Virus record (IMG/VR): IMGVR_UViG_3300043313_001066
Location: 1 to 37,357 of that record
DNA: 37,357 bases
Source of the DNA: a virus
Reading direction: 5' to 3' (one strand)
Position 1 is the first letter of the stretch. The number at the start of each line of letters is the position of its first letter. The notes under the pieces are model-generated. The model was not told the DNA's origin and searched no databases. It saw nothing but the letters and a program-made list of their open reading frames with translations. A program made the translations under genes and the position numbers. Shown here piece by piece: positions 1 to 37,357 of the stretch.

Positions 1-2
1 CG

Positions 3-1274
3 GCCCGTGTGCGGCCGATCGCCCAGCCGTACGCCGAAGCCGTCAAGCACATGTATTGCTGTGGCCCGATTGGCTCGGGGAAAACGACGATGTTAGCCAA
101 TATGTTTCGGCAGGATGTGGAGAACAACTACGGCGCCGTGCTGCTCGAGAGTAAAGGCGACCTGTTCCATGCCGCTTTGGAGTACATACCTGCCAGCCGG
201 ATTGAGGATGTGATAGTGCTCGACGTCACTGACACGTCGCGGCCTGTGGGCTTCAACATCCTCAACCAAGGCAACCCGCGCGTTGTCATCGATGAGATCA
301 CCGCACTGTTCGACTACCTCTATGGCGATACGCGGTCCGTGTGGACACGCGAAGTGATGTACCACGGCCTCCGCACGCTGGTGACCGATCCGAAGCTGAC
401 GTTTATCGACCTAGCGCCGCTGCTGGTGCCTATGAATGACGTTGAGTACGCCTGGCGCGATGACTTGATCCGTGAGCTGAAGGACCGCGAGCTGCGTAAC
501 TTCTGGCAGCGCTTTGAGAACCAACCACGGGCGGCTCAGGACCGTATTACGCAGCCGGTTATGGACCGGATCTGGCAGCTCAACGCGCGGCCCGAGATCC
601 GGCACATCATCGGGCAGAGTGAGTCCAGCTTCCAGATGGCTGACGTGGTGGCCAACAATAAGATCCTGCTCGTGAACCTCAGCGGCCTGGCGCGGGACAC
701 GGCCAGCCTGACCGGAACGCTAGTGATGAACTCCCTGTGGCACGCAGTGAAGAGCGTACGCGCGGCGCAACCGAACTATCTCTATCTCGATGAGTTCCAG
801 GATTTTCTGAATCTGCCCGTTGACCCGCAAGACCTCCTTGCCAAATCCAGGAGCTTCGGGCTCGGCATGGTGCTGGCCCACCAGCACCTCGGGCAGCTGT
901 CTACCGACATGCGCGGCGCGATCATGGCGAACACACGGAGCAAGTTGGTGTTTCAGACCAGCGCCGATGATGCCAGGGCTATGGCCAGAGAGTTCGGTGA
1001 CGCCGTTAAAGACGACGACTTTATGCACCTCGGCAAGCATGAGGCGATTGCACGGGTATCGACGAGCGATGGGGTTAGTCCGCCGTTCACGCTCGTAACG
1101 AATCCGCCGGCGGCCGGCTATGGGAAGACCAAGGCTGTGCAATATGTGTCCCGGCAGACGTACGGGCGCGACGTGCGTGAGGTTGAAGCGGAGATTGAGA
1201 AACGGCGGGGGCCGGGTGATGGTCCGAAACGGCGTCCTCCCACTATTGGCGGGCCGGGATCCTGGGGCCAGTAG
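3..1274 (+). CDS. VirD4/TraG-like type IV coupling ATPase, 5' partial
   Basis: Seen: an open frame runs in from the window edge, with a P-loop GPIGSGKTT about 25 residues in, then LLESKGDL, and later a Walker B-like YLYLDEFQDF followed by AKSRSFGLGMVLAHQHLGQL and TRSKLVFQTSADDARAMAREF. Known: this order is typical of VirD4/TraG/TraD coupling proteins, hexameric inner-membrane ATPases that feed DNA or protein into a type IV secretion channel; the LDEF and AHQ segments belong to the TraM-recognition/ATPase core. The N-terminal membrane part is outside the window. The C-terminus is a basic, proline- and glycine-rich tail. Inferred: it belongs to a host or conjugative-element locus rather than to the phage, because the phage module starts on the opposite strand at 1814. 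An ATG or GTG inside the window should not be taken as the real start. Confidence 0.85.
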   Translation, partial: ARVRPIAQPYAEAVKHMYCCGPIGSGKTTMLANMFRQDVENNYGAVLLESKGDLFHAALEYIPASRIEDVIVLDVTDTSRPVGFNILNQGNPRVVIDEITALFDYLYGDTRSVWTREVMYHGLRTLVTDPKLTFIDLAPLLVPMNDVEYAWRDDLIRELKDRELRNFWQRFENQPRAAQDRITQPVMDRIWQLNARPEIRHIIGQSESSFQMADVVANNKILLVNLSGLARDTASLTGTLVMNSLWHAVKSVRAAQPNYLYLDEFQDFLNLPVDPQDLLAKSRSFGLGMVLAHQHLGQLSTDMRGAIMANTRSKLVFQTSADDARAMAREFGDAVKDDDFMHLGKHEAIARVSTSDGVSPPFTLVTNPPAAGYGKTKAVQYVSRQTYGRDVREVEAEIEKRRGPGDGPKRRPPTIGGPGSWGQ

Positions 1275-1463
1275 AAGAACTTGATTGCCCGCCGGATCGG
1301 GTACTATTGAGTTGCCCATAGGGGTGCAGGCGACGCGAGGCAGCTTCCCATAGCCTCGTAAATCACCTCATGGGCCCGGGAACCGGAAACGGTTGTCGGT
1401 GGTGCTCTCATTCCCCGGCGCACCAGAAGACGTTAATTGCAGCGTTTCTTCTGGAGGTTCGGG
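1275..1463 (+). other. Structured spacer before the small membrane gene
   Basis: There is no open frame with a good start here. Two clean hairpins are visible: CGAGGC/GCCTCG with an 11-base loop near 1337-1359, and AACCG-GAAA-CGGTT near 1380-1393, a GNRA tetraloop stem. TACTAT near 1302 with TTGATT upstream could be a promoter, though the spacer of about 15 is short. It may be a leader RNA of the next gene. I could not match it to a riboswitch class I know. It also falls in the interval where the left prophage junction (attL) must lie. Confidence 0.3.
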
Positions 1464-1727
1464 GTGTACGTCATCATCACCACGATCGTTGTTGTCATAT
1501 TGGTCCTGGTTGCAGTCACCATCTGGATCCGTATGGTCAAACCGAAATCACTCAAGCTGGAAGCAAACGCCTGGAAGTTGGCGTCGCTCAAACTTGAGAT
1601 GACCCAGCCGCCAGGCAAAGAACCACCTGAGGAGAAAACCGCTCCGCCCAAGCCGGCGAAAAGGCTTCCGCGCCGGCATGCGGTCAAGGAACTCCCGGCC
1701 GCGCATCGGCCGGACGAAGCTGCTTAG
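1464..1727 (+). CDS. Small single-pass membrane protein
   Basis: The GTG at 1464 is chosen because GGAGG lies 6-8 bases before it; an ATG further upstream (1437) has no ribosome site. The protein has 87 residues: a long hydrophobic stretch at about residues 3-24 (VYVIITTIVVVILVLVAV), then a basic, proline-rich tail with PPEEKTAPPKPAKRLPRR. I do not recognise the family. It follows the coupling ATPase in the same direction and is probably part of the same secretion or conjugation locus. A 6-bp hairpin starts exactly at its stop codon. Confidence 0.55.
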   Translation: MYVIITTIVVVILVLVAVTIWIRMVKPKSLKLEANAWKLASLKLEMTQPPGKEPPEEKTAPPKPAKRLPRRHAVKELPAAHRPDEAA

Positions 1728-1743
1728 GCTGCATTTCGCAGCC
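1727..1743 (+). terminator. Hairpin at the stop codon of the small membrane gene
   Basis: GGCTGC-ATTTC-GCAGCC starts at the last base of the TAG stop. There is no T-run after it, so it is a weak terminator candidate; it could also be part of an integrase site. Confidence 0.3.
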
Positions 1744-1799
1744 CTATGACGCGCAAGGCCGCGTTGGTTGGTCCCTTCTGCGAGTTTCGCATGAAAACC

Positions 1800-1812
1800 G
1801 GCCTCAGCGGCC
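1800..1812 (-). terminator. Possible terminator at the end of the late operon
   Basis: On the minus strand, just after the stop of the 1814-2200 gene, GGCC-GCTGA-GGCC is followed by GGTTTTC. The stem is short (4 bp), so the call rests mainly on its position at the end of the long minus-strand operon. Confidence 0.35.
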
Positions 1813-1813
1813 T

Positions 1814-2200
1814 TTATTTGCAGCCTGAGAGCCATTCCCAGCCTTCACTAGCCCGCTCCCAATCCAGCAAGTCATCCAGGTCCTTCGGCAATACTGAGCG
1901 GAAGTCATACACCAGCGCATAGATCGAAGCATCGTCATTGACGGCCAACGCCATGAAGTACTCAAAGGACTCCGGCGTGTTGGTCGCATCCGCGACATGG
2001 CTGTACGCCGCCTGGGCCGCTACTGCCCACCACGCGGCCTGTTCACATGTACTCCCATACCGGCTGTCCGGCACGATCAGGTGGCGTATGGATGCCCCGG
2101 TCTGTTGGTCTGTAATCAAGCGTGCATGCCAGGAAGCCAAGCTCAGGTCGCCGAGCCGGTAACTTTCAAGCTCAGACCGCTCAGGTTGCTCAGTCTCCAT
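1814..2200 (-). CDS. Hypothetical phage protein, last gene of the late operon
   Basis: 128 residues, acidic, rich in aromatic residues (WWAVAAQAAYSHVAD, YALVYDF, WEWLSGCK), with no membrane segment and no motif I recognise. The start ATG at 2200 sits two bases after the stop of the membrane gene upstream (TGAGATG), which indicates translational coupling. It is the most distal gene of the lysis cluster, a place where phages often carry accessory or host-modifying genes. Function unknown. Confidence 0.55.
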   Translation of the reverse strand: METEQPERSELESYRLGDLSLASWHARLITDQQTGASIRHLIVPDSRYGSTCEQAAWWAVAAQAAYSHVADATNTPESFEYFMALAVNDDASIYALVYDFRSVLPKDLDDLLDWERASEGWEWLSGCK

Positions 2201-2201
2201 C

Positions 2202-2372
2202 TCATTGGCGTTTTACGAACTTTGCTCCGAGTGGAGTGCCCTCAACCAGTAGCAGAATGGCTGCCAGGATTGCCAGAACACCGAGCAGCAGCGGTGACAC
2301 CGCAAACCAACCGAACCAGCCTGCGGCCAGAAAAAAGAACAATAGTGCAAGTGTTAGTGCTGATAGTGACAT
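2202..2372 (-). CDS. Small two-helix membrane protein of the lysis cluster
   Basis: 56 residues, with a strong ribosome site AAGGAGGT seven bases before the ATG at 2372. Two hydrophobic stretches (ALTLALLFFFLAAGWFGWF and a second from about residue 25 to 43) are followed by a short basic end KFVKRQ. Size, topology and position beside the endolysin fit a holin or holin partner, but several small membrane proteins compete for that role here. It is translationally coupled to the following gene. Confidence 0.65.
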   Translation of the reverse strand: MSLSALTLALLFFFLAAGWFGWFAVSPLLLGVLAILAAILLLVEGTPLGAKFVKRQ

Positions 2373-2384
2373 ATACGTACCTCC

Positions 2385-2597
2385 TTAGCCTTTATTCTTT
2401 GGTGCAAAATACACGGTTATCCCAGTCATGATTGCGCCCAGGATGATCTCAATGGCATCGTTCAGGTCATCCGCAATGACAATGTTGTGCTTGTAGAGCC
2501 AGCCCACCAACAGCCCGGCAAGCGTGGCAGCAATTGATTTGCTATAGGGTTGAACTTGTTTGAGAATTTGATTGATTAGTTGTTTGAAAGAATCCAT
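2385..2597 (-). CDS. Putative holin
   Basis: 70 residues; ribosome site AAAAGGAG lies just before the ATG. An amphipathic N-terminus (MDSFKQLINQILKQVQPY) is followed by hydrophobic stretches at about residues 22-35 (SIAATLAGLLVGWLY) and 49-64 (EIILGAIMTGITVYF), ending in the basic PKNKG. The length, two-helix layout and charged tail are typical of phage holins, which form the membrane lesion that lets the endolysin reach the wall. It lies 11 bases downstream of the amidase gene in the same operon. Best holin candidate of the cluster, by inference only. Confidence 0.65.
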   Translation of the reverse strand: MDSFKQLINQILKQVQPYSKSIAATLAGLLVGWLYKHNIVIADDLNDAIEIILGAIMTGITVYFAPKNKG

Positions 2598-2608
2598 GTG
2601 TACTCCTT

Positions 2609-2887
2609 TTACTTCACTATGTACTTGCCCGGCGCCAGCACGGTTCCCTCGCCCGGCGCGGTAGCTTTTGTAAACAGTTCAAATTGCCAGCCGCGATATC
2701 GCTGTGCTTGCTCGGTGTTGTAAAGACCCATCACCAACGCATTGGTTAGCTCTTTGCCGACCAGCGTTTTTCTCAGGTCCTCGTCAATAGTCCCGTCCAG
2801 GGCATTTTTGGTGCCGTAAAACCCGTTGTTACCCATTACGTGGAACGATAAGGCCCGCGCCACAGCCAGGTCTATTTTGTCTGCCAT
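2609..2887 (-). CDS. Possible internal in-frame product: endolysin C-terminal domain
   Basis: Starting at M163 of the endolysin this would be a protein of 92 residues. Seen: AAAGGAGGAAAC directly before the ATG, stronger than the site of the full-length gene. Known: some phage endolysins make their binding domain separately from an internal start and assemble it with the full-length enzyme. That this happens here is inference. Confidence 0.4.
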   Translation of the reverse strand: MADKIDLAVARALSFHVMGNNGFYGTKNALDGTIDEDLRKTLVGKELTNALVMGLYNTEQAQRYRGWQFELFTKATAPGEGTVLAPGKYIVK

Positions 2888-3373
2888 GTTTCCTCCTTTG
2901 CGCCAGCCTTCTACCTCATGGCTGATGCGATTTAAATCAAGCGCCCCTGGGCAGGACGTGTTAAAAAACTTGCTATGGGGGTAAATGGGCAGCTGCCGCT
3001 TATAGCGCAGCTCCAGCTGCGAGATCAGCCAGCCGACTTCGCGATAGCCTTCCGCGGTAAGCGTGGGTTGGCACTCAATGCTGATAGTTGTCGGATTGCC
3101 GCTCTGTGAAGCCCAGGCCACGTTGTCGGGATCGACCATTTGGGTGATCTTGATGTCTGAAACGACATAGTTGACCGACTTGACGCCCTGTTCGCCCTGC
3201 CCCAGAAAGTAATTGACGATGCTGTCGTGGCGGTTCGCCGGTTCGCCGCCGCCCCACCAATGGATGCAAACGCCTTCGCGGCTATAGCGGCCGTAGTAGT
3301 TTTTAGCCTCAGCCGGCGTGAACCAGCTATTCCTTGGGGCGGGGCGTTGTTCAATTGTGTAGGCGTCTGCCAT
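2609..3373 (-). CDS. Endolysin, N-acetylmuramoyl-L-alanine amidase (Amidase_2)
   Basis: 254 residues. The N-terminal catalytic domain (about 15-160) shows the Amidase_2 zinc pattern: H38 in CIHWWG, H133 in YPHSKFFNTSCPG and C141. This family cuts the bond between MurNAc and the first L-alanine of the stem peptide. The rest (about 163-254) is a separate region, probably for cell-wall binding, starting MADKIDLAVARALSFHVMGN and ending in LAPGKYIVK. There is no signal peptide, so export should depend on a holin. Odd: an almost perfect AAAGGAGG site stands just before the in-frame ATG at 2887 (M163), so the C-terminal part may also be made alone. The main ATG at 3373 has only a weak GGGTA upstream. 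Confidence 0.85.
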   Translation of the reverse strand: MADAYTIEQRPAPRNSWFTPAEAKNYYGRYSREGVCIHWWGGGEPANRHDSIVNYFLGQGEQGVKSVNYVVSDIKITQMVDPDNVAWASQSGNPTTISIECQPTLTAEGYREVGWLISQLELRYKRQLPIYPHSKFFNTSCPGALDLNRISHEVEGWRKGGNMADKIDLAVARALSFHVMGNNGFYGTKNALDGTIDEDLRKTLVGKELTNALVMGLYNTEQAQRYRGWQFELFTKATAPGEGTVLAPGKYIVK

Positions 3374-3401
3374 TACCCAGGCATAATACTCTAAAATGGC
3401 T

Positions 3402-3728
3402 TTAGCCGCGATAGCGGTAAATATCGAAGAGCATAATTGCTACAATCAGCATGGAAGCCGCATTTGTTATGGTCGCTATCTCAGTGATAAGATCGCTGGC
3501 TTCTATTCCCACCATCCGCACATAATGCAGCAGCATGATTGGCGCGTTAGACAGCATCAACGCCGCAACAAAAGCAAAGAGCCGCCACCGCAGCGGCTGG
3601 AGGCTTTTCAAGTGATTCCGGTATAGTTCATTAAGCTGCCACCACAGAATCGCCAGGAAGAAGCCAATTGACACCAACCTCAAAGCCATAGCCAGAGCGC
3701 TTGCAGCCGCAAGATCACTAGTTATCAT
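3402..3728 (-). CDS. Membrane protein of the lysis cluster
   Basis: 108 residues with about three hydrophobic helices: near 8-30 (ALAMALRLVSIGFFLAILWW), 47-68 (LRWRLFAFVAALMLSNAPIM) and 83-102 (ATITNAASMLIVAIMLFDIY). It lies upstream of the endolysin and overlaps the end of the coiled-coil gene at 3718-3939. It could be a holin, an antiholin or a superinfection protein; the sequence does not decide. Confidence 0.6.
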   Translation of the reverse strand: MITSDLAAASALAMALRLVSIGFFLAILWWQLNELYRNHLKSLQPLRWRLFAFVAALMLSNAPIMLLHYVRMVGIEASDLITEIATITNAASMLIVAIMLFDIYRYRG

Positions 3729-3939
3729 GCCGCCCTCCGCCTGCTGCGATATGGATTTTAAGCGTGATGCCGTCAGCTTTCAGAAGTCTGTTCAGCCGCT
3801 CAATGTCCCGCTTCGCCTTGTTGGTCGCCGCGTCGGTTTTACGCTTCAACTCGACAACTTCAAGGTACGAGCCGGTTTGTTTGACGTGTTTCTGCTCAAC
3901 CTCCAATACCTTCTGTCGCTTTCGGGAAAATAGCCACAT
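3718..3939 (-). CDS. Small coiled-coil protein of the lysis cluster
   Basis: 73 residues, highly charged, starting MWLFSRKRQKVLEVEQKHVK and continuing with a heptad-like stretch to about residue 57 (ELKRKTDAATNKAKRDIERL). No clear membrane helix or lipobox, so a spanin role is not supported. It sits between two membrane protein genes and overlaps the next one by 11 bases. Function unknown. Confidence 0.55.
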   Translation of the reverse strand: MWLFSRKRQKVLEVEQKHVKQTGSYLEVVELKRKTDAATNKAKRDIERLNRLLKADGITLKIHIAAGGGRHDN

Positions 3940-3942
3940 GGA

Positions 3943-4188
3943 TTATCGCCTCTTTTTACTGACTGCTAGTTTGTCGTAAATGAGACCCAGCGTCTGTGAA
4001 ATCCCTGACAATGGCTGTGTGGCCTTGTCATAGTTATCCTGGGCATCCGCACGGCGGGCATCTGTCAGCTCGAAAATGCGCTTGTACAGCTCCTTGTTCT
4101 CTTTGCGCTCGGCCAGATACAACCAAAGGAAGATAGCGGCGACGAGACCGCCGATGCCTTGCTTTAGTAATTCCGGTCCGTAGTCCAT
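3943..4188 (-). CDS. Single-pass membrane protein with charged helix
   Basis: 81 residues: an N-terminal hydrophobic helix (IGGLVAAIFLWLYLA, about 12-26) followed by a long charged, helical tail (ERKENKELYKRIFELTDARR) and a basic end SKKRR. This layout recalls one-helix phage holin-like proteins that lie beside endolysins. It begins 3 bases after the fibre gene ends, so it closes the structural module and opens the lysis module. Confidence 0.6.
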   Translation of the reverse strand: MDYGPELLKQGIGGLVAAIFLWLYLAERKENKELYKRIFELTDARRADAQDNYDKATQPLSGISQTLGLIYDKLAVSKKRR

Positions 4189-4191
4189 TGC

Positions 4192-4518
4192 TTAAACCGC
4201 TTCGACAAGAATGAATGCTGGACTGGTAGGTATTGCTTCTATTCCAGCGGTATTGGCATCCGCGTGTAATCCGACGTTATATGTTTTTGATCCGGCGCTA
4301 GGGGTCACAACTGCTTGCAATGTCACGGAACTTCCTTGATTTGCCGATGGAGCGGAAGTCGTGCTCCTTGCTAGCTGCGTACCGCTGCCGACAACTCCAT
4401 CCCATATGCTCAAATACGCCCGGCCGGGGCTCGTGTTATAGGCAATGCCAGTAAAGACTGTGATTTTCACTTTTCTAGCACCTGCCGGAATAGTAACCGC
4501 GGCACTGAGACCCGTCAC
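4192..4518 (-). CDS. Tail-fibre-like protein, C-terminal half in shifted frame
   Basis: From 4518 this frame reads VTGLSAAVTIPAGARKVKIT, followed by a beta-rich domain with AYLSIWDGVVGSGTQLARS and LHADANTAG. It continues naturally from the upstream frame, whose last sensible residues are QITANFTTASTSP; joining the two needs a single +1 step between CCT and TTTCAG near 4524-4534. No ribosome site precedes the GTG at 4518, so separate initiation is unlikely. Together they would form one protein of about 193 residues, a small fibre or decoration protein of the virion. The shift may be a mutation, a sequencing error or programmed frameshifting. Confidence 0.55.
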   Translation of the reverse strand: MTGLSAAVTIPAGARKVKITVFTGIAYNTSPGRAYLSIWDGVVGSGTQLARSTTSAPSANQGSSVTLQAVVTPSAGSKTYNVGLHADANTAGIEAIPTSPAFILVEAV

Positions 4519-4774
4519 CTGAAACAGGAGACGTTGATGCTGTCGTAAAGTTGGCCGTTATTTGCGCATAGCCGAGAGTTATGACGTTTGGGGCAAGGTC
4601 GTCCGCTTGAACGGCATTCTGCGCGATACCGTCAGATGCCACGGCATCCGGTGCCAGGTTGGCTGAATCAATCCCGCCATTAATCACTGCGGCCAGTTGA
4701 TTTATCGGCGTATTGATAGCGGCGGCTGTTATCTCATCGCCAGGATTTGATTGACTGGGATTAACTGTCGGCAT
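4475..4774 (-). CDS. Tail-fibre-like protein, N-terminal half
   Basis: Starts at the ATG at 4774 just after promoter element 4785-4815. It reads MPTVNPSQSNPGDEITAAAI, then INQLAAVINGGIDSANLAPD and repeats of the type ASDGIAQNAVQADDLAPNVI. Such short PGD..A..N..INQL starts followed by A(I/V)..A(K/D)L repeats are common in phage fibre and head-fibre proteins that attach to a larger structure. After SPV the frame runs into SGDGSQCRGYYSGRC and stops, while the sensible continuation is in the +1 frame (4192-4518). Probably one gene with a frameshift. Confidence 0.6.
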   Translation of the reverse strand: MPTVNPSQSNPGDEITAAAINTPINQLAAVINGGIDSANLAPDAVASDGIAQNAVQADDLAPNVITLGYAQITANFTTASTSPVSGDGSQCRGYYSGRC

Positions 4775-4784
4775 TCATGACGCT

Positions 4785-4815
4785 GCACCTACCCATGGAT
4801 TCGCTTTTAATTATA
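4785..4815 (-). promoter_or_regulatory. Late promoter with GGGTAGGTGC leader element (fibre gene)
   Basis: On the minus strand TATAAT (4815-4810), 15 bases, then GGGTAGGTGC (4794-4785), which lies 10 bases before the ATG at 4774. No clear -35 box. Same design as at 7642, 10909, 14745 and 19153. Confidence 0.65.
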
Positions 4816-4835
4816 TCGACAATGCCGCCCATAAA

Positions 4836-6842
4836 CTAGCCGCCTAATGCCGGGACTAATGACGACGTATCAACGCCATCGCCACTGTAGTTAGTAATGG
4901 GGGAGAAGAACTGATAAAGGTTCGTGATCTTGGCGCGCTTGGTAGCTTCACTGTCATTCGGTTGCGGCAAGTACGTCTGCCGGTAGAACGCCTCCTCCTC
5001 GGCCGGCATGTTGGCGCCGGTGTTGATACGGGCGATCGAGTTCAGGATGTTGTGGGTGATGGCTCGATAGTCGCCCGTGCCGGCCGCCCGGCTGACAGTG
5101 CTGCCGACATAGGGCAGGCCCTGGCCCGGGATGTTGTTCCGGTTCACGACCGATGGATCTTGCTGCAAGAGCTGTTCGAGCTGCTGCACGGAGTTCATGC
5201 CAGTTACTCCCTGTGCGTACTGGGAGGCGGTCGGCTTGCCATAGCCGGCCTCTTGCTCTTGCGCCTTGGGCTTGAGTTTCTCAACGGACCCCACTATGTC
5301 CAGATAATCCTTAACATCAGAGGGTTTACCCCCAGCTGCTAATATCCGCTGAATATTCGATTCGACATTATTAAAATCTAGCGGACCGCCTGGACTCGAC
5401 TCATTCTGCGAAGCTTGAGATAATGAGGTTATGTTATCCGTGCTGGGCGTCGTAGGACTGGTCGTAGCGGTTGCCGTATTTTGCGAACTGCTCGATTCTT
5501 GATCAAAGCCTGAACCAAGGAGCGCACCAGCCAATCCAGGAATCAGAACACGTTTGGCAATGGATTTGGGACCGTATGAGTTCTTTCCGACTTCTTTGGC
5601 CGATTTTGCCAATTTACCGGCCGCCTTGTCGGCACCTGAAGCCAGGGCGCGGCGAACCGGCGCACTATTAACAGCCGCGTTAGCCGCGATGCCAGCCGCT
5701 GCTCCAAGCGGACCGGCTGTAGAACCCAGGACTGCACCTGGCGTTGTGCTTATTCCAACAGCGGTATGCCCGCCGGCACCCTCGACGTTCTTCTCTGCCG
5801 CCTTACCGAGCCGTTTGACCTTGTTGATCTCCTGACCTAGCTGCTTGAGTGTCAACCCTTCAGCGGTCTTGTAGCCTGACTCATCGGCAGCATTGTGTAT
5901 CAACTTCGCGAGAGCGTCCCGAGCTTGCTTGTTGACATTATAAACCTTTGGGTCGGTTCCCTTCGCTTTATATGCCAGATCGTCAAACTCCTGGCGCATC
6001 TTCTGAAGGGTAGGCGCGTCAATGGTTTCCTTAATGCCCTTAGTCAGGTTCTTAGCCTCAGCCTTGAGGGCCTGGCCGATGGCTTGCTTGCCCAGCGGCA
6101 TCCCCGCGGCAAGCATCGGAGCATAAACATCCTTGAATGCCTTGACCACCTCATCTTTCGTGAACCCTTTGGTGATTGAGGCGACACCCTCATTGAACTG
6201 GCCGAACATCGGTTCAACGACGCCAGGCACATCCTCGGCTTTGGTGATGCCATACTTCTTGGCGGTCGCACCGATCGTCGTACCGGTGGTCAACCGATAT
6301 TTGTTCTTATCGCCCTTCGTGACGCCCAGCGCTTTGGCGGTCAGGTTCTCGCCTACGTCACCGAACTTCTTGGCAACGGCAGTCTTGACGATGCTTGGAC
6401 TCCGGGCAGCCTCACCACCCGCGTTCAACGCATCTACGAGTCCGCCGGCCTTGGCGGTCTTGCCTATGGCACCAGCGGCCTTGAGCAGCCGCAAAGGACC
6501 GGCTGAGAGCACACCTTCCTGGAGTGCCTGCCCCTTGACCCCGCTGGAGAGCTTCTCGCCGGAGAGTTGGTTTTGAGCTACTTTCCCGGCCGCTCCACCA
6601 GCTGCACCGCCCAGAAGCGCTCCAATAAGGCCTCCGGCGGCCGTTCCAATGCCAGGCAGCACGGCTGTACCGGCCAAAGCGCCGCCGGCCGCTCCACCAG
6701 CTGCACCGCCGGCGAAGCCGCCGGCCGAGGGCAATAAGGACATCAAGAACGATTTCTTCTTCTTGACCGTAGTGTCGACCGGCGCTGGCTGGCCTGGATC
6801 AAACCTGAATTGGTGTGGCGCTCGACGCAGTTGAAAGTCCAT
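4836..6842 (-). CDS. Large internal virion / DNA ejection protein
   Basis: 668 residues, the largest structural protein besides the nozzle and not a tail tape measure of the long-tail type. Residues about 35-90 form a glycine/alanine zipper (GGFAGGAAGGAAGG, GLIGALLGGAAGGAAGK), a pattern of pore-forming or membrane-penetrating segments; another small-residue helix occurs near 370-400. The middle is helical and lysine-rich (TKAEDVPGVVEPMFGQ, LTKGIKETIDAPTLQKMRQE), and the end is Ser/Thr-rich and then structured (NSIARINTGANMPAEEEAFY). In short-tailed phages, internal ejection proteins of this kind leave the capsid and build a channel across the envelope. Role inferred from composition and from its place after the tail nozzle genes. 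Confidence 0.6.
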   Translation of the reverse strand: MDFQLRRAPHQFRFDPGQPAPVDTTVKKKKSFLMSLLPSAGGFAGGAAGGAAGGALAGTAVLPGIGTAAGGLIGALLGGAAGGAAGKVAQNQLSGEKLSSGVKGQALQEGVLSAGPLRLLKAAGAIGKTAKAGGLVDALNAGGEAARSPSIVKTAVAKKFGDVGENLTAKALGVTKGDKNKYRLTTGTTIGATAKKYGITKAEDVPGVVEPMFGQFNEGVASITKGFTKDEVVKAFKDVYAPMLAAGMPLGKQAIGQALKAEAKNLTKGIKETIDAPTLQKMRQEFDDLAYKAKGTDPKVYNVNKQARDALAKLIHNAADESGYKTAEGLTLKQLGQEINKVKRLGKAAEKNVEGAGGHTAVGISTTPGAVLGSTAGPLGAAAGIAANAAVNSAPVRRALASGADKAAGKLAKSAKEVGKNSYGPKSIAKRVLIPGLAGALLGSGFDQESSSSQNTATATTSPTTPSTDNITSLSQASQNESSPGGPLDFNNVESNIQRILAAGGKPSDVKDYLDIVGSVEKLKPKAQEQEAGYGKPTASQYAQGVTGMNSVQQLEQLLQQDPSVVNRNNIPGQGLPYVGSTVSRAAGTGDYRAITHNILNSIARINTGANMPAEEEAFYRQTYLPQPNDSEATKRAKITNLYQFFSPITNYSGDGVDTSSLVPALGG

Positions 6843-7630
6843 TACCAGCCGCCTCCGCCGCTTCGACCGGATTTGACAGTGACAGACTGCGGCGCGTTCA
6901 AGAGGTTCGTACCCCAGAACAATGAGGAATACTTACGAGCAATTGCAGGTGTGATTGTATTTTTATTGTTCACAATGTCGCGATAAGCCTGTGCGGCTAC
7001 TGCGTCACCATTCGAAGCCATCGTGTAAATGATGTCGGCCGGTTCCAGGTTATTGACTTGAGCAAATCCCACGGCGCTTATAGGTTTACTGCCAAAAGTG
7101 AAGGCATAGCCACCCTTGCCGCCAAGTTTCGGGTTCTTGAGGGTCGCGCCAGGCAGTGAAAGGCTCGATTGCCCTTGGTTCTGCTGTTCGAATATCTTCT
7201 TAAAGGCGTCGCTCGACTGCGAGGCCGCACGCCGGGCAGCTTCCTCTTTCTCACGTTCAAGATCACGGTTCAGCTGGCTCTCTCTCAGGGTCATGGCCGT
7301 CTTACGCTGGTCCAGATTGGTGTTGTTGAGCGCATCGAGCAATGACGTACGTACGTCGTTTTGCGACTGTCGCACCTTGGCGACTGCCGGCAGAAAGCTA
7401 GAGGCCGTGTACTGAGCTTGTTCTGCCAGCGGAATGCCGGAGAAGCCCATGCCCCGGTCCCGCGCGCCGGCCGTAATGTCGTTGAATGCCTGGTCCTTGG
7501 TGGCGTTGAGGCCGGCGATCTCCGCCTCACCCTGCGCCGGCAGGACATCGATTCTCTGATTAATCAGTTGGCGAGACGGCGCATATCCTGCGTCGAGTTC
7601 TCTGATAATGTCATCTAAGTTTTGCGCCAC
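6842..7630 (-). CDS. Internal virion protein, probable ejection partner
   Basis: 262 residues. The GTG at 7630 has AAGG 7 bases before it. The first 150 residues are helical and charged (DDIIRELDAGYAPSRQLINQ, REKEEAARRAASQSSDAFKK), with a conserved-looking LNATKDQAFNDITAGARDRG. The end is glycine-rich (SGRSGGGGW). It ends at the start codon of the 668-residue protein, so the two are co-translated. Small helical proteins next to the large ejection protein are usual in podoviruses. No enzymatic motif seen. Confidence 0.55.
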   Translation of the reverse strand: MAQNLDDIIRELDAGYAPSRQLINQRIDVLPAQGEAEIAGLNATKDQAFNDITAGARDRGMGFSGIPLAEQAQYTASSFLPAVAKVRQSQNDVRTSLLDALNNTNLDQRKTAMTLRESQLNRDLEREKEEAARRAASQSSDAFKKIFEQQNQGQSSLSLPGATLKNPKLGGKGGYAFTFGSKPISAVGFAQVNNLEPADIIYTMASNGDAVAAQAYRDIVNNKNTITPAIARKYSSLFWGTNLLNAPQSVTVKSGRSGGGGW

Positions 7631-7641
7631 TCATTGGCCTT

Positions 7642-7668
7642 GCAACTACCCGAGTTACCAAAATAATA
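7642..7668 (-). promoter_or_regulatory. Late promoter, variant of the GGGTAGGTGC class
   Basis: Minus strand TATTAT (7668-7663), 11 bases, then GGGTAGTTGC (7651-7642), one base different from the consensus. The start codon GTG at 7630 follows at a distance of 11 bases. Confidence 0.5.
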
Positions 7669-7671
7669 CCA

Positions 7672-8265
7672 TTAATTGGCTGTCTCTTGCATCAAATATA
7701 TTTTAACCGGCAGAGGACCTAGCGAGCCGCTACTATTGAGGCTCAAAATGTTCGTAACGATGTTCACGTTCGTTGCGTCGGTGTACACGCTAATTGTAGA
7801 AATTGAAACTTGACTGCCGCTTGCCCGGGTAAACGACGTGTATGGGCAGAGAAAATAGCCCCCGGCTCCATCCTCAACGTATGCAAGGACGGATGGGACA
7901 AAGGGAAGCCCATGTGGCCGCGTCACGGTCGTAGCGTTGTAGTCCCATACACCTGCGCCGCCGGCCGTCATAAAAGTTTCATCAGTGTCGACCGTCATAA
8001 CATCGACTATTTTGAATACGTTCTGTGCGCTGTTGAAAGCCAGCTCGTCATCAGTTGCTGCCGTAACGTCAACACCCGGTTTGGCAATACGGATCCGCGA
8101 ACTCTGGTCCGGCTGTACACCGATGCTGATACTTGGAATGCCGTTTGCGTCATAAAACAACTTGGCCACATTCTCGTGGTCCAGCTCGGCGAAGTTTTTG
8201 TTCAGCATCGCTATCTGTTGGGCAGCATCAGTGCCCGGTGGGATCGGGACGAAACGGCCTGGCAT
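7672..8265 (-). CDS. Tail appendage / fibre-like structural protein
   Basis: 197 residues. It starts MPGRFVPIPPGTDAAQQIAM followed by LNKNFAELDHENVAKLFYD, a short N-terminal linker typical of proteins that dock on a tail machine, and then a beta-rich region (FMTAGGAGVWDYNATTVTRP, PSVLAYVEDGAGGYFLCPY). Its ATG overlaps the stop codon of the nozzle gene (TAATG). Likely a virion appendage; no enzyme motif. Confidence 0.6.
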   Translation of the reverse strand: MPGRFVPIPPGTDAAQQIAMLNKNFAELDHENVAKLFYDANGIPSISIGVQPDQSSRIRIAKPGVDVTAATDDELAFNSAQNVFKIVDVMTVDTDETFMTAGGAGVWDYNATTVTRPHGLPFVPSVLAYVEDGAGGYFLCPYTSFTRASGSQVSISTISVYTDATNVNIVTNILSLNSSGSLGPLPVKIYLMQETAN

Positions 8266-10238
8266 TAGATAAGCCTCTGCGTTTCAATCGCCAGCACATG
8301 CCCGTCAAAGCTCACCGGCTCCCGGGCTGCGTAGTGCTTGTACCGGTTCTGCAGCCGCCTCCACTGTCCGGGGATGGCCACGCTGTCGTCCATCGGATTC
8401 ACCTGCTGGCTGCCGCCGAACACCACGCCGGAATCAAACATGTAGCCCTCATCGAAGCGCGGGCCCGTGCCGGCAAGCGAGATGTCGGCGTACGTGGGGG
8501 AGTCGCTGTAGTCGGTGGCGTAGCCGACCTGCACGCTCCAGTTGCCGCTGACGGTGTCGAAGTGCGGGCGGTAGTGTGATGCCCGCTTGAACTGCGCCGG
8601 TGCCTGGTAGTGGTTGTAATTGGTGCGCAGTTCGTAGGTGAACGGCTCGCCCATGTTGTTGTAGTCGTTGGTCGGCAGATCGCCGAGCATCAGCATGCCG
8701 GCGCGGTTGCTGCCCTGCACGAAGTAGTTGTCGTTGTCGTCACGGGCACAGGTATGGCCGACGTAGGTGTTGGTGTCTTCGGATTCCCAGATGCCATACA
8801 GCGTGTTGTAGACCTTGCAACGGCTGTTCTGAGCCTCACCGTTCGGCGTGTAATAGACATAGAGCCGGTTGTTGTGCAGTTCCAGCACGGCAGTTGACTT
8901 GATCTGCAGTCCGGTCCACCAGTCCAGTACGTCTTTGGCGATGTTGACTTCTTCGGCGCCGTTGAACCGATAGATGCCGTCGTCACTGGCCAGGTAGACA
9001 AAGTCCTCATCAAAGCAGACTGACTCCTGGGAGAACGTGCCCTTTTGGCCAACGGCATTGTCCAGCCGGAATGTGGCGTTTTCTGCGCCGTAGAGCACGT
9101 GCTTGTTGTTGCGGGTGATGATGTACAGGCTGCCGTTCAACTTGGCATAGGCCTTGGCAGGATCCGACGTCTTCGGGGACGGCACGTAGAAGAAGTCCGT
9201 GCTCGTGAACGTCTCGTACAGGCCGAAATTGGTGTAGAACGACTTGCTTGGATCGGCGGCCGAGAGATAGAACAACAGCCCCTTATGCTCCATGATCGCC
9301 GCGGTGTTTTCAGGCGCTGCCGTGACGCTGGAGGCAGTCGCGAAGTCGTATTTACGCGGCTTGGTGGTGCCCTGGACGTAGTAGAGCGTGTCATTGACGA
9401 AGGCGAAGCGTACGTATGTAGCGGAGCTGTCCAGGCCGGTATCGACGGCGGTCGTGACACCAGTGGTCTCGTTCACCGAGTAGAGCGTGGACCCGTGAGC
9501 AAAGAACGTATACGACGTGCCGTTAGGCCGTTTGATGCGGATGCAGCCCTTGACACCGCCGGTCGTGGCCGTGGAGAGCTTGACGTTGAAATCGACCGAC
9601 GCAGCCGACCATGACTGGCCGCTATTGGTACTCACAAGCGCGGTAGTCGCGTTTGTGGTGCTGCTGATCTGATAGCTATTGGTGCCGCCGGCCTGCACGA
9701 AACCCACGACCCAATAGACCATGCCGTTGGTGATGTCCGGGCAAGTGATAGATCGGCCCTTGAGGTACTGGTAGCTGCTCGTTAGGCCGGATGCCGCAAT
9801 GGTGGTGCGCATCAGCTCTTCTCCAGGCGCGCCGGCGTTGTTGGCGTAGAGCGCCAGAACTATGGTCCCGGTGCCGCCGGCAATGTTGCGGAGATTGGCC
9901 TCGATGGCTGTCAGTGGGCCGCTCGCGGTAGCCGTGATCTTCTTGGCGAACCATGTTGTTGTGCTCAAGGCCTGGTTGCTGGCGCCGCTCGTGGAGGTCT
10001 GCTGGGCGTTGACCGCTTCGCCGATCGGGATGCTGAACAGGTCAGTGCCGAGCCGCGTCTGCCACTTGCCGACCTGGATCTCCCGCGCGTCAGTGATGTA
10101 CCGCCACTGGTTGGGGTTCATGTCGTCGTTGCTGTCATTGGTGTTCAGGCCGCCGACAAACTCATAGTCCTTGGTCTGCGTCTTGGCAGTCGTGACCGCA
10201 GGGATGCGCACTGAACGGCGTACGGCGGAGCGCCTCAT
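8265..10238 (-). CDS. Tail nozzle / hub protein (T7 gp12- or P22 gp10-like position)
   Basis: 657 residues, beta-rich. After a basic start it reads DYEFVGGLNTNDSNDDMNPN then QWRYITDAREIQVGKWQTR, a start seen in podovirus nozzle and DNA-stabilisation proteins, followed by propeller-like repeats (TLYSVNETTGVTTAVDTGLD, LYYVQGTTKPRKYDF, DEDFVYLASDDGIYRFNGAE, NNRLYVYYTPNGEAQNSR). It follows directly on the smaller adaptor gene, with ATGA overlap, the same order as tail tube A and B proteins in T7-like phages. Assignment to one named family would need a profile search; the structural role is well supported by context. Confidence 0.7.
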   Translation of the reverse strand: MRRSAVRRSVRIPAVTTAKTQTKDYEFVGGLNTNDSNDDMNPNQWRYITDAREIQVGKWQTRLGTDLFSIPIGEAVNAQQTSTSGASNQALSTTTWFAKKITATASGPLTAIEANLRNIAGGTGTIVLALYANNAGAPGEELMRTTIAASGLTSSYQYLKGRSITCPDITNGMVYWVVGFVQAGGTNSYQISSTTNATTALVSTNSGQSWSAASVDFNVKLSTATTGGVKGCIRIKRPNGTSYTFFAHGSTLYSVNETTGVTTAVDTGLDSSATYVRFAFVNDTLYYVQGTTKPRKYDFATASSVTAAPENTAAIMEHKGLLFYLSAADPSKSFYTNFGLYETFTSTDFFYVPSPKTSDPAKAYAKLNGSLYIITRNNKHVLYGAENATFRLDNAVGQKGTFSQESVCFDEDFVYLASDDGIYRFNGAEEVNIAKDVLDWWTGLQIKSTAVLELHNNRLYVYYTPNGEAQNSRCKVYNTLYGIWESEDTNTYVGHTCARDDNDNYFVQGSNRAGMLMLGDLPTNDYNNMGEPFTYELRTNYNHYQAPAQFKRASHYRPHFDTVSGNWSVQVGYATDYSDSPTYADISLAGTGPRFDEGYMFDSGVVFGGSQQVNPMDDSVAIPGQWRRLQNRYKHYAAREPVSFDGHVLAIETQRLI

Positions 10239-10894
10239 AGCTCAACGCGGGTCCTTGCTGATGGGATCTGTACCGGTGCAACTTGGGTCGGCTCGCCATA
10301 ACGCAGCGCCATGTTCTCCAGGCCGTCTTCGAAGTCCTGCTTGTGCGTGGCGGCAATGTCATGGTTGCCACGCTTCTTCTCGCTTCGGAATAGCGCATAG
10401 AGCTCCAACAGCTCACGGAACGCTTCAGGTGCATCCGGTACGTCCGTAGGGGCTGACATGCTGGTCGGCGCGCGGAAGTAGCGCTGCTTGAACGTGTAAT
10501 CGTCGTACATCGGGCAGTTGAAGTAGATGAGCCGCCCGAACTCAGTCCAGGCGCTCGGAAAGCCGCTCGTCTCAAGATCGGGAGCCGGGTACTGATCGAA
10601 AAATTGCCGGTGCGGAATGTAGGTATTTTCGTCAAGGATGAGCCGGCGGCCGGTGTTGCTCGGGTCGTAAACAATGCCCCGGATCGTCTGCTGGTGATTC
10701 GACTGCTGCGCGTATGCATACGAGCCGATAGTCAACGGCCCCTGAACCGACTCTTCGCAAAACCGGAACAGGTGCGTGTTGAAAATGACCAGCTGACCAT
10801 AATTGAGGTAGCGCGTGATGCGGGATGTAGAAAAATTAGAGTCCTGCAAGTCATCCTGGACCGCGGATTGCAGATCAAGTAGCGTGTAAGACAA
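10235..10894 (-). CDS. Head-tail adaptor / tail tubular protein A-like
   Basis: 219 residues, read from TTG at 10894 with GTAGGT 8 bases upstream. Begins YTLLDLQSAVQDDLQDSNFS then RITRYLNYGQLVIFNTHLFR, a helical adaptor start, with later PDAPEAFRELLELYALFRSE and KRGNHDIAATHKQDFEDGLE. This pattern (two helices, a central beta insertion, a C-terminal helix after 'P..Y...L...A') matches gatekeeper/adaptor proteins of short-tailed phages that join the portal to the nozzle. It overlaps the nozzle gene by 4 bases. Confidence 0.65.
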   Translation of the reverse strand: MSYTLLDLQSAVQDDLQDSNFSTSRITRYLNYGQLVIFNTHLFRFCEESVQGPLTIGSYAYAQQSNHQQTIRGIVYDPSNTGRRLILDENTYIPHRQFFDQYPAPDLETSGFPSAWTEFGRLIYFNCPMYDDYTFKQRYFRAPTSMSAPTDVPDAPEAFRELLELYALFRSEKKRGNHDIAATHKQDFEDGLENMALRYGEPTQVAPVQIPSARTRVEL

Positions 10895-10908
10895 AGCGCA
10901 TTACCTAC

Positions 10909-10937
10909 GCACCTACCCTGTACTGATTTGCATTATA
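10909..10937 (-). promoter_or_regulatory. Late promoter with GGGTAGGTGC leader element (tail genes)
   Basis: Minus strand TATAAT (10937-10932), 13 bases, GGGTAGGTGC (10918-10909). A second GTAGGT lies between it and the TTG start at 10894 and may be the true ribosome site. Confidence 0.65.
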
Positions 10938-10957
10938 TAGCAGTGAACGCGCTCTAG

Positions 10958-11137
10958 CTATTCGTTATTGGGAACCCACACGACAGTCTCGCTGTCGTTC
11001 GCTGTCCAGGTGCCGCCGGCTTCATCTTCTCCCGCCACTGGGATAAAAGTCGTGGCATCGACTTCACCGCCGCCTATGCCGCCGTATGTCCAGAAGCCGT
11101 TGAGGGTGGGGTTAGAACCGAATGTTAAACGCGCCAT
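10958..11137 (-). CDS. Small hypothetical virion-region protein
   Basis: 59 residues, MARLTFGSNPTLNGFWTYGG then GEVDATTFIPVAGEDEAGGT, ending in TVVWVPNNE. Gly-rich, beta-type composition like a small decoration or fibre-tip protein. On the minus strand TGC-TATAAT, an extended -10, lies 17 bases upstream of the ATG, so it may have its own promoter. No match recognised. Confidence 0.5.
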   Translation of the reverse strand: MARLTFGSNPTLNGFWTYGGIGGGEVDATTFIPVAGEDEAGGTWTANDSETVVWVPNNE

Positions 11138-11181
11138 ACTAGTCCAATTATGGCGTAATTATAGCACAATCTAGTTAAGGG

Positions 11182-11952
11182 TTAGTGCGAGCCACTTTCT
11201 TGGGTAATAGCCGTCCACCGTCCTACTCTGGCTGAACCAATACCCATGACGGCAAATAAAGGAACACAAGACAACATAAGTACGAACAGTCCGAAGTCGT
11301 GCGCGCCGGGAGGCCTGGTCAATGCTGTTGCCGTATAAATAGTTGCAAATATGACAGGTATTGTGGCCAATATAATGGCAGTAAACATCCGACGCTTAAA
11401 ACGGCGGCGCTTGAACTTGCCCCAATCTGTCATCGCGCGGTTTTGACCAGCGAAGCGTGCCTTAACTCTCGGGTGCGCCTTTTCACCATCTACCAGGAGC
11501 TGAAGGTCGATCCAGTCTTCGGGATTAAGCAATTTCGGACTAAGTTGTACTTCGCGTTTTGACGCCAACTTCACTGTACCCAAAGGATATACATTGGCTG
11601 GTGATGTGTCTGTGACGGTCGCCTCAATTATTTCACCTTGCACAGCAACGGAAACCGGCTCAGTATACTCATCGCCCTCGATCTCCCGCCTGCCGGTGTT
11701 AAGGATGCGCAACTTGACCAACTGCGGCTGAGTCAGAGGTCGAGTCTTGTCCCACACCACCTCCAGCTTCGAGCCGTTCATCGACGTTGCGCCTCTGCCC
11801 ACAATCGGCAGGTTGGCAAGCATCTCCCAATCGAGCGTTTTAGGCCGCCGCTCTCGGCGGGCGACCCAGATTGTCGCAGCAATTCCGATGACTGCTAGGA
11901 CCACGCCGAAGGTGGCCAGTACTAGTTCAAAATGTGTTTGTAACCAAGGCAC
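11182..11952 (-). CDS. Membrane-anchored cargo protein
   Basis: 256 residues. An N-terminal helix (LVLATFGVVLAVIGIAATIW, about 10-29) is followed by a soluble beta-type domain (residues about 40-180; KLEVVWDKTRPLTQPQLVKL, VSVAVQGEIIEATVTD) and two C-terminal helices (FTAIILATIPVIFATIYTA and FGLFVLMLSCVPLFAVMGIG). It sits between tail genes but does not look like a virion part. TAGGCT stands 8 bases before the GTG start, like the cargo-gene promoters elsewhere in the window. Probably a moron that alters the host envelope; family unknown. Confidence 0.6.
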   Translation of the reverse strand: MPWLQTHFELVLATFGVVLAVIGIAATIWVARRERRPKTLDWEMLANLPIVGRGATSMNGSKLEVVWDKTRPLTQPQLVKLRILNTGRREIEGDEYTEPVSVAVQGEIIEATVTDTSPANVYPLGTVKLASKREVQLSPKLLNPEDWIDLQLLVDGEKAHPRVKARFAGQNRAMTDWGKFKRRRFKRRMFTAIILATIPVIFATIYTATALTRPPGAHDFGLFVLMLSCVPLFAVMGIGSARVGRWTAITQESGSH

Positions 11953-12015
11953 GGCCGGGTAGCCTAGCAGCTGCGCATTGGCTCCGCTGAGCGCTCGTGA
12001 CGTTGGTGCTGTGTC

Positions 12016-13761
12016 TCAGCTCACGTTCAGCGCTCTGCTTACTTCGACCCAGTTGGTGCCGTCCCAGCGAGCGGTGATGAGATCTTTTGCGCCGGCAGCA
12101 GTGGAGAGTGTGAGTGAACCGCCGGCCTTCTTGAAATTGGAGGGCCAGGTGACTGTACGGGAGCCCGTGCCATCTTGGGTCAACCGCAGTTCTAGCAACT
12201 CACCAATCCGCGTTCCGTCAGTCAATATGACGGTAATGTTGCCCGTAAGGGTGGCCGTGATGATCGGACCGTTGGCCCTATTGAACGTCGTCGCACCCGT
12301 AACATTGCCCTGGGCATACTTTGCCGATTCAAGCGTAATACCGTTTAAGTCGTGGACTTCGTTACCTTCCATTTTGCGAGGTAATACTTCCGAGCCACCA
12401 TCTTTGACAATCATCGTCAGCGCCCGATGCGGGACATAAATACGATTGTTGTATATCTCCAGATCAGCGTAGTTTGAATTTCCCGTAAAGATAAATGCCG
12501 ACGTAGCCGTCGACGGATTACGGTCATCAATTACAAGGTTATCGTGAATCTTTGATTTTACCGGCGTGGCACCACCAAGCGCAAAAGCTCCAGGGTAAAC
12601 ACCCACGCTGTTATAGATGATATTATCGTGAACATCCAGATATTCCTGGGTTCCATATCCAGTACCAATACCTGCGCCACAGCAATAAACGATATTATTC
12701 GCAACCTCAACAAACCTCTTTGAGTCTGGGTCCCAGAAAGCATCAAAACCCTCTACCCAGTTTCCTAAGATTTGAAGCCCAATATTGGGTTGATCTGTGC
12801 GGCCCGGAGCAAAGCAAGGCCCCTCTGAACCGACAGGAACCACACAAGTATTATTGCTAATAACAGTATCTTGACAAGAGTAGGTAAAGGCAAAACCCAT
12901 CCGTTGCGAAGTACGAGTATTGCGGTATTGGTTGTTACTGATCGTCAAATCTTTAACGTTGTAATCATTGCTGAGCCGAGTCTTGACTGCCGTAGCGTAG
13001 ATAAGTGCGCTACCGATGATATCAATAAATTGGTTGTGGCTAACGAGGGTATCCCTGTTGAGACCGTAGGCGTCCAAGTAAATTACGGAAGCAAGCACAT
13101 CCTTAAAATAATTGTTGACAATCCGAGTGTCCGAAATAGTATTAGTTGCACCGGCGTACAGATTGATTGAGGTGATATTAGTTATATTCTCAAAGTGATT
13201 ATTCTCAATCACTGTGTTGCGGATGGGATTTGTTCCCTCTTGCCCATTGAGAAAAACCATGCCATGAAAACCCGTATTGGTATTCCCGGTGAAGTAGTTA
13301 TTGCGAATTGTTAAACCAATACTACCGTAGCTAGTAATCGCATTAACGCTACCATTAACGCTCGAATTAACACTGAACTTAATATGCTCAATGGTGCAAT
13401 AGTTCTTATTAGAGACTTTGACTATACCCCGTTTGGCAGATGGGAACATATCCGTAGTGAATACTGTACCAACGCCTACGCCGCGAAGCGTGCAGTTGTC
13501 TTTTAGCTCGATGGATTCGTGGAACAAGTACGTCCCCCTGGGGAAAAAGATAATACCCCCGCCTGCCGCATTGGCCGCGTTGATAGCTGCCTGTACAGCT
13601 ACTTGCTCTTGGGTAGTTCCGTCACCAACGGCCCCATAAGTCTTCACATTAAAGACGAGATCATCGAGTGCCCCACGCAATTCATTAACGTGACGCTCGT
13701 AAAGGTGGTCTGAGCTGGTAAGTGTCTGTGACCCTGACACGTCCCCCGCAGTCCATGTCAT
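12016..13761 (-). CDS. Tail spike with right-handed beta-helix (pectate-lyase-like)
   Basis: 581 residues. A short N-terminal adaptor (about 1-35, DHLYERHVNELRGALDDLVF) leads into YGAVGDGTTQEQVAVQAAIN and GGGIIFFPRGTYLFHESIEL, the hallmark start of the pectate-lyase-3 / GH28-like beta-helix superfamily. Parallel beta-helix coils follow with many N-rich turns (IRNNYFTGNTNTGFHG, IENNHFENITNITSINLYAG, IVNNYFKDVLASVIYLDAYG). The last 100 residues (ATLTGNITVILTDGTRIGEL) resemble a trimerising cap. Such spikes bind and often cleave surface polysaccharide and decide host range. Catalytic residues cannot be named from sequence alone. Confidence 0.8.
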   Translation of the reverse strand: MTWTAGDVSGSQTLTSSDHLYERHVNELRGALDDLVFNVKTYGAVGDGTTQEQVAVQAAINAANAAGGGIIFFPRGTYLFHESIELKDNCTLRGVGVGTVFTTDMFPSAKRGIVKVSNKNYCTIEHIKFSVNSSVNGSVNAITSYGSIGLTIRNNYFTGNTNTGFHGMVFLNGQEGTNPIRNTVIENNHFENITNITSINLYAGATNTISDTRIVNNYFKDVLASVIYLDAYGLNRDTLVSHNQFIDIIGSALIYATAVKTRLSNDYNVKDLTISNNQYRNTRTSQRMGFAFTYSCQDTVISNNTCVVPVGSEGPCFAPGRTDQPNIGLQILGNWVEGFDAFWDPDSKRFVEVANNIVYCCGAGIGTGYGTQEYLDVHDNIIYNSVGVYPGAFALGGATPVKSKIHDNLVIDDRNPSTATSAFIFTGNSNYADLEIYNNRIYVPHRALTMIVKDGGSEVLPRKMEGNEVHDLNGITLESAKYAQGNVTGATTFNRANGPIITATLTGNITVILTDGTRIGELLELRLTQDGTGSRTVTWPSNFKKAGGSLTLSTAAGAKDLITARWDGTNWVEVSRALNVS

Positions 13762-13764
13762 GGC

Positions 13765-14358
13765 TCAAGCAATCCTGAAGCCAATAGCCGGAGGATTTTG
13801 AGAGGTAACCGATCCGCCGGCCGTATACGTTGAAGGCAAGGCACCATAGGCCAAAGATGGGTTCCACATGCTGCCGACACCAGTGCCCATAGTCGTATCG
13901 AGTCCAAAAATTGGAATCGTCCCGCCAAGCGCTAACGACCGGACGGTTGCCGTGGCCACTCCAGGCAAATAAACAAACCAATACAGATTGCCCCCTACGA
14001 GTGTCACGGGGGTGATTGTAATATCCTTGACACCAGTAGAATCAGTCGCAATCTCGCCGCTATCAACAATACGCGAGGACGGATACGGATTGTCCTCAGA
14101 TGTGTTGTTGTAAATACCGACACGTGCAACACCACCGGCAGAGGCCGCTGACGTGACATTTATCGTAAGCCGGTCAATCGAGATTGTCTTCTCACAAAAG
14201 AACGGTATGGCTTTTAACTCATTTAGCGCTGGCGTTGCAGTGGACAGAGCCAACGCATTTGTCATACCTGCTATCCATCTGCGGTTGGCCGTTGCACCCG
14301 GTGTCCTGAATGACTCCCAAGTTTTGCTGCTTTTGCGAGTGACTTGAAATCCATTCAT
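13765..14358 (-). CDS. Head or tail fibre-like beta protein
   Basis: 197 residues, beta-rich: NELKAIPFFCEKTISIDRLT, GGVARVGIYNNTSEDNPYPS, LVGGNLYWFVYLPGVATATV. A carbohydrate-binding-like or fibre-tip fold is plausible. It lies between the short upstream structural gene and the tail spike, and its start overlaps the upstream stop codon (TAATG). No catalytic motif. Confidence 0.55.
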   Translation of the reverse strand: MNGFQVTRKSSKTWESFRTPGATANRRWIAGMTNALALSTATPALNELKAIPFFCEKTISIDRLTINVTSAASAGGVARVGIYNNTSEDNPYPSSRIVDSGEIATDSTGVKDITITPVTLVGGNLYWFVYLPGVATATVRSLALGGTIPIFGLDTTMGTGVGSMWNPSLAYGALPSTYTAGGSVTSQNPPAIGFRIA

Positions 14359-14738
14359 TACGCTACATACGCGAACGTCACGCCCTCGCCACTAACAGTT
14401 ACATCTAGATAGATCTTCACCAGATCATCAATGTCTATAACTACAGAGTCACCCGCACTCAGCGGCGCGCCTCGGCGCGTGGCGCCAGATGCGGCAACAA
14501 CGGTGGAGCCGCCGACAACAACGGTTCCGGTGTTAGTAAGCTTTGCTGTAATAACCACTGACTTGCAGGGGGTTGTTGAGGCGACGAGTGTTTCGCGTGT
14601 ACCAGCAGCAGCAACCAGCTTTAAGTTGTCACCAATGGCAGAGTTGGTCGCAGGCCCAACCAATTTTGTATTGATCGCATTGTTAGCAGTATCAAAATTC
14701 GATTGAAGATGTCGACCAGGGACAGCATAAAGGTCTAC
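14358..14738 (-). CDS. Small structural protein with unclear start codon
   Basis: The frame reads VDLYAVPGRHLQSNFDTANN, then KLVAAAGTRETLVASTTPCK and a beta-rich end (SGEGVTFAYVA); the first part resembles starts of phage fibre or head-decoration proteins. Between promoter 14745-14771 and this segment the frame has no ATG, GTG, TTG or CTG. An ATG exists only upstream (14801), inside the terminator and promoter, which cannot be the start of the mRNA made from that promoter. The GTG inside the GGGTAGGTGC element would need a +1 step to enter the frame. The 5' end given is the first residue that looks protein-like. Confidence 0.5.
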   Translation of the reverse strand, partial: VDLYAVPGRHLQSNFDTANNAINTKLVGPATNSAIGDNLKLVAAAGTRETLVASTTPCKSVVITAKLTNTGTVVVGGSTVVAASGATRRGAPLSAGDSVVIDIDDLVKIYLDVTVSGEGVTFAYVA

Positions 14739-14744
14739 CTGCGC

Positions 14745-14771
14745 GCACCTACCCTTGATGCTCGAATTATA
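14745..14771 (-). promoter_or_regulatory. Late promoter with GGGTAGGTGC leader element (head/tail genes)
   Basis: Minus strand TATAAT (14771-14766), 11 bases, GGGTAGGTGC (14754-14745). It follows a terminator directly, so it restarts transcription of the structural genes. Confidence 0.65.
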
Positions 14772-14781
14772 ACAATATCCG

Positions 14782-14813
14782 AAAAACAAAAACAGCCCCA
14801 AATTGAGGCTGTT
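14782..14813 (-). terminator. Intrinsic terminator after the head genes
   Basis: Minus strand AACAGCC ... GGCTGTT, a perfect 7-bp stem (14813-14791) followed by TTTGTTTTT. It lies 19 bases after the stop of the 14832-15209 gene. Confidence 0.75.
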
Positions 14814-14831
14814 TATATTGCCCTGAGATTC

Positions 14832-15209
14832 CTACTCGCTGGGCGGCCTGAAATCCCCAGCCAGCGAACCTTTGAGCGTTGTGCCAAGCTCCTTGGCACG
14901 GGCTGCAAGCTCCTTGAGACTGAAACCAGTCATGGCCGCGATCGTTTCCGCCGGCGCATTGGTCAAGAGCTGGTGGTCCCTGATGTCCTCCTTCGTCTCC
15001 TGGTTACGGAGCGGGCTCTTGATGTCCTCCATCTCCAGCAGCTTCTGCTCCCGAAGGCTGAGCTTCTCAAACTCAGACACCGGTACACCAAACTTCTTCG
15101 GCTCCTCTGCTGGTGGAGCGTCTTTCTTGGTGTCGGTGCTCTCGGGAGCAGCCTCCTTCTTCTTCGGCTCCTCTGCTGGTGGAGCGTCTTTCTTGGTGTC
15201 GGTGCTCAT
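14832..15209 (-). CDS. Head-region protein with duplicated acidic/basic linker
   Basis: 125 residues from the ATG at 15209, chosen for the AGGAG site before it. The N-terminus carries two copies of STDTKKDAPPAEEPKK separated by KEAAPE; the rest is helical and charged (VSEFEKLSLREQKLLEMEDI, ALVKSW-free, ending KGSLAGDFRPPSE). It follows the major capsid gene, the usual place for a head completion or decoration protein. The disordered repeat may be a tether on the capsid surface. Role inferred from position. Confidence 0.6.
   Translation of the reverse strand: MSTDTKKDAPPAEEPKKKEAAPESTDTKKDAPPAEEPKKFGVPVSEFEKLSLREQKLLEMEDIKSPLRNQETKEDIRDHQLLTNAPAETIAAMTGFSLKELAARAKELGTTLKGSLAGDFRPPSE
15093..15207. 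repeat. Two perfect 49-base direct repeats inside a head gene
   Basis: 15093-15141 and 15159-15207 are identical, with a period of 66 bases. They encode the duplicated STDTKKDAPPAEEPKK linker. The perfect identity at synonymous sites points to a recent duplication. Confidence 0.85.
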
Positions 15210-15277
15210 TATGTTGAGTCTCCTGCTTAATTTGCTTTGGCGAGAGGGGGCCACGAATGGCCCCCCATCAACTACGT

Positions 15278-16123
15278 CTAGACGAAGTTGATCTTCACTG
15301 CGGTGTTAGAGCGCAGCTCTTTGACGCCGTAAATAACGTCTGAGCGCTGTTCCCATGCACCGGAGCGCACGTTGTCCCAGCCGGTGACTTTCACGTCCTG
15401 CTGGACCGCGGCTGCAGCCGATTCCTTGTGGAACATCAAGGCGTAGCCGGAACCGATGTTGTTACTGACACGCACTGGGATGCCGTACAGCGCCAGCACG
15501 CGACCGCTGACCACGGGCTTGCCGTTGTCGTCCATCACGTAGTCGGAGCTGCTGAACCGGGTCTCGGCCAGGATGTCGTTAAAGCCGTCCGGGTTGACCG
15601 CCAGCGTGACATTTTCCCAGTCAGTGACGTTCTGCTCACCCAGGATCTGCATTGCCTGGCGGATCTTGGAGTCCGTCAGCGCGGCCGCTCCGGCGGCTAT
15701 GGAGTAGCCGGCGCCCCCTGCCGTGACCGCTGCCAGAATCGCCGTCACGATGTCCTGCTCGATTGCGTCGTTGAGTACATATGCCGCGTCTTTGGTGTAC
15801 TTAGAGCGAAGGTCGTACTTGCTCTGCACCTTCAGCATTTTGTAGATCTGGTGCGCCTTATATTTCCATTTGTCGATCGCTAAGGTGATCGCGGTTTCGG
15901 TCGCCGTATCGAAGGTGACATCTGTACCTTGCGATAGGTTCCGGGCCGCCCCAGACGTGCTGAAGGGCACAATCTGGATCGACTGGCCGTACTCTTTTAC
16001 CTCATCGTCGTAACGATCGATGCGCTCGGCTAAAACGAGCCGTTTCTTTAAGTAGTCCAGAGTATCGTTGGCCCACAGAATGGGCCGATAATCTGAGTGG
16101 GTTGTAGTTGTTGAACCTGCCAT
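15278..16123 (-). CDS. Major capsid protein
   Basis: 281 residues, MAGSTTTTHSDYRPILWAND then LAERIDRYDDEVKEYGQSIQIV. The middle shows the usual capsid sequence style: VTFDTATETAITLAIDKWKY, KYTKDAAYVLNDAIEQDIVT, ENVTLAVNPDGFNDILAETR, GRVLALYGIPVRVSNNIG. Position directly after the scaffold gene and before small head genes, composition and length all fit the HK97-fold shell protein that assembles around the scaffold. Very likely, though no profile search was made. Confidence 0.8.
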   Translation of the reverse strand: MAGSTTTTHSDYRPILWANDTLDYLKKRLVLAERIDRYDDEVKEYGQSIQIVPFSTSGAARNLSQGTDVTFDTATETAITLAIDKWKYKAHQIYKMLKVQSKYDLRSKYTKDAAYVLNDAIEQDIVTAILAAVTAGGAGYSIAAGAAALTDSKIRQAMQILGEQNVTDWENVTLAVNPDGFNDILAETRFSSSDYVMDDNGKPVVSGRVLALYGIPVRVSNNIGSGYALMFHKESAAAAVQQDVKVTGWDNVRSGAWEQRSDVIYGVKELRSNTAVKINFV

Positions 16124-16181
16124 TTATGAAGTTGTCCTTGTATGGTTCTCCTCTCTAATTGAGGTCTACCGGTTTACGTTG

Positions 16182-16946
16182 CTATTGGGACAACAAACCG
16201 TTGACAATCTTTTGGGTTTCGGGCTTGGCACGCTCGGCCGCTGAAAGGCCGCTGTACCACTCATCGAAGTTCGCCTTGGTGACCGGCGGTGTCCCCATTG
16301 CTGAAGACGTCGCAGCACCGTGGACTGCCTTGGCTTGTTGCTTGTCGGCAACCCGCTGGAGTGCTTCCCTGCCACCTTCGGTCTTCAGTTGGGTTTCCAG
16401 GCCGGCGTCGCTGCCCTTCGTCATGTCGTAGATGTTCTGCAAGTTCAAATAACCGTGCTCAAACAAAAGACCGACTTGCGGGTTCTCCTTGACGTACTCG
16501 GCCATCTTGGGACGCATCGCAGAATCGACGTCATCGCGGGCGAAGAACTCGCTGACAGCCGTCTTCGTTTCCAGGGCCCGTATCCGATCCTCATTGGGAT
16601 CAGTTTGAAGCCCGGTATCCTCGGCTGTCTTTTGCGACGACTCGGTTATGGTGCGCTCAAGATTGGATGCCTTCTCTGTTGACTCATGCATCGTCTTCTC
16701 AGCGTTGCGGTACATCTCAGCTACCTTGCTGAGTGCCTCCGGGCTGTTCGGGTCGATGCCCTTCTTCTGAAGCCATTCCAGGTTGTCGTCTGTGCCGGCC
16801 TGGTTTGTGTCCTCGTTAGAAGTGGTGGTGGTTTGTGGTTCTTGTGGCTGCGTAGCCGCTGCCGCCGGATCTACACCGGTGCCTGGTTGTGCAGAAGGAT
16901 CTGCGCCAGTCCCGGGATCCGCGGCAGTTGTGGTTGATTCGCTCAT
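16182..16946 (-). CDS. Capsid scaffolding protein
   Basis: 254 residues from the ATG at 16946, which has AAGGAG upstream. The first 60 residues are low-complexity and acidic (SESTTTAADPGTGADPSAQP); then a long helical region (LSKVAEMYRNAEKTMHESTE, RTITESSQKTAEDTGLQTDP), and a C-terminal basic helix-turn-helix-like end (NFDEWYSGLSAAERAKPETQ). This composition is characteristic of scaffolding proteins, which co-assemble with the coat protein and leave the head before DNA entry. It lies between portal and coat genes as expected. Confidence 0.75.
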   Translation of the reverse strand: MSESTTTAADPGTGADPSAQPGTGVDPAAAATQPQEPQTTTTSNEDTNQAGTDDNLEWLQKKGIDPNSPEALSKVAEMYRNAEKTMHESTEKASNLERTITESSQKTAEDTGLQTDPNEDRIRALETKTAVSEFFARDDVDSAMRPKMAEYVKENPQVGLLFEHGYLNLQNIYDMTKGSDAGLETQLKTEGGREALQRVADKQQAKAVHGAATSSAMGTPPVTKANFDEWYSGLSAAERAKPETQKIVNGLLSQ

Positions 16947-17019
16947 GGAACCTTTTCTCCTTGTTAAATTGCTCTGGGTTGCCCCTTTCTGCACAGCACA
17001 GTTGTCACTTGGGTAGGTG

Positions 17020-17035
17020 GGAGCCCCTTGGCTCC
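17020..17035. other. Hairpin in the spacer upstream of the scaffold gene
   Basis: GGAGCC-CCTT-GGCTCC in the 204-base spacer between the 17151-17441 gene and the scaffold gene. There is no T-run. It may stabilise the mRNA or adjust scaffold dosage. I see no gene in this spacer. Confidence 0.35.
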
Positions 17036-17150
17036 TAGCAAAATATTGCCTTGAAGTAATAAATTGCCTGCACTGTGCAGCTTGTGGCCGGGAAACGAGT
17101 TCCCCGCTCCGGCCGCCTGCCTACCTGGCGGCCAAAGCGGAAAACCGCCG

Positions 17151-17441
17151 CTATTCTTCCGGCGCCAGGTCCTTGTCGTTATCGAAATAACCGGTTTCAA
17201 GAAGAGCTGCGTCATGAGTCAGTAAGTCAATAGCCAGCCGGAGGCCTGCAGCGCGTTCAACCTTCAAGGCCTTTTCATCGATACTTTGCGCTTCCTCGGC
17301 CTCGTGGTGCAGGTTGTTGTAGATCGCGCTCAATTTGGCGATGCTCCAGCCGCCATAGACAGTGTCAAGAAACTGCTGGGCCAGCTGAGCCAGGCGCTTC
17401 ACGTCTAATTGCGGCGGTTCCTGCTGCGATTTCGTGCTCAT
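17151..17441 (-). CDS. Small head-region protein
   Basis: 96 residues, acidic and mostly helical (LDVKRLAQLAQQFLDTVYGG, SIAKLSAIYNNLHHEAEEAQ, KALKVERAAGLRLAIDLLTH). It is translationally coupled to the portal gene by an ATGA overlap. Could be a head accessory or small scaffold factor; I do not recognise the family. Confidence 0.6.
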   Translation of the reverse strand: MSTKSQQEPPQLDVKRLAQLAQQFLDTVYGGWSIAKLSAIYNNLHHEAEEAQSIDEKALKVERAAGLRLAIDLLTHDAALLETGYFDNDKDLAPEE

Positions 17442-19156
17442 GGCGCTACCTCATCGGGGGCCGGCTGCGTAAAGAGGCTTGCGAGCGGGTTTGTAGACCC
17501 GCCGGCACCATCAGCCGACCCGGTAGGGGCTGTCGGCACCATTGGAGCCGCAGCCGGCTTCTGAGCGCCGATAATTCGGTCCAGCTCTTCCTCAGTCAGG
17601 TCGAACATCTTCGGATAGAGGATCTTCTTGGCTTCCCACAAGTCGTTGGTGGGGTCCTTGATCAAGATTTGATAAGCCTCGGCGGCTTTCTGGGAGTCTT
17701 GCGCCTTCGAGTTCTTAATGCTGGCTTCAAGCCGGATGCGCGGCTCGTGGGTGTCGTCAAACTGGCCAGGATCGAACGCCCGGAACTTCGGCCCCTCGAT
17801 GCTGCTGACCGGCACCAGCTGCTTGTCCTTTACATAGGCCAGCATCATGCGGAATACGATCTTGGAGCGCTGATAGAAGCCCTCACGCTCGAGCATGCGG
17901 ATGTACAGCTCGAAACGCTCCCCGGCCTGGTTGAGCTGCGCGCGGATCTCCGTGGCCGTGGACCGCTGGTCAGATGAGACGCCCTTGACGACCTGGTCGG
18001 CGGCAACGGCTTCCCGTATGTCGCTCTTGATGTTGCCCGACTCCTGGAAGGCGCCGGCCGGAATGCCTGGCTTCTGCACGAACTTCCAGCTGCCTGGCTT
18101 GAAGGGATAGACGGTGCTGGGCGCATTCTTCATCTTGGGCAGCCAGGAGATGTATGACGGGTCCAGCTCGGACTGGGGATTGAGCGCATCAGTCACCGCA
18201 TCGACCCGTTGGTTGGTGATGTCGTTGAGCAACTCGACCGGATGAGCGATCGGATCGATGATGGCTTTGCCGTAGATGACCGATTCGTCAGCGATGAAGC
18301 GATGGATAACCAGGCAATGGATGCCGAGCTTGTTGTCACGGTCCTCGATGGTCACCATGCGGTTGGCGACGCTCTTGATCTTCTTGCCGTCCCAGATCTC
18401 GATGACCTCGATGTCATCGTCTGAGTTACGCAGGGAGCCAAGCTTCATGTCCTTCAGCTCTTTGTCGGTCTCTTCACTGCTGCTGGCGCCGGCTGTGATC
18501 TTGTCCAGGTTCTTGAAGCGCGGCTTAGGCTCGCCGGTCTTGGGATCAACGATCTTTTCAGCCGCCAGGGCGTCCTTGGTCGTGATGTAGCGCCGGCCGC
18601 TGTAGTAGTCGTCCGGGTTAGTGATGAGCTGCATGGGATCGGTCAGGCTGGGGTCGATGATGGCGTCCCGGACATTCATGTTGATAATGCGCGGCTTGTC
18701 TCCGTCCCAATAGACCCACTCGCAGGCCGTGCCATAAATGAAGCCGCTGCGTACCGTCTTGATGCTCTTAAGGTCCCAGTTGTCGCATTCCCAAAAGTAG
18801 TCATATAAAGCGTTGAGGGCCTTAAGATCGGGCCTCTTACCCTCTTGGTAGTACGACATGATGTACTTGTACATATCTTGGGGCTCAAAATCGATAGAAG
18901 GCCGGCCAACGCAGAGCGCGGCTGTCAGCGTCTCGACCGTTGAAAAGGGTAGGGGTACAAACGTGTTGGTAATGCCCTGGTACCCGACCAGCGCCCGCTT
19001 GTTGTTATACAGCTTCCAGTTCCGGTCCCAACGGCTGTGATGGTTGCCCTCGGCGTATTCCCAGGAGCCCTTGAAGCGGTCGACAGCCGACTTGGCTGTC
19101 TGCATTACCTTGCGTTTTGATATTGCCGATTTTGGCATGTGCCAACGTTTATGCAC
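17438..19156 (-). CDS. Portal protein
   Basis: 572 residues from the GTG at 19156, or 566 from the ATG at 19138. Seen: an N-terminal helical part (RFKGSWEYAEGNHHSRWDRN) with LPFSTVETLTAALCVGRPSI and FEPQDMYKY, a central domain (IINMNVRDAIIDPSLTDPMQ), and the long C-terminal helix region (STATEIRAQLNQAGERFELY, REGFYQRSKIVFRMMLAYVK). This is the style of podovirus portal proteins (P22-like), the twelve-subunit ring through which DNA enters and leaves. The gene follows the terminase genes, interrupted by a plus-strand cassette. The GTG start lies inside the GGGTAGGTGC element of its own promoter, which leaves no room for a normal ribosome site. Confidence 0.8.
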   Translation of the reverse strand: MHKRWHMPKSAISKRKVMQTAKSAVDRFKGSWEYAEGNHHSRWDRNWKLYNNKRALVGYQGITNTFVPLPFSTVETLTAALCVGRPSIDFEPQDMYKYIMSYYQEGKRPDLKALNALYDYFWECDNWDLKSIKTVRSGFIYGTACEWVYWDGDKPRIINMNVRDAIIDPSLTDPMQLITNPDDYYSGRRYITTKDALAAEKIVDPKTGEPKPRFKNLDKITAGASSSEETDKELKDMKLGSLRNSDDDIEVIEIWDGKKIKSVANRMVTIEDRDNKLGIHCLVIHRFIADESVIYGKAIIDPIAHPVELLNDITNQRVDAVTDALNPQSELDPSYISWLPKMKNAPSTVYPFKPGSWKFVQKPGIPAGAFQESGNIKSDIREAVAADQVVKGVSSDQRSTATEIRAQLNQAGERFELYIRMLEREGFYQRSKIVFRMMLAYVKDKQLVPVSSIEGPKFRAFDPGQFDDTHEPRIRLEASIKNSKAQDSQKAAEAYQILIKDPTNDLWEAKKILYPKMFDLTEEELDRIIGAQKPAAAPMVPTAPTGSADGAGGSTNPLASLFTQPAPDEVAP

Positions 19157-19182
19157 CTACCCTGATGCTAATAGGAATTATA
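19153..19182 (-). promoter_or_regulatory. Late promoter with GGGTAGGTGC leader element (portal)
   Basis: Minus strand TATAAT (19182-19177), 14 bases, GGGTAGGTGC (19162-19153). It restores transcription of the head genes downstream of the plus-strand cassette. The GTG of the element is in frame with the portal. Confidence 0.7.
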
Positions 19183-19290
19183 GTAAATGAACGTGCAAAT
19201 AGCCATCAGGCCGTTTTGAATATGTAATTTTACGAATAAATTCGATGGCCGAGATTATCTGTAACTGGTCAGCGTCGTGCCGGCTCTGAC

Positions 19291-19773
19291 ATGATTCTGT
19301 CCATGCCCGACGTGAGGATTCCCGAGTGGCTTGAGGGCCAGGCTGCTCGTACGCTGGACTTACAACGCACCACCGTCGAAAACTCCAAACTGATGGCGAC
19401 CTTCATTGCAGCGGTTGCTGCGACCATCGTCGCAACCGCACTCCAGGTTGGCAGGCCTGGGTGGCTCGACTCCCTAGCAACAGCTGGCCTCGTGTGGTGC
19501 CTCGGCGCGACCTGGCGCGTGATCGAAGCCGACAGACTAACCGTGGCGGACCATGACGCGATAATGACCAGCGGCACCGCTCAGGGCTTGGGCGTGGATG
19601 ACATGTTGCATGACCTCCGGCAAGGAACCATCGCAGCAGTTAACAACAACGAGACGGTCGTCAAGAACGTCCGATCGGCTCTTTGGCGCGTACTCCTAGC
19701 GGCTGCGGTAGCGTCCGGTCTAGGGCTCATCTCTCTCCTGCGCGCATTCCTACTAGCGTTCGGGAGGACGTAG
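19291..19773 (+). CDS. Membrane cargo protein between portal and terminase
   Basis: 160 residues from the ATG at 19291 (an alternative ATG is at 19303). Two adjacent helices at about 34-50 (LMATFIAAVAATIVATAL) and 60-76 (LATAGLVWCLGATWRV), a soluble stretch (ADHDAIMTSGTAQGLGVDDM), and a C-terminal helix (VLLAAAVASGLGLISLLRAF). It runs opposite to the surrounding late genes, so it is expected to be expressed from the prophage. Ten bases separate it from the next gene, forming a two-gene cassette. I do not recognise the family. Confidence 0.65.
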   Translation: MILSMPDVRIPEWLEGQAARTLDLQRTTVENSKLMATFIAAVAATIVATALQVGRPGWLDSLATAGLVWCLGATWRVIEADRLTVADHDAIMTSGTAQGLGVDDMLHDLRQGTIAAVNNNETVVKNVRSALWRVLLAAAVASGLGLISLLRAFLLAFGRT

Positions 19774-19782
19774 ACTCGCAAA

Positions 19783-20391
19783 ATGACGGGTTCCATGTTG
19801 CGCGTCGTCGGGTCTGGACGGCGTGCTCGCGGCGACGAGGCGAAGCGCCATGACGAGGCCTTCCGTAGGGCGGGTGAGCTTCTGACGCGTGCTGAGAGCT
19901 TCGATCGAGAGCCTCTGCCTAGTCACTCCGAGAGTGGTGAGTCTGGAAGTCCGGATGCAAACACGTCTGCGGAATCCGTCGATCCCGACATTGTCAATGT
20001 GCGCGCACTTTTGGCACAGCGGGCAACCACGCCAAAAACGACAGTTGCGACCAGCGCATTCCACCAGACTTTGCACGAGGCCTTGAGTGCTCTGGAAGCG
20101 GTCCGGGCTTCGCGCGCGGAGGCCTTAAGTGCTTACGACGAAGCGGCCCACGCTTGGGTGGCGCATCGTCTACTTGTCGGCGAGGCAGCTCCCGCTAATC
20201 TTCGTAAGAGGCTGCTAGCTGAGTGGACGAAAACACGCCGTGAGCAGTCGATACCCGAGTTGAAAGTCATCAGCCCCGAAGATCTTGACCGCATACTTAG
20301 GCTGGGCGATGAGTTAAGGATCAACGTCGGGGAGTTGCAAGATCTGTTGCCGAAAGAAAACCCCGAGCAGTCGATACCCAAGCCGGACTGA
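19783..20391 (+). CDS. Soluble cargo protein, second gene of the cassette
   Basis: 202 residues. Basic, Arg/Glu-rich N-terminus (GSGRRARGDEAKRHDEAFRR), a Ser-rich linker (SHSESGESGSPDANTSAESV), then helical segments (FHQTLHEALSALEAVRASRA, LRKRLLAEWTKTRREQSIPE) and a short C-terminal domain (SPEDLDRILRLGDELRINVG). A phrase EQSIPE / EQSIPKPD recurs near the end. It is probably translated with the upstream membrane gene. A membrane protein plus a soluble partner recalls two-component exclusion or defence cassettes, but nothing in the sequence proves this. Confidence 0.65.
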   Translation: MTGSMLRVVGSGRRARGDEAKRHDEAFRRAGELLTRAESFDREPLPSHSESGESGSPDANTSAESVDPDIVNVRALLAQRATTPKTTVATSAFHQTLHEALSALEAVRASRAEALSAYDEAAHAWVAHRLLVGEAAPANLRKRLLAEWTKTRREQSIPELKVISPEDLDRILRLGDELRINVGELQDLLPKENPEQSIPKPD

Positions 20392-20432
20392 AACGAGCAC
20401 ACGCTAGGCGCGCCTCGCTCCGAATATGTCGT

Positions 20433-21797
20433 TCACCACTGATTCAAGCGCTCTTGAATCCAACCCGCGGTATGCACGTCGGCCACCTCGACCTGCTCCG
20501 GATTGCTGAGCCCTAACGTCTGAAATGCATCGGTGGGATGGCTCGTCCAGTCGTGCACCGGCTCGTTGTAGTAGACCATTAACTTGTCATTCCACTTCTT
20601 CTTGTAACCCTTAAGCCCATCGATGCCACGCTTGCACTTCGCTTCATCGAAGTAGCAGCGGGGGAGTAGTGACCGGATAGCGTCAATGCCGTCTTCCTTC
20701 TTAGCCGGGCGCTTGACCGTCTGAAACTGGACGCCAAGCTTCGCGGCTGTCTCTTTACGGCTCACACCAGTGCCCAGCTCACGCACCTCAATGTCGTGTG
20801 GCGCGTAGTGCTGGCCGTAGACGTAGCCCTTCTTGTTCAGCTCCTGGACGTAGTGGCCGATGCCTTCGCCGCTGTTCTCGTAGTAGTCGATTAAGCGCAC
20901 CTCGCGGCCAAAGAGCTGGACGAACCAAATGCTCATGGAGTCATCCATGCCGAGGTCCCAATACGTGTTGACCCGCAGCTGCGGCTCGTACGGCACATTA
21001 CGGATCCGACCGTCGTCCTTGGCACGGCGCATGGCGGCACCGAAATAAGAGCCAACGACGGGGCTATCCCAGCTGCACATGTATTCCTGGTCAAAGAAGG
21101 CGACGGCCTCTTCCTCGCTCTGTCCCCGGGCGGTGAAGCTGGCAATGACATTGCGCTTGATGCGCTCCAGCTGCTCGGGTTTGAAGACCGGTGTGTCATT
21201 GGCGGTCAGAATGGAAACCCATACGTCGGGATCTTTCTGCCAGGCCTCCAGCATGCCCTTGGCCGCACTGTCGCCGTTGCTGGTCATATTGATCAGGATG
21301 ATGCCGCCATTCGCTTCGACGATCGGTATAAGGATGTCGATAACCGTCGGGTCCATGGCCTGGAATTCTGAAAGCACAAAGACCTTGGAATTGCCGCCGC
21401 GGAGGCGGCTGGGCTTATGAGCGCTGATAACCCGGATCGAGCCGCCGGTCACCAACTCGATGCGCTTCAAACTGTCGTTGAGCCCGTCATCGTTGGCATG
21501 ACGGCGCACGCGAAGCTCCAGCGGCACAAACTCGGTGAAGCGAATGCCATCGTTGGTATACGCCTCCCACAGGTTGTCCCGCGCCATGTCGCTGGTGGGG
21601 AAGGCGTATTTGGTGGTCATCGGCTCTTCAGCTGTCAGCTCGATGGCTGCATTCCAGTCAGTGATGTCCTTACCGCCGCGGCGGTGCCAGTTTTTGACGA
21701 AGATGCGGTACTTGCCGCTATGGAGAGCAGTGAAGAAGTCGCGCTGGTAGTCACGCGGCCGGTATATGTGCGGCAGTCTAATCCTGGTCGTTATCAT
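20433..21797 (-). CDS. terL: Terminase large subunit
   Basis: 454 residues. ATPase: a Walker A-like KNWHRRGGKD (K43) and Walker B FVLSEF (E145), with the coupling motif NMTSNGD near 171-177. Nuclease: acidic residues D282, D286 and D287 in TYWDLGMDDS, and HDIEV further on. This is the motor that pumps DNA through the portal and cuts it. It overlaps the small subunit gene by 20 bases. The nearest type seems to be the P22/Sf6-like or T7-like family; packaging style (headful or fixed ends) cannot be told from this. About 660 bases of plus-strand cargo separate its end from the portal promoter region. Confidence 0.9.
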   Translation of the reverse strand: MITTRIRLPHIYRPRDYQRDFFTALHSGKYRIFVKNWHRRGGKDITDWNAAIELTAEEPMTTKYAFPTSDMARDNLWEAYTNDGIRFTEFVPLELRVRRHANDDGLNDSLKRIELVTGGSIRVISAHKPSRLRGGNSKVFVLSEFQAMDPTVIDILIPIVEANGGIILINMTSNGDSAAKGMLEAWQKDPDVWVSILTANDTPVFKPEQLERIKRNVIASFTARGQSEEEAVAFFDQEYMCSWDSPVVGSYFGAAMRRAKDDGRIRNVPYEPQLRVNTYWDLGMDDSMSIWFVQLFGREVRLIDYYENSGEGIGHYVQELNKKGYVYGQHYAPHDIEVRELGTGVSRKETAAKLGVQFQTVKRPAKKEDGIDAIRSLLPRCYFDEAKCKRGIDGLKGYKKKWNDKLMVYYNEPVHDWTSHPTDAFQTLGLSNPEQVEVADVHTAGWIQERLNQW

Positions 21798-22239
21798 CGT
21801 ACTTGCGAGTCTCGATGATTAACTTCTGCTCACCATCGACGGTCGACTTGTCGCGCCAGTCATCGTAGTTGTTGGATAGATTGAACTTGGCGCCATTGGC
21901 ATTACCAATAAATAGCTGCTGTTCGGCATACTCCTCGCAGCGCGCACGCGCCTGATCAATCGCGGGAAAAAACTCATCACGGTCGGCATAGTTTTTAAGT
22001 GTGCGCCGATCAATGCCGAGAGCCCTTGCTAGACCGGCCATGGTGAGCGGCTTTTGCTCAGTCATGTACTCTTCATCCGTCCAAAAATACGTGCCATCGT
22101 CGGCCATGCGCCGCTTTTTGCGAGTGGCAACATGCGGGTTTTGTTCACCAAAGTAGGCCCGGATGGCGTGCTGCAGCTCTTCCAGCGTCTCGAACGGCAA
22201 AGGCCGGCCACCGGGATGCTTATCAGTCTGGTCAGCCAT
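21778..22239 (-). CDS. terS: Terminase small subunit
   Basis: 153 residues from the ATG at 22239, preferred over the one at 22257 because GGGGG precedes it. KHPGGRPLPFETLEELQHAI is followed by a helix-turn-helix at about 80-105 (LTMAGLARALGIDRRTLKNY) and the family end NGAKFNLSNNYDDWRDKSTV. This is the gp3-like packaging protein pattern: it binds the packaging site on phage DNA and activates the large subunit. It overlaps the small upstream gene by 8 bases and terL by 20, so all three are co-translated. Confidence 0.85.
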   Translation of the reverse strand: MADQTDKHPGGRPLPFETLEELQHAIRAYFGEQNPHVATRKKRRMADDGTYFWTDEEYMTEQKPLTMAGLARALGIDRRTLKNYADRDEFFPAIDQARARCEEYAEQQLFIGNANGAKFNLSNNYDDWRDKSTVDGEQKLIIETRKYDDNDQD

Positions 22240-22378
22240 ACAGCCCCCGCAGCTCATTCACATACCGGACTATCGCCGCAACATTCCAGACTGCCGGCAA
22301 CAAAAATGAATAGCCCTGCACTCCGTCACTGAAGTGCAGGACCATCTTTCTAGAGCCGGCGTCATATTGAGCTGTCAT
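22232..22378 (-). CDS. Small protein upstream of the terminase
   Basis: 48 residues, MTAQYDAGSRKMVLHFSDGV then QGYSFLLPAVWNVAAIVRYV and NELRGLYG. Its stop overlaps the terS start, which supports it as a real gene. There is only a poor ribosome site at its own ATG. Function unknown. Confidence 0.55.
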   Translation of the reverse strand: MTAQYDAGSRKMVLHFSDGVQGYSFLLPAVWNVAAIVRYVNELRGLYG

Positions 22379-22421
22379 CGATTACTGACTATTGCACAAT
22401 TGCGCCAAAGGCTCAAGATGC

Positions 22422-22496
22422 CTATCTGAACATGGCCGGGTGATCGATAAGCAACAGCTCTCGTTGCTGTTTTTGAGCACGGCGTCGACGTTCCAT
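22422..22496 (-). CDS. Very short basic ORF heading the late operon
   Basis: 24 residues, MERRRRAQKQQRELLLIDHP then AMFR. An ideal site ACGGAGGT stands 6 bases before the ATG and an inverted repeat GGCTTC/GAAGCC lies just upstream. The coding part contains a hairpin AGCAAC/GTTGCT. It may be a leader peptide that controls the terminase genes, or a small basic protein. Confidence rests on the ribosome site alone. Confidence 0.35.
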   Translation of the reverse strand: MERRRRAQKQQRELLLIDHPAMFR

Positions 22497-22581
22497 CGCG
22501 TACCTCCGTTAACGGCTTCATTGTGACGAAGCCTCAGAGGATGTCTGTAAATAATCTCGCTTGGCTCTAATCCTCAGACAT

Positions 22582-22619
22582 GAATAAGAGGTAGAGCAGC
22601 GCTGCTCTACCCCTTATTC
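22582..22619. other. 38-bp palindrome without loop
   Basis: Arms of 19 bases with one mismatch; the inner 24 bases, centred on AGC|GCT, are perfectly symmetrical (one arm is GGTAGAGCAGC). It lies between the membrane gene at 22630 and the short ORF at 22422. No T-run of terminator type follows on either strand. It may be a terminator for the 22630-22842 gene, a cruciform or a binding site for a dimeric protein. Confidence 0.6.
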
Positions 22620-22629
22620 CCGCGCGGTC

Positions 22630-22842
22630 TTATCTGCGTCGCCGGATCCACTGAATCACGGCGACAACCGCCAGCACCACCGTCGCCCCGGCCAAGATCA
22701 CCGTAGCGACAGCCAACACTCGCTCAGACGGCATCACAATGGCCAGCACGAGACAGGCGATGCCGAGCACGCAGCTCCCAACGGCCAGGGCGATCTGTTT
22801 GCCTGACCGGCCCTTGGTGGGAGAATGAGACGACGGGTCCAC
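22630..22842 (-). CDS. Two-helix membrane protein
   Basis: 70 residues from GTG at 22842, with AAGGA 8 bases upstream. Helices at about 17-38 (ALAVGSCVLGIACLVLAIVM) and 43-65 (LAVATVILAGATVVLAVVAV), ending in WIRRRR, which points to cytoplasmic termini. It is divergent from the HTH regulator at 23035, whose mRNA start region it nearly touches. Possibly a superinfection exclusion or envelope protein expressed by the lysogen; family unknown. Confidence 0.6.
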   Translation of the reverse strand: MDPSSHSPTKGRSGKQIALAVGSCVLGIACLVLAIVMPSERVLAVATVILAGATVVLAVVAVIQWIRRRR

Positions 22843-23034
22843 CAGATCCGTCCTTTCCGCCGGCGTAGCCGGCTGATTGGCCCGTCGTGCGCTCCATACG
22901 TGGTGCCAATCCCGAGGGGCGCCCGGCGGGTGCTTAATGACGCTTCCGACGCTAGTAGCGAACTAGTGGCTTTCCGCGCGGACACGACAATGTGCCTACA
23001 ATGTGACGTATTGCCACGCATTGGAGAAGTCTGC

Positions 23035-23781
23035 ATGCCTCGTCTCCCCGTCGTACTGCGCCCAGAGGATGGCCCACTAGCCCGGTTCGCTCTGGAACTT
23101 CGCGCGCTCCAAGATTCAGCAGGTGGAGCAGCGAAGAGCATTGATCAGATAGCGGTCCAGTACAACATCCATCGCGACACGCTGTATGCAGCGCTCCGCG
23201 GGAAACGGATCCCTAGTCGCCCTGTACTTGCTGCCTTGGTCAACGCCTGGGGCGGTGACGAGGGTAAGTGGATGACGAAGCGTAGATCGCTTGAAGTAGA
23301 GATGGAGACCATGCGAGTGGCACAAACCAGTCGCCGGCCGGCTAACAACACTAGGAAGTCGTCGCGAGTTAAGGGCATCGCTGAGTCGTCGCGAGTTAAG
23401 GGCATCGGTGAGCCAAAGGTCAAAGCTGAGCCCGAACCATCTACCCAGGACGCTGATCGCCAGCGCATCGCGGAATTCGCGGCGGAGCTGCGAGAGCTTA
23501 GGGAGCGTGCTGGCCACCCATCACTTCGGGACATCGGAGACGCATCGCCGGAATATCTTCCGGCAAGCACTCTTTCGGACGTATTTCTGGGCAAGAGACT
23601 TCCCTCCTGGAATACAACTCACCAGCTAATCTCGGCCCTCAATGAGTTCGCCTTGAGGGGGGGGCATGGTCCTGCAGAGCCTCTTGACGCACCAGTTGAT
23701 AAGTGGCTTGAACGATGGATGGAGGTCAAGCTCATGGAAGAAGAAATCCGTAACAATAGCTTTCGCACGGCTGACGGTTAA
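23035..23781 (+). CDS. Double helix-turn-helix regulator, candidate phage repressor
   Basis: 248 residues from the ATG at 23035, chosen because GGAGAAG precedes it. Two XRE-like domains: about 13-80 (FALELRALQDSAGGAAKSID, YNIHRDTLYAALRGKRIPSR, LAALVNAWGGD) and about 145-225 (FAAELRELRERAGHPSLRDI, LPASTLSDVFLGKRLPSWNT, LISALNEF). They are joined by a basic linker with a tandem 9-residue repeat. Such domains with 'S...D.. .GKR.PS' are common in actinobacterial regulators. It sits in the only strongly divergent spot of the control region, which fits a lysogeny repressor, but no cognate operator was identified. TACAAT near 23007 is a possible -10. Confidence 0.65.
   Translation: MPRLPVVLRPEDGPLARFALELRALQDSAGGAAKSIDQIAVQYNIHRDTLYAALRGKRIPSRPVLAALVNAWGGDEGKWMTKRRSLEVEMETMRVAQTSRRPANNTRKSSRVKGIAESSRVKGIGEPKVKAEPEPSTQDADRQRIAEFAAELRELRERAGHPSLRDIGDASPEYLPASTLSDVFLGKRLPSWNTTHQLISALNEFALRGGHGPAEPLDAPVDKWLERWMEVKLMEEEIRNNSFRTADG
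23359..23412. repeat. Tandem 27-base repeat in the linker of the HTH regulator
   Basis: 23359-23385 and 23386-23412 are identical apart from one base (GCTGAG versus GGTGAG). Each encodes SSRVKGIAE / SSRVKGIGE. The repeat lengthens the basic linker between the two DNA-binding domains and may vary in copy number. Confidence 0.8.
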
Positions 23782-23919
23782 GATCGGTCGGCGTCGCACA
23801 ACCTCGGACAGTTCTGGACAAGCTCGAACATTTTTAAGCCACACGCCTTTTGCAGCTGCTGCAGTACAGCCGATTGCAGACCTTGGCCTTACAGCACGGT
23901 GAGTAATTCCCCAACCACA

Positions 23920-24051
23920 CTAGGAAACATCTAAGTACTGCAACCATCGCCAGCGTCCCTCGGCGGCCATTACGTAGTGCACGAAGCAGAGCCGGTAGCC
24001 ACGGCGCAGGTAGCGGCCTCTAGAACGGCAGCTCAGGATCTGACACCTCAT
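23920..24051 (-). CDS. Small basic protein after the RusA gene
   Basis: 43 residues, MRCQILSCRSRGRYLRRGYR then LCFVHYVMAAEGRWRWLQYL. The start overlaps the RusA stop (ATGA). Rich in Arg, Trp and Tyr. Unknown function. Confidence 0.45.
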   Translation of the reverse strand: MRCQILSCRSRGRYLRRGYRLCFVHYVMAAEGRWRWLQYLDVS

Positions 24052-24431
24052 GCTGCCGCCTCGTCATAGTCACTTATTTCAATGCCGCCCGTCTCAGACC
24101 AGTACTTCTCGGCTCTGAGCGCATACACGTGCTTGTCCTCGGACTTGAAGGCGTCCATGAAGCCCTTGCATAGGTTGTCGATGTCCGGTTTCTGATCATG
24201 CGGAGCGCCGGCCATGGCCAGGCGCTTCCGCTTGCTCCAGGACGCCGGCATGGGGATAAAGAATGTGAGCGCCAGCTCGTGGGGGAGTTGGTAGCTAGGA
24301 AGGTTGAGGCTCAGCTCGTCACAGAACGCGCGGTATCTCACGACAACATCTCGCTGCTTCCACGTGTCCCGCCGTGTCATGCGCGGCTTCCCCATGGGTG
24401 TGATCTCAATGTATTGAGAACTGCTGCTCAT
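24048..24431 (-). CDS. RusA-like Holliday junction resolvase
   Basis: 127 residues. ITPMGKPRMTRRDTWKQRDV at the N-terminus and KPDIDNLCKGFMDAFKSEDK (D83, D85, D99) match the RusA family, whose aspartates bind metal for cutting four-way junctions. In phages the enzyme debranches replicated DNA before packaging. It overlaps both neighbouring small genes by 4 bases. Confidence 0.85.
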   Translation of the reverse strand: MSSSSQYIEITPMGKPRMTRRDTWKQRDVVVRYRAFCDELSLNLPSYQLPHELALTFFIPMPASWSKRKRLAMAGAPHDQKPDIDNLCKGFMDAFKSEDKHVYALRAEKYWSETGGIEISDYDEAAA

Positions 24432-24544
24432 GCGCCTTTCGACAACCGGGCGGCAAGCCTACGGTTTTGTATAACCTGCACCTTGGTGGCTCCCAGGCCG
24501 GCGGCCTGACTTAGATTGATCTCCAGTAACTTTCGACTGTGCAT
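24428..24544 (-). CDS. Short protein upstream of RusA
   Basis: 38 residues, MHSRKLLEINLSQAAGLGAT then KVQVIQNRRLAARLSKGA. The ATG at 24544 follows GGAGAAAGACAT and the stop overlaps the RusA start (ATGA), both signs of a real gene. The sequence suggests a short helix-turn-helix, but it is too short for an assignment. Confidence 0.5.
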   Translation of the reverse strand: MHSRKLLEINLSQAAGLGATKVQVIQNRRLAARLSKGA

Positions 24545-24956
24545 ATGTCTTTCTCCATAATTACAGACAGGGCGCGTTCATGCAGTCTCGCATTGCTGCA
24601 CGAATATTGTCTGTCGTTTACGACGAATTACCCTGCTGGGACCGAAGCCCCAACTACAACGTCGCGCACCAAGCCACCGTTGTGGACGGCAGAGGGGGTG
24701 GGCACCGCTGCCGTCCGAGCTGAGATTATGAATGCTGATGCGAAGCGGGGCAATGGCTTTTAGGAATATTGCTGTGGAAAAGCACGGAGATGTCGCACAA
24801 TCTACATTTGGCGCACCGCGATAACAGGGGCCAAAGGGTATTCTAAACGAAAATGGCTTTGTCAAGGGCAGCGCCCCGAAACGGCTAACAGGGGTACGAA
24901 TGTATATTATGCCATGTCGACTTAATTATGGCCTGCAATACATCATGCCGGCCCGA
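24545..24956. other. Gene-free control region
   Basis: The frames crossing this stretch have poor starts and atypical composition, so I call no gene. On the minus strand TTGACA (24865-24860) and TAGAAT (24845-24840) are 14 bases apart, too close for a normal promoter but near enough to note. On the plus strand TATATTATG lies near 24903. Confidence 0.3.
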
Positions 24957-24986
24957 TTGGCGTCATGGCACTACGGCCGCTAGCCT
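24957..24986 (+). promoter_or_regulatory. Leaderless-type promoter of the 24993 cargo gene
   Basis: TTGGCG (24957-24962), 18 bases, TAGCCT (24981-24986), then exactly 6 bases to the ATG. The start codon would fall at or next to the transcript start. The cargo gene at 32470 has the same geometry. Confidence 0.65.
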
Positions 24987-24992
24987 TCAGCC

Positions 24993-25514
24993 ATGCAAGT
25001 TGTCTGGTGGCTACCGCTCGCCACTGCCATCATCGCAGCAACAGCTGCTCTCGCTGGCACCGTAATCAGCCCCTGGGCCGGTGCCCGGCACGCCCGCCGG
25101 CAGTGGCTTTTGACCAGACGAACGGAGTCTTATGAGCAATTCTTCAACCTCCTCCAAGAGATCCAATTTGACACTTTGATACGAAAGATCGCCAATCAGT
25201 CAGACAAAGCGCTTTTGCCCCAACGAACTGCAAAAGAATTTGCTGAGCGCACACTTCACTTGCATGAAACCTCAAATCGCGTTCAGCTCTACGCATCAGA
25301 TAAACTCAGAGCATCCGCCCAATTAGTCTCCGCTACCTACGGGGCGTTGGCGCTAGCCATACTTATTCCGACTGACGATAAAGAGCGCGAGGAAAGATAT
25401 CGTGCATTCGAGGAAACGGCCGACAGGGCAAAGGTTGATTTACGTCATGAGCTGAGTGTTGAGCGCCGATCTTGGTCGAGGGGATTTAGAAACTCTCAAG
25501 GTACCGGCGGATAG
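24993..25514 (+). CDS. Membrane-anchored cargo protein
   Basis: 173 residues: N-terminal helix (PLATAIIAATAALAGTVISP, about 7-26) and then a helical cytoplasmic domain (RRQWLLTRRTESYEQFFNLL, LHETSNRVQLYASDKLRASA, REERYRAFEETADRAKVDLR). The pattern of one helix followed by R..W...R...Y..F is frequent in small actinobacterial membrane proteins of unknown role. No ribosome site, but a leaderless-type promoter. Ends 29 bases inside the convergent gene 25486-25986. Confidence 0.65.
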   Translation: MQVVWWLPLATAIIAATAALAGTVISPWAGARHARRQWLLTRRTESYEQFFNLLQEIQFDTLIRKIANQSDKALLPQRTAKEFAERTLHLHETSNRVQLYASDKLRASAQLVSATYGALALAILIPTDDKEREERYRAFEETADRAKVDLRHELSVERRSWSRGFRNSQGTGG

Positions 25515-25986
25515 CCGGCAACGAATTCTCAGAGACTCGCACAATGCCCATCGAAGTCACCAACTGATACGAATTCCATTGCGGTTTTCTGGTCTCTCGG
25601 GGTGATAGCGGCTGCAGACGCAGACCCTTCTTGCCAGCCAGCCCCTGGAGTGAGTTCGCCAACGGTCGCCATACGTCATCCCCTCCGGCGAAACAGTGAA
25701 GATCAAAGAGCAGGTCTTCTGGATCGGCTCTAGTGTGGTAGCTCCACCGCCGGAGATATTCGGCGACACTCTCGCTAGGCTCGAACTCGCCATTGCGGTA
25801 CCAGCCGGCTTTCTCCATTGCTACAAGTACTGGCTCATCTTCTGGGAGCGATTCTGCATTAACCGCAGCGTCCCTCAAGGCGATTGAAGCCCCCTCACTC
25901 GGACCATCGAAGCGCCTCTCATATACCGTGAGTCGCCAATCTGCCAGTTTACGCAAGTAGTCCGCCAAAGCGGTTGCGCGATTCAT
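25486..25986 (-). CDS. Hypothetical cargo protein
   Basis: 166 residues with ribosome site GAGGAG 5 bases before the ATG. ATALADYLRKLADWRLTVYE and VAEYLRRWSYHTRADPEDLL are helical; the end ENSLPAIRRYLESF is polar. No membrane helix or catalytic motif. It is downstream of the ArdC-like gene in the early operon and convergent with the membrane gene at 24993. Family not recognised. Confidence 0.55.
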   Translation of the reverse strand: MNRATALADYLRKLADWRLTVYERRFDGPSEGASIALRDAAVNAESLPEDEPVLVAMEKAGWYRNGEFEPSESVAEYLRRWSYHTRADPEDLLFDLHCFAGGDDVWRPLANSLQGLAGKKGLRLQPLSPRETRKPQWNSYQLVTSMGIVRVSENSLPAIRRYLESF

Positions 25987-25998
25987 ATATCTCCTCGT

Positions 25999-26802
25999 TC
26001 AATCAAGAGCGTCGGGTGATACTACATCATCGGCGCGTCCAGCACGAAGGATTCTGTCAGTAGCCCCGAAGACCTGCCTAATCGCCACATCACCCGGCCG
26101 CTCGTCTCTAAGCCAACCCTGGATATACGCCCGGCTCTCGCTCGCCTGGTCCTCACTCATAACATTCAGCTCGTGCATGGTGAGGTACGACGTCGTCTCC
26201 GCCTGGAACTCATAAATGCCTCGATGCAATACGTACTCAACCGCACGGTCCGGTTCAGTGTGGCCTAATACGACGTGGCCTAGCTCGTGGTAGGTGGTGC
26301 CCAGCGGATCGGTTGCCACCGGGTTAACCGCAATCTCACGGCCTGAGCTGAAGCCTTGGACGTTCCCGTCGAGCATGGTGAAAGGCACCCGCTTTATGTT
26401 GAGCGCTTTGAGGGCCGTATCCAGCTCCCAGCCGGGCGTCTCGGCCGGCGGCAGCTCGTCGCCCTCAGTCTGGTTATAGCCGAAGATGCACTTGACGAGC
26501 TTGAAACGGGTATAGGCCGACTCGACCTCACCATCGTCGTTCTTCTTCGTGATCGTGATGGGCCTGACAATCTCAGCGGCCTTGCTACCTTTGAGGACCT
26601 GTCTGCCAAGAGAGCGCCAACGATCGAAAGTCGCCACAGGGCCTTCAACACCCTGCATCATGAGCAGGATCTGGTTGAGAAAGCTGTACCGGTAGAAGCG
26701 GTTATACGTGTTGCCAATATTGCCAGGAGCTGTGAGCGCCGTTTCTAAAGTGGCCGCCCAGTCGATCTCTCGCTGCTGTGGTGACCGTTCACGCATCACC
26801 AT
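25999..26802 (-). CDS. ArdC-like antirestriction protein with zinc-peptidase motif
   Basis: 267 residues. The N-terminal half (about 10-105) has the ArdC ssDNA-binding pattern: NIGNTYNRFYRYSFLNQILL, FDRWRSLGRQVLKGSKAAEI and later RFKLVKCIFGYNQTEGDELP. The second half has HELGHVVLGH (HELGH at 172-176) and a downstream glutamate region (YEFQAETTSYLTMHELNV). Known: ArdC proteins on plasmids bind single-stranded DNA and protect entering DNA from restriction. It is the distal part of the early operon, overlapping the preceding small gene by 14 bases, so it would be made soon after entry. Confidence 0.8.
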   Translation of the reverse strand: MVMRERSPQQREIDWAATLETALTAPGNIGNTYNRFYRYSFLNQILLMMQGVEGPVATFDRWRSLGRQVLKGSKAAEIVRPITITKKNDDGEVESAYTRFKLVKCIFGYNQTEGDELPPAETPGWELDTALKALNIKRVPFTMLDGNVQGFSSGREIAVNPVATDPLGTTYHELGHVVLGHTEPDRAVEYVLHRGIYEFQAETTSYLTMHELNVMSEDQASESRAYIQGWLRDERPGDVAIRQVFGATDRILRAGRADDVVSPDALD

Positions 26803-26992
26803 CCTGCTCGGCCTGCCGCCTCGCCAATATCTCTAAGTCCTGAAAAACGTCTGCCGCGCTCTGGATCGGCGTATTGATCACTGCTCGGTCAAAAGAATCT
26901 AGTTTTATGTTTTGCAGGTCAAGTCTTGGAACCCTGACAAATAACAGCTTGTCGCCAGTTGCAAAATCTTCCCGCACGTCTACTGTTATCAT
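26789..26992 (-). CDS. Small early protein
   Basis: 67 residues, MITVDVREDFATGDKLLFVR then PRLDLQNIKLDSFDRAVINT, ending with EILARRQAEQDGDA. Beta-alpha composition. Overlaps the gene before (ATGA) and the ArdC-like gene after. Unknown function. Confidence 0.55.
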   Translation of the reverse strand: MITVDVREDFATGDKLLFVRVPRLDLQNIKLDSFDRAVINTPIQSAADVFQDLEILARRQAEQDGDA

Positions 26993-27135
26993 GAGCCACC
27001 TCCCGCATCAGCTAGCTCAGGCGGGTCCAGGTGGTTCAGAGGGAGGACGCAATCGTCGCAGGTGTAGTCAAAGTCAGTGCCGGGGATCGCTTCGCCAATT
27101 TTGTGCGCGCCGCAGCCAATTTGTTCATCAGGCAT
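26989..27135 (-). CDS. Small putative zinc-binding protein
   Basis: 48 residues, MPDEQIGCGAHKIGEAIPGT then DFDYTCDDCVLPLNHLDPPE. CGAH and CDDC could hold one zinc ion. ATGA overlap with the next gene and 8-base overlap with the gene before. Too short to appear as a long frame, but the coupling supports it. Confidence 0.5.
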   Translation of the reverse strand: MPDEQIGCGAHKIGEAIPGTDFDYTCDDCVLPLNHLDPPELADAGGGS

Positions 27136-27340
27136 GTTCCGGCCTCCCAATGCTTCCCCACGCGTTCTCCTTGAAAATCTTTATGTACTCAGGCGATACA
27201 CCAGTGCGCTTGAACTTGCGAATGCCTAGATTCAATGGCTGAGAAGTCGGCGGAGCGAAGTAAAGTAACCTCCGATGCTTGAGCTTGACCCGTGTCTCGC
27301 GCTGCGCTTGCTTGTAATCTTTCATATCAAAATCCCTCAT
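27128..27340 (-). CDS. Small basic early protein
   Basis: 70 residues, MRDFDMKDYKQAQRETRVKL then KHRRLLYFAPPTSQPLNLGI and RKFKRTGVSPEYIKIFKENA. Strongly basic, probably nucleic-acid binding. Overlaps both neighbours, consistent with translational coupling. Confidence 0.55.
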   Translation of the reverse strand: MRDFDMKDYKQAQRETRVKLKHRRLLYFAPPTSQPLNLGIRKFKRTGVSPEYIKIFKENAWGSIGRPEHA

Positions 27341-27785
27341 TAAAGTGACCTGGTGACTCAGACATCTCGGTCCTCACCCTGCTGATTGCAGCGGCAACTT
27401 CCTCGGGAGTCTCAGCTGGCTTTGTAGGAGGCAGTACGGTCCGCTTCCAACTCTTGCTCTCTTCAGTACCAGACTTGGTTGACTTATAACTGGCCGCGTA
27501 CCGACGGTCTTTTTCCGTCCGACACTCAAGCGAGCAAACCTTGGCCAGAGCGTGTCCCGAGAACTCCTCACCGCAAATGATGCAGGTCTTGAGATCCGGC
27601 TTCTTAGGCTTCGGTGCCAACTCCTGTTTAGGTTCCAGTTTCGCCGGCCCGTGTTGTTTGATAATCTGCTCGCCAGTCGGAACCTTAAGCTCAATGGGAA
27701 CGAGCTCCGTCTTGCCTCCGGCGTCACGCTGGTCAAAGACTCTGATGCTGATTTTTCCGTTTTCGACGTCAATAAATAACTGCAT
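27327..27785 (-). CDS. Zinc-finger early protein
   Basis: 152 residues. An N-terminal beta part (MQLFIDVENGKISIRVFDQR) leads to a Lys/Pro linker and the finger TCIICGEEFSGHALAKVCSL with ECRTEKDR after it (C-x2-C ... C-x3-C), then a basic stretch and a helical end (EEVAAAISRVRTEMSESPGH). This type of four-cysteine knuckle is seen in phage proteins that bind nucleic acid or host proteins. Role unknown. Confidence 0.6.
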   Translation of the reverse strand: MQLFIDVENGKISIRVFDQRDAGGKTELVPIELKVPTGEQIIKQHGPAKLEPKQELAPKPKKPDLKTCIICGEEFSGHALAKVCSLECRTEKDRRYAASYKSTKSGTEESKSWKRTVLPPTKPAETPEEVAAAISRVRTEMSESPGHFNEGF

Positions 27786-27926
27786 TCATGCGTTCTCCAC
27801 GATTCGCCGCCCGATCTCATCCTGCACAATTTGCAGGTCAACCTTGGCATCGTCCAAGCGGCACTCTATTAATTCTCGCATATCTGACAGCTCCGCCAAG
27901 GACATGCGGCCCAAGTTAGTAGCCAC
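27786..27926 (-). CDS. Small helical early protein
   Basis: 46 residues from the GTG at 27926, or fewer from the ATG at MSLAELS. VATNLGRMSLAELSDMRELI then CRLDDAKVDLQIVQDEIGRR forms a helical pair. Upstream in the same frame YPFRTPNIEYING is also protein-like but has no start codon; a good site AAGGAG with ATG near 27967 lies in another frame. A one-base shift could join them. Overlaps the next gene by 4 bases (ATGAATG). Confidence 0.4.
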   Translation of the reverse strand: MATNLGRMSLAELSDMRELIECRLDDAKVDLQIVQDEIGRRIVENA

Positions 27927-28012
27927 TCCGTTAATATATTCAATGTTCGGAGTCCGGAATGGATAACGTTGTTCGCTTCATTTTCCATTGCTCCTTATAG
28001 TTATAACACGCC

Positions 28013-28198
28013 TCACCACACCAGCAACTTTTGAAGCAGCTTGTCGAACTGCGGCCACTTTACGGCGACGATAATGTATCCAACGATCGCCCAGCCGATC
28101 AGCGACAGAAAGCTTACGAACAAGCCGGCTATCCGCCGGACGCGGCGTGGTCTCGTAGGCGAGAAGATACCGACTATCACCTTTATGCTGTCTTCCAT
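28013..28198 (-). CDS. Small membrane protein of the early operon
   Basis: 61 residues with ribosome site AGGAGAC before the ATG. Basic N-terminus (FSPTRPRRVRRIAG), a hydrophobic helix (LFVSFLSLIGWAIVGYIIVA, about 26-45), then a short tail WPQFDKLLQKLLVW. A longer overlapping frame to 28235 was rejected in its favour. Possibly a host-takeover or exclusion peptide; unknown. Confidence 0.55.
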   Translation of the reverse strand: MEDSIKVIVGIFSPTRPRRVRRIAGLFVSFLSLIGWAIVGYIIVAVKWPQFDKLLQKLLVW

Positions 28199-28241
28199 GT
28201 TTGTGTCTCCTGATTGTTACTTTGATTTTGACCATAAACCT

Positions 28242-28625
28242 CTAGAACGCCATTAGGCCCATACCAAGGAGCATGCCGGCCAGGAAAATAAGTGAATACT
28301 TCAAGGATGCGTTTGACGGCTCTTTGGCTGGCTTGACGGCTGGTAGGTTCGTGAAGACTTCAACTGCTGCTCGATGGTTTGCAGCTCCTCCACTTGACTT
28401 AATAGGGTCGATATAACGGCCTGTGGTGCGACCTTGCGGCCTTGGGGATGGCGAGCTGTTAACCTCGCCGCCAGGATCTTTAAGGCCTGCACCTGCGAGC
28501 TGGGAAACCGATAACCTGGCCTTGCGAGGTGGCTTCCTTCCTGCTTTGTTGGCAGCTGCACGTCCAGCGGGTCGAGTTTTCGTATCTTTCGGAGCATCGG
28601 CTTTAGTTCCTTTCTTGGTTGTCAT
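28242..28625 (-). CDS. Lysine/proline-rich protein with C-terminal membrane helix
   Basis: 127 residues with a ribosome site (GGAAAGGA) 9 bases before the ATG. The N-terminal 40 residues resemble a histone-like tail (TTKKGTKADAPKDTKTRPAG, KAGRKPPRKARL), the middle is disordered and the end is a hydrophobic helix (SLKYSLIFLAGMLLGMGLMA). This combination suggests a membrane-tethered DNA-binding protein. A second long frame (28301-28597) overlaps it in another phase. Confidence 0.5.
   Translation of the reverse strand: MTTKKGTKADAPKDTKTRPAGRAAANKAGRKPPRKARLSVSQLAGAGLKDPGGEVNSSPSPRPQGRTTGRYIDPIKSSGGAANHRAAVEVFTNLPAVKPAKEPSNASLKYSLIFLAGMLLGMGLMAF
28301..28597 (-). CDS. Overlapping frame with ribbon-helix-helix-like segment
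   Basis: 98 residues read in a different phase within the previous gene. The segment YRFPSSQVQALKILAARLTA then RHPQGRKVAPQAVISTLLSQ looks like a ribbon-helix-helix DNA-binding protein, and EELQTIEQQLKSS continues as a helix. No good ribosome site. Either this is a real overlapping gene, or the two frames are parts of one gene with a shift, or the resemblance is accidental. Confidence 0.3.
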   Translation of the reverse strand: MLRKIRKLDPLDVQLPTKQEGSHLARPGYRFPSSQVQALKILAARLTARHPQGRKVAPQAVISTLLSQVEELQTIEQQLKSSRTYQPSSQPKSRQTHP

Positions 28626-28659
28626 GTTGATAATCCTTTCCTTCGGTTACTGATTATGG

Positions 28660-29223
28660 TTAGTCCCGGAACTCGGGCGGGATGTCTTCTTCACTCATGT
28701 GCTCGGCGCCCTCGAACGGGAAGTTGTCCTCCTGGTCCTTGTCGGGAGCAGGGGGCAGCTCGGTGCCGCCGTACTGATGCTCAGACAGGGGGATGGCGTT
28801 CTTAATGGCTGCCGGCAGGTCGATCTTCCCGACTGCTTCCTCCTCATCTACCGTTAAAGAGGCCTTGTTAGGTGAAGGTGTAATCGTGTACTTCGTCTCC
28901 CGGCCAGTACCTTCACGCATAATCACGAGGTCATAGCCGGCGGGATCGCCCCACTCGTCGTTGGCGCCGAGAGCAGCGACTTGCCGGAACCCGGTAACGG
29001 GCAACTGCAAGATCTGTGCTTGCTTATCCTCTTTGTTGTAGATAACCCAGGCGTACTTAGTGCTGACGTTGACGTCATCGCCGCGCCGGAACTCGCTCGT
29101 AAAGACATACGGCTCACTCGCGATGCGGATACGCTTGGACTTGCCATCCTCAAACTTAAAGAACTTACTTGCGCCGCTTGGCGGCACGTAGTCCCGATAG
29201 ACGTTAGACTGTGATTTGACCAT
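28660..29223 (-). CDS. Single-stranded DNA-binding protein, phage type
   Basis: 187 residues with AAAGGAGG 8 bases before the ATG, one of the best sites in the window. The core reads SKFFKFEDGKSKRIRIASEP, VSTKYAWVIYNKEDKQAQIL, TGFRQVAALGANDEWGDPAG, YDLVIMREGTGRETKYTITP, in the style of phage gp2.5/gp32-type OB-fold proteins. The tail is very acidic and ends EEDIPPEFRD, like the protein-interaction tip of SSBs. First gene of the early operon, so it is probably the most strongly translated. Family identity is inferred from pattern. Confidence 0.65.
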   Translation of the reverse strand: MVKSQSNVYRDYVPPSGASKFFKFEDGKSKRIRIASEPYVFTSEFRRGDDVNVSTKYAWVIYNKEDKQAQILQLPVTGFRQVAALGANDEWGDPAGYDLVIMREGTGRETKYTITPSPNKASLTVDEEEAVGKIDLPAAIKNAIPLSEHQYGGTELPPAPDKDQEDNFPFEGAEHMSEEDIPPEFRD

Positions 29224-29250
29224 ATATGGTTCCTCCTTTTGTTAGTGTTT

Positions 29251-29398
29251 AAGCCCATGGCAGGCAATGGCCACACGGCATCCAGGCCCGGCTGGAGAAA
29301 AACAATGCAAAAACCATCCAGGCCAGTTCATGTTTCCGTTCGGCGCCTTACGCTGGTGGGTATACGCCGCGCCCATGACCATTGCCTGGTATGGGCTT
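29251..29398. repeat. 20-bp inverted repeat with 108-bp loop at the early divergence point
   Basis: Arm 29251-29270 (AAGCCCATGGCAGGCAATGG) and arm 29379-29398 are inverted copies matching at 18 of 20 positions. They lie between the minus-strand SSB gene and the plus-strand replication gene. No convincing gene lies between them. Possible operator pair, origin structure or untranslated RNA. Confidence 0.6.
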
Positions 29399-29410
29399 AA
29401 TGTTGATTAT
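29382..29410 (+). promoter_or_regulatory. Promoter candidate inside the right arm of the repeat
   Basis: TTGCCT (29382-29387), 17 bases, GATTAT (29405-29410), reading toward the replication gene. The same TTGCCT -35 with a 17-base spacer occurs at 30464. Confidence 0.4.
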
Positions 29411-29505
29411 CGCGAGCTGGTCAGTCCGGATCTCTCTGAGTTTCGCGGACTCGCTCAAACGAACGCCTGAAAGTATGACGTATTTTGCATACAAAAGCTA
29501 GCGTT

Positions 29506-29590
29506 TTATTCACGCTTGCTGTGGATAAATCGGCCTTGCGCAGATGTGTGAAGGCCCCGTGTGGCAGCTGTGTGCGTGGCGTGTGGATCG
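29506..29590. other. Origin-like region with DnaA boxes
   Basis: A perfect DnaA box TTATCCACA (reverse strand, 29520-29528), a near box TTATTCACG (29506-29514) and a weaker TGTGGATCG (29582-29590) stand close together before the replication gene. The 30436 box lies after it. Known: DnaA binds such boxes to open origins. That this is the phage origin is inference. Confidence 0.5.
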
Positions 29591-29725
29591 CCGGCTAGCT
29601 GTAGGCAGTATCTACGCTGGTCAGCGCCGGTTCGCGCGCCTGACATACGGTACGTCCATGCTTCCCACTACCTTCCGCCAGCGGCGCAGGACTCGCGCGG
29701 CGCCAGCCGTGTTTTAATAAAGCGC

Positions 29726-30430
29726 ATGACGCTAAGTCCGCGCGATGCGCGAATCGTGCAGCTCGTCGAGAGGTTCAAGCAACTTTCTTCCGCTCATATC
29801 CATGAGCTTGTTTTTACTGGCCATGCTTCGCGTACGCCGTGTGACCGCGCTCTGTTACGCCTAACTCAACAGAATTATATAAATAGAATAGAAAGAAAGA
29901 TGGTAGGCGGAGCCGGGGGCGGCTCCGGCCAGTACGTCTATAGCTTAGGGCGGCGCGGCTTCTTTACCCTCCGTGACGGAGGGGAGTACAGACGGACACG
30001 GACTGTCAACTATCACACGTTGGCTATCGCTGACGCATTTCTGACGTTCAAGCGCTTGGAGCGTGCCGGCGTGCTGACAATTGCCGGCGTTTCCACTGAA
30101 CCTGATTGCCATGTAGAAGTTGGCGGCCTTTACCTCAAACCCGATATGCACATAGACATCACGCACGCGGGCGAGCGGCGCAAGCTGTGGCTTGAGGTTG
30201 ACATGGGGACGCAGGGACAGCGCGTCATCCGCGACAAGCTGGAGCGCTACTGGCAGGCGTATAAGTACACGGTAAGCCAGGAATGGCCAAGCTTTCCGCT
30301 GACCTACTTTGTCGCGGTTGACGATGAACGTGTTAAAGAACTCCGCTGGTTACTTGAGCAAGGCTCAAATGAAGCGCAAACGCTGTTCCGTATAACGACT
30401 AATGAACAGCTTCCGTCTCTGTTTGAATAG
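29726..30430 (+). CDS. Replication-relaxation (Replic_Relax) family protein
   Basis: 234 residues from the ATG at 29726, the point where the family-like sequence begins (TLSPRDARIVQLVERFKQLS). A winged-helix part (HIHELVFTGHASRTPCDRAL, LRLTQQNYINRIERKM, SLGRRGFFTLRDGG) is followed by VNYHTLAIADAFLTFKRLER, LKPDMHIDITHAGERRKLWL, EVDMGTQGQRVIRDKLERYW and LTYFVAVDDERVKELRWLLE. The PD-(D/E)xK-like order (D...E/D...) matches Replic_Relax proteins of actinobacterial plasmids and mobile elements, thought to act in replication initiation or DNA nicking. A start at 29561 would add an atypical Cys/Ser-rich extension. DnaA boxes flank the gene. Confidence 0.7.
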   Translation: MTLSPRDARIVQLVERFKQLSSAHIHELVFTGHASRTPCDRALLRLTQQNYINRIERKMVGGAGGGSGQYVYSLGRRGFFTLRDGGEYRRTRTVNYHTLAIADAFLTFKRLERAGVLTIAGVSTEPDCHVEVGGLYLKPDMHIDITHAGERRKLWLEVDMGTQGQRVIRDKLERYWQAYKYTVSQEWPSFPLTYFVAVDDERVKELRWLLEQGSNEAQTLFRITTNEQLPSLFE

Positions 30431-30435
30431 CTGGT

Positions 30436-30444
30436 TTATCCACA
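30436..30444 (+). other. DnaA box after the replication gene
   Basis: Perfect TTATCCACA 5 bases after the stop codon, opposite in orientation to the perfect box at 29520. Confidence 0.5.
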
Positions 30445-30446
30445 GG

Positions 30447-30474
30447 AATAGGCAATAATACGCTTGCCTATTTT
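30447..30474 (+). terminator. Terminator of the replication gene
   Basis: AATAGGCAA ... TTGCCTATT, a perfect 9-bp stem with an 8-base loop, followed by TTCTCC; T-rich end. Its 3' arm doubles as the -35 region of the next promoter. Confidence 0.65.
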
Positions 30475-30492
30475 CTCCCATAAGCACATAAT
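30464..30492 (+). promoter_or_regulatory. Promoter of the plus-strand small-gene operon
   Basis: TTGCCT (30464-30469), 17 bases, CATAAT (30487-30492). Downstream, at 30510-30519, AGGTAGGCATG resembles the GGGTAGGTGC leader element of the late promoters. An ATAAGCA/TGCTTAT repeat overlaps the -10 region. Confidence 0.6.
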
Positions 30493-30577
30493 AAAAGCAT
30501 GCTTATTTAGGTAGGCATGAAGCATTAACAATCTAACAACTCATGCGCTCCTTGTCAGTAATAAAGGAGCAATAACA

Positions 30578-30784
30578 ATGGCAACAATGATAGGCAAGAC
30601 GGCAGCAGAAATGCTGCTACACATTAAGGATGTTGGCGAATTCGATGATTGGCGAGATGTATTTCAAGCCATTCACGAATGGGGCTATAAGACAGACTTT
30701 ACCTATAACCCGGTCACGGATATTAACCGCAATCCCGTTGAAGAATATTTACGAGAGTTTATAGCGGCGGTCTACAATGACTAA
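30578..30784 (+). CDS. Small early protein
   Basis: 68 residues with AAAGGAGC 7 bases before the ATG. MATMIGKTAAEMLLHIKDVG then FDDWRDVFQAIHEWGYKTDF and EEYLREFIAAVYND; acidic and aromatic. Overlaps the next start (ATGACTAA). It shares the phrase (L/F)xxWRDxx with its neighbour, possibly an old duplication. Unknown function. Confidence 0.6.
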   Translation: MATMIGKTAAEMLLHIKDVGEFDDWRDVFQAIHEWGYKTDFTYNPVTDINRNPVEEYLREFIAAVYND

Positions 30785-30980
30785 ATATCCAGAAGCCGAA
30801 AAATGGGCGAAAGTTCCTCGTGATGCCTCAGCAATACTTCAATTTTTGGAGTGGCGAGACTATCACCCCCTGGAATTAGTCGGCCTGAATTATCAGCAAC
30901 AAGTTGAAAAGTATTTTGAAATCGATGCTGAAAGGCTAGAAGCCGAGCGTCGTCAAATGCTCGAAGAGTTGCAAGCCTAA
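30777..30980 (+). CDS. Small early protein
   Basis: 67 residues, MTKYPEAEKWAKVPRDASAI then LQFLEWRDYHPLELVGLNYQ and a charged helix (RLEAERRQMLEELQA). Translationally coupled to the previous gene. No motif recognised. Confidence 0.6.
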   Translation: MTKYPEAEKWAKVPRDASAILQFLEWRDYHPLELVGLNYQQQVEKYFEIDAERLEAERRQMLEELQA

Positions 30981-30990
30981 TGGCTACAGC

Positions 30991-31010
30991 CCAGCGGTCT
31001 TTACCGCTGG
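30991..31010 (+). other. Perfect hairpin between small genes
   Basis: CCAGCGGT-CTTT-ACCGCTGG, 8-bp perfect stem, 10 bases after the stop of the previous gene. No T-run, so more likely an mRNA-stabilising or processing hairpin than a terminator. Confidence 0.5.
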
Positions 31011-31037
31011 CAATGAGCGTATGAGAAAGGGGAAAAA

Positions 31038-31112
31038 ATGGATCAACATGAACATGACTTCAACGAATATGGAGTCTGTGAAGCCTGCGGCTGGGACGTA
31101 ATACGATCATGA
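31038..31112 (+). CDS. 24-residue zinc-knuckle peptide
   Basis: MDQHEHDFNEYGVCEACGWD then VIRS. The HEHDF...C..CG pattern is that of small phage zinc ribbons. GAAAGGGG stands before the ATG and the stop overlaps the next start (ATGA). Confidence 0.5.
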   Translation: MDQHEHDFNEYGVCEACGWDVIRS

Positions 31113-31297
31113 CCCGCTGCACCCACAACGATGAGGATGAGGTCTGTGAATACTGCGGCCTCACCCTCGAACAAATCATACGCGAACGCTACGAAAGGAG
31201 GACACATGTCACAAGTAATCAGATACAGCACGCTACACGCGCCAGAGCCAGTCGTACTGAAGCCGGGCCCAGGACGCAAATACTCGGTAGTAGTTGA
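31109..31297 (+). CDS. Small protein with N-terminal zinc knuckle
   Basis: 62 residues. CTHNDEDEVCEYCGLTLEQI parallels the preceding peptide (H...C..CG), so the two may have arisen by duplication. After residue 30 the composition is less protein-like, and the tail overlaps the next gene by 92 bases in another frame. Confidence 0.45.
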   Translation: MTRCTHNDEDEVCEYCGLTLEQIIRERYERRTHVTSNQIQHATRARASRTEAGPRTQILGSS

Positions 31298-31454
31298 TGA
31301 GCGAAGCACCCCTGAACGGCTCACAGGCTGGCTCAGGCGGTCTTCTGGAAAAACCTACCGGATTGGCCGGAAAGTACGGCGGCCACTTTTTGAGCCGCTG
31401 GACGTGTTCTGGGGACTGGTGATAGCCGCTTTCATCATCTGCGTGTGGGGATAG
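31206..31454 (+). CDS. Small protein with C-terminal membrane helix
   Basis: 82 residues from the ATG at 31206 with AAAGGAGGAC upstream. LHAPEPVVLKPGPGRKYSVV, ERLTGWLRRSSGKTYRIGRK and the hydrophobic end FWGLVIAAFIICVWG. Followed by a strong terminator. Unknown function. Confidence 0.6.
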   Translation: MSQVIRYSTLHAPEPVVLKPGPGRKYSVVVDERSTPERLTGWLRRSSGKTYRIGRKVRRPLFEPLDVFWGLVIAAFIICVWG

Positions 31455-31463
31455 AACCGCACA

Positions 31464-31493
31464 ACGCCACTGACTTGCATCAGTGGCGTTTTT
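31464..31493 (+). terminator. Strong intrinsic terminator
   Basis: ACGCCACTGA ... TCAGTGGCGT, 10-bp perfect stem, followed by TTTTG. Ends the plus-strand small-gene operon and faces the HNH gene end. Confidence 0.85.
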
Positions 31494-31513
31494 GTTTGCC
31501 CGTATCAGATCCG

Positions 31514-31927
31514 TCAACCCTTGGTAAGGTCAACATACTGTGAAGCGAGATCTATTTTGCGCAAATGGTGTCGTTTCGGTCTAAAGCTGCTTGTTTTCAC
31601 CATTCTGTACAGCCGTACGCCCTCTTTGACTTCATGCAATAGTTGCCGACGATAAGCGACCTCCTGCTTGCCTAAAATCACTTGAGCACCCTTAGACATG
31701 TTGCAACGCGCATGAGTCAGTGAAAGATTCTTAGCGTTGTTCGTTCCACCTTCAAACACCGGCAGAATGTGGTCTATGTGCACGGCCAGGCCTAGTGGCA
31801 GCAAACAGATAAAACAAAGATTGGATTGCTTACGCCGTAGGATCTCAACCCATTCGCGACCAGCTTCTGTAAACCGCCACGCGGCATAGGCTTTACGTCG
31901 TCCACTCCTGAAATTTTTATCAATCAT
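31514..31927 (-). CDS. HNH endonuclease
   Basis: 137 residues from the ATG at 31927 (AAGGGGG precedes it; the start at 31960 has none). CFICLLPLGLAVHIDHILPV then FEGGTNNAKNLSLTHARCN: two CxxC-type cysteine positions (C..C and H..C), the catalytic HIDHI and the N..L.H..CN end are all present. It could be a free-standing homing enzyme or a helper for DNA packaging; HNH proteins often lie beside terminase genes, but here the distance is about 10 kb. Convergent with the plus-strand operon across a terminator. Confidence 0.85.
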   Translation of the reverse strand: MIDKNFRSGRRKAYAAWRFTEAGREWVEILRRKQSNLCFICLLPLGLAVHIDHILPVFEGGTNNAKNLSLTHARCNMSKGAQVILGKQEVAYRRQLLHEVKEGVRLYRMVKTSSFRPKRHHLRKIDLASQYVDLTKG

Positions 31928-31997
31928 TAGCCCCCTTACCCCATATTGCGCTCCGCGCAAGGGTGTTTACGTTTTCCTTCCCTCCCTCTCTCCCTCT

Positions 31998-32051
31998 GGT
32001 GATTGAATCCTAGTCCGAGGAAACCTCTGGGTCCTAGTTCAATTTATCACC
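31998..32051. other. Long imperfect hairpin
   Basis: GGTGATTGAA pairs with TTCAATTTATCACC (a TTT bulge), and CCGAGG-AAA-CCTCTGG forms an inner stem. 54 bases in total. It has tRNA-like ends but no tRNA arms. Untranslated RNA or terminator-like structure. Confidence 0.45.
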
Positions 32052-32068
32052 GTCGGTCGGTCGGTCGG
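32052..32068. repeat. Four GTCG units in tandem
   Basis: GTCGGTCGGTCGGTCGG, a tetranucleotide repeat directly after the long hairpin. Confidence 0.8.
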
Positions 32069-32142
32069 CGCTGTCCTGGGTTTCTTTTGAGTAGCTATCC
32101 CGTACGCAGCACTACGTATCCCGCTACTGACTGATTTGCGTG

Positions 32143-32170
32143 TTGACAAATAGAGACCGTTCCCTATACT
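32143..32170 (+). promoter_or_regulatory. Strong plus-strand promoter
   Basis: TTGACA (32143-32148), 16 bases, TATACT (32165-32170), the closest match to the bacterial consensus in the window. No gene starts for 300 bases, so it drives an untranslated RNA or leader. Confidence 0.65.
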
Positions 32171-32176
32171 TAAATA

Positions 32177-32233
32177 CAGGTAAAGGCAGCCCCTCTTAGG
32201 AGGGGTTTTCTATTTGCAGGTAAAGGCAAATAG
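32177..32233 (+). ncRNA. Leader with terminator and repeated AGGTAAAG hairpin
   Basis: CAGGTAAAGGCA occurs at 32177-32188 and again at 32217-32228. Between them CCCCTC-TTAG-GAGGGG-TTTTC (32190-32210) is a terminator. The second copy is held in the loop of a perfect 8-bp stem, CTATTTGC ... GCAAATAG (32210-32233). The likely product is a short RNA of about 35 bases with some read-through. Attenuator or small RNA; mechanism unknown. Confidence 0.45.
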
Positions 32234-32273
32234 TCCTCAATATTGAACCATGGCCGCTTCGCTTTTGCAAGTG

Positions 32274-32279
32274 TATAAT
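32274..32279 (+). promoter_or_regulatory. -10 box of the small RNA
   Basis: TATAAT preceded directly by GTG; no -35 box at 17 bases. Starts the RNA at about 32286. Confidence 0.45.
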
Positions 32280-32285
32280 GACTTT

Positions 32286-32380
32286 GACTCCCGGCCCGTA
32301 GTTTTCAGGCTGCAACGCGGGGAGTCATTATTGTGAGGTTGAGCGAGAGCGTCTTACCATTTTGGTGGTAGGGCGTTTTT
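32286..32380 (+). ncRNA. Structured small RNA ending in a terminator
   Basis: From the TATAAT at 32274 the RNA would hold a stem TGACTCCC/GGGAGTCA (32285-32292 with 32320-32327), a single-stranded GTGAGGTTGAG box (32333-32343) and a final stem CGTCTTACC/GGTAGGGCG followed by TTTTT (to 32380). The last 48 bases recur at 33223-33270 with compensating base changes in the stem. No open frame inside. Confidence 0.5.
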
Positions 32381-32433
32381 GTATACATCATCGGCTGCCT
32401 AGGTACGACGTCGTAAGCTACAAGTCATAAAGA

Positions 32434-32463
32434 TTGTCGTAAGTATGTTCCGGACGCTAATCT
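32434..32463 (+). promoter_or_regulatory. Leaderless-type promoter of the 32470 cargo gene
   Basis: TTGTCG (32434-32439), 18 bases, TAATCT (32458-32463), then 6 bases to the GTG. Same geometry as at 24957. Confidence 0.65.
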
Positions 32464-32469
32464 TCACCT

Positions 32470-33195
32470 GTGAGCCAGCCGAACGAAAGTGCGCAGAACC
32501 CCGGACCGATTCGACGGTTGCTGGAGGGCATCATCACAAACGTGGTGTCTGCTGCGCTCCTGTGGCTCGCCGCGAAAGCGACGGGTCTCGTCGAAGGCTA
32601 TCCACAAATTACATGGATTGCAATCGGTGTCACATTCGGCGCTATTGTCACTGTGCTCGCACGGTATCTCATGCATCACGAACGTCTCTTATGGCGCGTC
32701 CGTGAGTTTGTAAATTTCATCAACCTTTCCACGCCTGCAGGTTGTGTCCTGGCACTAATAGGCGGGGCAAGTTTACGGCGCACTGACACTGAGTACCGAA
32801 TGATCCATGCATCAGGGTATCGACTAAAGTACCCAATAAGGATGGTTTTCACTATCGGCAATGTTGTTATCTCTCCGTTCGACACGGCAGGCCTACCGGG
32901 AAATCTATTAGCACATGAGCGGCGTCACGCAACGCAATATGCGTGGTGCCTCGGTCTACTTGCAGTAATTCCTTACGCGTTGGCTTGCACTTGGTCGTGG
33001 ATGCGAACTGGTAGAACCGACGTGAAGAATATATTTGAGACTCGTGCCGGATTTGACCCAAAGAACTATGAATATAGGGACGACCCCGTAAAAAGACCTC
33101 CACAATGGGTCTGGCTATTGATTGGTCTTGCTTTGTGCAGCATATTGGGAGCAATTGGTTGGTTGGCTTACCAACTTATCAAAACATACATTTGA
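32470..33195 (+). CDS. Membrane protein with HExxH motif, putative metalloprotease cargo
   Basis: 241 residues from GTG, without a ribosome site. N-terminal helices at about 21-37 (IITNVVSAALLWLAAKATG) and 48-64 (TWIAIGVTFGAIVTVLARY), a soluble part (RMIHASGYRLKYPIRMVFTI), the motif LLAHERRHATQYAW (H149, E150, H153), another hydrophobic region (LGLLAVIPYALACTW), then NIFETRAGFDPKNYEY, and a last helix (WLLIGLALCSILGAIGWLAY). The HExxH followed by an (F)E..AG segment suggests a zinc site with a distant glutamate. Related membrane proteins in actinobacteria are of unknown role. Bracketed by two homologous RNA/terminator elements. Confidence 0.65.
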   Translation: MSQPNESAQNPGPIRRLLEGIITNVVSAALLWLAAKATGLVEGYPQITWIAIGVTFGAIVTVLARYLMHHERLLWRVREFVNFINLSTPAGCVLALIGGASLRRTDTEYRMIHASGYRLKYPIRMVFTIGNVVISPFDTAGLPGNLLAHERRHATQYAWCLGLLAVIPYALACTWSWMRTGRTDVKNIFETRAGFDPKNYEYRDDPVKRPPQWVWLLIGLALCSILGAIGWLAYQLIKTYI

Positions 33196-33222
33196 ATACC
33201 TACTCGCGCCCGCTTTCATTCC

Positions 33223-33270
33223 GTGAGGTTGAGTGAGGACGCCTGATTATTTCGGCAATCGGGCGTTTTT
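33223..33270 (+). terminator. Second copy of the structured terminator element
   Basis: Exactly 48 bases, like 32333-32380. Shares GTGAGGTTGAG and the end GGGCGTTTTT; the stem is CGCCTGATT/AATCGGGCG. Ends the mRNA of the cargo gene. Confidence 0.75.
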
Positions 33271-33317
33271 GTTGAACTGACCATGCTTGGTAGGGTCACG
33301 AGCGCAAATCACCAATA

Positions 33318-33335
33318 TATACAAACTTTGGTATA
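33318..33335. promoter_or_regulatory. Imperfect palindrome in an AT-rich region
   Basis: TATACAAACTTTGGTATA within a run of TATA-like sequence. Could hold a -10 box and an operator. A terminator follows 15 bases later, so a very short RNA may be made. Confidence 0.35.
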
Positions 33336-33349
33336 TTTATATCGCAGCA

Positions 33350-33378
33350 CCCGCCTTGGTGACGACCTTGGCGGGTTT
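33350..33378 (+). terminator. Intrinsic terminator near the end of the 33382 gene
   Basis: CCCGCC ... GGCGGG followed by TTTCTTC on the plus strand; the stem may also work in the other direction for the minus-strand gene, whose stop is 4 bases away. Confidence 0.55.
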
Positions 33379-33381
33379 CTT

Positions 33382-34500
33382 CTATGTTAACCGCCGCGGA
33401 ACCTTGCCGCTCTCGGTGAGAACATACGATCTGGTTAGATAAGTCATGTCTGCGCCGTCAAATTCCCTGCGTGGGTAGCGCATAGCACGGGATGCGATAG
33501 CTATCGATATGGCTGCGCCGATGCCGTCGAACACCCATTTGATTGCAGGTAAACCACCAGTGAAAGCTGTTGTGGCAATACCAGTTGCAATGGTGATGCC
33601 GGCTGCACCCAGCTGGATCTTACGAGATCGCGCAGCCCTATGTACCTGTCCAAGGGCTCGTTCAATTTTCGCTCGATGGTCCATGATCTTGCGCGTAGGT
33701 GCGTCCGATTCCAATGCGTCTCTTAGCATTTCGTTTACCGCAATACGGAATGCGAAAAGATCATCTCGATAAGACTCTCGAAACGCGATAATGGTTGAGA
33801 GTGGGACTGTCGGACGAGGTACAGGCAGCAGTCCATCGAGCAATACCTGGTAGCAGTGTGAGCGCTCATCCTCGCGGAAGTATTCTTCGTAAAAACGATA
33901 TAGTCCAGAATCCGAGTCCCAATACGAGTCACCAGGAACCTCGAAAGACCCGCCCATGGGTTCAGTAATGAATTTGAAGTATTCAACAGAATCAGTGCTA
34001 GCCGTTATTGCCAGTCTGTCGCGTGGGAAGGCGTACCCAGGCAGCCTTATTGCATGTGTGGCAATCACCGATTGGATAGCATAGAGTGCATAAGTCGGCA
34101 TCTCTAAATATTTGCCCTTGACGGTGGCTAAGCCACTGGAAACGATTCGCTTCTGAAATCTTTCCGCTAGCTTGCTGCCAATTAATTCACTTGTTTCGAC
34201 TTTGCTCAGATCCTCATGACCCGCTTTAGCCTCCACCAGAGCGTTTATTGCTCGGAATAGGTCATACGTGAAGTGCCGTTCGTCTCCCATGAATTGACTA
34301 GTGACTGGGATCCAATGTCCCTCCTTTTCCAGCCACTGCAAAGCATTTGCGTTGTCGTCGTTGGCGGTCAATGCCGGAAGATCGGCCCCCCCTTCGTAAC
34401 CTATTGGGACAATGGTTGAAATCGAATCAAAGAACAATAGCGATTGCTTCATCCATGCAAGCGGCGGAACAATGTACGGGTAGTACAGCGCGACTTCCAT
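33382..34500 (-). CDS. DUF6236-like cargo protein
   Basis: 372 residues. The start VALYYPYIVPPLAWMKQSLL then FFDSISTIVPIGYEGG strongly recalls the DUF6236 family of actinobacteria, whose function I do not know. A helical middle (DYDLFRAINALVE-type, residues about 80-130), FREDERSHCYQVLLDGLLPV, a region RESYRDDLFAFRIAVNEMLR, and near the C-terminus two hydrophobic stretches (QLGAAGITIATGIATTAFTG, WVFDGIGAAISIAIAS). AAGGAG lies 11 bases before the ATG. Divergent from lsr2. Likely lysogen-expressed cargo; defence is possible but unproven. Confidence 0.65.
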   Translation of the reverse strand: MEVALYYPYIVPPLAWMKQSLLFFDSISTIVPIGYEGGADLPALTANDDNANALQWLEKEGHWIPVTSQFMGDERHFTYDLFRAINALVEAKAGHEDLSKVETSELIGSKLAERFQKRIVSSGLATVKGKYLEMPTYALYAIQSVIATHAIRLPGYAFPRDRLAITASTDSVEYFKFITEPMGGSFEVPGDSYWDSDSGLYRFYEEYFREDERSHCYQVLLDGLLPVPRPTVPLSTIIAFRESYRDDLFAFRIAVNEMLRDALESDAPTRKIMDHRAKIERALGQVHRAARSRKIQLGAAGITIATGIATTAFTGGLPAIKWVFDGIGAAISIAIASRAMRYPRREFDGADMTYLTRSYVLTESGKVPRRLT

Positions 34501-34589
34501 ACCGCTCAGCGCTCCTTAAAGGCCCGGAATCTCGTAAAGACTCCGCAACAACCACACCAATCACTAAAGTTTATGTTACGCTCAACGGT

Positions 34590-34619
34590 TAGAATCCGAC
34601 TAGTGGAAGGGTAGGATCC
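34590..34619 (+). promoter_or_regulatory. lsr2 promoter with GGGTAGG leader
   Basis: TAGAAT (34590-34595), 13 bases, GGGTAGG (34609-34615), then ATCC and the GTG start. Plus-strand member of the TATAAT / GGGTAGG class. Here the element is also a plausible ribosome site. Confidence 0.5.
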
Positions 34620-34967
34620 GTGGCCACCAAGCAAGTCGTCGTTGACGACCTGGACGGCACCGAAGGGGCGCAAACTATCAGGTTTGCCCTGTTCGACCGG
34701 GATTACGAAATTGATCTGACTGATCAGCACGCGAGCGAGCTAGAGAATGCGCTAGCGCCGTATACAGGCGCGGCCCGCGTCGTCCGGCACGAGGCTGGGC
34801 TTACTCGGGCTGGCACGCGCAGAAGGCGCAGGTCGACAGGTGGTGACGGCAGCGGGCCAGCACCCTCCGAAGTCCGGGCCTGGGCCGAGGCGCACGGCAT
34901 CAACGTCCCGAAGCGGGGGAGGATCCCGGCAGACGTTACGGCCAAGTTCATGGAGGCGCAGCGCTGA
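34620..34967 (+). CDS. lsr2: Lsr2 nucleoid protein, phage-borne
   Basis: 115 residues from GTG. The N-terminal dimer domain (VVVDDLDGTEGAQTIRFALF, YEIDLTDQHASELENALAPY) is followed by a basic linker (RAGTRRRRRSTGG) and the DNA-binding C-terminus (SEVRAWAEAHGINVPKRGRI then PADVTAKFMEA) with the RGR minor-groove hook. Known: Lsr2 is the actinobacterial H-NS-like protein that coats AT-rich and foreign DNA; phage copies occur in actinobacteriophages. Inferred role: silencing host or prophage genes, or countering host Lsr2. It is monocistronic, with its own promoter and strong terminator. This gene is the best single indication of the host phylum. Confidence 0.9.
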   Translation: MATKQVVVDDLDGTEGAQTIRFALFDRDYEIDLTDQHASELENALAPYTGAARVVRHEAGLTRAGTRRRRRSTGGDGSGPAPSEVRAWAEAHGINVPKRGRIPADVTAKFMEAQR

Positions 34968-34983
34968 TCGGGACTTCCTGCAC

Positions 34984-35014
34984 AAAAAGCGGCCCCTAAC
35001 TTGGGCCGCTTTTT
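34984..35014 (+). terminator. Terminator of lsr2
   Basis: AAAAAGCGGCCC ... GGGCCGCTTTTT, a 12-bp perfect stem with a short loop; suited to both strands, so it also separates lsr2 from the minus-strand gene at 35040. Confidence 0.85.
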
Positions 35015-35039
35015 GTTATAACTAGAACGGTAATGACGA

Positions 35040-35477
35040 TTATTTTGGAGTGTAGCCAGCCCAAGTGGCCACAATTGCACGAACTGACGGACTGGCTAAT
35101 TGATAGATGATTACTGGCAGTACTCCGGTAAAGACGAGAATAACCCATTGGACAAGAGCCTTACGGCGGCCCTCAGCCATCTTTTGAATAAACCTTATCT
35201 GGACTATGACGCCAATGACAATAAAAACCAAGAAGCCAACAGCCAAGATAAGACCGTAGGCGACGAAATATCGTATAGCGGGTGTGTAGCCAACTCCAGC
35301 AAATATTGCTACGAGGGCGATTATGCCTGCTGCAATGAGGGTGCCAATAGTCTGCGTTGCAACGCTCTCCCAGAAAGCGCCGTTCTCCAACCATCGGATC
35401 CACCAAGGGACGCCATCGTCGTCATCCTGCACGACATCGTGGTTGTTATTTTCCTGAGGCTCTTCCTGCTGCTGCAC
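35040..35477 (-). CDS. Membrane cargo protein near the integrase
   Basis: 145 residues from GTG at 35477; CACAAT stands 6 bases before it. An acidic start (QQQEEPQENNNHDVVQDDDD) then PWWIRWLENGAFWESVATQ and hydrophobic helices at about 42-62 (TIGTLIAAGIIALVAIFAGV), 70-93 (RYFVAYGLILAVGFLVFIVI) and 108-127 (ALVQWVILVFTGVLPVIIYQ). Probably a lysogen-expressed membrane protein, such as an exclusion factor; family unknown. Confidence 0.6.
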   Translation of the reverse strand: MQQQEEPQENNNHDVVQDDDDGVPWWIRWLENGAFWESVATQTIGTLIAAGIIALVAIFAGVGYTPAIRYFVAYGLILAVGFLVFIVIGVIVQIRFIQKMAEGRRKALVQWVILVFTGVLPVIIYQLASPSVRAIVATWAGYTPK

Positions 35478-35511
35478 GCTGCCATTGTGGTATCCAACGG
35501 CCTGAGCGTGG

Positions 35512-35634
35512 TCAGGCGCGCCACCAGATCTCAGTTTTCGTCGGGTCGAAGCGATACTGGTGACCTACCAGGGCTTTCTGACCGCAGGCAATTGCAGATA
35601 GCTGCTGAGGCAAACGGAGGCACAGCTCGATCAG
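35512..35634 (-). other. In-frame continuation after the integrase stop
   Basis: After the TAG of the integrase the same frame stays open for 40 codons: LIELCLRLPQQLSAIACGQK then ALVGHQYRFDPTKTEIWWRA. The last part repeats the RFxPxxxEIxW pattern of the integrase end (RFSPEYLEINWVV). No start codon of the usual type. Either read-through, a remnant of another recombinase, or a small gene with an unusual start. Confidence 0.3.
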
Positions 35635-37071
35635 CTAGACCACCCAGTTGATCTCTAAGTATTCCGGCGAGAACCGCATCCGCTTGCGGTTGATTTCAAC
35701 GACCGGACACGTACTCGGGGCTGGATTTACGATGATCTGCTTAATGACCAACGAGAGCACCGCCCGCCGCCAGTCATCACTGGGCGACGACTCCCACGCA
35801 TCACGCACGGACTGACCCACTGGAATTAGGCCGCTGGCCGTTTTGGAGGCGCTGTAACGGGCCAGCAGATTTTCAATGCGTCCTAGCTCGGCCTTGGCCG
35901 TTTGTGACGCCCTGGCGTACTCAGCGCGCGTTAGCAGGCCGGTTGCATAGTCATCTACCAGTTCATTCAGCCGGAGGCGTTGTGCCTGCCTATCGGCTAG
36001 CAGGGGAGTAATAGCCGTATTGTCCTGGCCGTCATGCAAGAGCTTGCCCAGGTCCGGGCTGTCCAGGCGGTAGAGCACGCATTCCGTAACCCACCAGTCA
36101 ACGGCGTCAGCGTTGCGCCTGATCTTGCCGCAGCCTGCCTTGCGCACCGCGTCGCCTATTGACCGGCAGACGTACACCCGGCGCATTGGTCCGCCCGGAT
36201 GGTCCTGCCGACTCATGCCGGTCAAGTGCTGGCCACAGATCCCACAAACCAGCAAGCCGGTAAGCAAGTACTTCCGGCCATGCGGCCTATCGCCTGACTT
36301 CTCGCGCCGGAGCTTGATAGTCAGCTGCAGGCGCTGCCATGTTTCCTCATCGAAGATCGGCGGCCATATGGCTTTGTACTCCGCGCCTTGGTAGGTGCGG
36401 ATGCCGATGTAGCGGGGATGCTGGAGGACTTTGTTGACGGAGACAGGGAACCATTTCTTACCCATCGTGGTGGTATGCCCGTTCTCGTTCAGCCAGTAAA
36501 CGACTTCACGGAAACCGTGGCCTGCCATAACCCGCCGCGCCATCTCGCGCAAGATTGCGGCTTCCGTCTCGTTAATCGTCACGCGGTCCGCGCAGTAGCC
36601 GTAAGGCCGGCGGGGGCCGTGCGGCTTGCCCTGGGCAGCTGCTTGAGCGTTAGCGGCCTTGTGGCGTTCGCTCTTAAGCTCTGCCTCATTGCGGGCTACT
36701 GATGCCAGGATGCGGCCTGTGAGACGCCCTTGGCTGGTCGATAGGTCCAGCTCGCCTTGGCACGTCACGATCTGCACGCCGGTACGTTCTGACAGTTCGA
36801 TAAGCGCTTCAAGATCGGTCAGGCGGCGGAGCAGTCGATCAACACGCAAGCAGATCACCACATCTATGGCGCGGTGCTCAATGAGCTGTAACAACCGCTG
36901 GTATTCAGGACGCTCGCCAGTCGTAGCACTGCGGTTGTTGTCTACCGCCTCATGTACGACTGGGTAGTCGCGTTGCTGGCAGAGACGCAGGCAGTCAGCC
37001 CGCTGCCGATCGATGCCAAGCTCATCGCCGTCACGGTCCTGGCTCTGCCGCAGGTACAGCGCCGCGCGCAT
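35635..37071 (-). CDS. int: Large serine recombinase (phage integrase)
   Basis: 478 residues. Catalytic domain about 1-150 with the nucleophile in LYLRQSQDRDGDELGIDRQR (S10), ERPEYQRLLQLIEHRAIDVV, LRVDRLLRRLTDLEALIELS and ASVARNEAELKSERHKAANA. Recombinase domain about 155-260 (GFREVVYWLNENGHTTTMGK, LQHPRYIGIRTYQGAEYKAI). Zinc ribbon about 270-335 (GLLVCGICGQHLTGMSR, RVYVCRS, GCGKIRR). Then a helical coiled-coil-bearing part (LVDDYATGLLTRAEYARASQ) and the family end. Such enzymes join attP and attB and need a small directionality factor to excise. The start overlaps no other gene but lies 2 bases from the small gene upstream. Confidence 0.92.
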   Translation of the reverse strand: MRAALYLRQSQDRDGDELGIDRQRADCLRLCQQRDYPVVHEAVDNNRSATTGERPEYQRLLQLIEHRAIDVVICLRVDRLLRRLTDLEALIELSERTGVQIVTCQGELDLSTSQGRLTGRILASVARNEAELKSERHKAANAQAAAQGKPHGPRRPYGYCADRVTINETEAAILREMARRVMAGHGFREVVYWLNENGHTTTMGKKWFPVSVNKVLQHPRYIGIRTYQGAEYKAIWPPIFDEETWQRLQLTIKLRREKSGDRPHGRKYLLTGLLVCGICGQHLTGMSRQDHPGGPMRRVYVCRSIGDAVRKAGCGKIRRNADAVDWWVTECVLYRLDSPDLGKLLHDGQDNTAITPLLADRQAQRLRLNELVDDYATGLLTRAEYARASQTAKAELGRIENLLARYSASKTASGLIPVGQSVRDAWESSPSDDWRRAVLSLVIKQIIVNPAPSTCPVVEINRKRMRFSPEYLEINWVV

Positions 37072-37073
37072 GA

Positions 37074-37193
37074 TCAGGAGCGCAGCAGTTGGGCCAATTG
37101 GAGCAACACGTCAGGGTCGGAGACTCGGAGCGGTACACCTGACGCAGCTGTGCTCGCGGCTACATACGCCTTGATGTCTGGCTCTACCTTCAC
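37074..37193 (-). CDS. Small gene upstream of the integrase
   Basis: 39 residues from GTG at 37193: VKVEPDIKAYVAASTAASGV then PLRVSDPDVLLQLAQLLRS. GGTAGGC stands just before the GTG, again similar to the GGGTAGGTGC element. The stop is 2 bases before the integrase ATG, so the two are co-translated. Small ORFs of this type are common before actinobacterial recombinase genes; it could be a control or directionality factor, but it is too short for a firm call. Confidence 0.45.
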   Translation of the reverse strand: MKVEPDIKAYVAASTAASGVPLRVSDPDVLLQLAQLLRS

Positions 37194-37267
37194 GCCTACC
37201 AGCTTTTACCGCTCTGGCTAGGGGAAGCGGGCGTTCTAAGGGGGATTTACAGGGCAAAAAGCTGGCG
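37194..37267. other. Probable right attachment region
   Basis: 74 bases between the last phage gene and the first residues that match the ATPase. Serine integrase att sites usually lie just upstream of the integrase operon, so the phage-host joint (attR) is expected here. I found no clear long direct repeat with the left end at 1275-1813, which is normal for this enzyme class, whose shared core may be only a few bases. Confidence 0.4.
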
Positions 37268-37357
37268 GTGTTTGGCGTTGTCATAGGTGGTCCATTGGAG
37301 CCGCTACTTCGCCAGCCAGGAGTCACCGACATCTTGGTCAACGGCCCAGATCAGGTC
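37268..37357 (+). CDS. CpaF/TadA-family secretion ATPase, start region, partial
   Basis: The frame from about 37268 to the window end reads VFGVVIGGPLEPLLRQPGVT then DILVNGPDQV. Known: (G)PLEPLL....VTD(I/V)LVNGPDQV is the characteristic N-terminal part of CpaF/TadA/VirB11-type ATPases that drive pilus or type IV secretion. Normally 50 or more residues precede it. Here the frame runs open back to 37175 but without an ATG and without family-like sequence, so the 5' end has probably been cut by the prophage. Confidence 0.65.
   Translation, partial: MFGVVIGGPLEPLLRQPGVTDILVNGPDQV

Follow-up and report, generated by a model that had tools for sequence, protein, structure and literature searches.

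Control of phage late genes is commonly attributed to promoters and proteins; the question raised by this locus is why several late minus-strand promoters are followed by one and the same short sequence, and with what this sequence interacts. The window, i.e., the whole stretch of DNA analysed, is an IMG/VR virus record of 37,357 bases (55% G+C). Its virion block is podovirus-like and lies on the minus strand (terminase, portal, major head protein, tail spike and internal virion protein families), as does a serine recombinase-type gene; the plus strand carries the genes of Lsr2 and of a Replic_Relax protein. Among 117 genomes of the candidate host class only 4 have Lsr2 above the family cut-off, and therefore the host is probably Saccharibacteria or an actinobacterial partner.

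The element, GGGTAGGTGC (E), is present in four exact copies on the minus strand (4785, 10909, 14745 and 19153), each preceded by TATAAT at a gap of 15, 13, 11 and 14 bases, respectively, as had been reported in a sequence-only reading of the window. The pattern TATAAT-N11-15-GGGTAGG was found 4 times vs 0.04 expected (counted as TATAAT-N8-20-GGGTAG: 4 vs 0.04 expected), and 0 of 100 shuffles reached 4; with ≤1 mismatch allowed, the 10-mer gave 9 matches in the window vs 1.87 ± 1.33 expected. The variant promoter TATTAT-N11-GGGTAGTTGC at 7642 was likewise confirmed. Before lsr2, TAGAAT-N13-GGGTAGG stands in the sequence as read, and the site is a candidate member only (among 515 TANNNT sites it ranks 9th in its pairing to the antisense loop described below); membership of the weaker forms proposed at 30510 and 37193 was unsupported. 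The distance to the start codon had been taken as erratic, with a value of zero at the portal, where a GTG lies within the element. This GTG is a mis-start, and with the real start taken as ATG 19138 the distances from the first base of E in the window are 24, 24, 21 and 20 nt; 23 family sites gave a median of 22 nt (IQR 21–24, range 18–36), all lying at 18–25 nt except two outliers, 32 and 36. For the promoter at 14745 no clear in-frame start codon was found. E begins 9–15 nt after the −10 box and ends at least 10–14 nt upstream of most starts; the messages headed by it have no Shine-Dalgarno sequence, E being placed at about −22 to −13. An extended −10 (TGn) is seen at approximately half of the E sites of the family, which fits the absence of a −35 box. 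Coordinates are collected in Table 1.

Table 1: Promoters with element E and features of the scaffold-gene leader in the window.
Feature	Position	Strand	Details
Portal promoter	19153-19182	−	−10 TATAAT 19177-19182; E 19153-19162; start ATG 19138
Promoter before gene 14358-14801 region	14745-14771	−	−10 14766-14771; E 14745-14754
Tail-protein gene promoter	10909-10937	−	−10 10932-10937; E 10909-10918; gene 10235-10894, TTG start
Promoter before gene 6842-7630 (GTG)	7642-7668	−	−10 TATTAT 7663-7668; E variant GGGTAGTTGC 7642-7651
Promoter before gene 4475-4774	4785-4815	−	−10 4810-4815; E 4785-4794
Candidate weak element before lsr2	34590-34622	+	TAGAAT-N13-GGGTAGG; GTG 34620
Two upstream leader hairpins	17089-17133	−	17111-17133 and 17089-17106
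Four-way-junction RNA, scaffold-gene leader	16989-17080	−	P1 17068-17080/16989-17001; P2 17038-17067; P3 17020-17035; P4 17006-17019
P4 hairpin	17006-17019	−	CAC-CUACCCAA-GUG
Scaffold gene start signals	16944-16962	−	Shine-Dalgarno AAGGAG 16957-16962; ATG 16944-16946; gene 16182-16946

Portal and capsid searches yielded approximately 12 related viral contigs (L005–L009, L171, L199–L203; portal 61–72% identical); the family comparison covers about 12 phages, every one a metagenomic contig. In the relatives E follows a TANNNT box, often with an extended −10, before orthologous genes: portal (kept in L007, L008 and L009), the position of window gene 14358, with promoters equivalent to the 14745 site (L171, L199, L200 and L203), gene 10235–10894 (L005, L006, L171, L199 and L200) and gene 6842–7630 (L006, L171 and L200). 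Strong copies inside one phage usually match each other, and the sequence differs between phages: GGGTAGGTG (window, L007 and L009), GGGTAGGCG (L005 and L008), GGATAGGTG (L199), GGGTAAGTG (L006), GAGTAAGT (L200) and GGGTTTACG (L201). The sequence-only reading was to be given up if E occurred at random frequency in related phages; this comparison was run and E survived it. A scan of all viral contigs with TATAATN9-18GGGTAGGTGC gave 55 matches, a number that, by a rough estimate, could be obtained by chance; among them only one contig (L009/L053) encodes relatives of the window's proteins. Distant terminase relatives (L082–L159) and Saccharibacteria relatives (L205, L213–L217) gave no match to the junction RNA described next and no convincing E; GGGTAGC after TATAAT in distant relatives was rejected as part of a different capsid leader RNA.

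The sequence-only reading had considered several roles for E: binding of an activator or repressor to the DNA, a signal for antitermination or translation control, and an initially transcribed stretch that eases promoter escape. Shared control of late genes stood; among these options the evidence favours control at the RNA level, because a partner loop co-varies with E in each phage and sits in a conserved hairpin. This partner, which the reading had missed, is the complementary loop of a structured RNA before the scaffold gene: GGGTAGGTGG, a plus-strand match at 17011, is the reverse complement of CCACCUACCC in the scaffold-gene leader. The RNA, a four-way junction (4WJ), is located between gene 17151–17441 and the scaffold gene, whose ordinary Shine-Dalgarno sequence and ATG follow downstream. 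A long stem P1 encloses P2, P3 and the small hairpin P4, and the loop of P4 with its 5' strand reads CACCUACCC, antisense of E. Within 520 nt upstream of the 4WJ no promoter with a good hexamer was found; therefore, the RNA is probably made together with the portal–scaffold–capsid message.

The fold is common to the relatives, and the scaffold leader is conserved in all those that contain it; at the place of the window's two upstream hairpins most relatives have a hairpin and a GGGG/CCCC hairpin. Both-side (compensatory) changes were observed in 14 of the 20 pairs counted, P2 being left out of the count, as the alignment is poor there; pairing was kept in 89.9% of cells vs 32–51% in slid controls, and 0 of 500 shuffles reached any of five measures. 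Although the 5' antisense strand of P4 differs between phages, a stem is kept (CAC/GUG, CGU/ACG, UUUAC/GUAAA), the behaviour expected for an RNA. A covariance model (R1) built from six sequences recovered three untrained ones, L006 (1.5e-5), L005 (2e-4) and, weakly, L200 (0.053); it gave no match in 712 kb of distant terminase relatives or in 637 kb of other contigs, and no credible Rfam family matched the 4WJ. Three further ideas were dropped: a kissing contact between P4 and the upstream hairpin loop AGGUAGGCA of the window is not conserved, and a group II intron start and a T7-type promoter, both considered by eye, were unsupported.

E and P4 diverge together. Matched E × P4 duplexes of 11 phages gave a mean of −15.8 kcal/mol vs −11.9 ± 0.7 for permuted ones (p = 5e-6); for the eight phages with distinct P4 the values, obtained mainly with non-portal elements, were −17.7 vs −12.2 (sd 1.1), the observed assignment being the best of all 40,320 permutations (exact p = 1/40320). 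Segment ends for these tests were chosen manually, and a motif had led to several of the E sites in the first place. Because of the hand-cutting, P4-driven scans were run, in which the phage's own P4 was the sole query against 24-base windows along its contig; they reduce the concern about cutting and motif without removing it. In L200 three late promoters carry UACAGAGUAAGU, and the loop reads ACUUACUCUGUA; the three best non-self sites of this contig (7073, 12509 and 15845) each follow TGGTATACT and carry UACAGAGUAAGU, a 12-base perfect complement of P4. The two best non-self sites of L199 are element sites directly after −10 boxes; in L006, L203 and the window element sites are among the best matches, and in L005 the best matches are not E sites. 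The outcome was the same when the scan was limited to TANNNT sites. Portal elements, which stand at the head of the very transcript that includes the 4WJ, pair poorly with P4 in L005, L006, L199 and L200, and thus the portal message seems the least consistent target. Counts of G–U vs A–C mismatches, taken over this small number of phages, gave no separation of RNA from DNA.

The matched divergence, together with the fixed orientation and the preserved P4 stem, argues for RNA–RNA pairing, and it is likely, on the strength of these comparative data, that E is the target of the P4 antisense loop at the 5' ends of late mRNAs. E would form the 5'-terminal part of several such mRNAs, where it would occupy approximately +1 to +18, and the P4 loop, carried in the leader of the scaffold/capsid genes, would base-pair with it. 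We infer that the pairing acts in trans, because four of the five mRNAs with E (14745, 10909, 7642 and 4785) have their starts downstream of the 4WJ, which they therefore do not include. A duplex of 9–14 bp covering roughly −25 to −12 of these short messages, which have no Shine-Dalgarno sequence, may keep 30S subunits off, so that more scaffold/capsid mRNA would mean less translation of minor virion genes (portal, tail and similar). Repression of translation is the likeliest outcome of the predicted pairing, and one RNA probably controls several virion genes through base pairing.

The same observations can be read at the DNA level, E and P4 being copies of one double-stranded operator of a phage DNA-binding regulator, placed in opposite orientations at the late promoters and in the scaffold leader. 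A reverse-complementary copy is a copy of the same double-stranded site, operators co-evolve with their protein within a phage, and asymmetric sites of such kind are known, namely the mycobacteriophage stoperators (cited in PMC3203893). This explanation appears improbable, however, since the lone reversed copy always falls in the loop and 5' strand of a hairpin inside a conserved RNA structure, the partner strand of this hairpin changes so as to preserve a stem that an operator would not need, and the window has no TANNNT −10 at promoter distance upstream of the reversed copy. A functionless origin of the repeats, by chance or by shared ancestry, hardly deserves credence: the relatives do share descent, and conserved identical copies alone tell little, but the copies mostly agree within a phage and differ between phages, at orthologous places and together with the matching loop; the permutation tests and the P4-driven scans already make such an origin unlikely.

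It is very unlikely that E is an ordinary start feature, whether a Shine-Dalgarno variant or an initially transcribed sequence that helps promoter escape, with an incidental complementarity to P4. AGGTG does resemble the 3' part of a Shine-Dalgarno sequence, and the position 9–15 nt after the −10 box would suit such a role; yet the end of E is too distant from most starts for a Shine-Dalgarno sequence, the L200 variant UACAGAGUAAGU is unlike one, and the matched divergence of E and P4 is left unexplained. A Shine-Dalgarno role was rejected from the start distance and the sequences of the L200 and L201 variants. The main alternative outcome of the same pairing is 5'-end protection: the 4WJ loop may shield late mRNA 5' ends from 5'-end-dependent decay, or it may aid translation. 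Such activation is possible but less likely. It agrees with the location of E (about +1 to +18 in the inferred transcript), with the stabilisation of ska mRNA by FasX pairing at its 5' end (PMC4691137) and with the late need for every target gene; against it, in short leaders the duplex would mask the region where the 30S subunit lands, FasX acts as a repressor when it pairs near the cpa ribosome site (PMC4691137), and the analogous pairing in cluster K mycobacteriophages (see below) would hide the AGGAG core of the Shine-Dalgarno sequence.

If antisense pairing of P4 with E is true, a single RNA loop would govern a phage regulon from the leader of the most abundant capsid message; the loop would be aimed at minor virion messages and could serve as stoichiometry control. 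The 4WJ adds an undescribed family of structured RNA. Among known RNAs, the P1/P7 c4 antisense RNA (RF01695) is similar in that it is phage-encoded, structured, antisense and located upstream of coding genes in an operon; c4 is complementary to a leader region and acts as a repressor (RF01695). The 4WJ gave no RF01695 match even at E-values up to 10. Its loop, as in c4, is complementary to target leaders, those of several mRNAs and mostly on other transcripts; it precedes scaffold/capsid genes, whereas c4 lies upstream of the icd/ant antirepressor operon, and it faces several late promoters, whereas c4 controls one antirepressor operon and lysogeny. FasX of group A Streptococcus also pairs with the 5' ends of target mRNAs and has more than one target (PMC4691137), but it is a stand-alone bacterial RNA of other structure; because it stabilises one target and represses another, it does not inform on the sign of the 4WJ effect. 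Mycobacteriophage stoperators (cited in PMC3203893) are likewise short asymmetric sites repeated across a phage genome; unlike E, they are protein-bound DNA sites with no tie to a complementary RNA loop.

The closest parallel was found in the start-associated sequences (SAS) of cluster K mycobacteriophages, unexplained start-linked repeats described in 2011, with single opposite-orientation copies in four phages (PMC3203893); their role was reported as unknown then (PMC3203893) and still in 2024 and 2025 papers. SAS are short and asymmetric (GGGATAGGAGCCC) and precede, in one orientation, the start codons of many genes per phage; E shares with them the arrangement of many copies in one orientation and a lone copy in the other. 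GGGATAGGAGCCC lies within about 3–9 nt of the start, E (GGGTAGGTGC) at a median of 22 nt; SAS overlap the Shine-Dalgarno sequence and mark mainly non-structural genes, whereas E stands before virion genes. In K1 (58,683), K4 (45,292) and K5 (813) the one complementary SAS copy found forms part of a strong hairpin's apical loop, and the three places are non-homologous. In Adephagia and CrimD this copy lies in a 0.4-kb noncoding gap, relatives of which occur in 177 phage records, as the loop CCUCCUAUCC of a strong hairpin; in Fionnbharth (K4) loop CCUCCUAUCC caps another stem, located at 45,292 in the gap that precedes the primase gene, and Kratio (K5) has it on a 15–16-bp stem at 813, in a stretch annotated there as a coding gene and unannotated in many relatives. 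The expected number of exact 9-mers in loops of this kind is approximately 0.001 per genome, and with two control patterns the longest match did not exceed 8. Strong hairpins whose loops are SAS-like occur in Aminay (K7) and Pixie (K3), but on the other strand; no exact hairpin copy was found in K2, K3 and K6, no strong hairpin with an SAS-like loop in ZoeJ (K2) and Unicorn (K6), and in Boilgate (K8), which is without SAS, the exact loop is also absent. The cluster K hairpins are not 4WJ RNAs, and R1 found none in the cluster K loci searched; the relation of SAS/hairpin to E/4WJ is analogy, not homology. The chances seem about even that a one-RNA regulon, with a hairpin loop as master antisense for co-evolving start-proximal tags, is a control principle common to unrelated actinobacterial and CPR-type phages, E/4WJ and SAS/hairpin being two independent instances of it. 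With this comparison the cluster K SAS gain a concrete candidate partner, and the cluster K phages are amenable to growth and engineering in Mycobacterium smegmatis.

In distant terminase relatives, GGGUAGC located directly 3' of TATAAT opens a virion-gene leader of about 130 nt; the gene behind it looks like the major capsid gene. GGGUAGC opposite GNGUCC is an apparent internal-loop motif, repeated in these leaders. Comparison of two of the leaders (L096 and L129) with Rfam gave no credible match. In two Saccharibacteria-associated relatives (L213 and L214), TATAAT is placed 7–8 nt upstream of the portal start codon, which suggests that their portal mRNAs are leaderless.

In the frame of the minus-strand gene 14358-14801, no ATG, GTG or TTG was found from the promoter to well inside the gene (region 14728-14801), and the ATG at 14728 is out of frame; a frameshift or an assembly error is possible. 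The window is a virion-encoding phage contig that also carries plasmid-like functions: a TrwB/TraG-like ATPase, a Replic_Relax protein and a serine recombinase (see table). Upstream of its lsr2 gene, TAGAAT is followed by a candidate weak form of the element. Genes of the lsr2 kind are rare in Saccharimonadia: of 117 genomes, 4 score over the cut-off.

Coordinates of the features in the window and in the compared sequences
Feature	Sequence	Position	Phage coordinate
TrwB/TraG-like ATPase	window	9-1274	
Replic_Relax protein	window	29561-30430	
Serine recombinase	window	35635-37071	
Candidate weak element copy, lsr2	window	34590-34622	
GGGUAGC virion-gene leader	L092	5473	
GGGUAGC virion-gene leader	L096	11505	
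GGGUAGC virion-gene leader	L111	9581	
GGGUAGC virion-gene leader	L120	6121	
GGGUAGC virion-gene leader	L127	11007	
GGGUAGC virion-gene leader	L129	13172	
Antisense SAS, hairpin loop	L227	30684-30695	Adephagia 58,683
Antisense SAS, hairpin loop	L241	1292	Fionnbharth 45,292
Antisense SAS, hairpin loop	L250	813	Kratio

Very stable hairpins (about −30 kcal/mol) were noted in the cluster K mycobacteriophages Pixie (58,816; L239 about 13816) and Aminay (37,147; L246 about 9147); in their loops, the coding strand carries a core resembling the start-associated sequence (SAS), and the opposite strand carries the complement of that core.

The SAS of cluster K is treated here as analogous to the element of the window. 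Adephagia, Fionnbharth and Kratio each contain one antisense SAS copy in the apical loop of a strong hairpin, at three non-homologous places; such an antisense loop is a candidate partner for the cluster K SAS.
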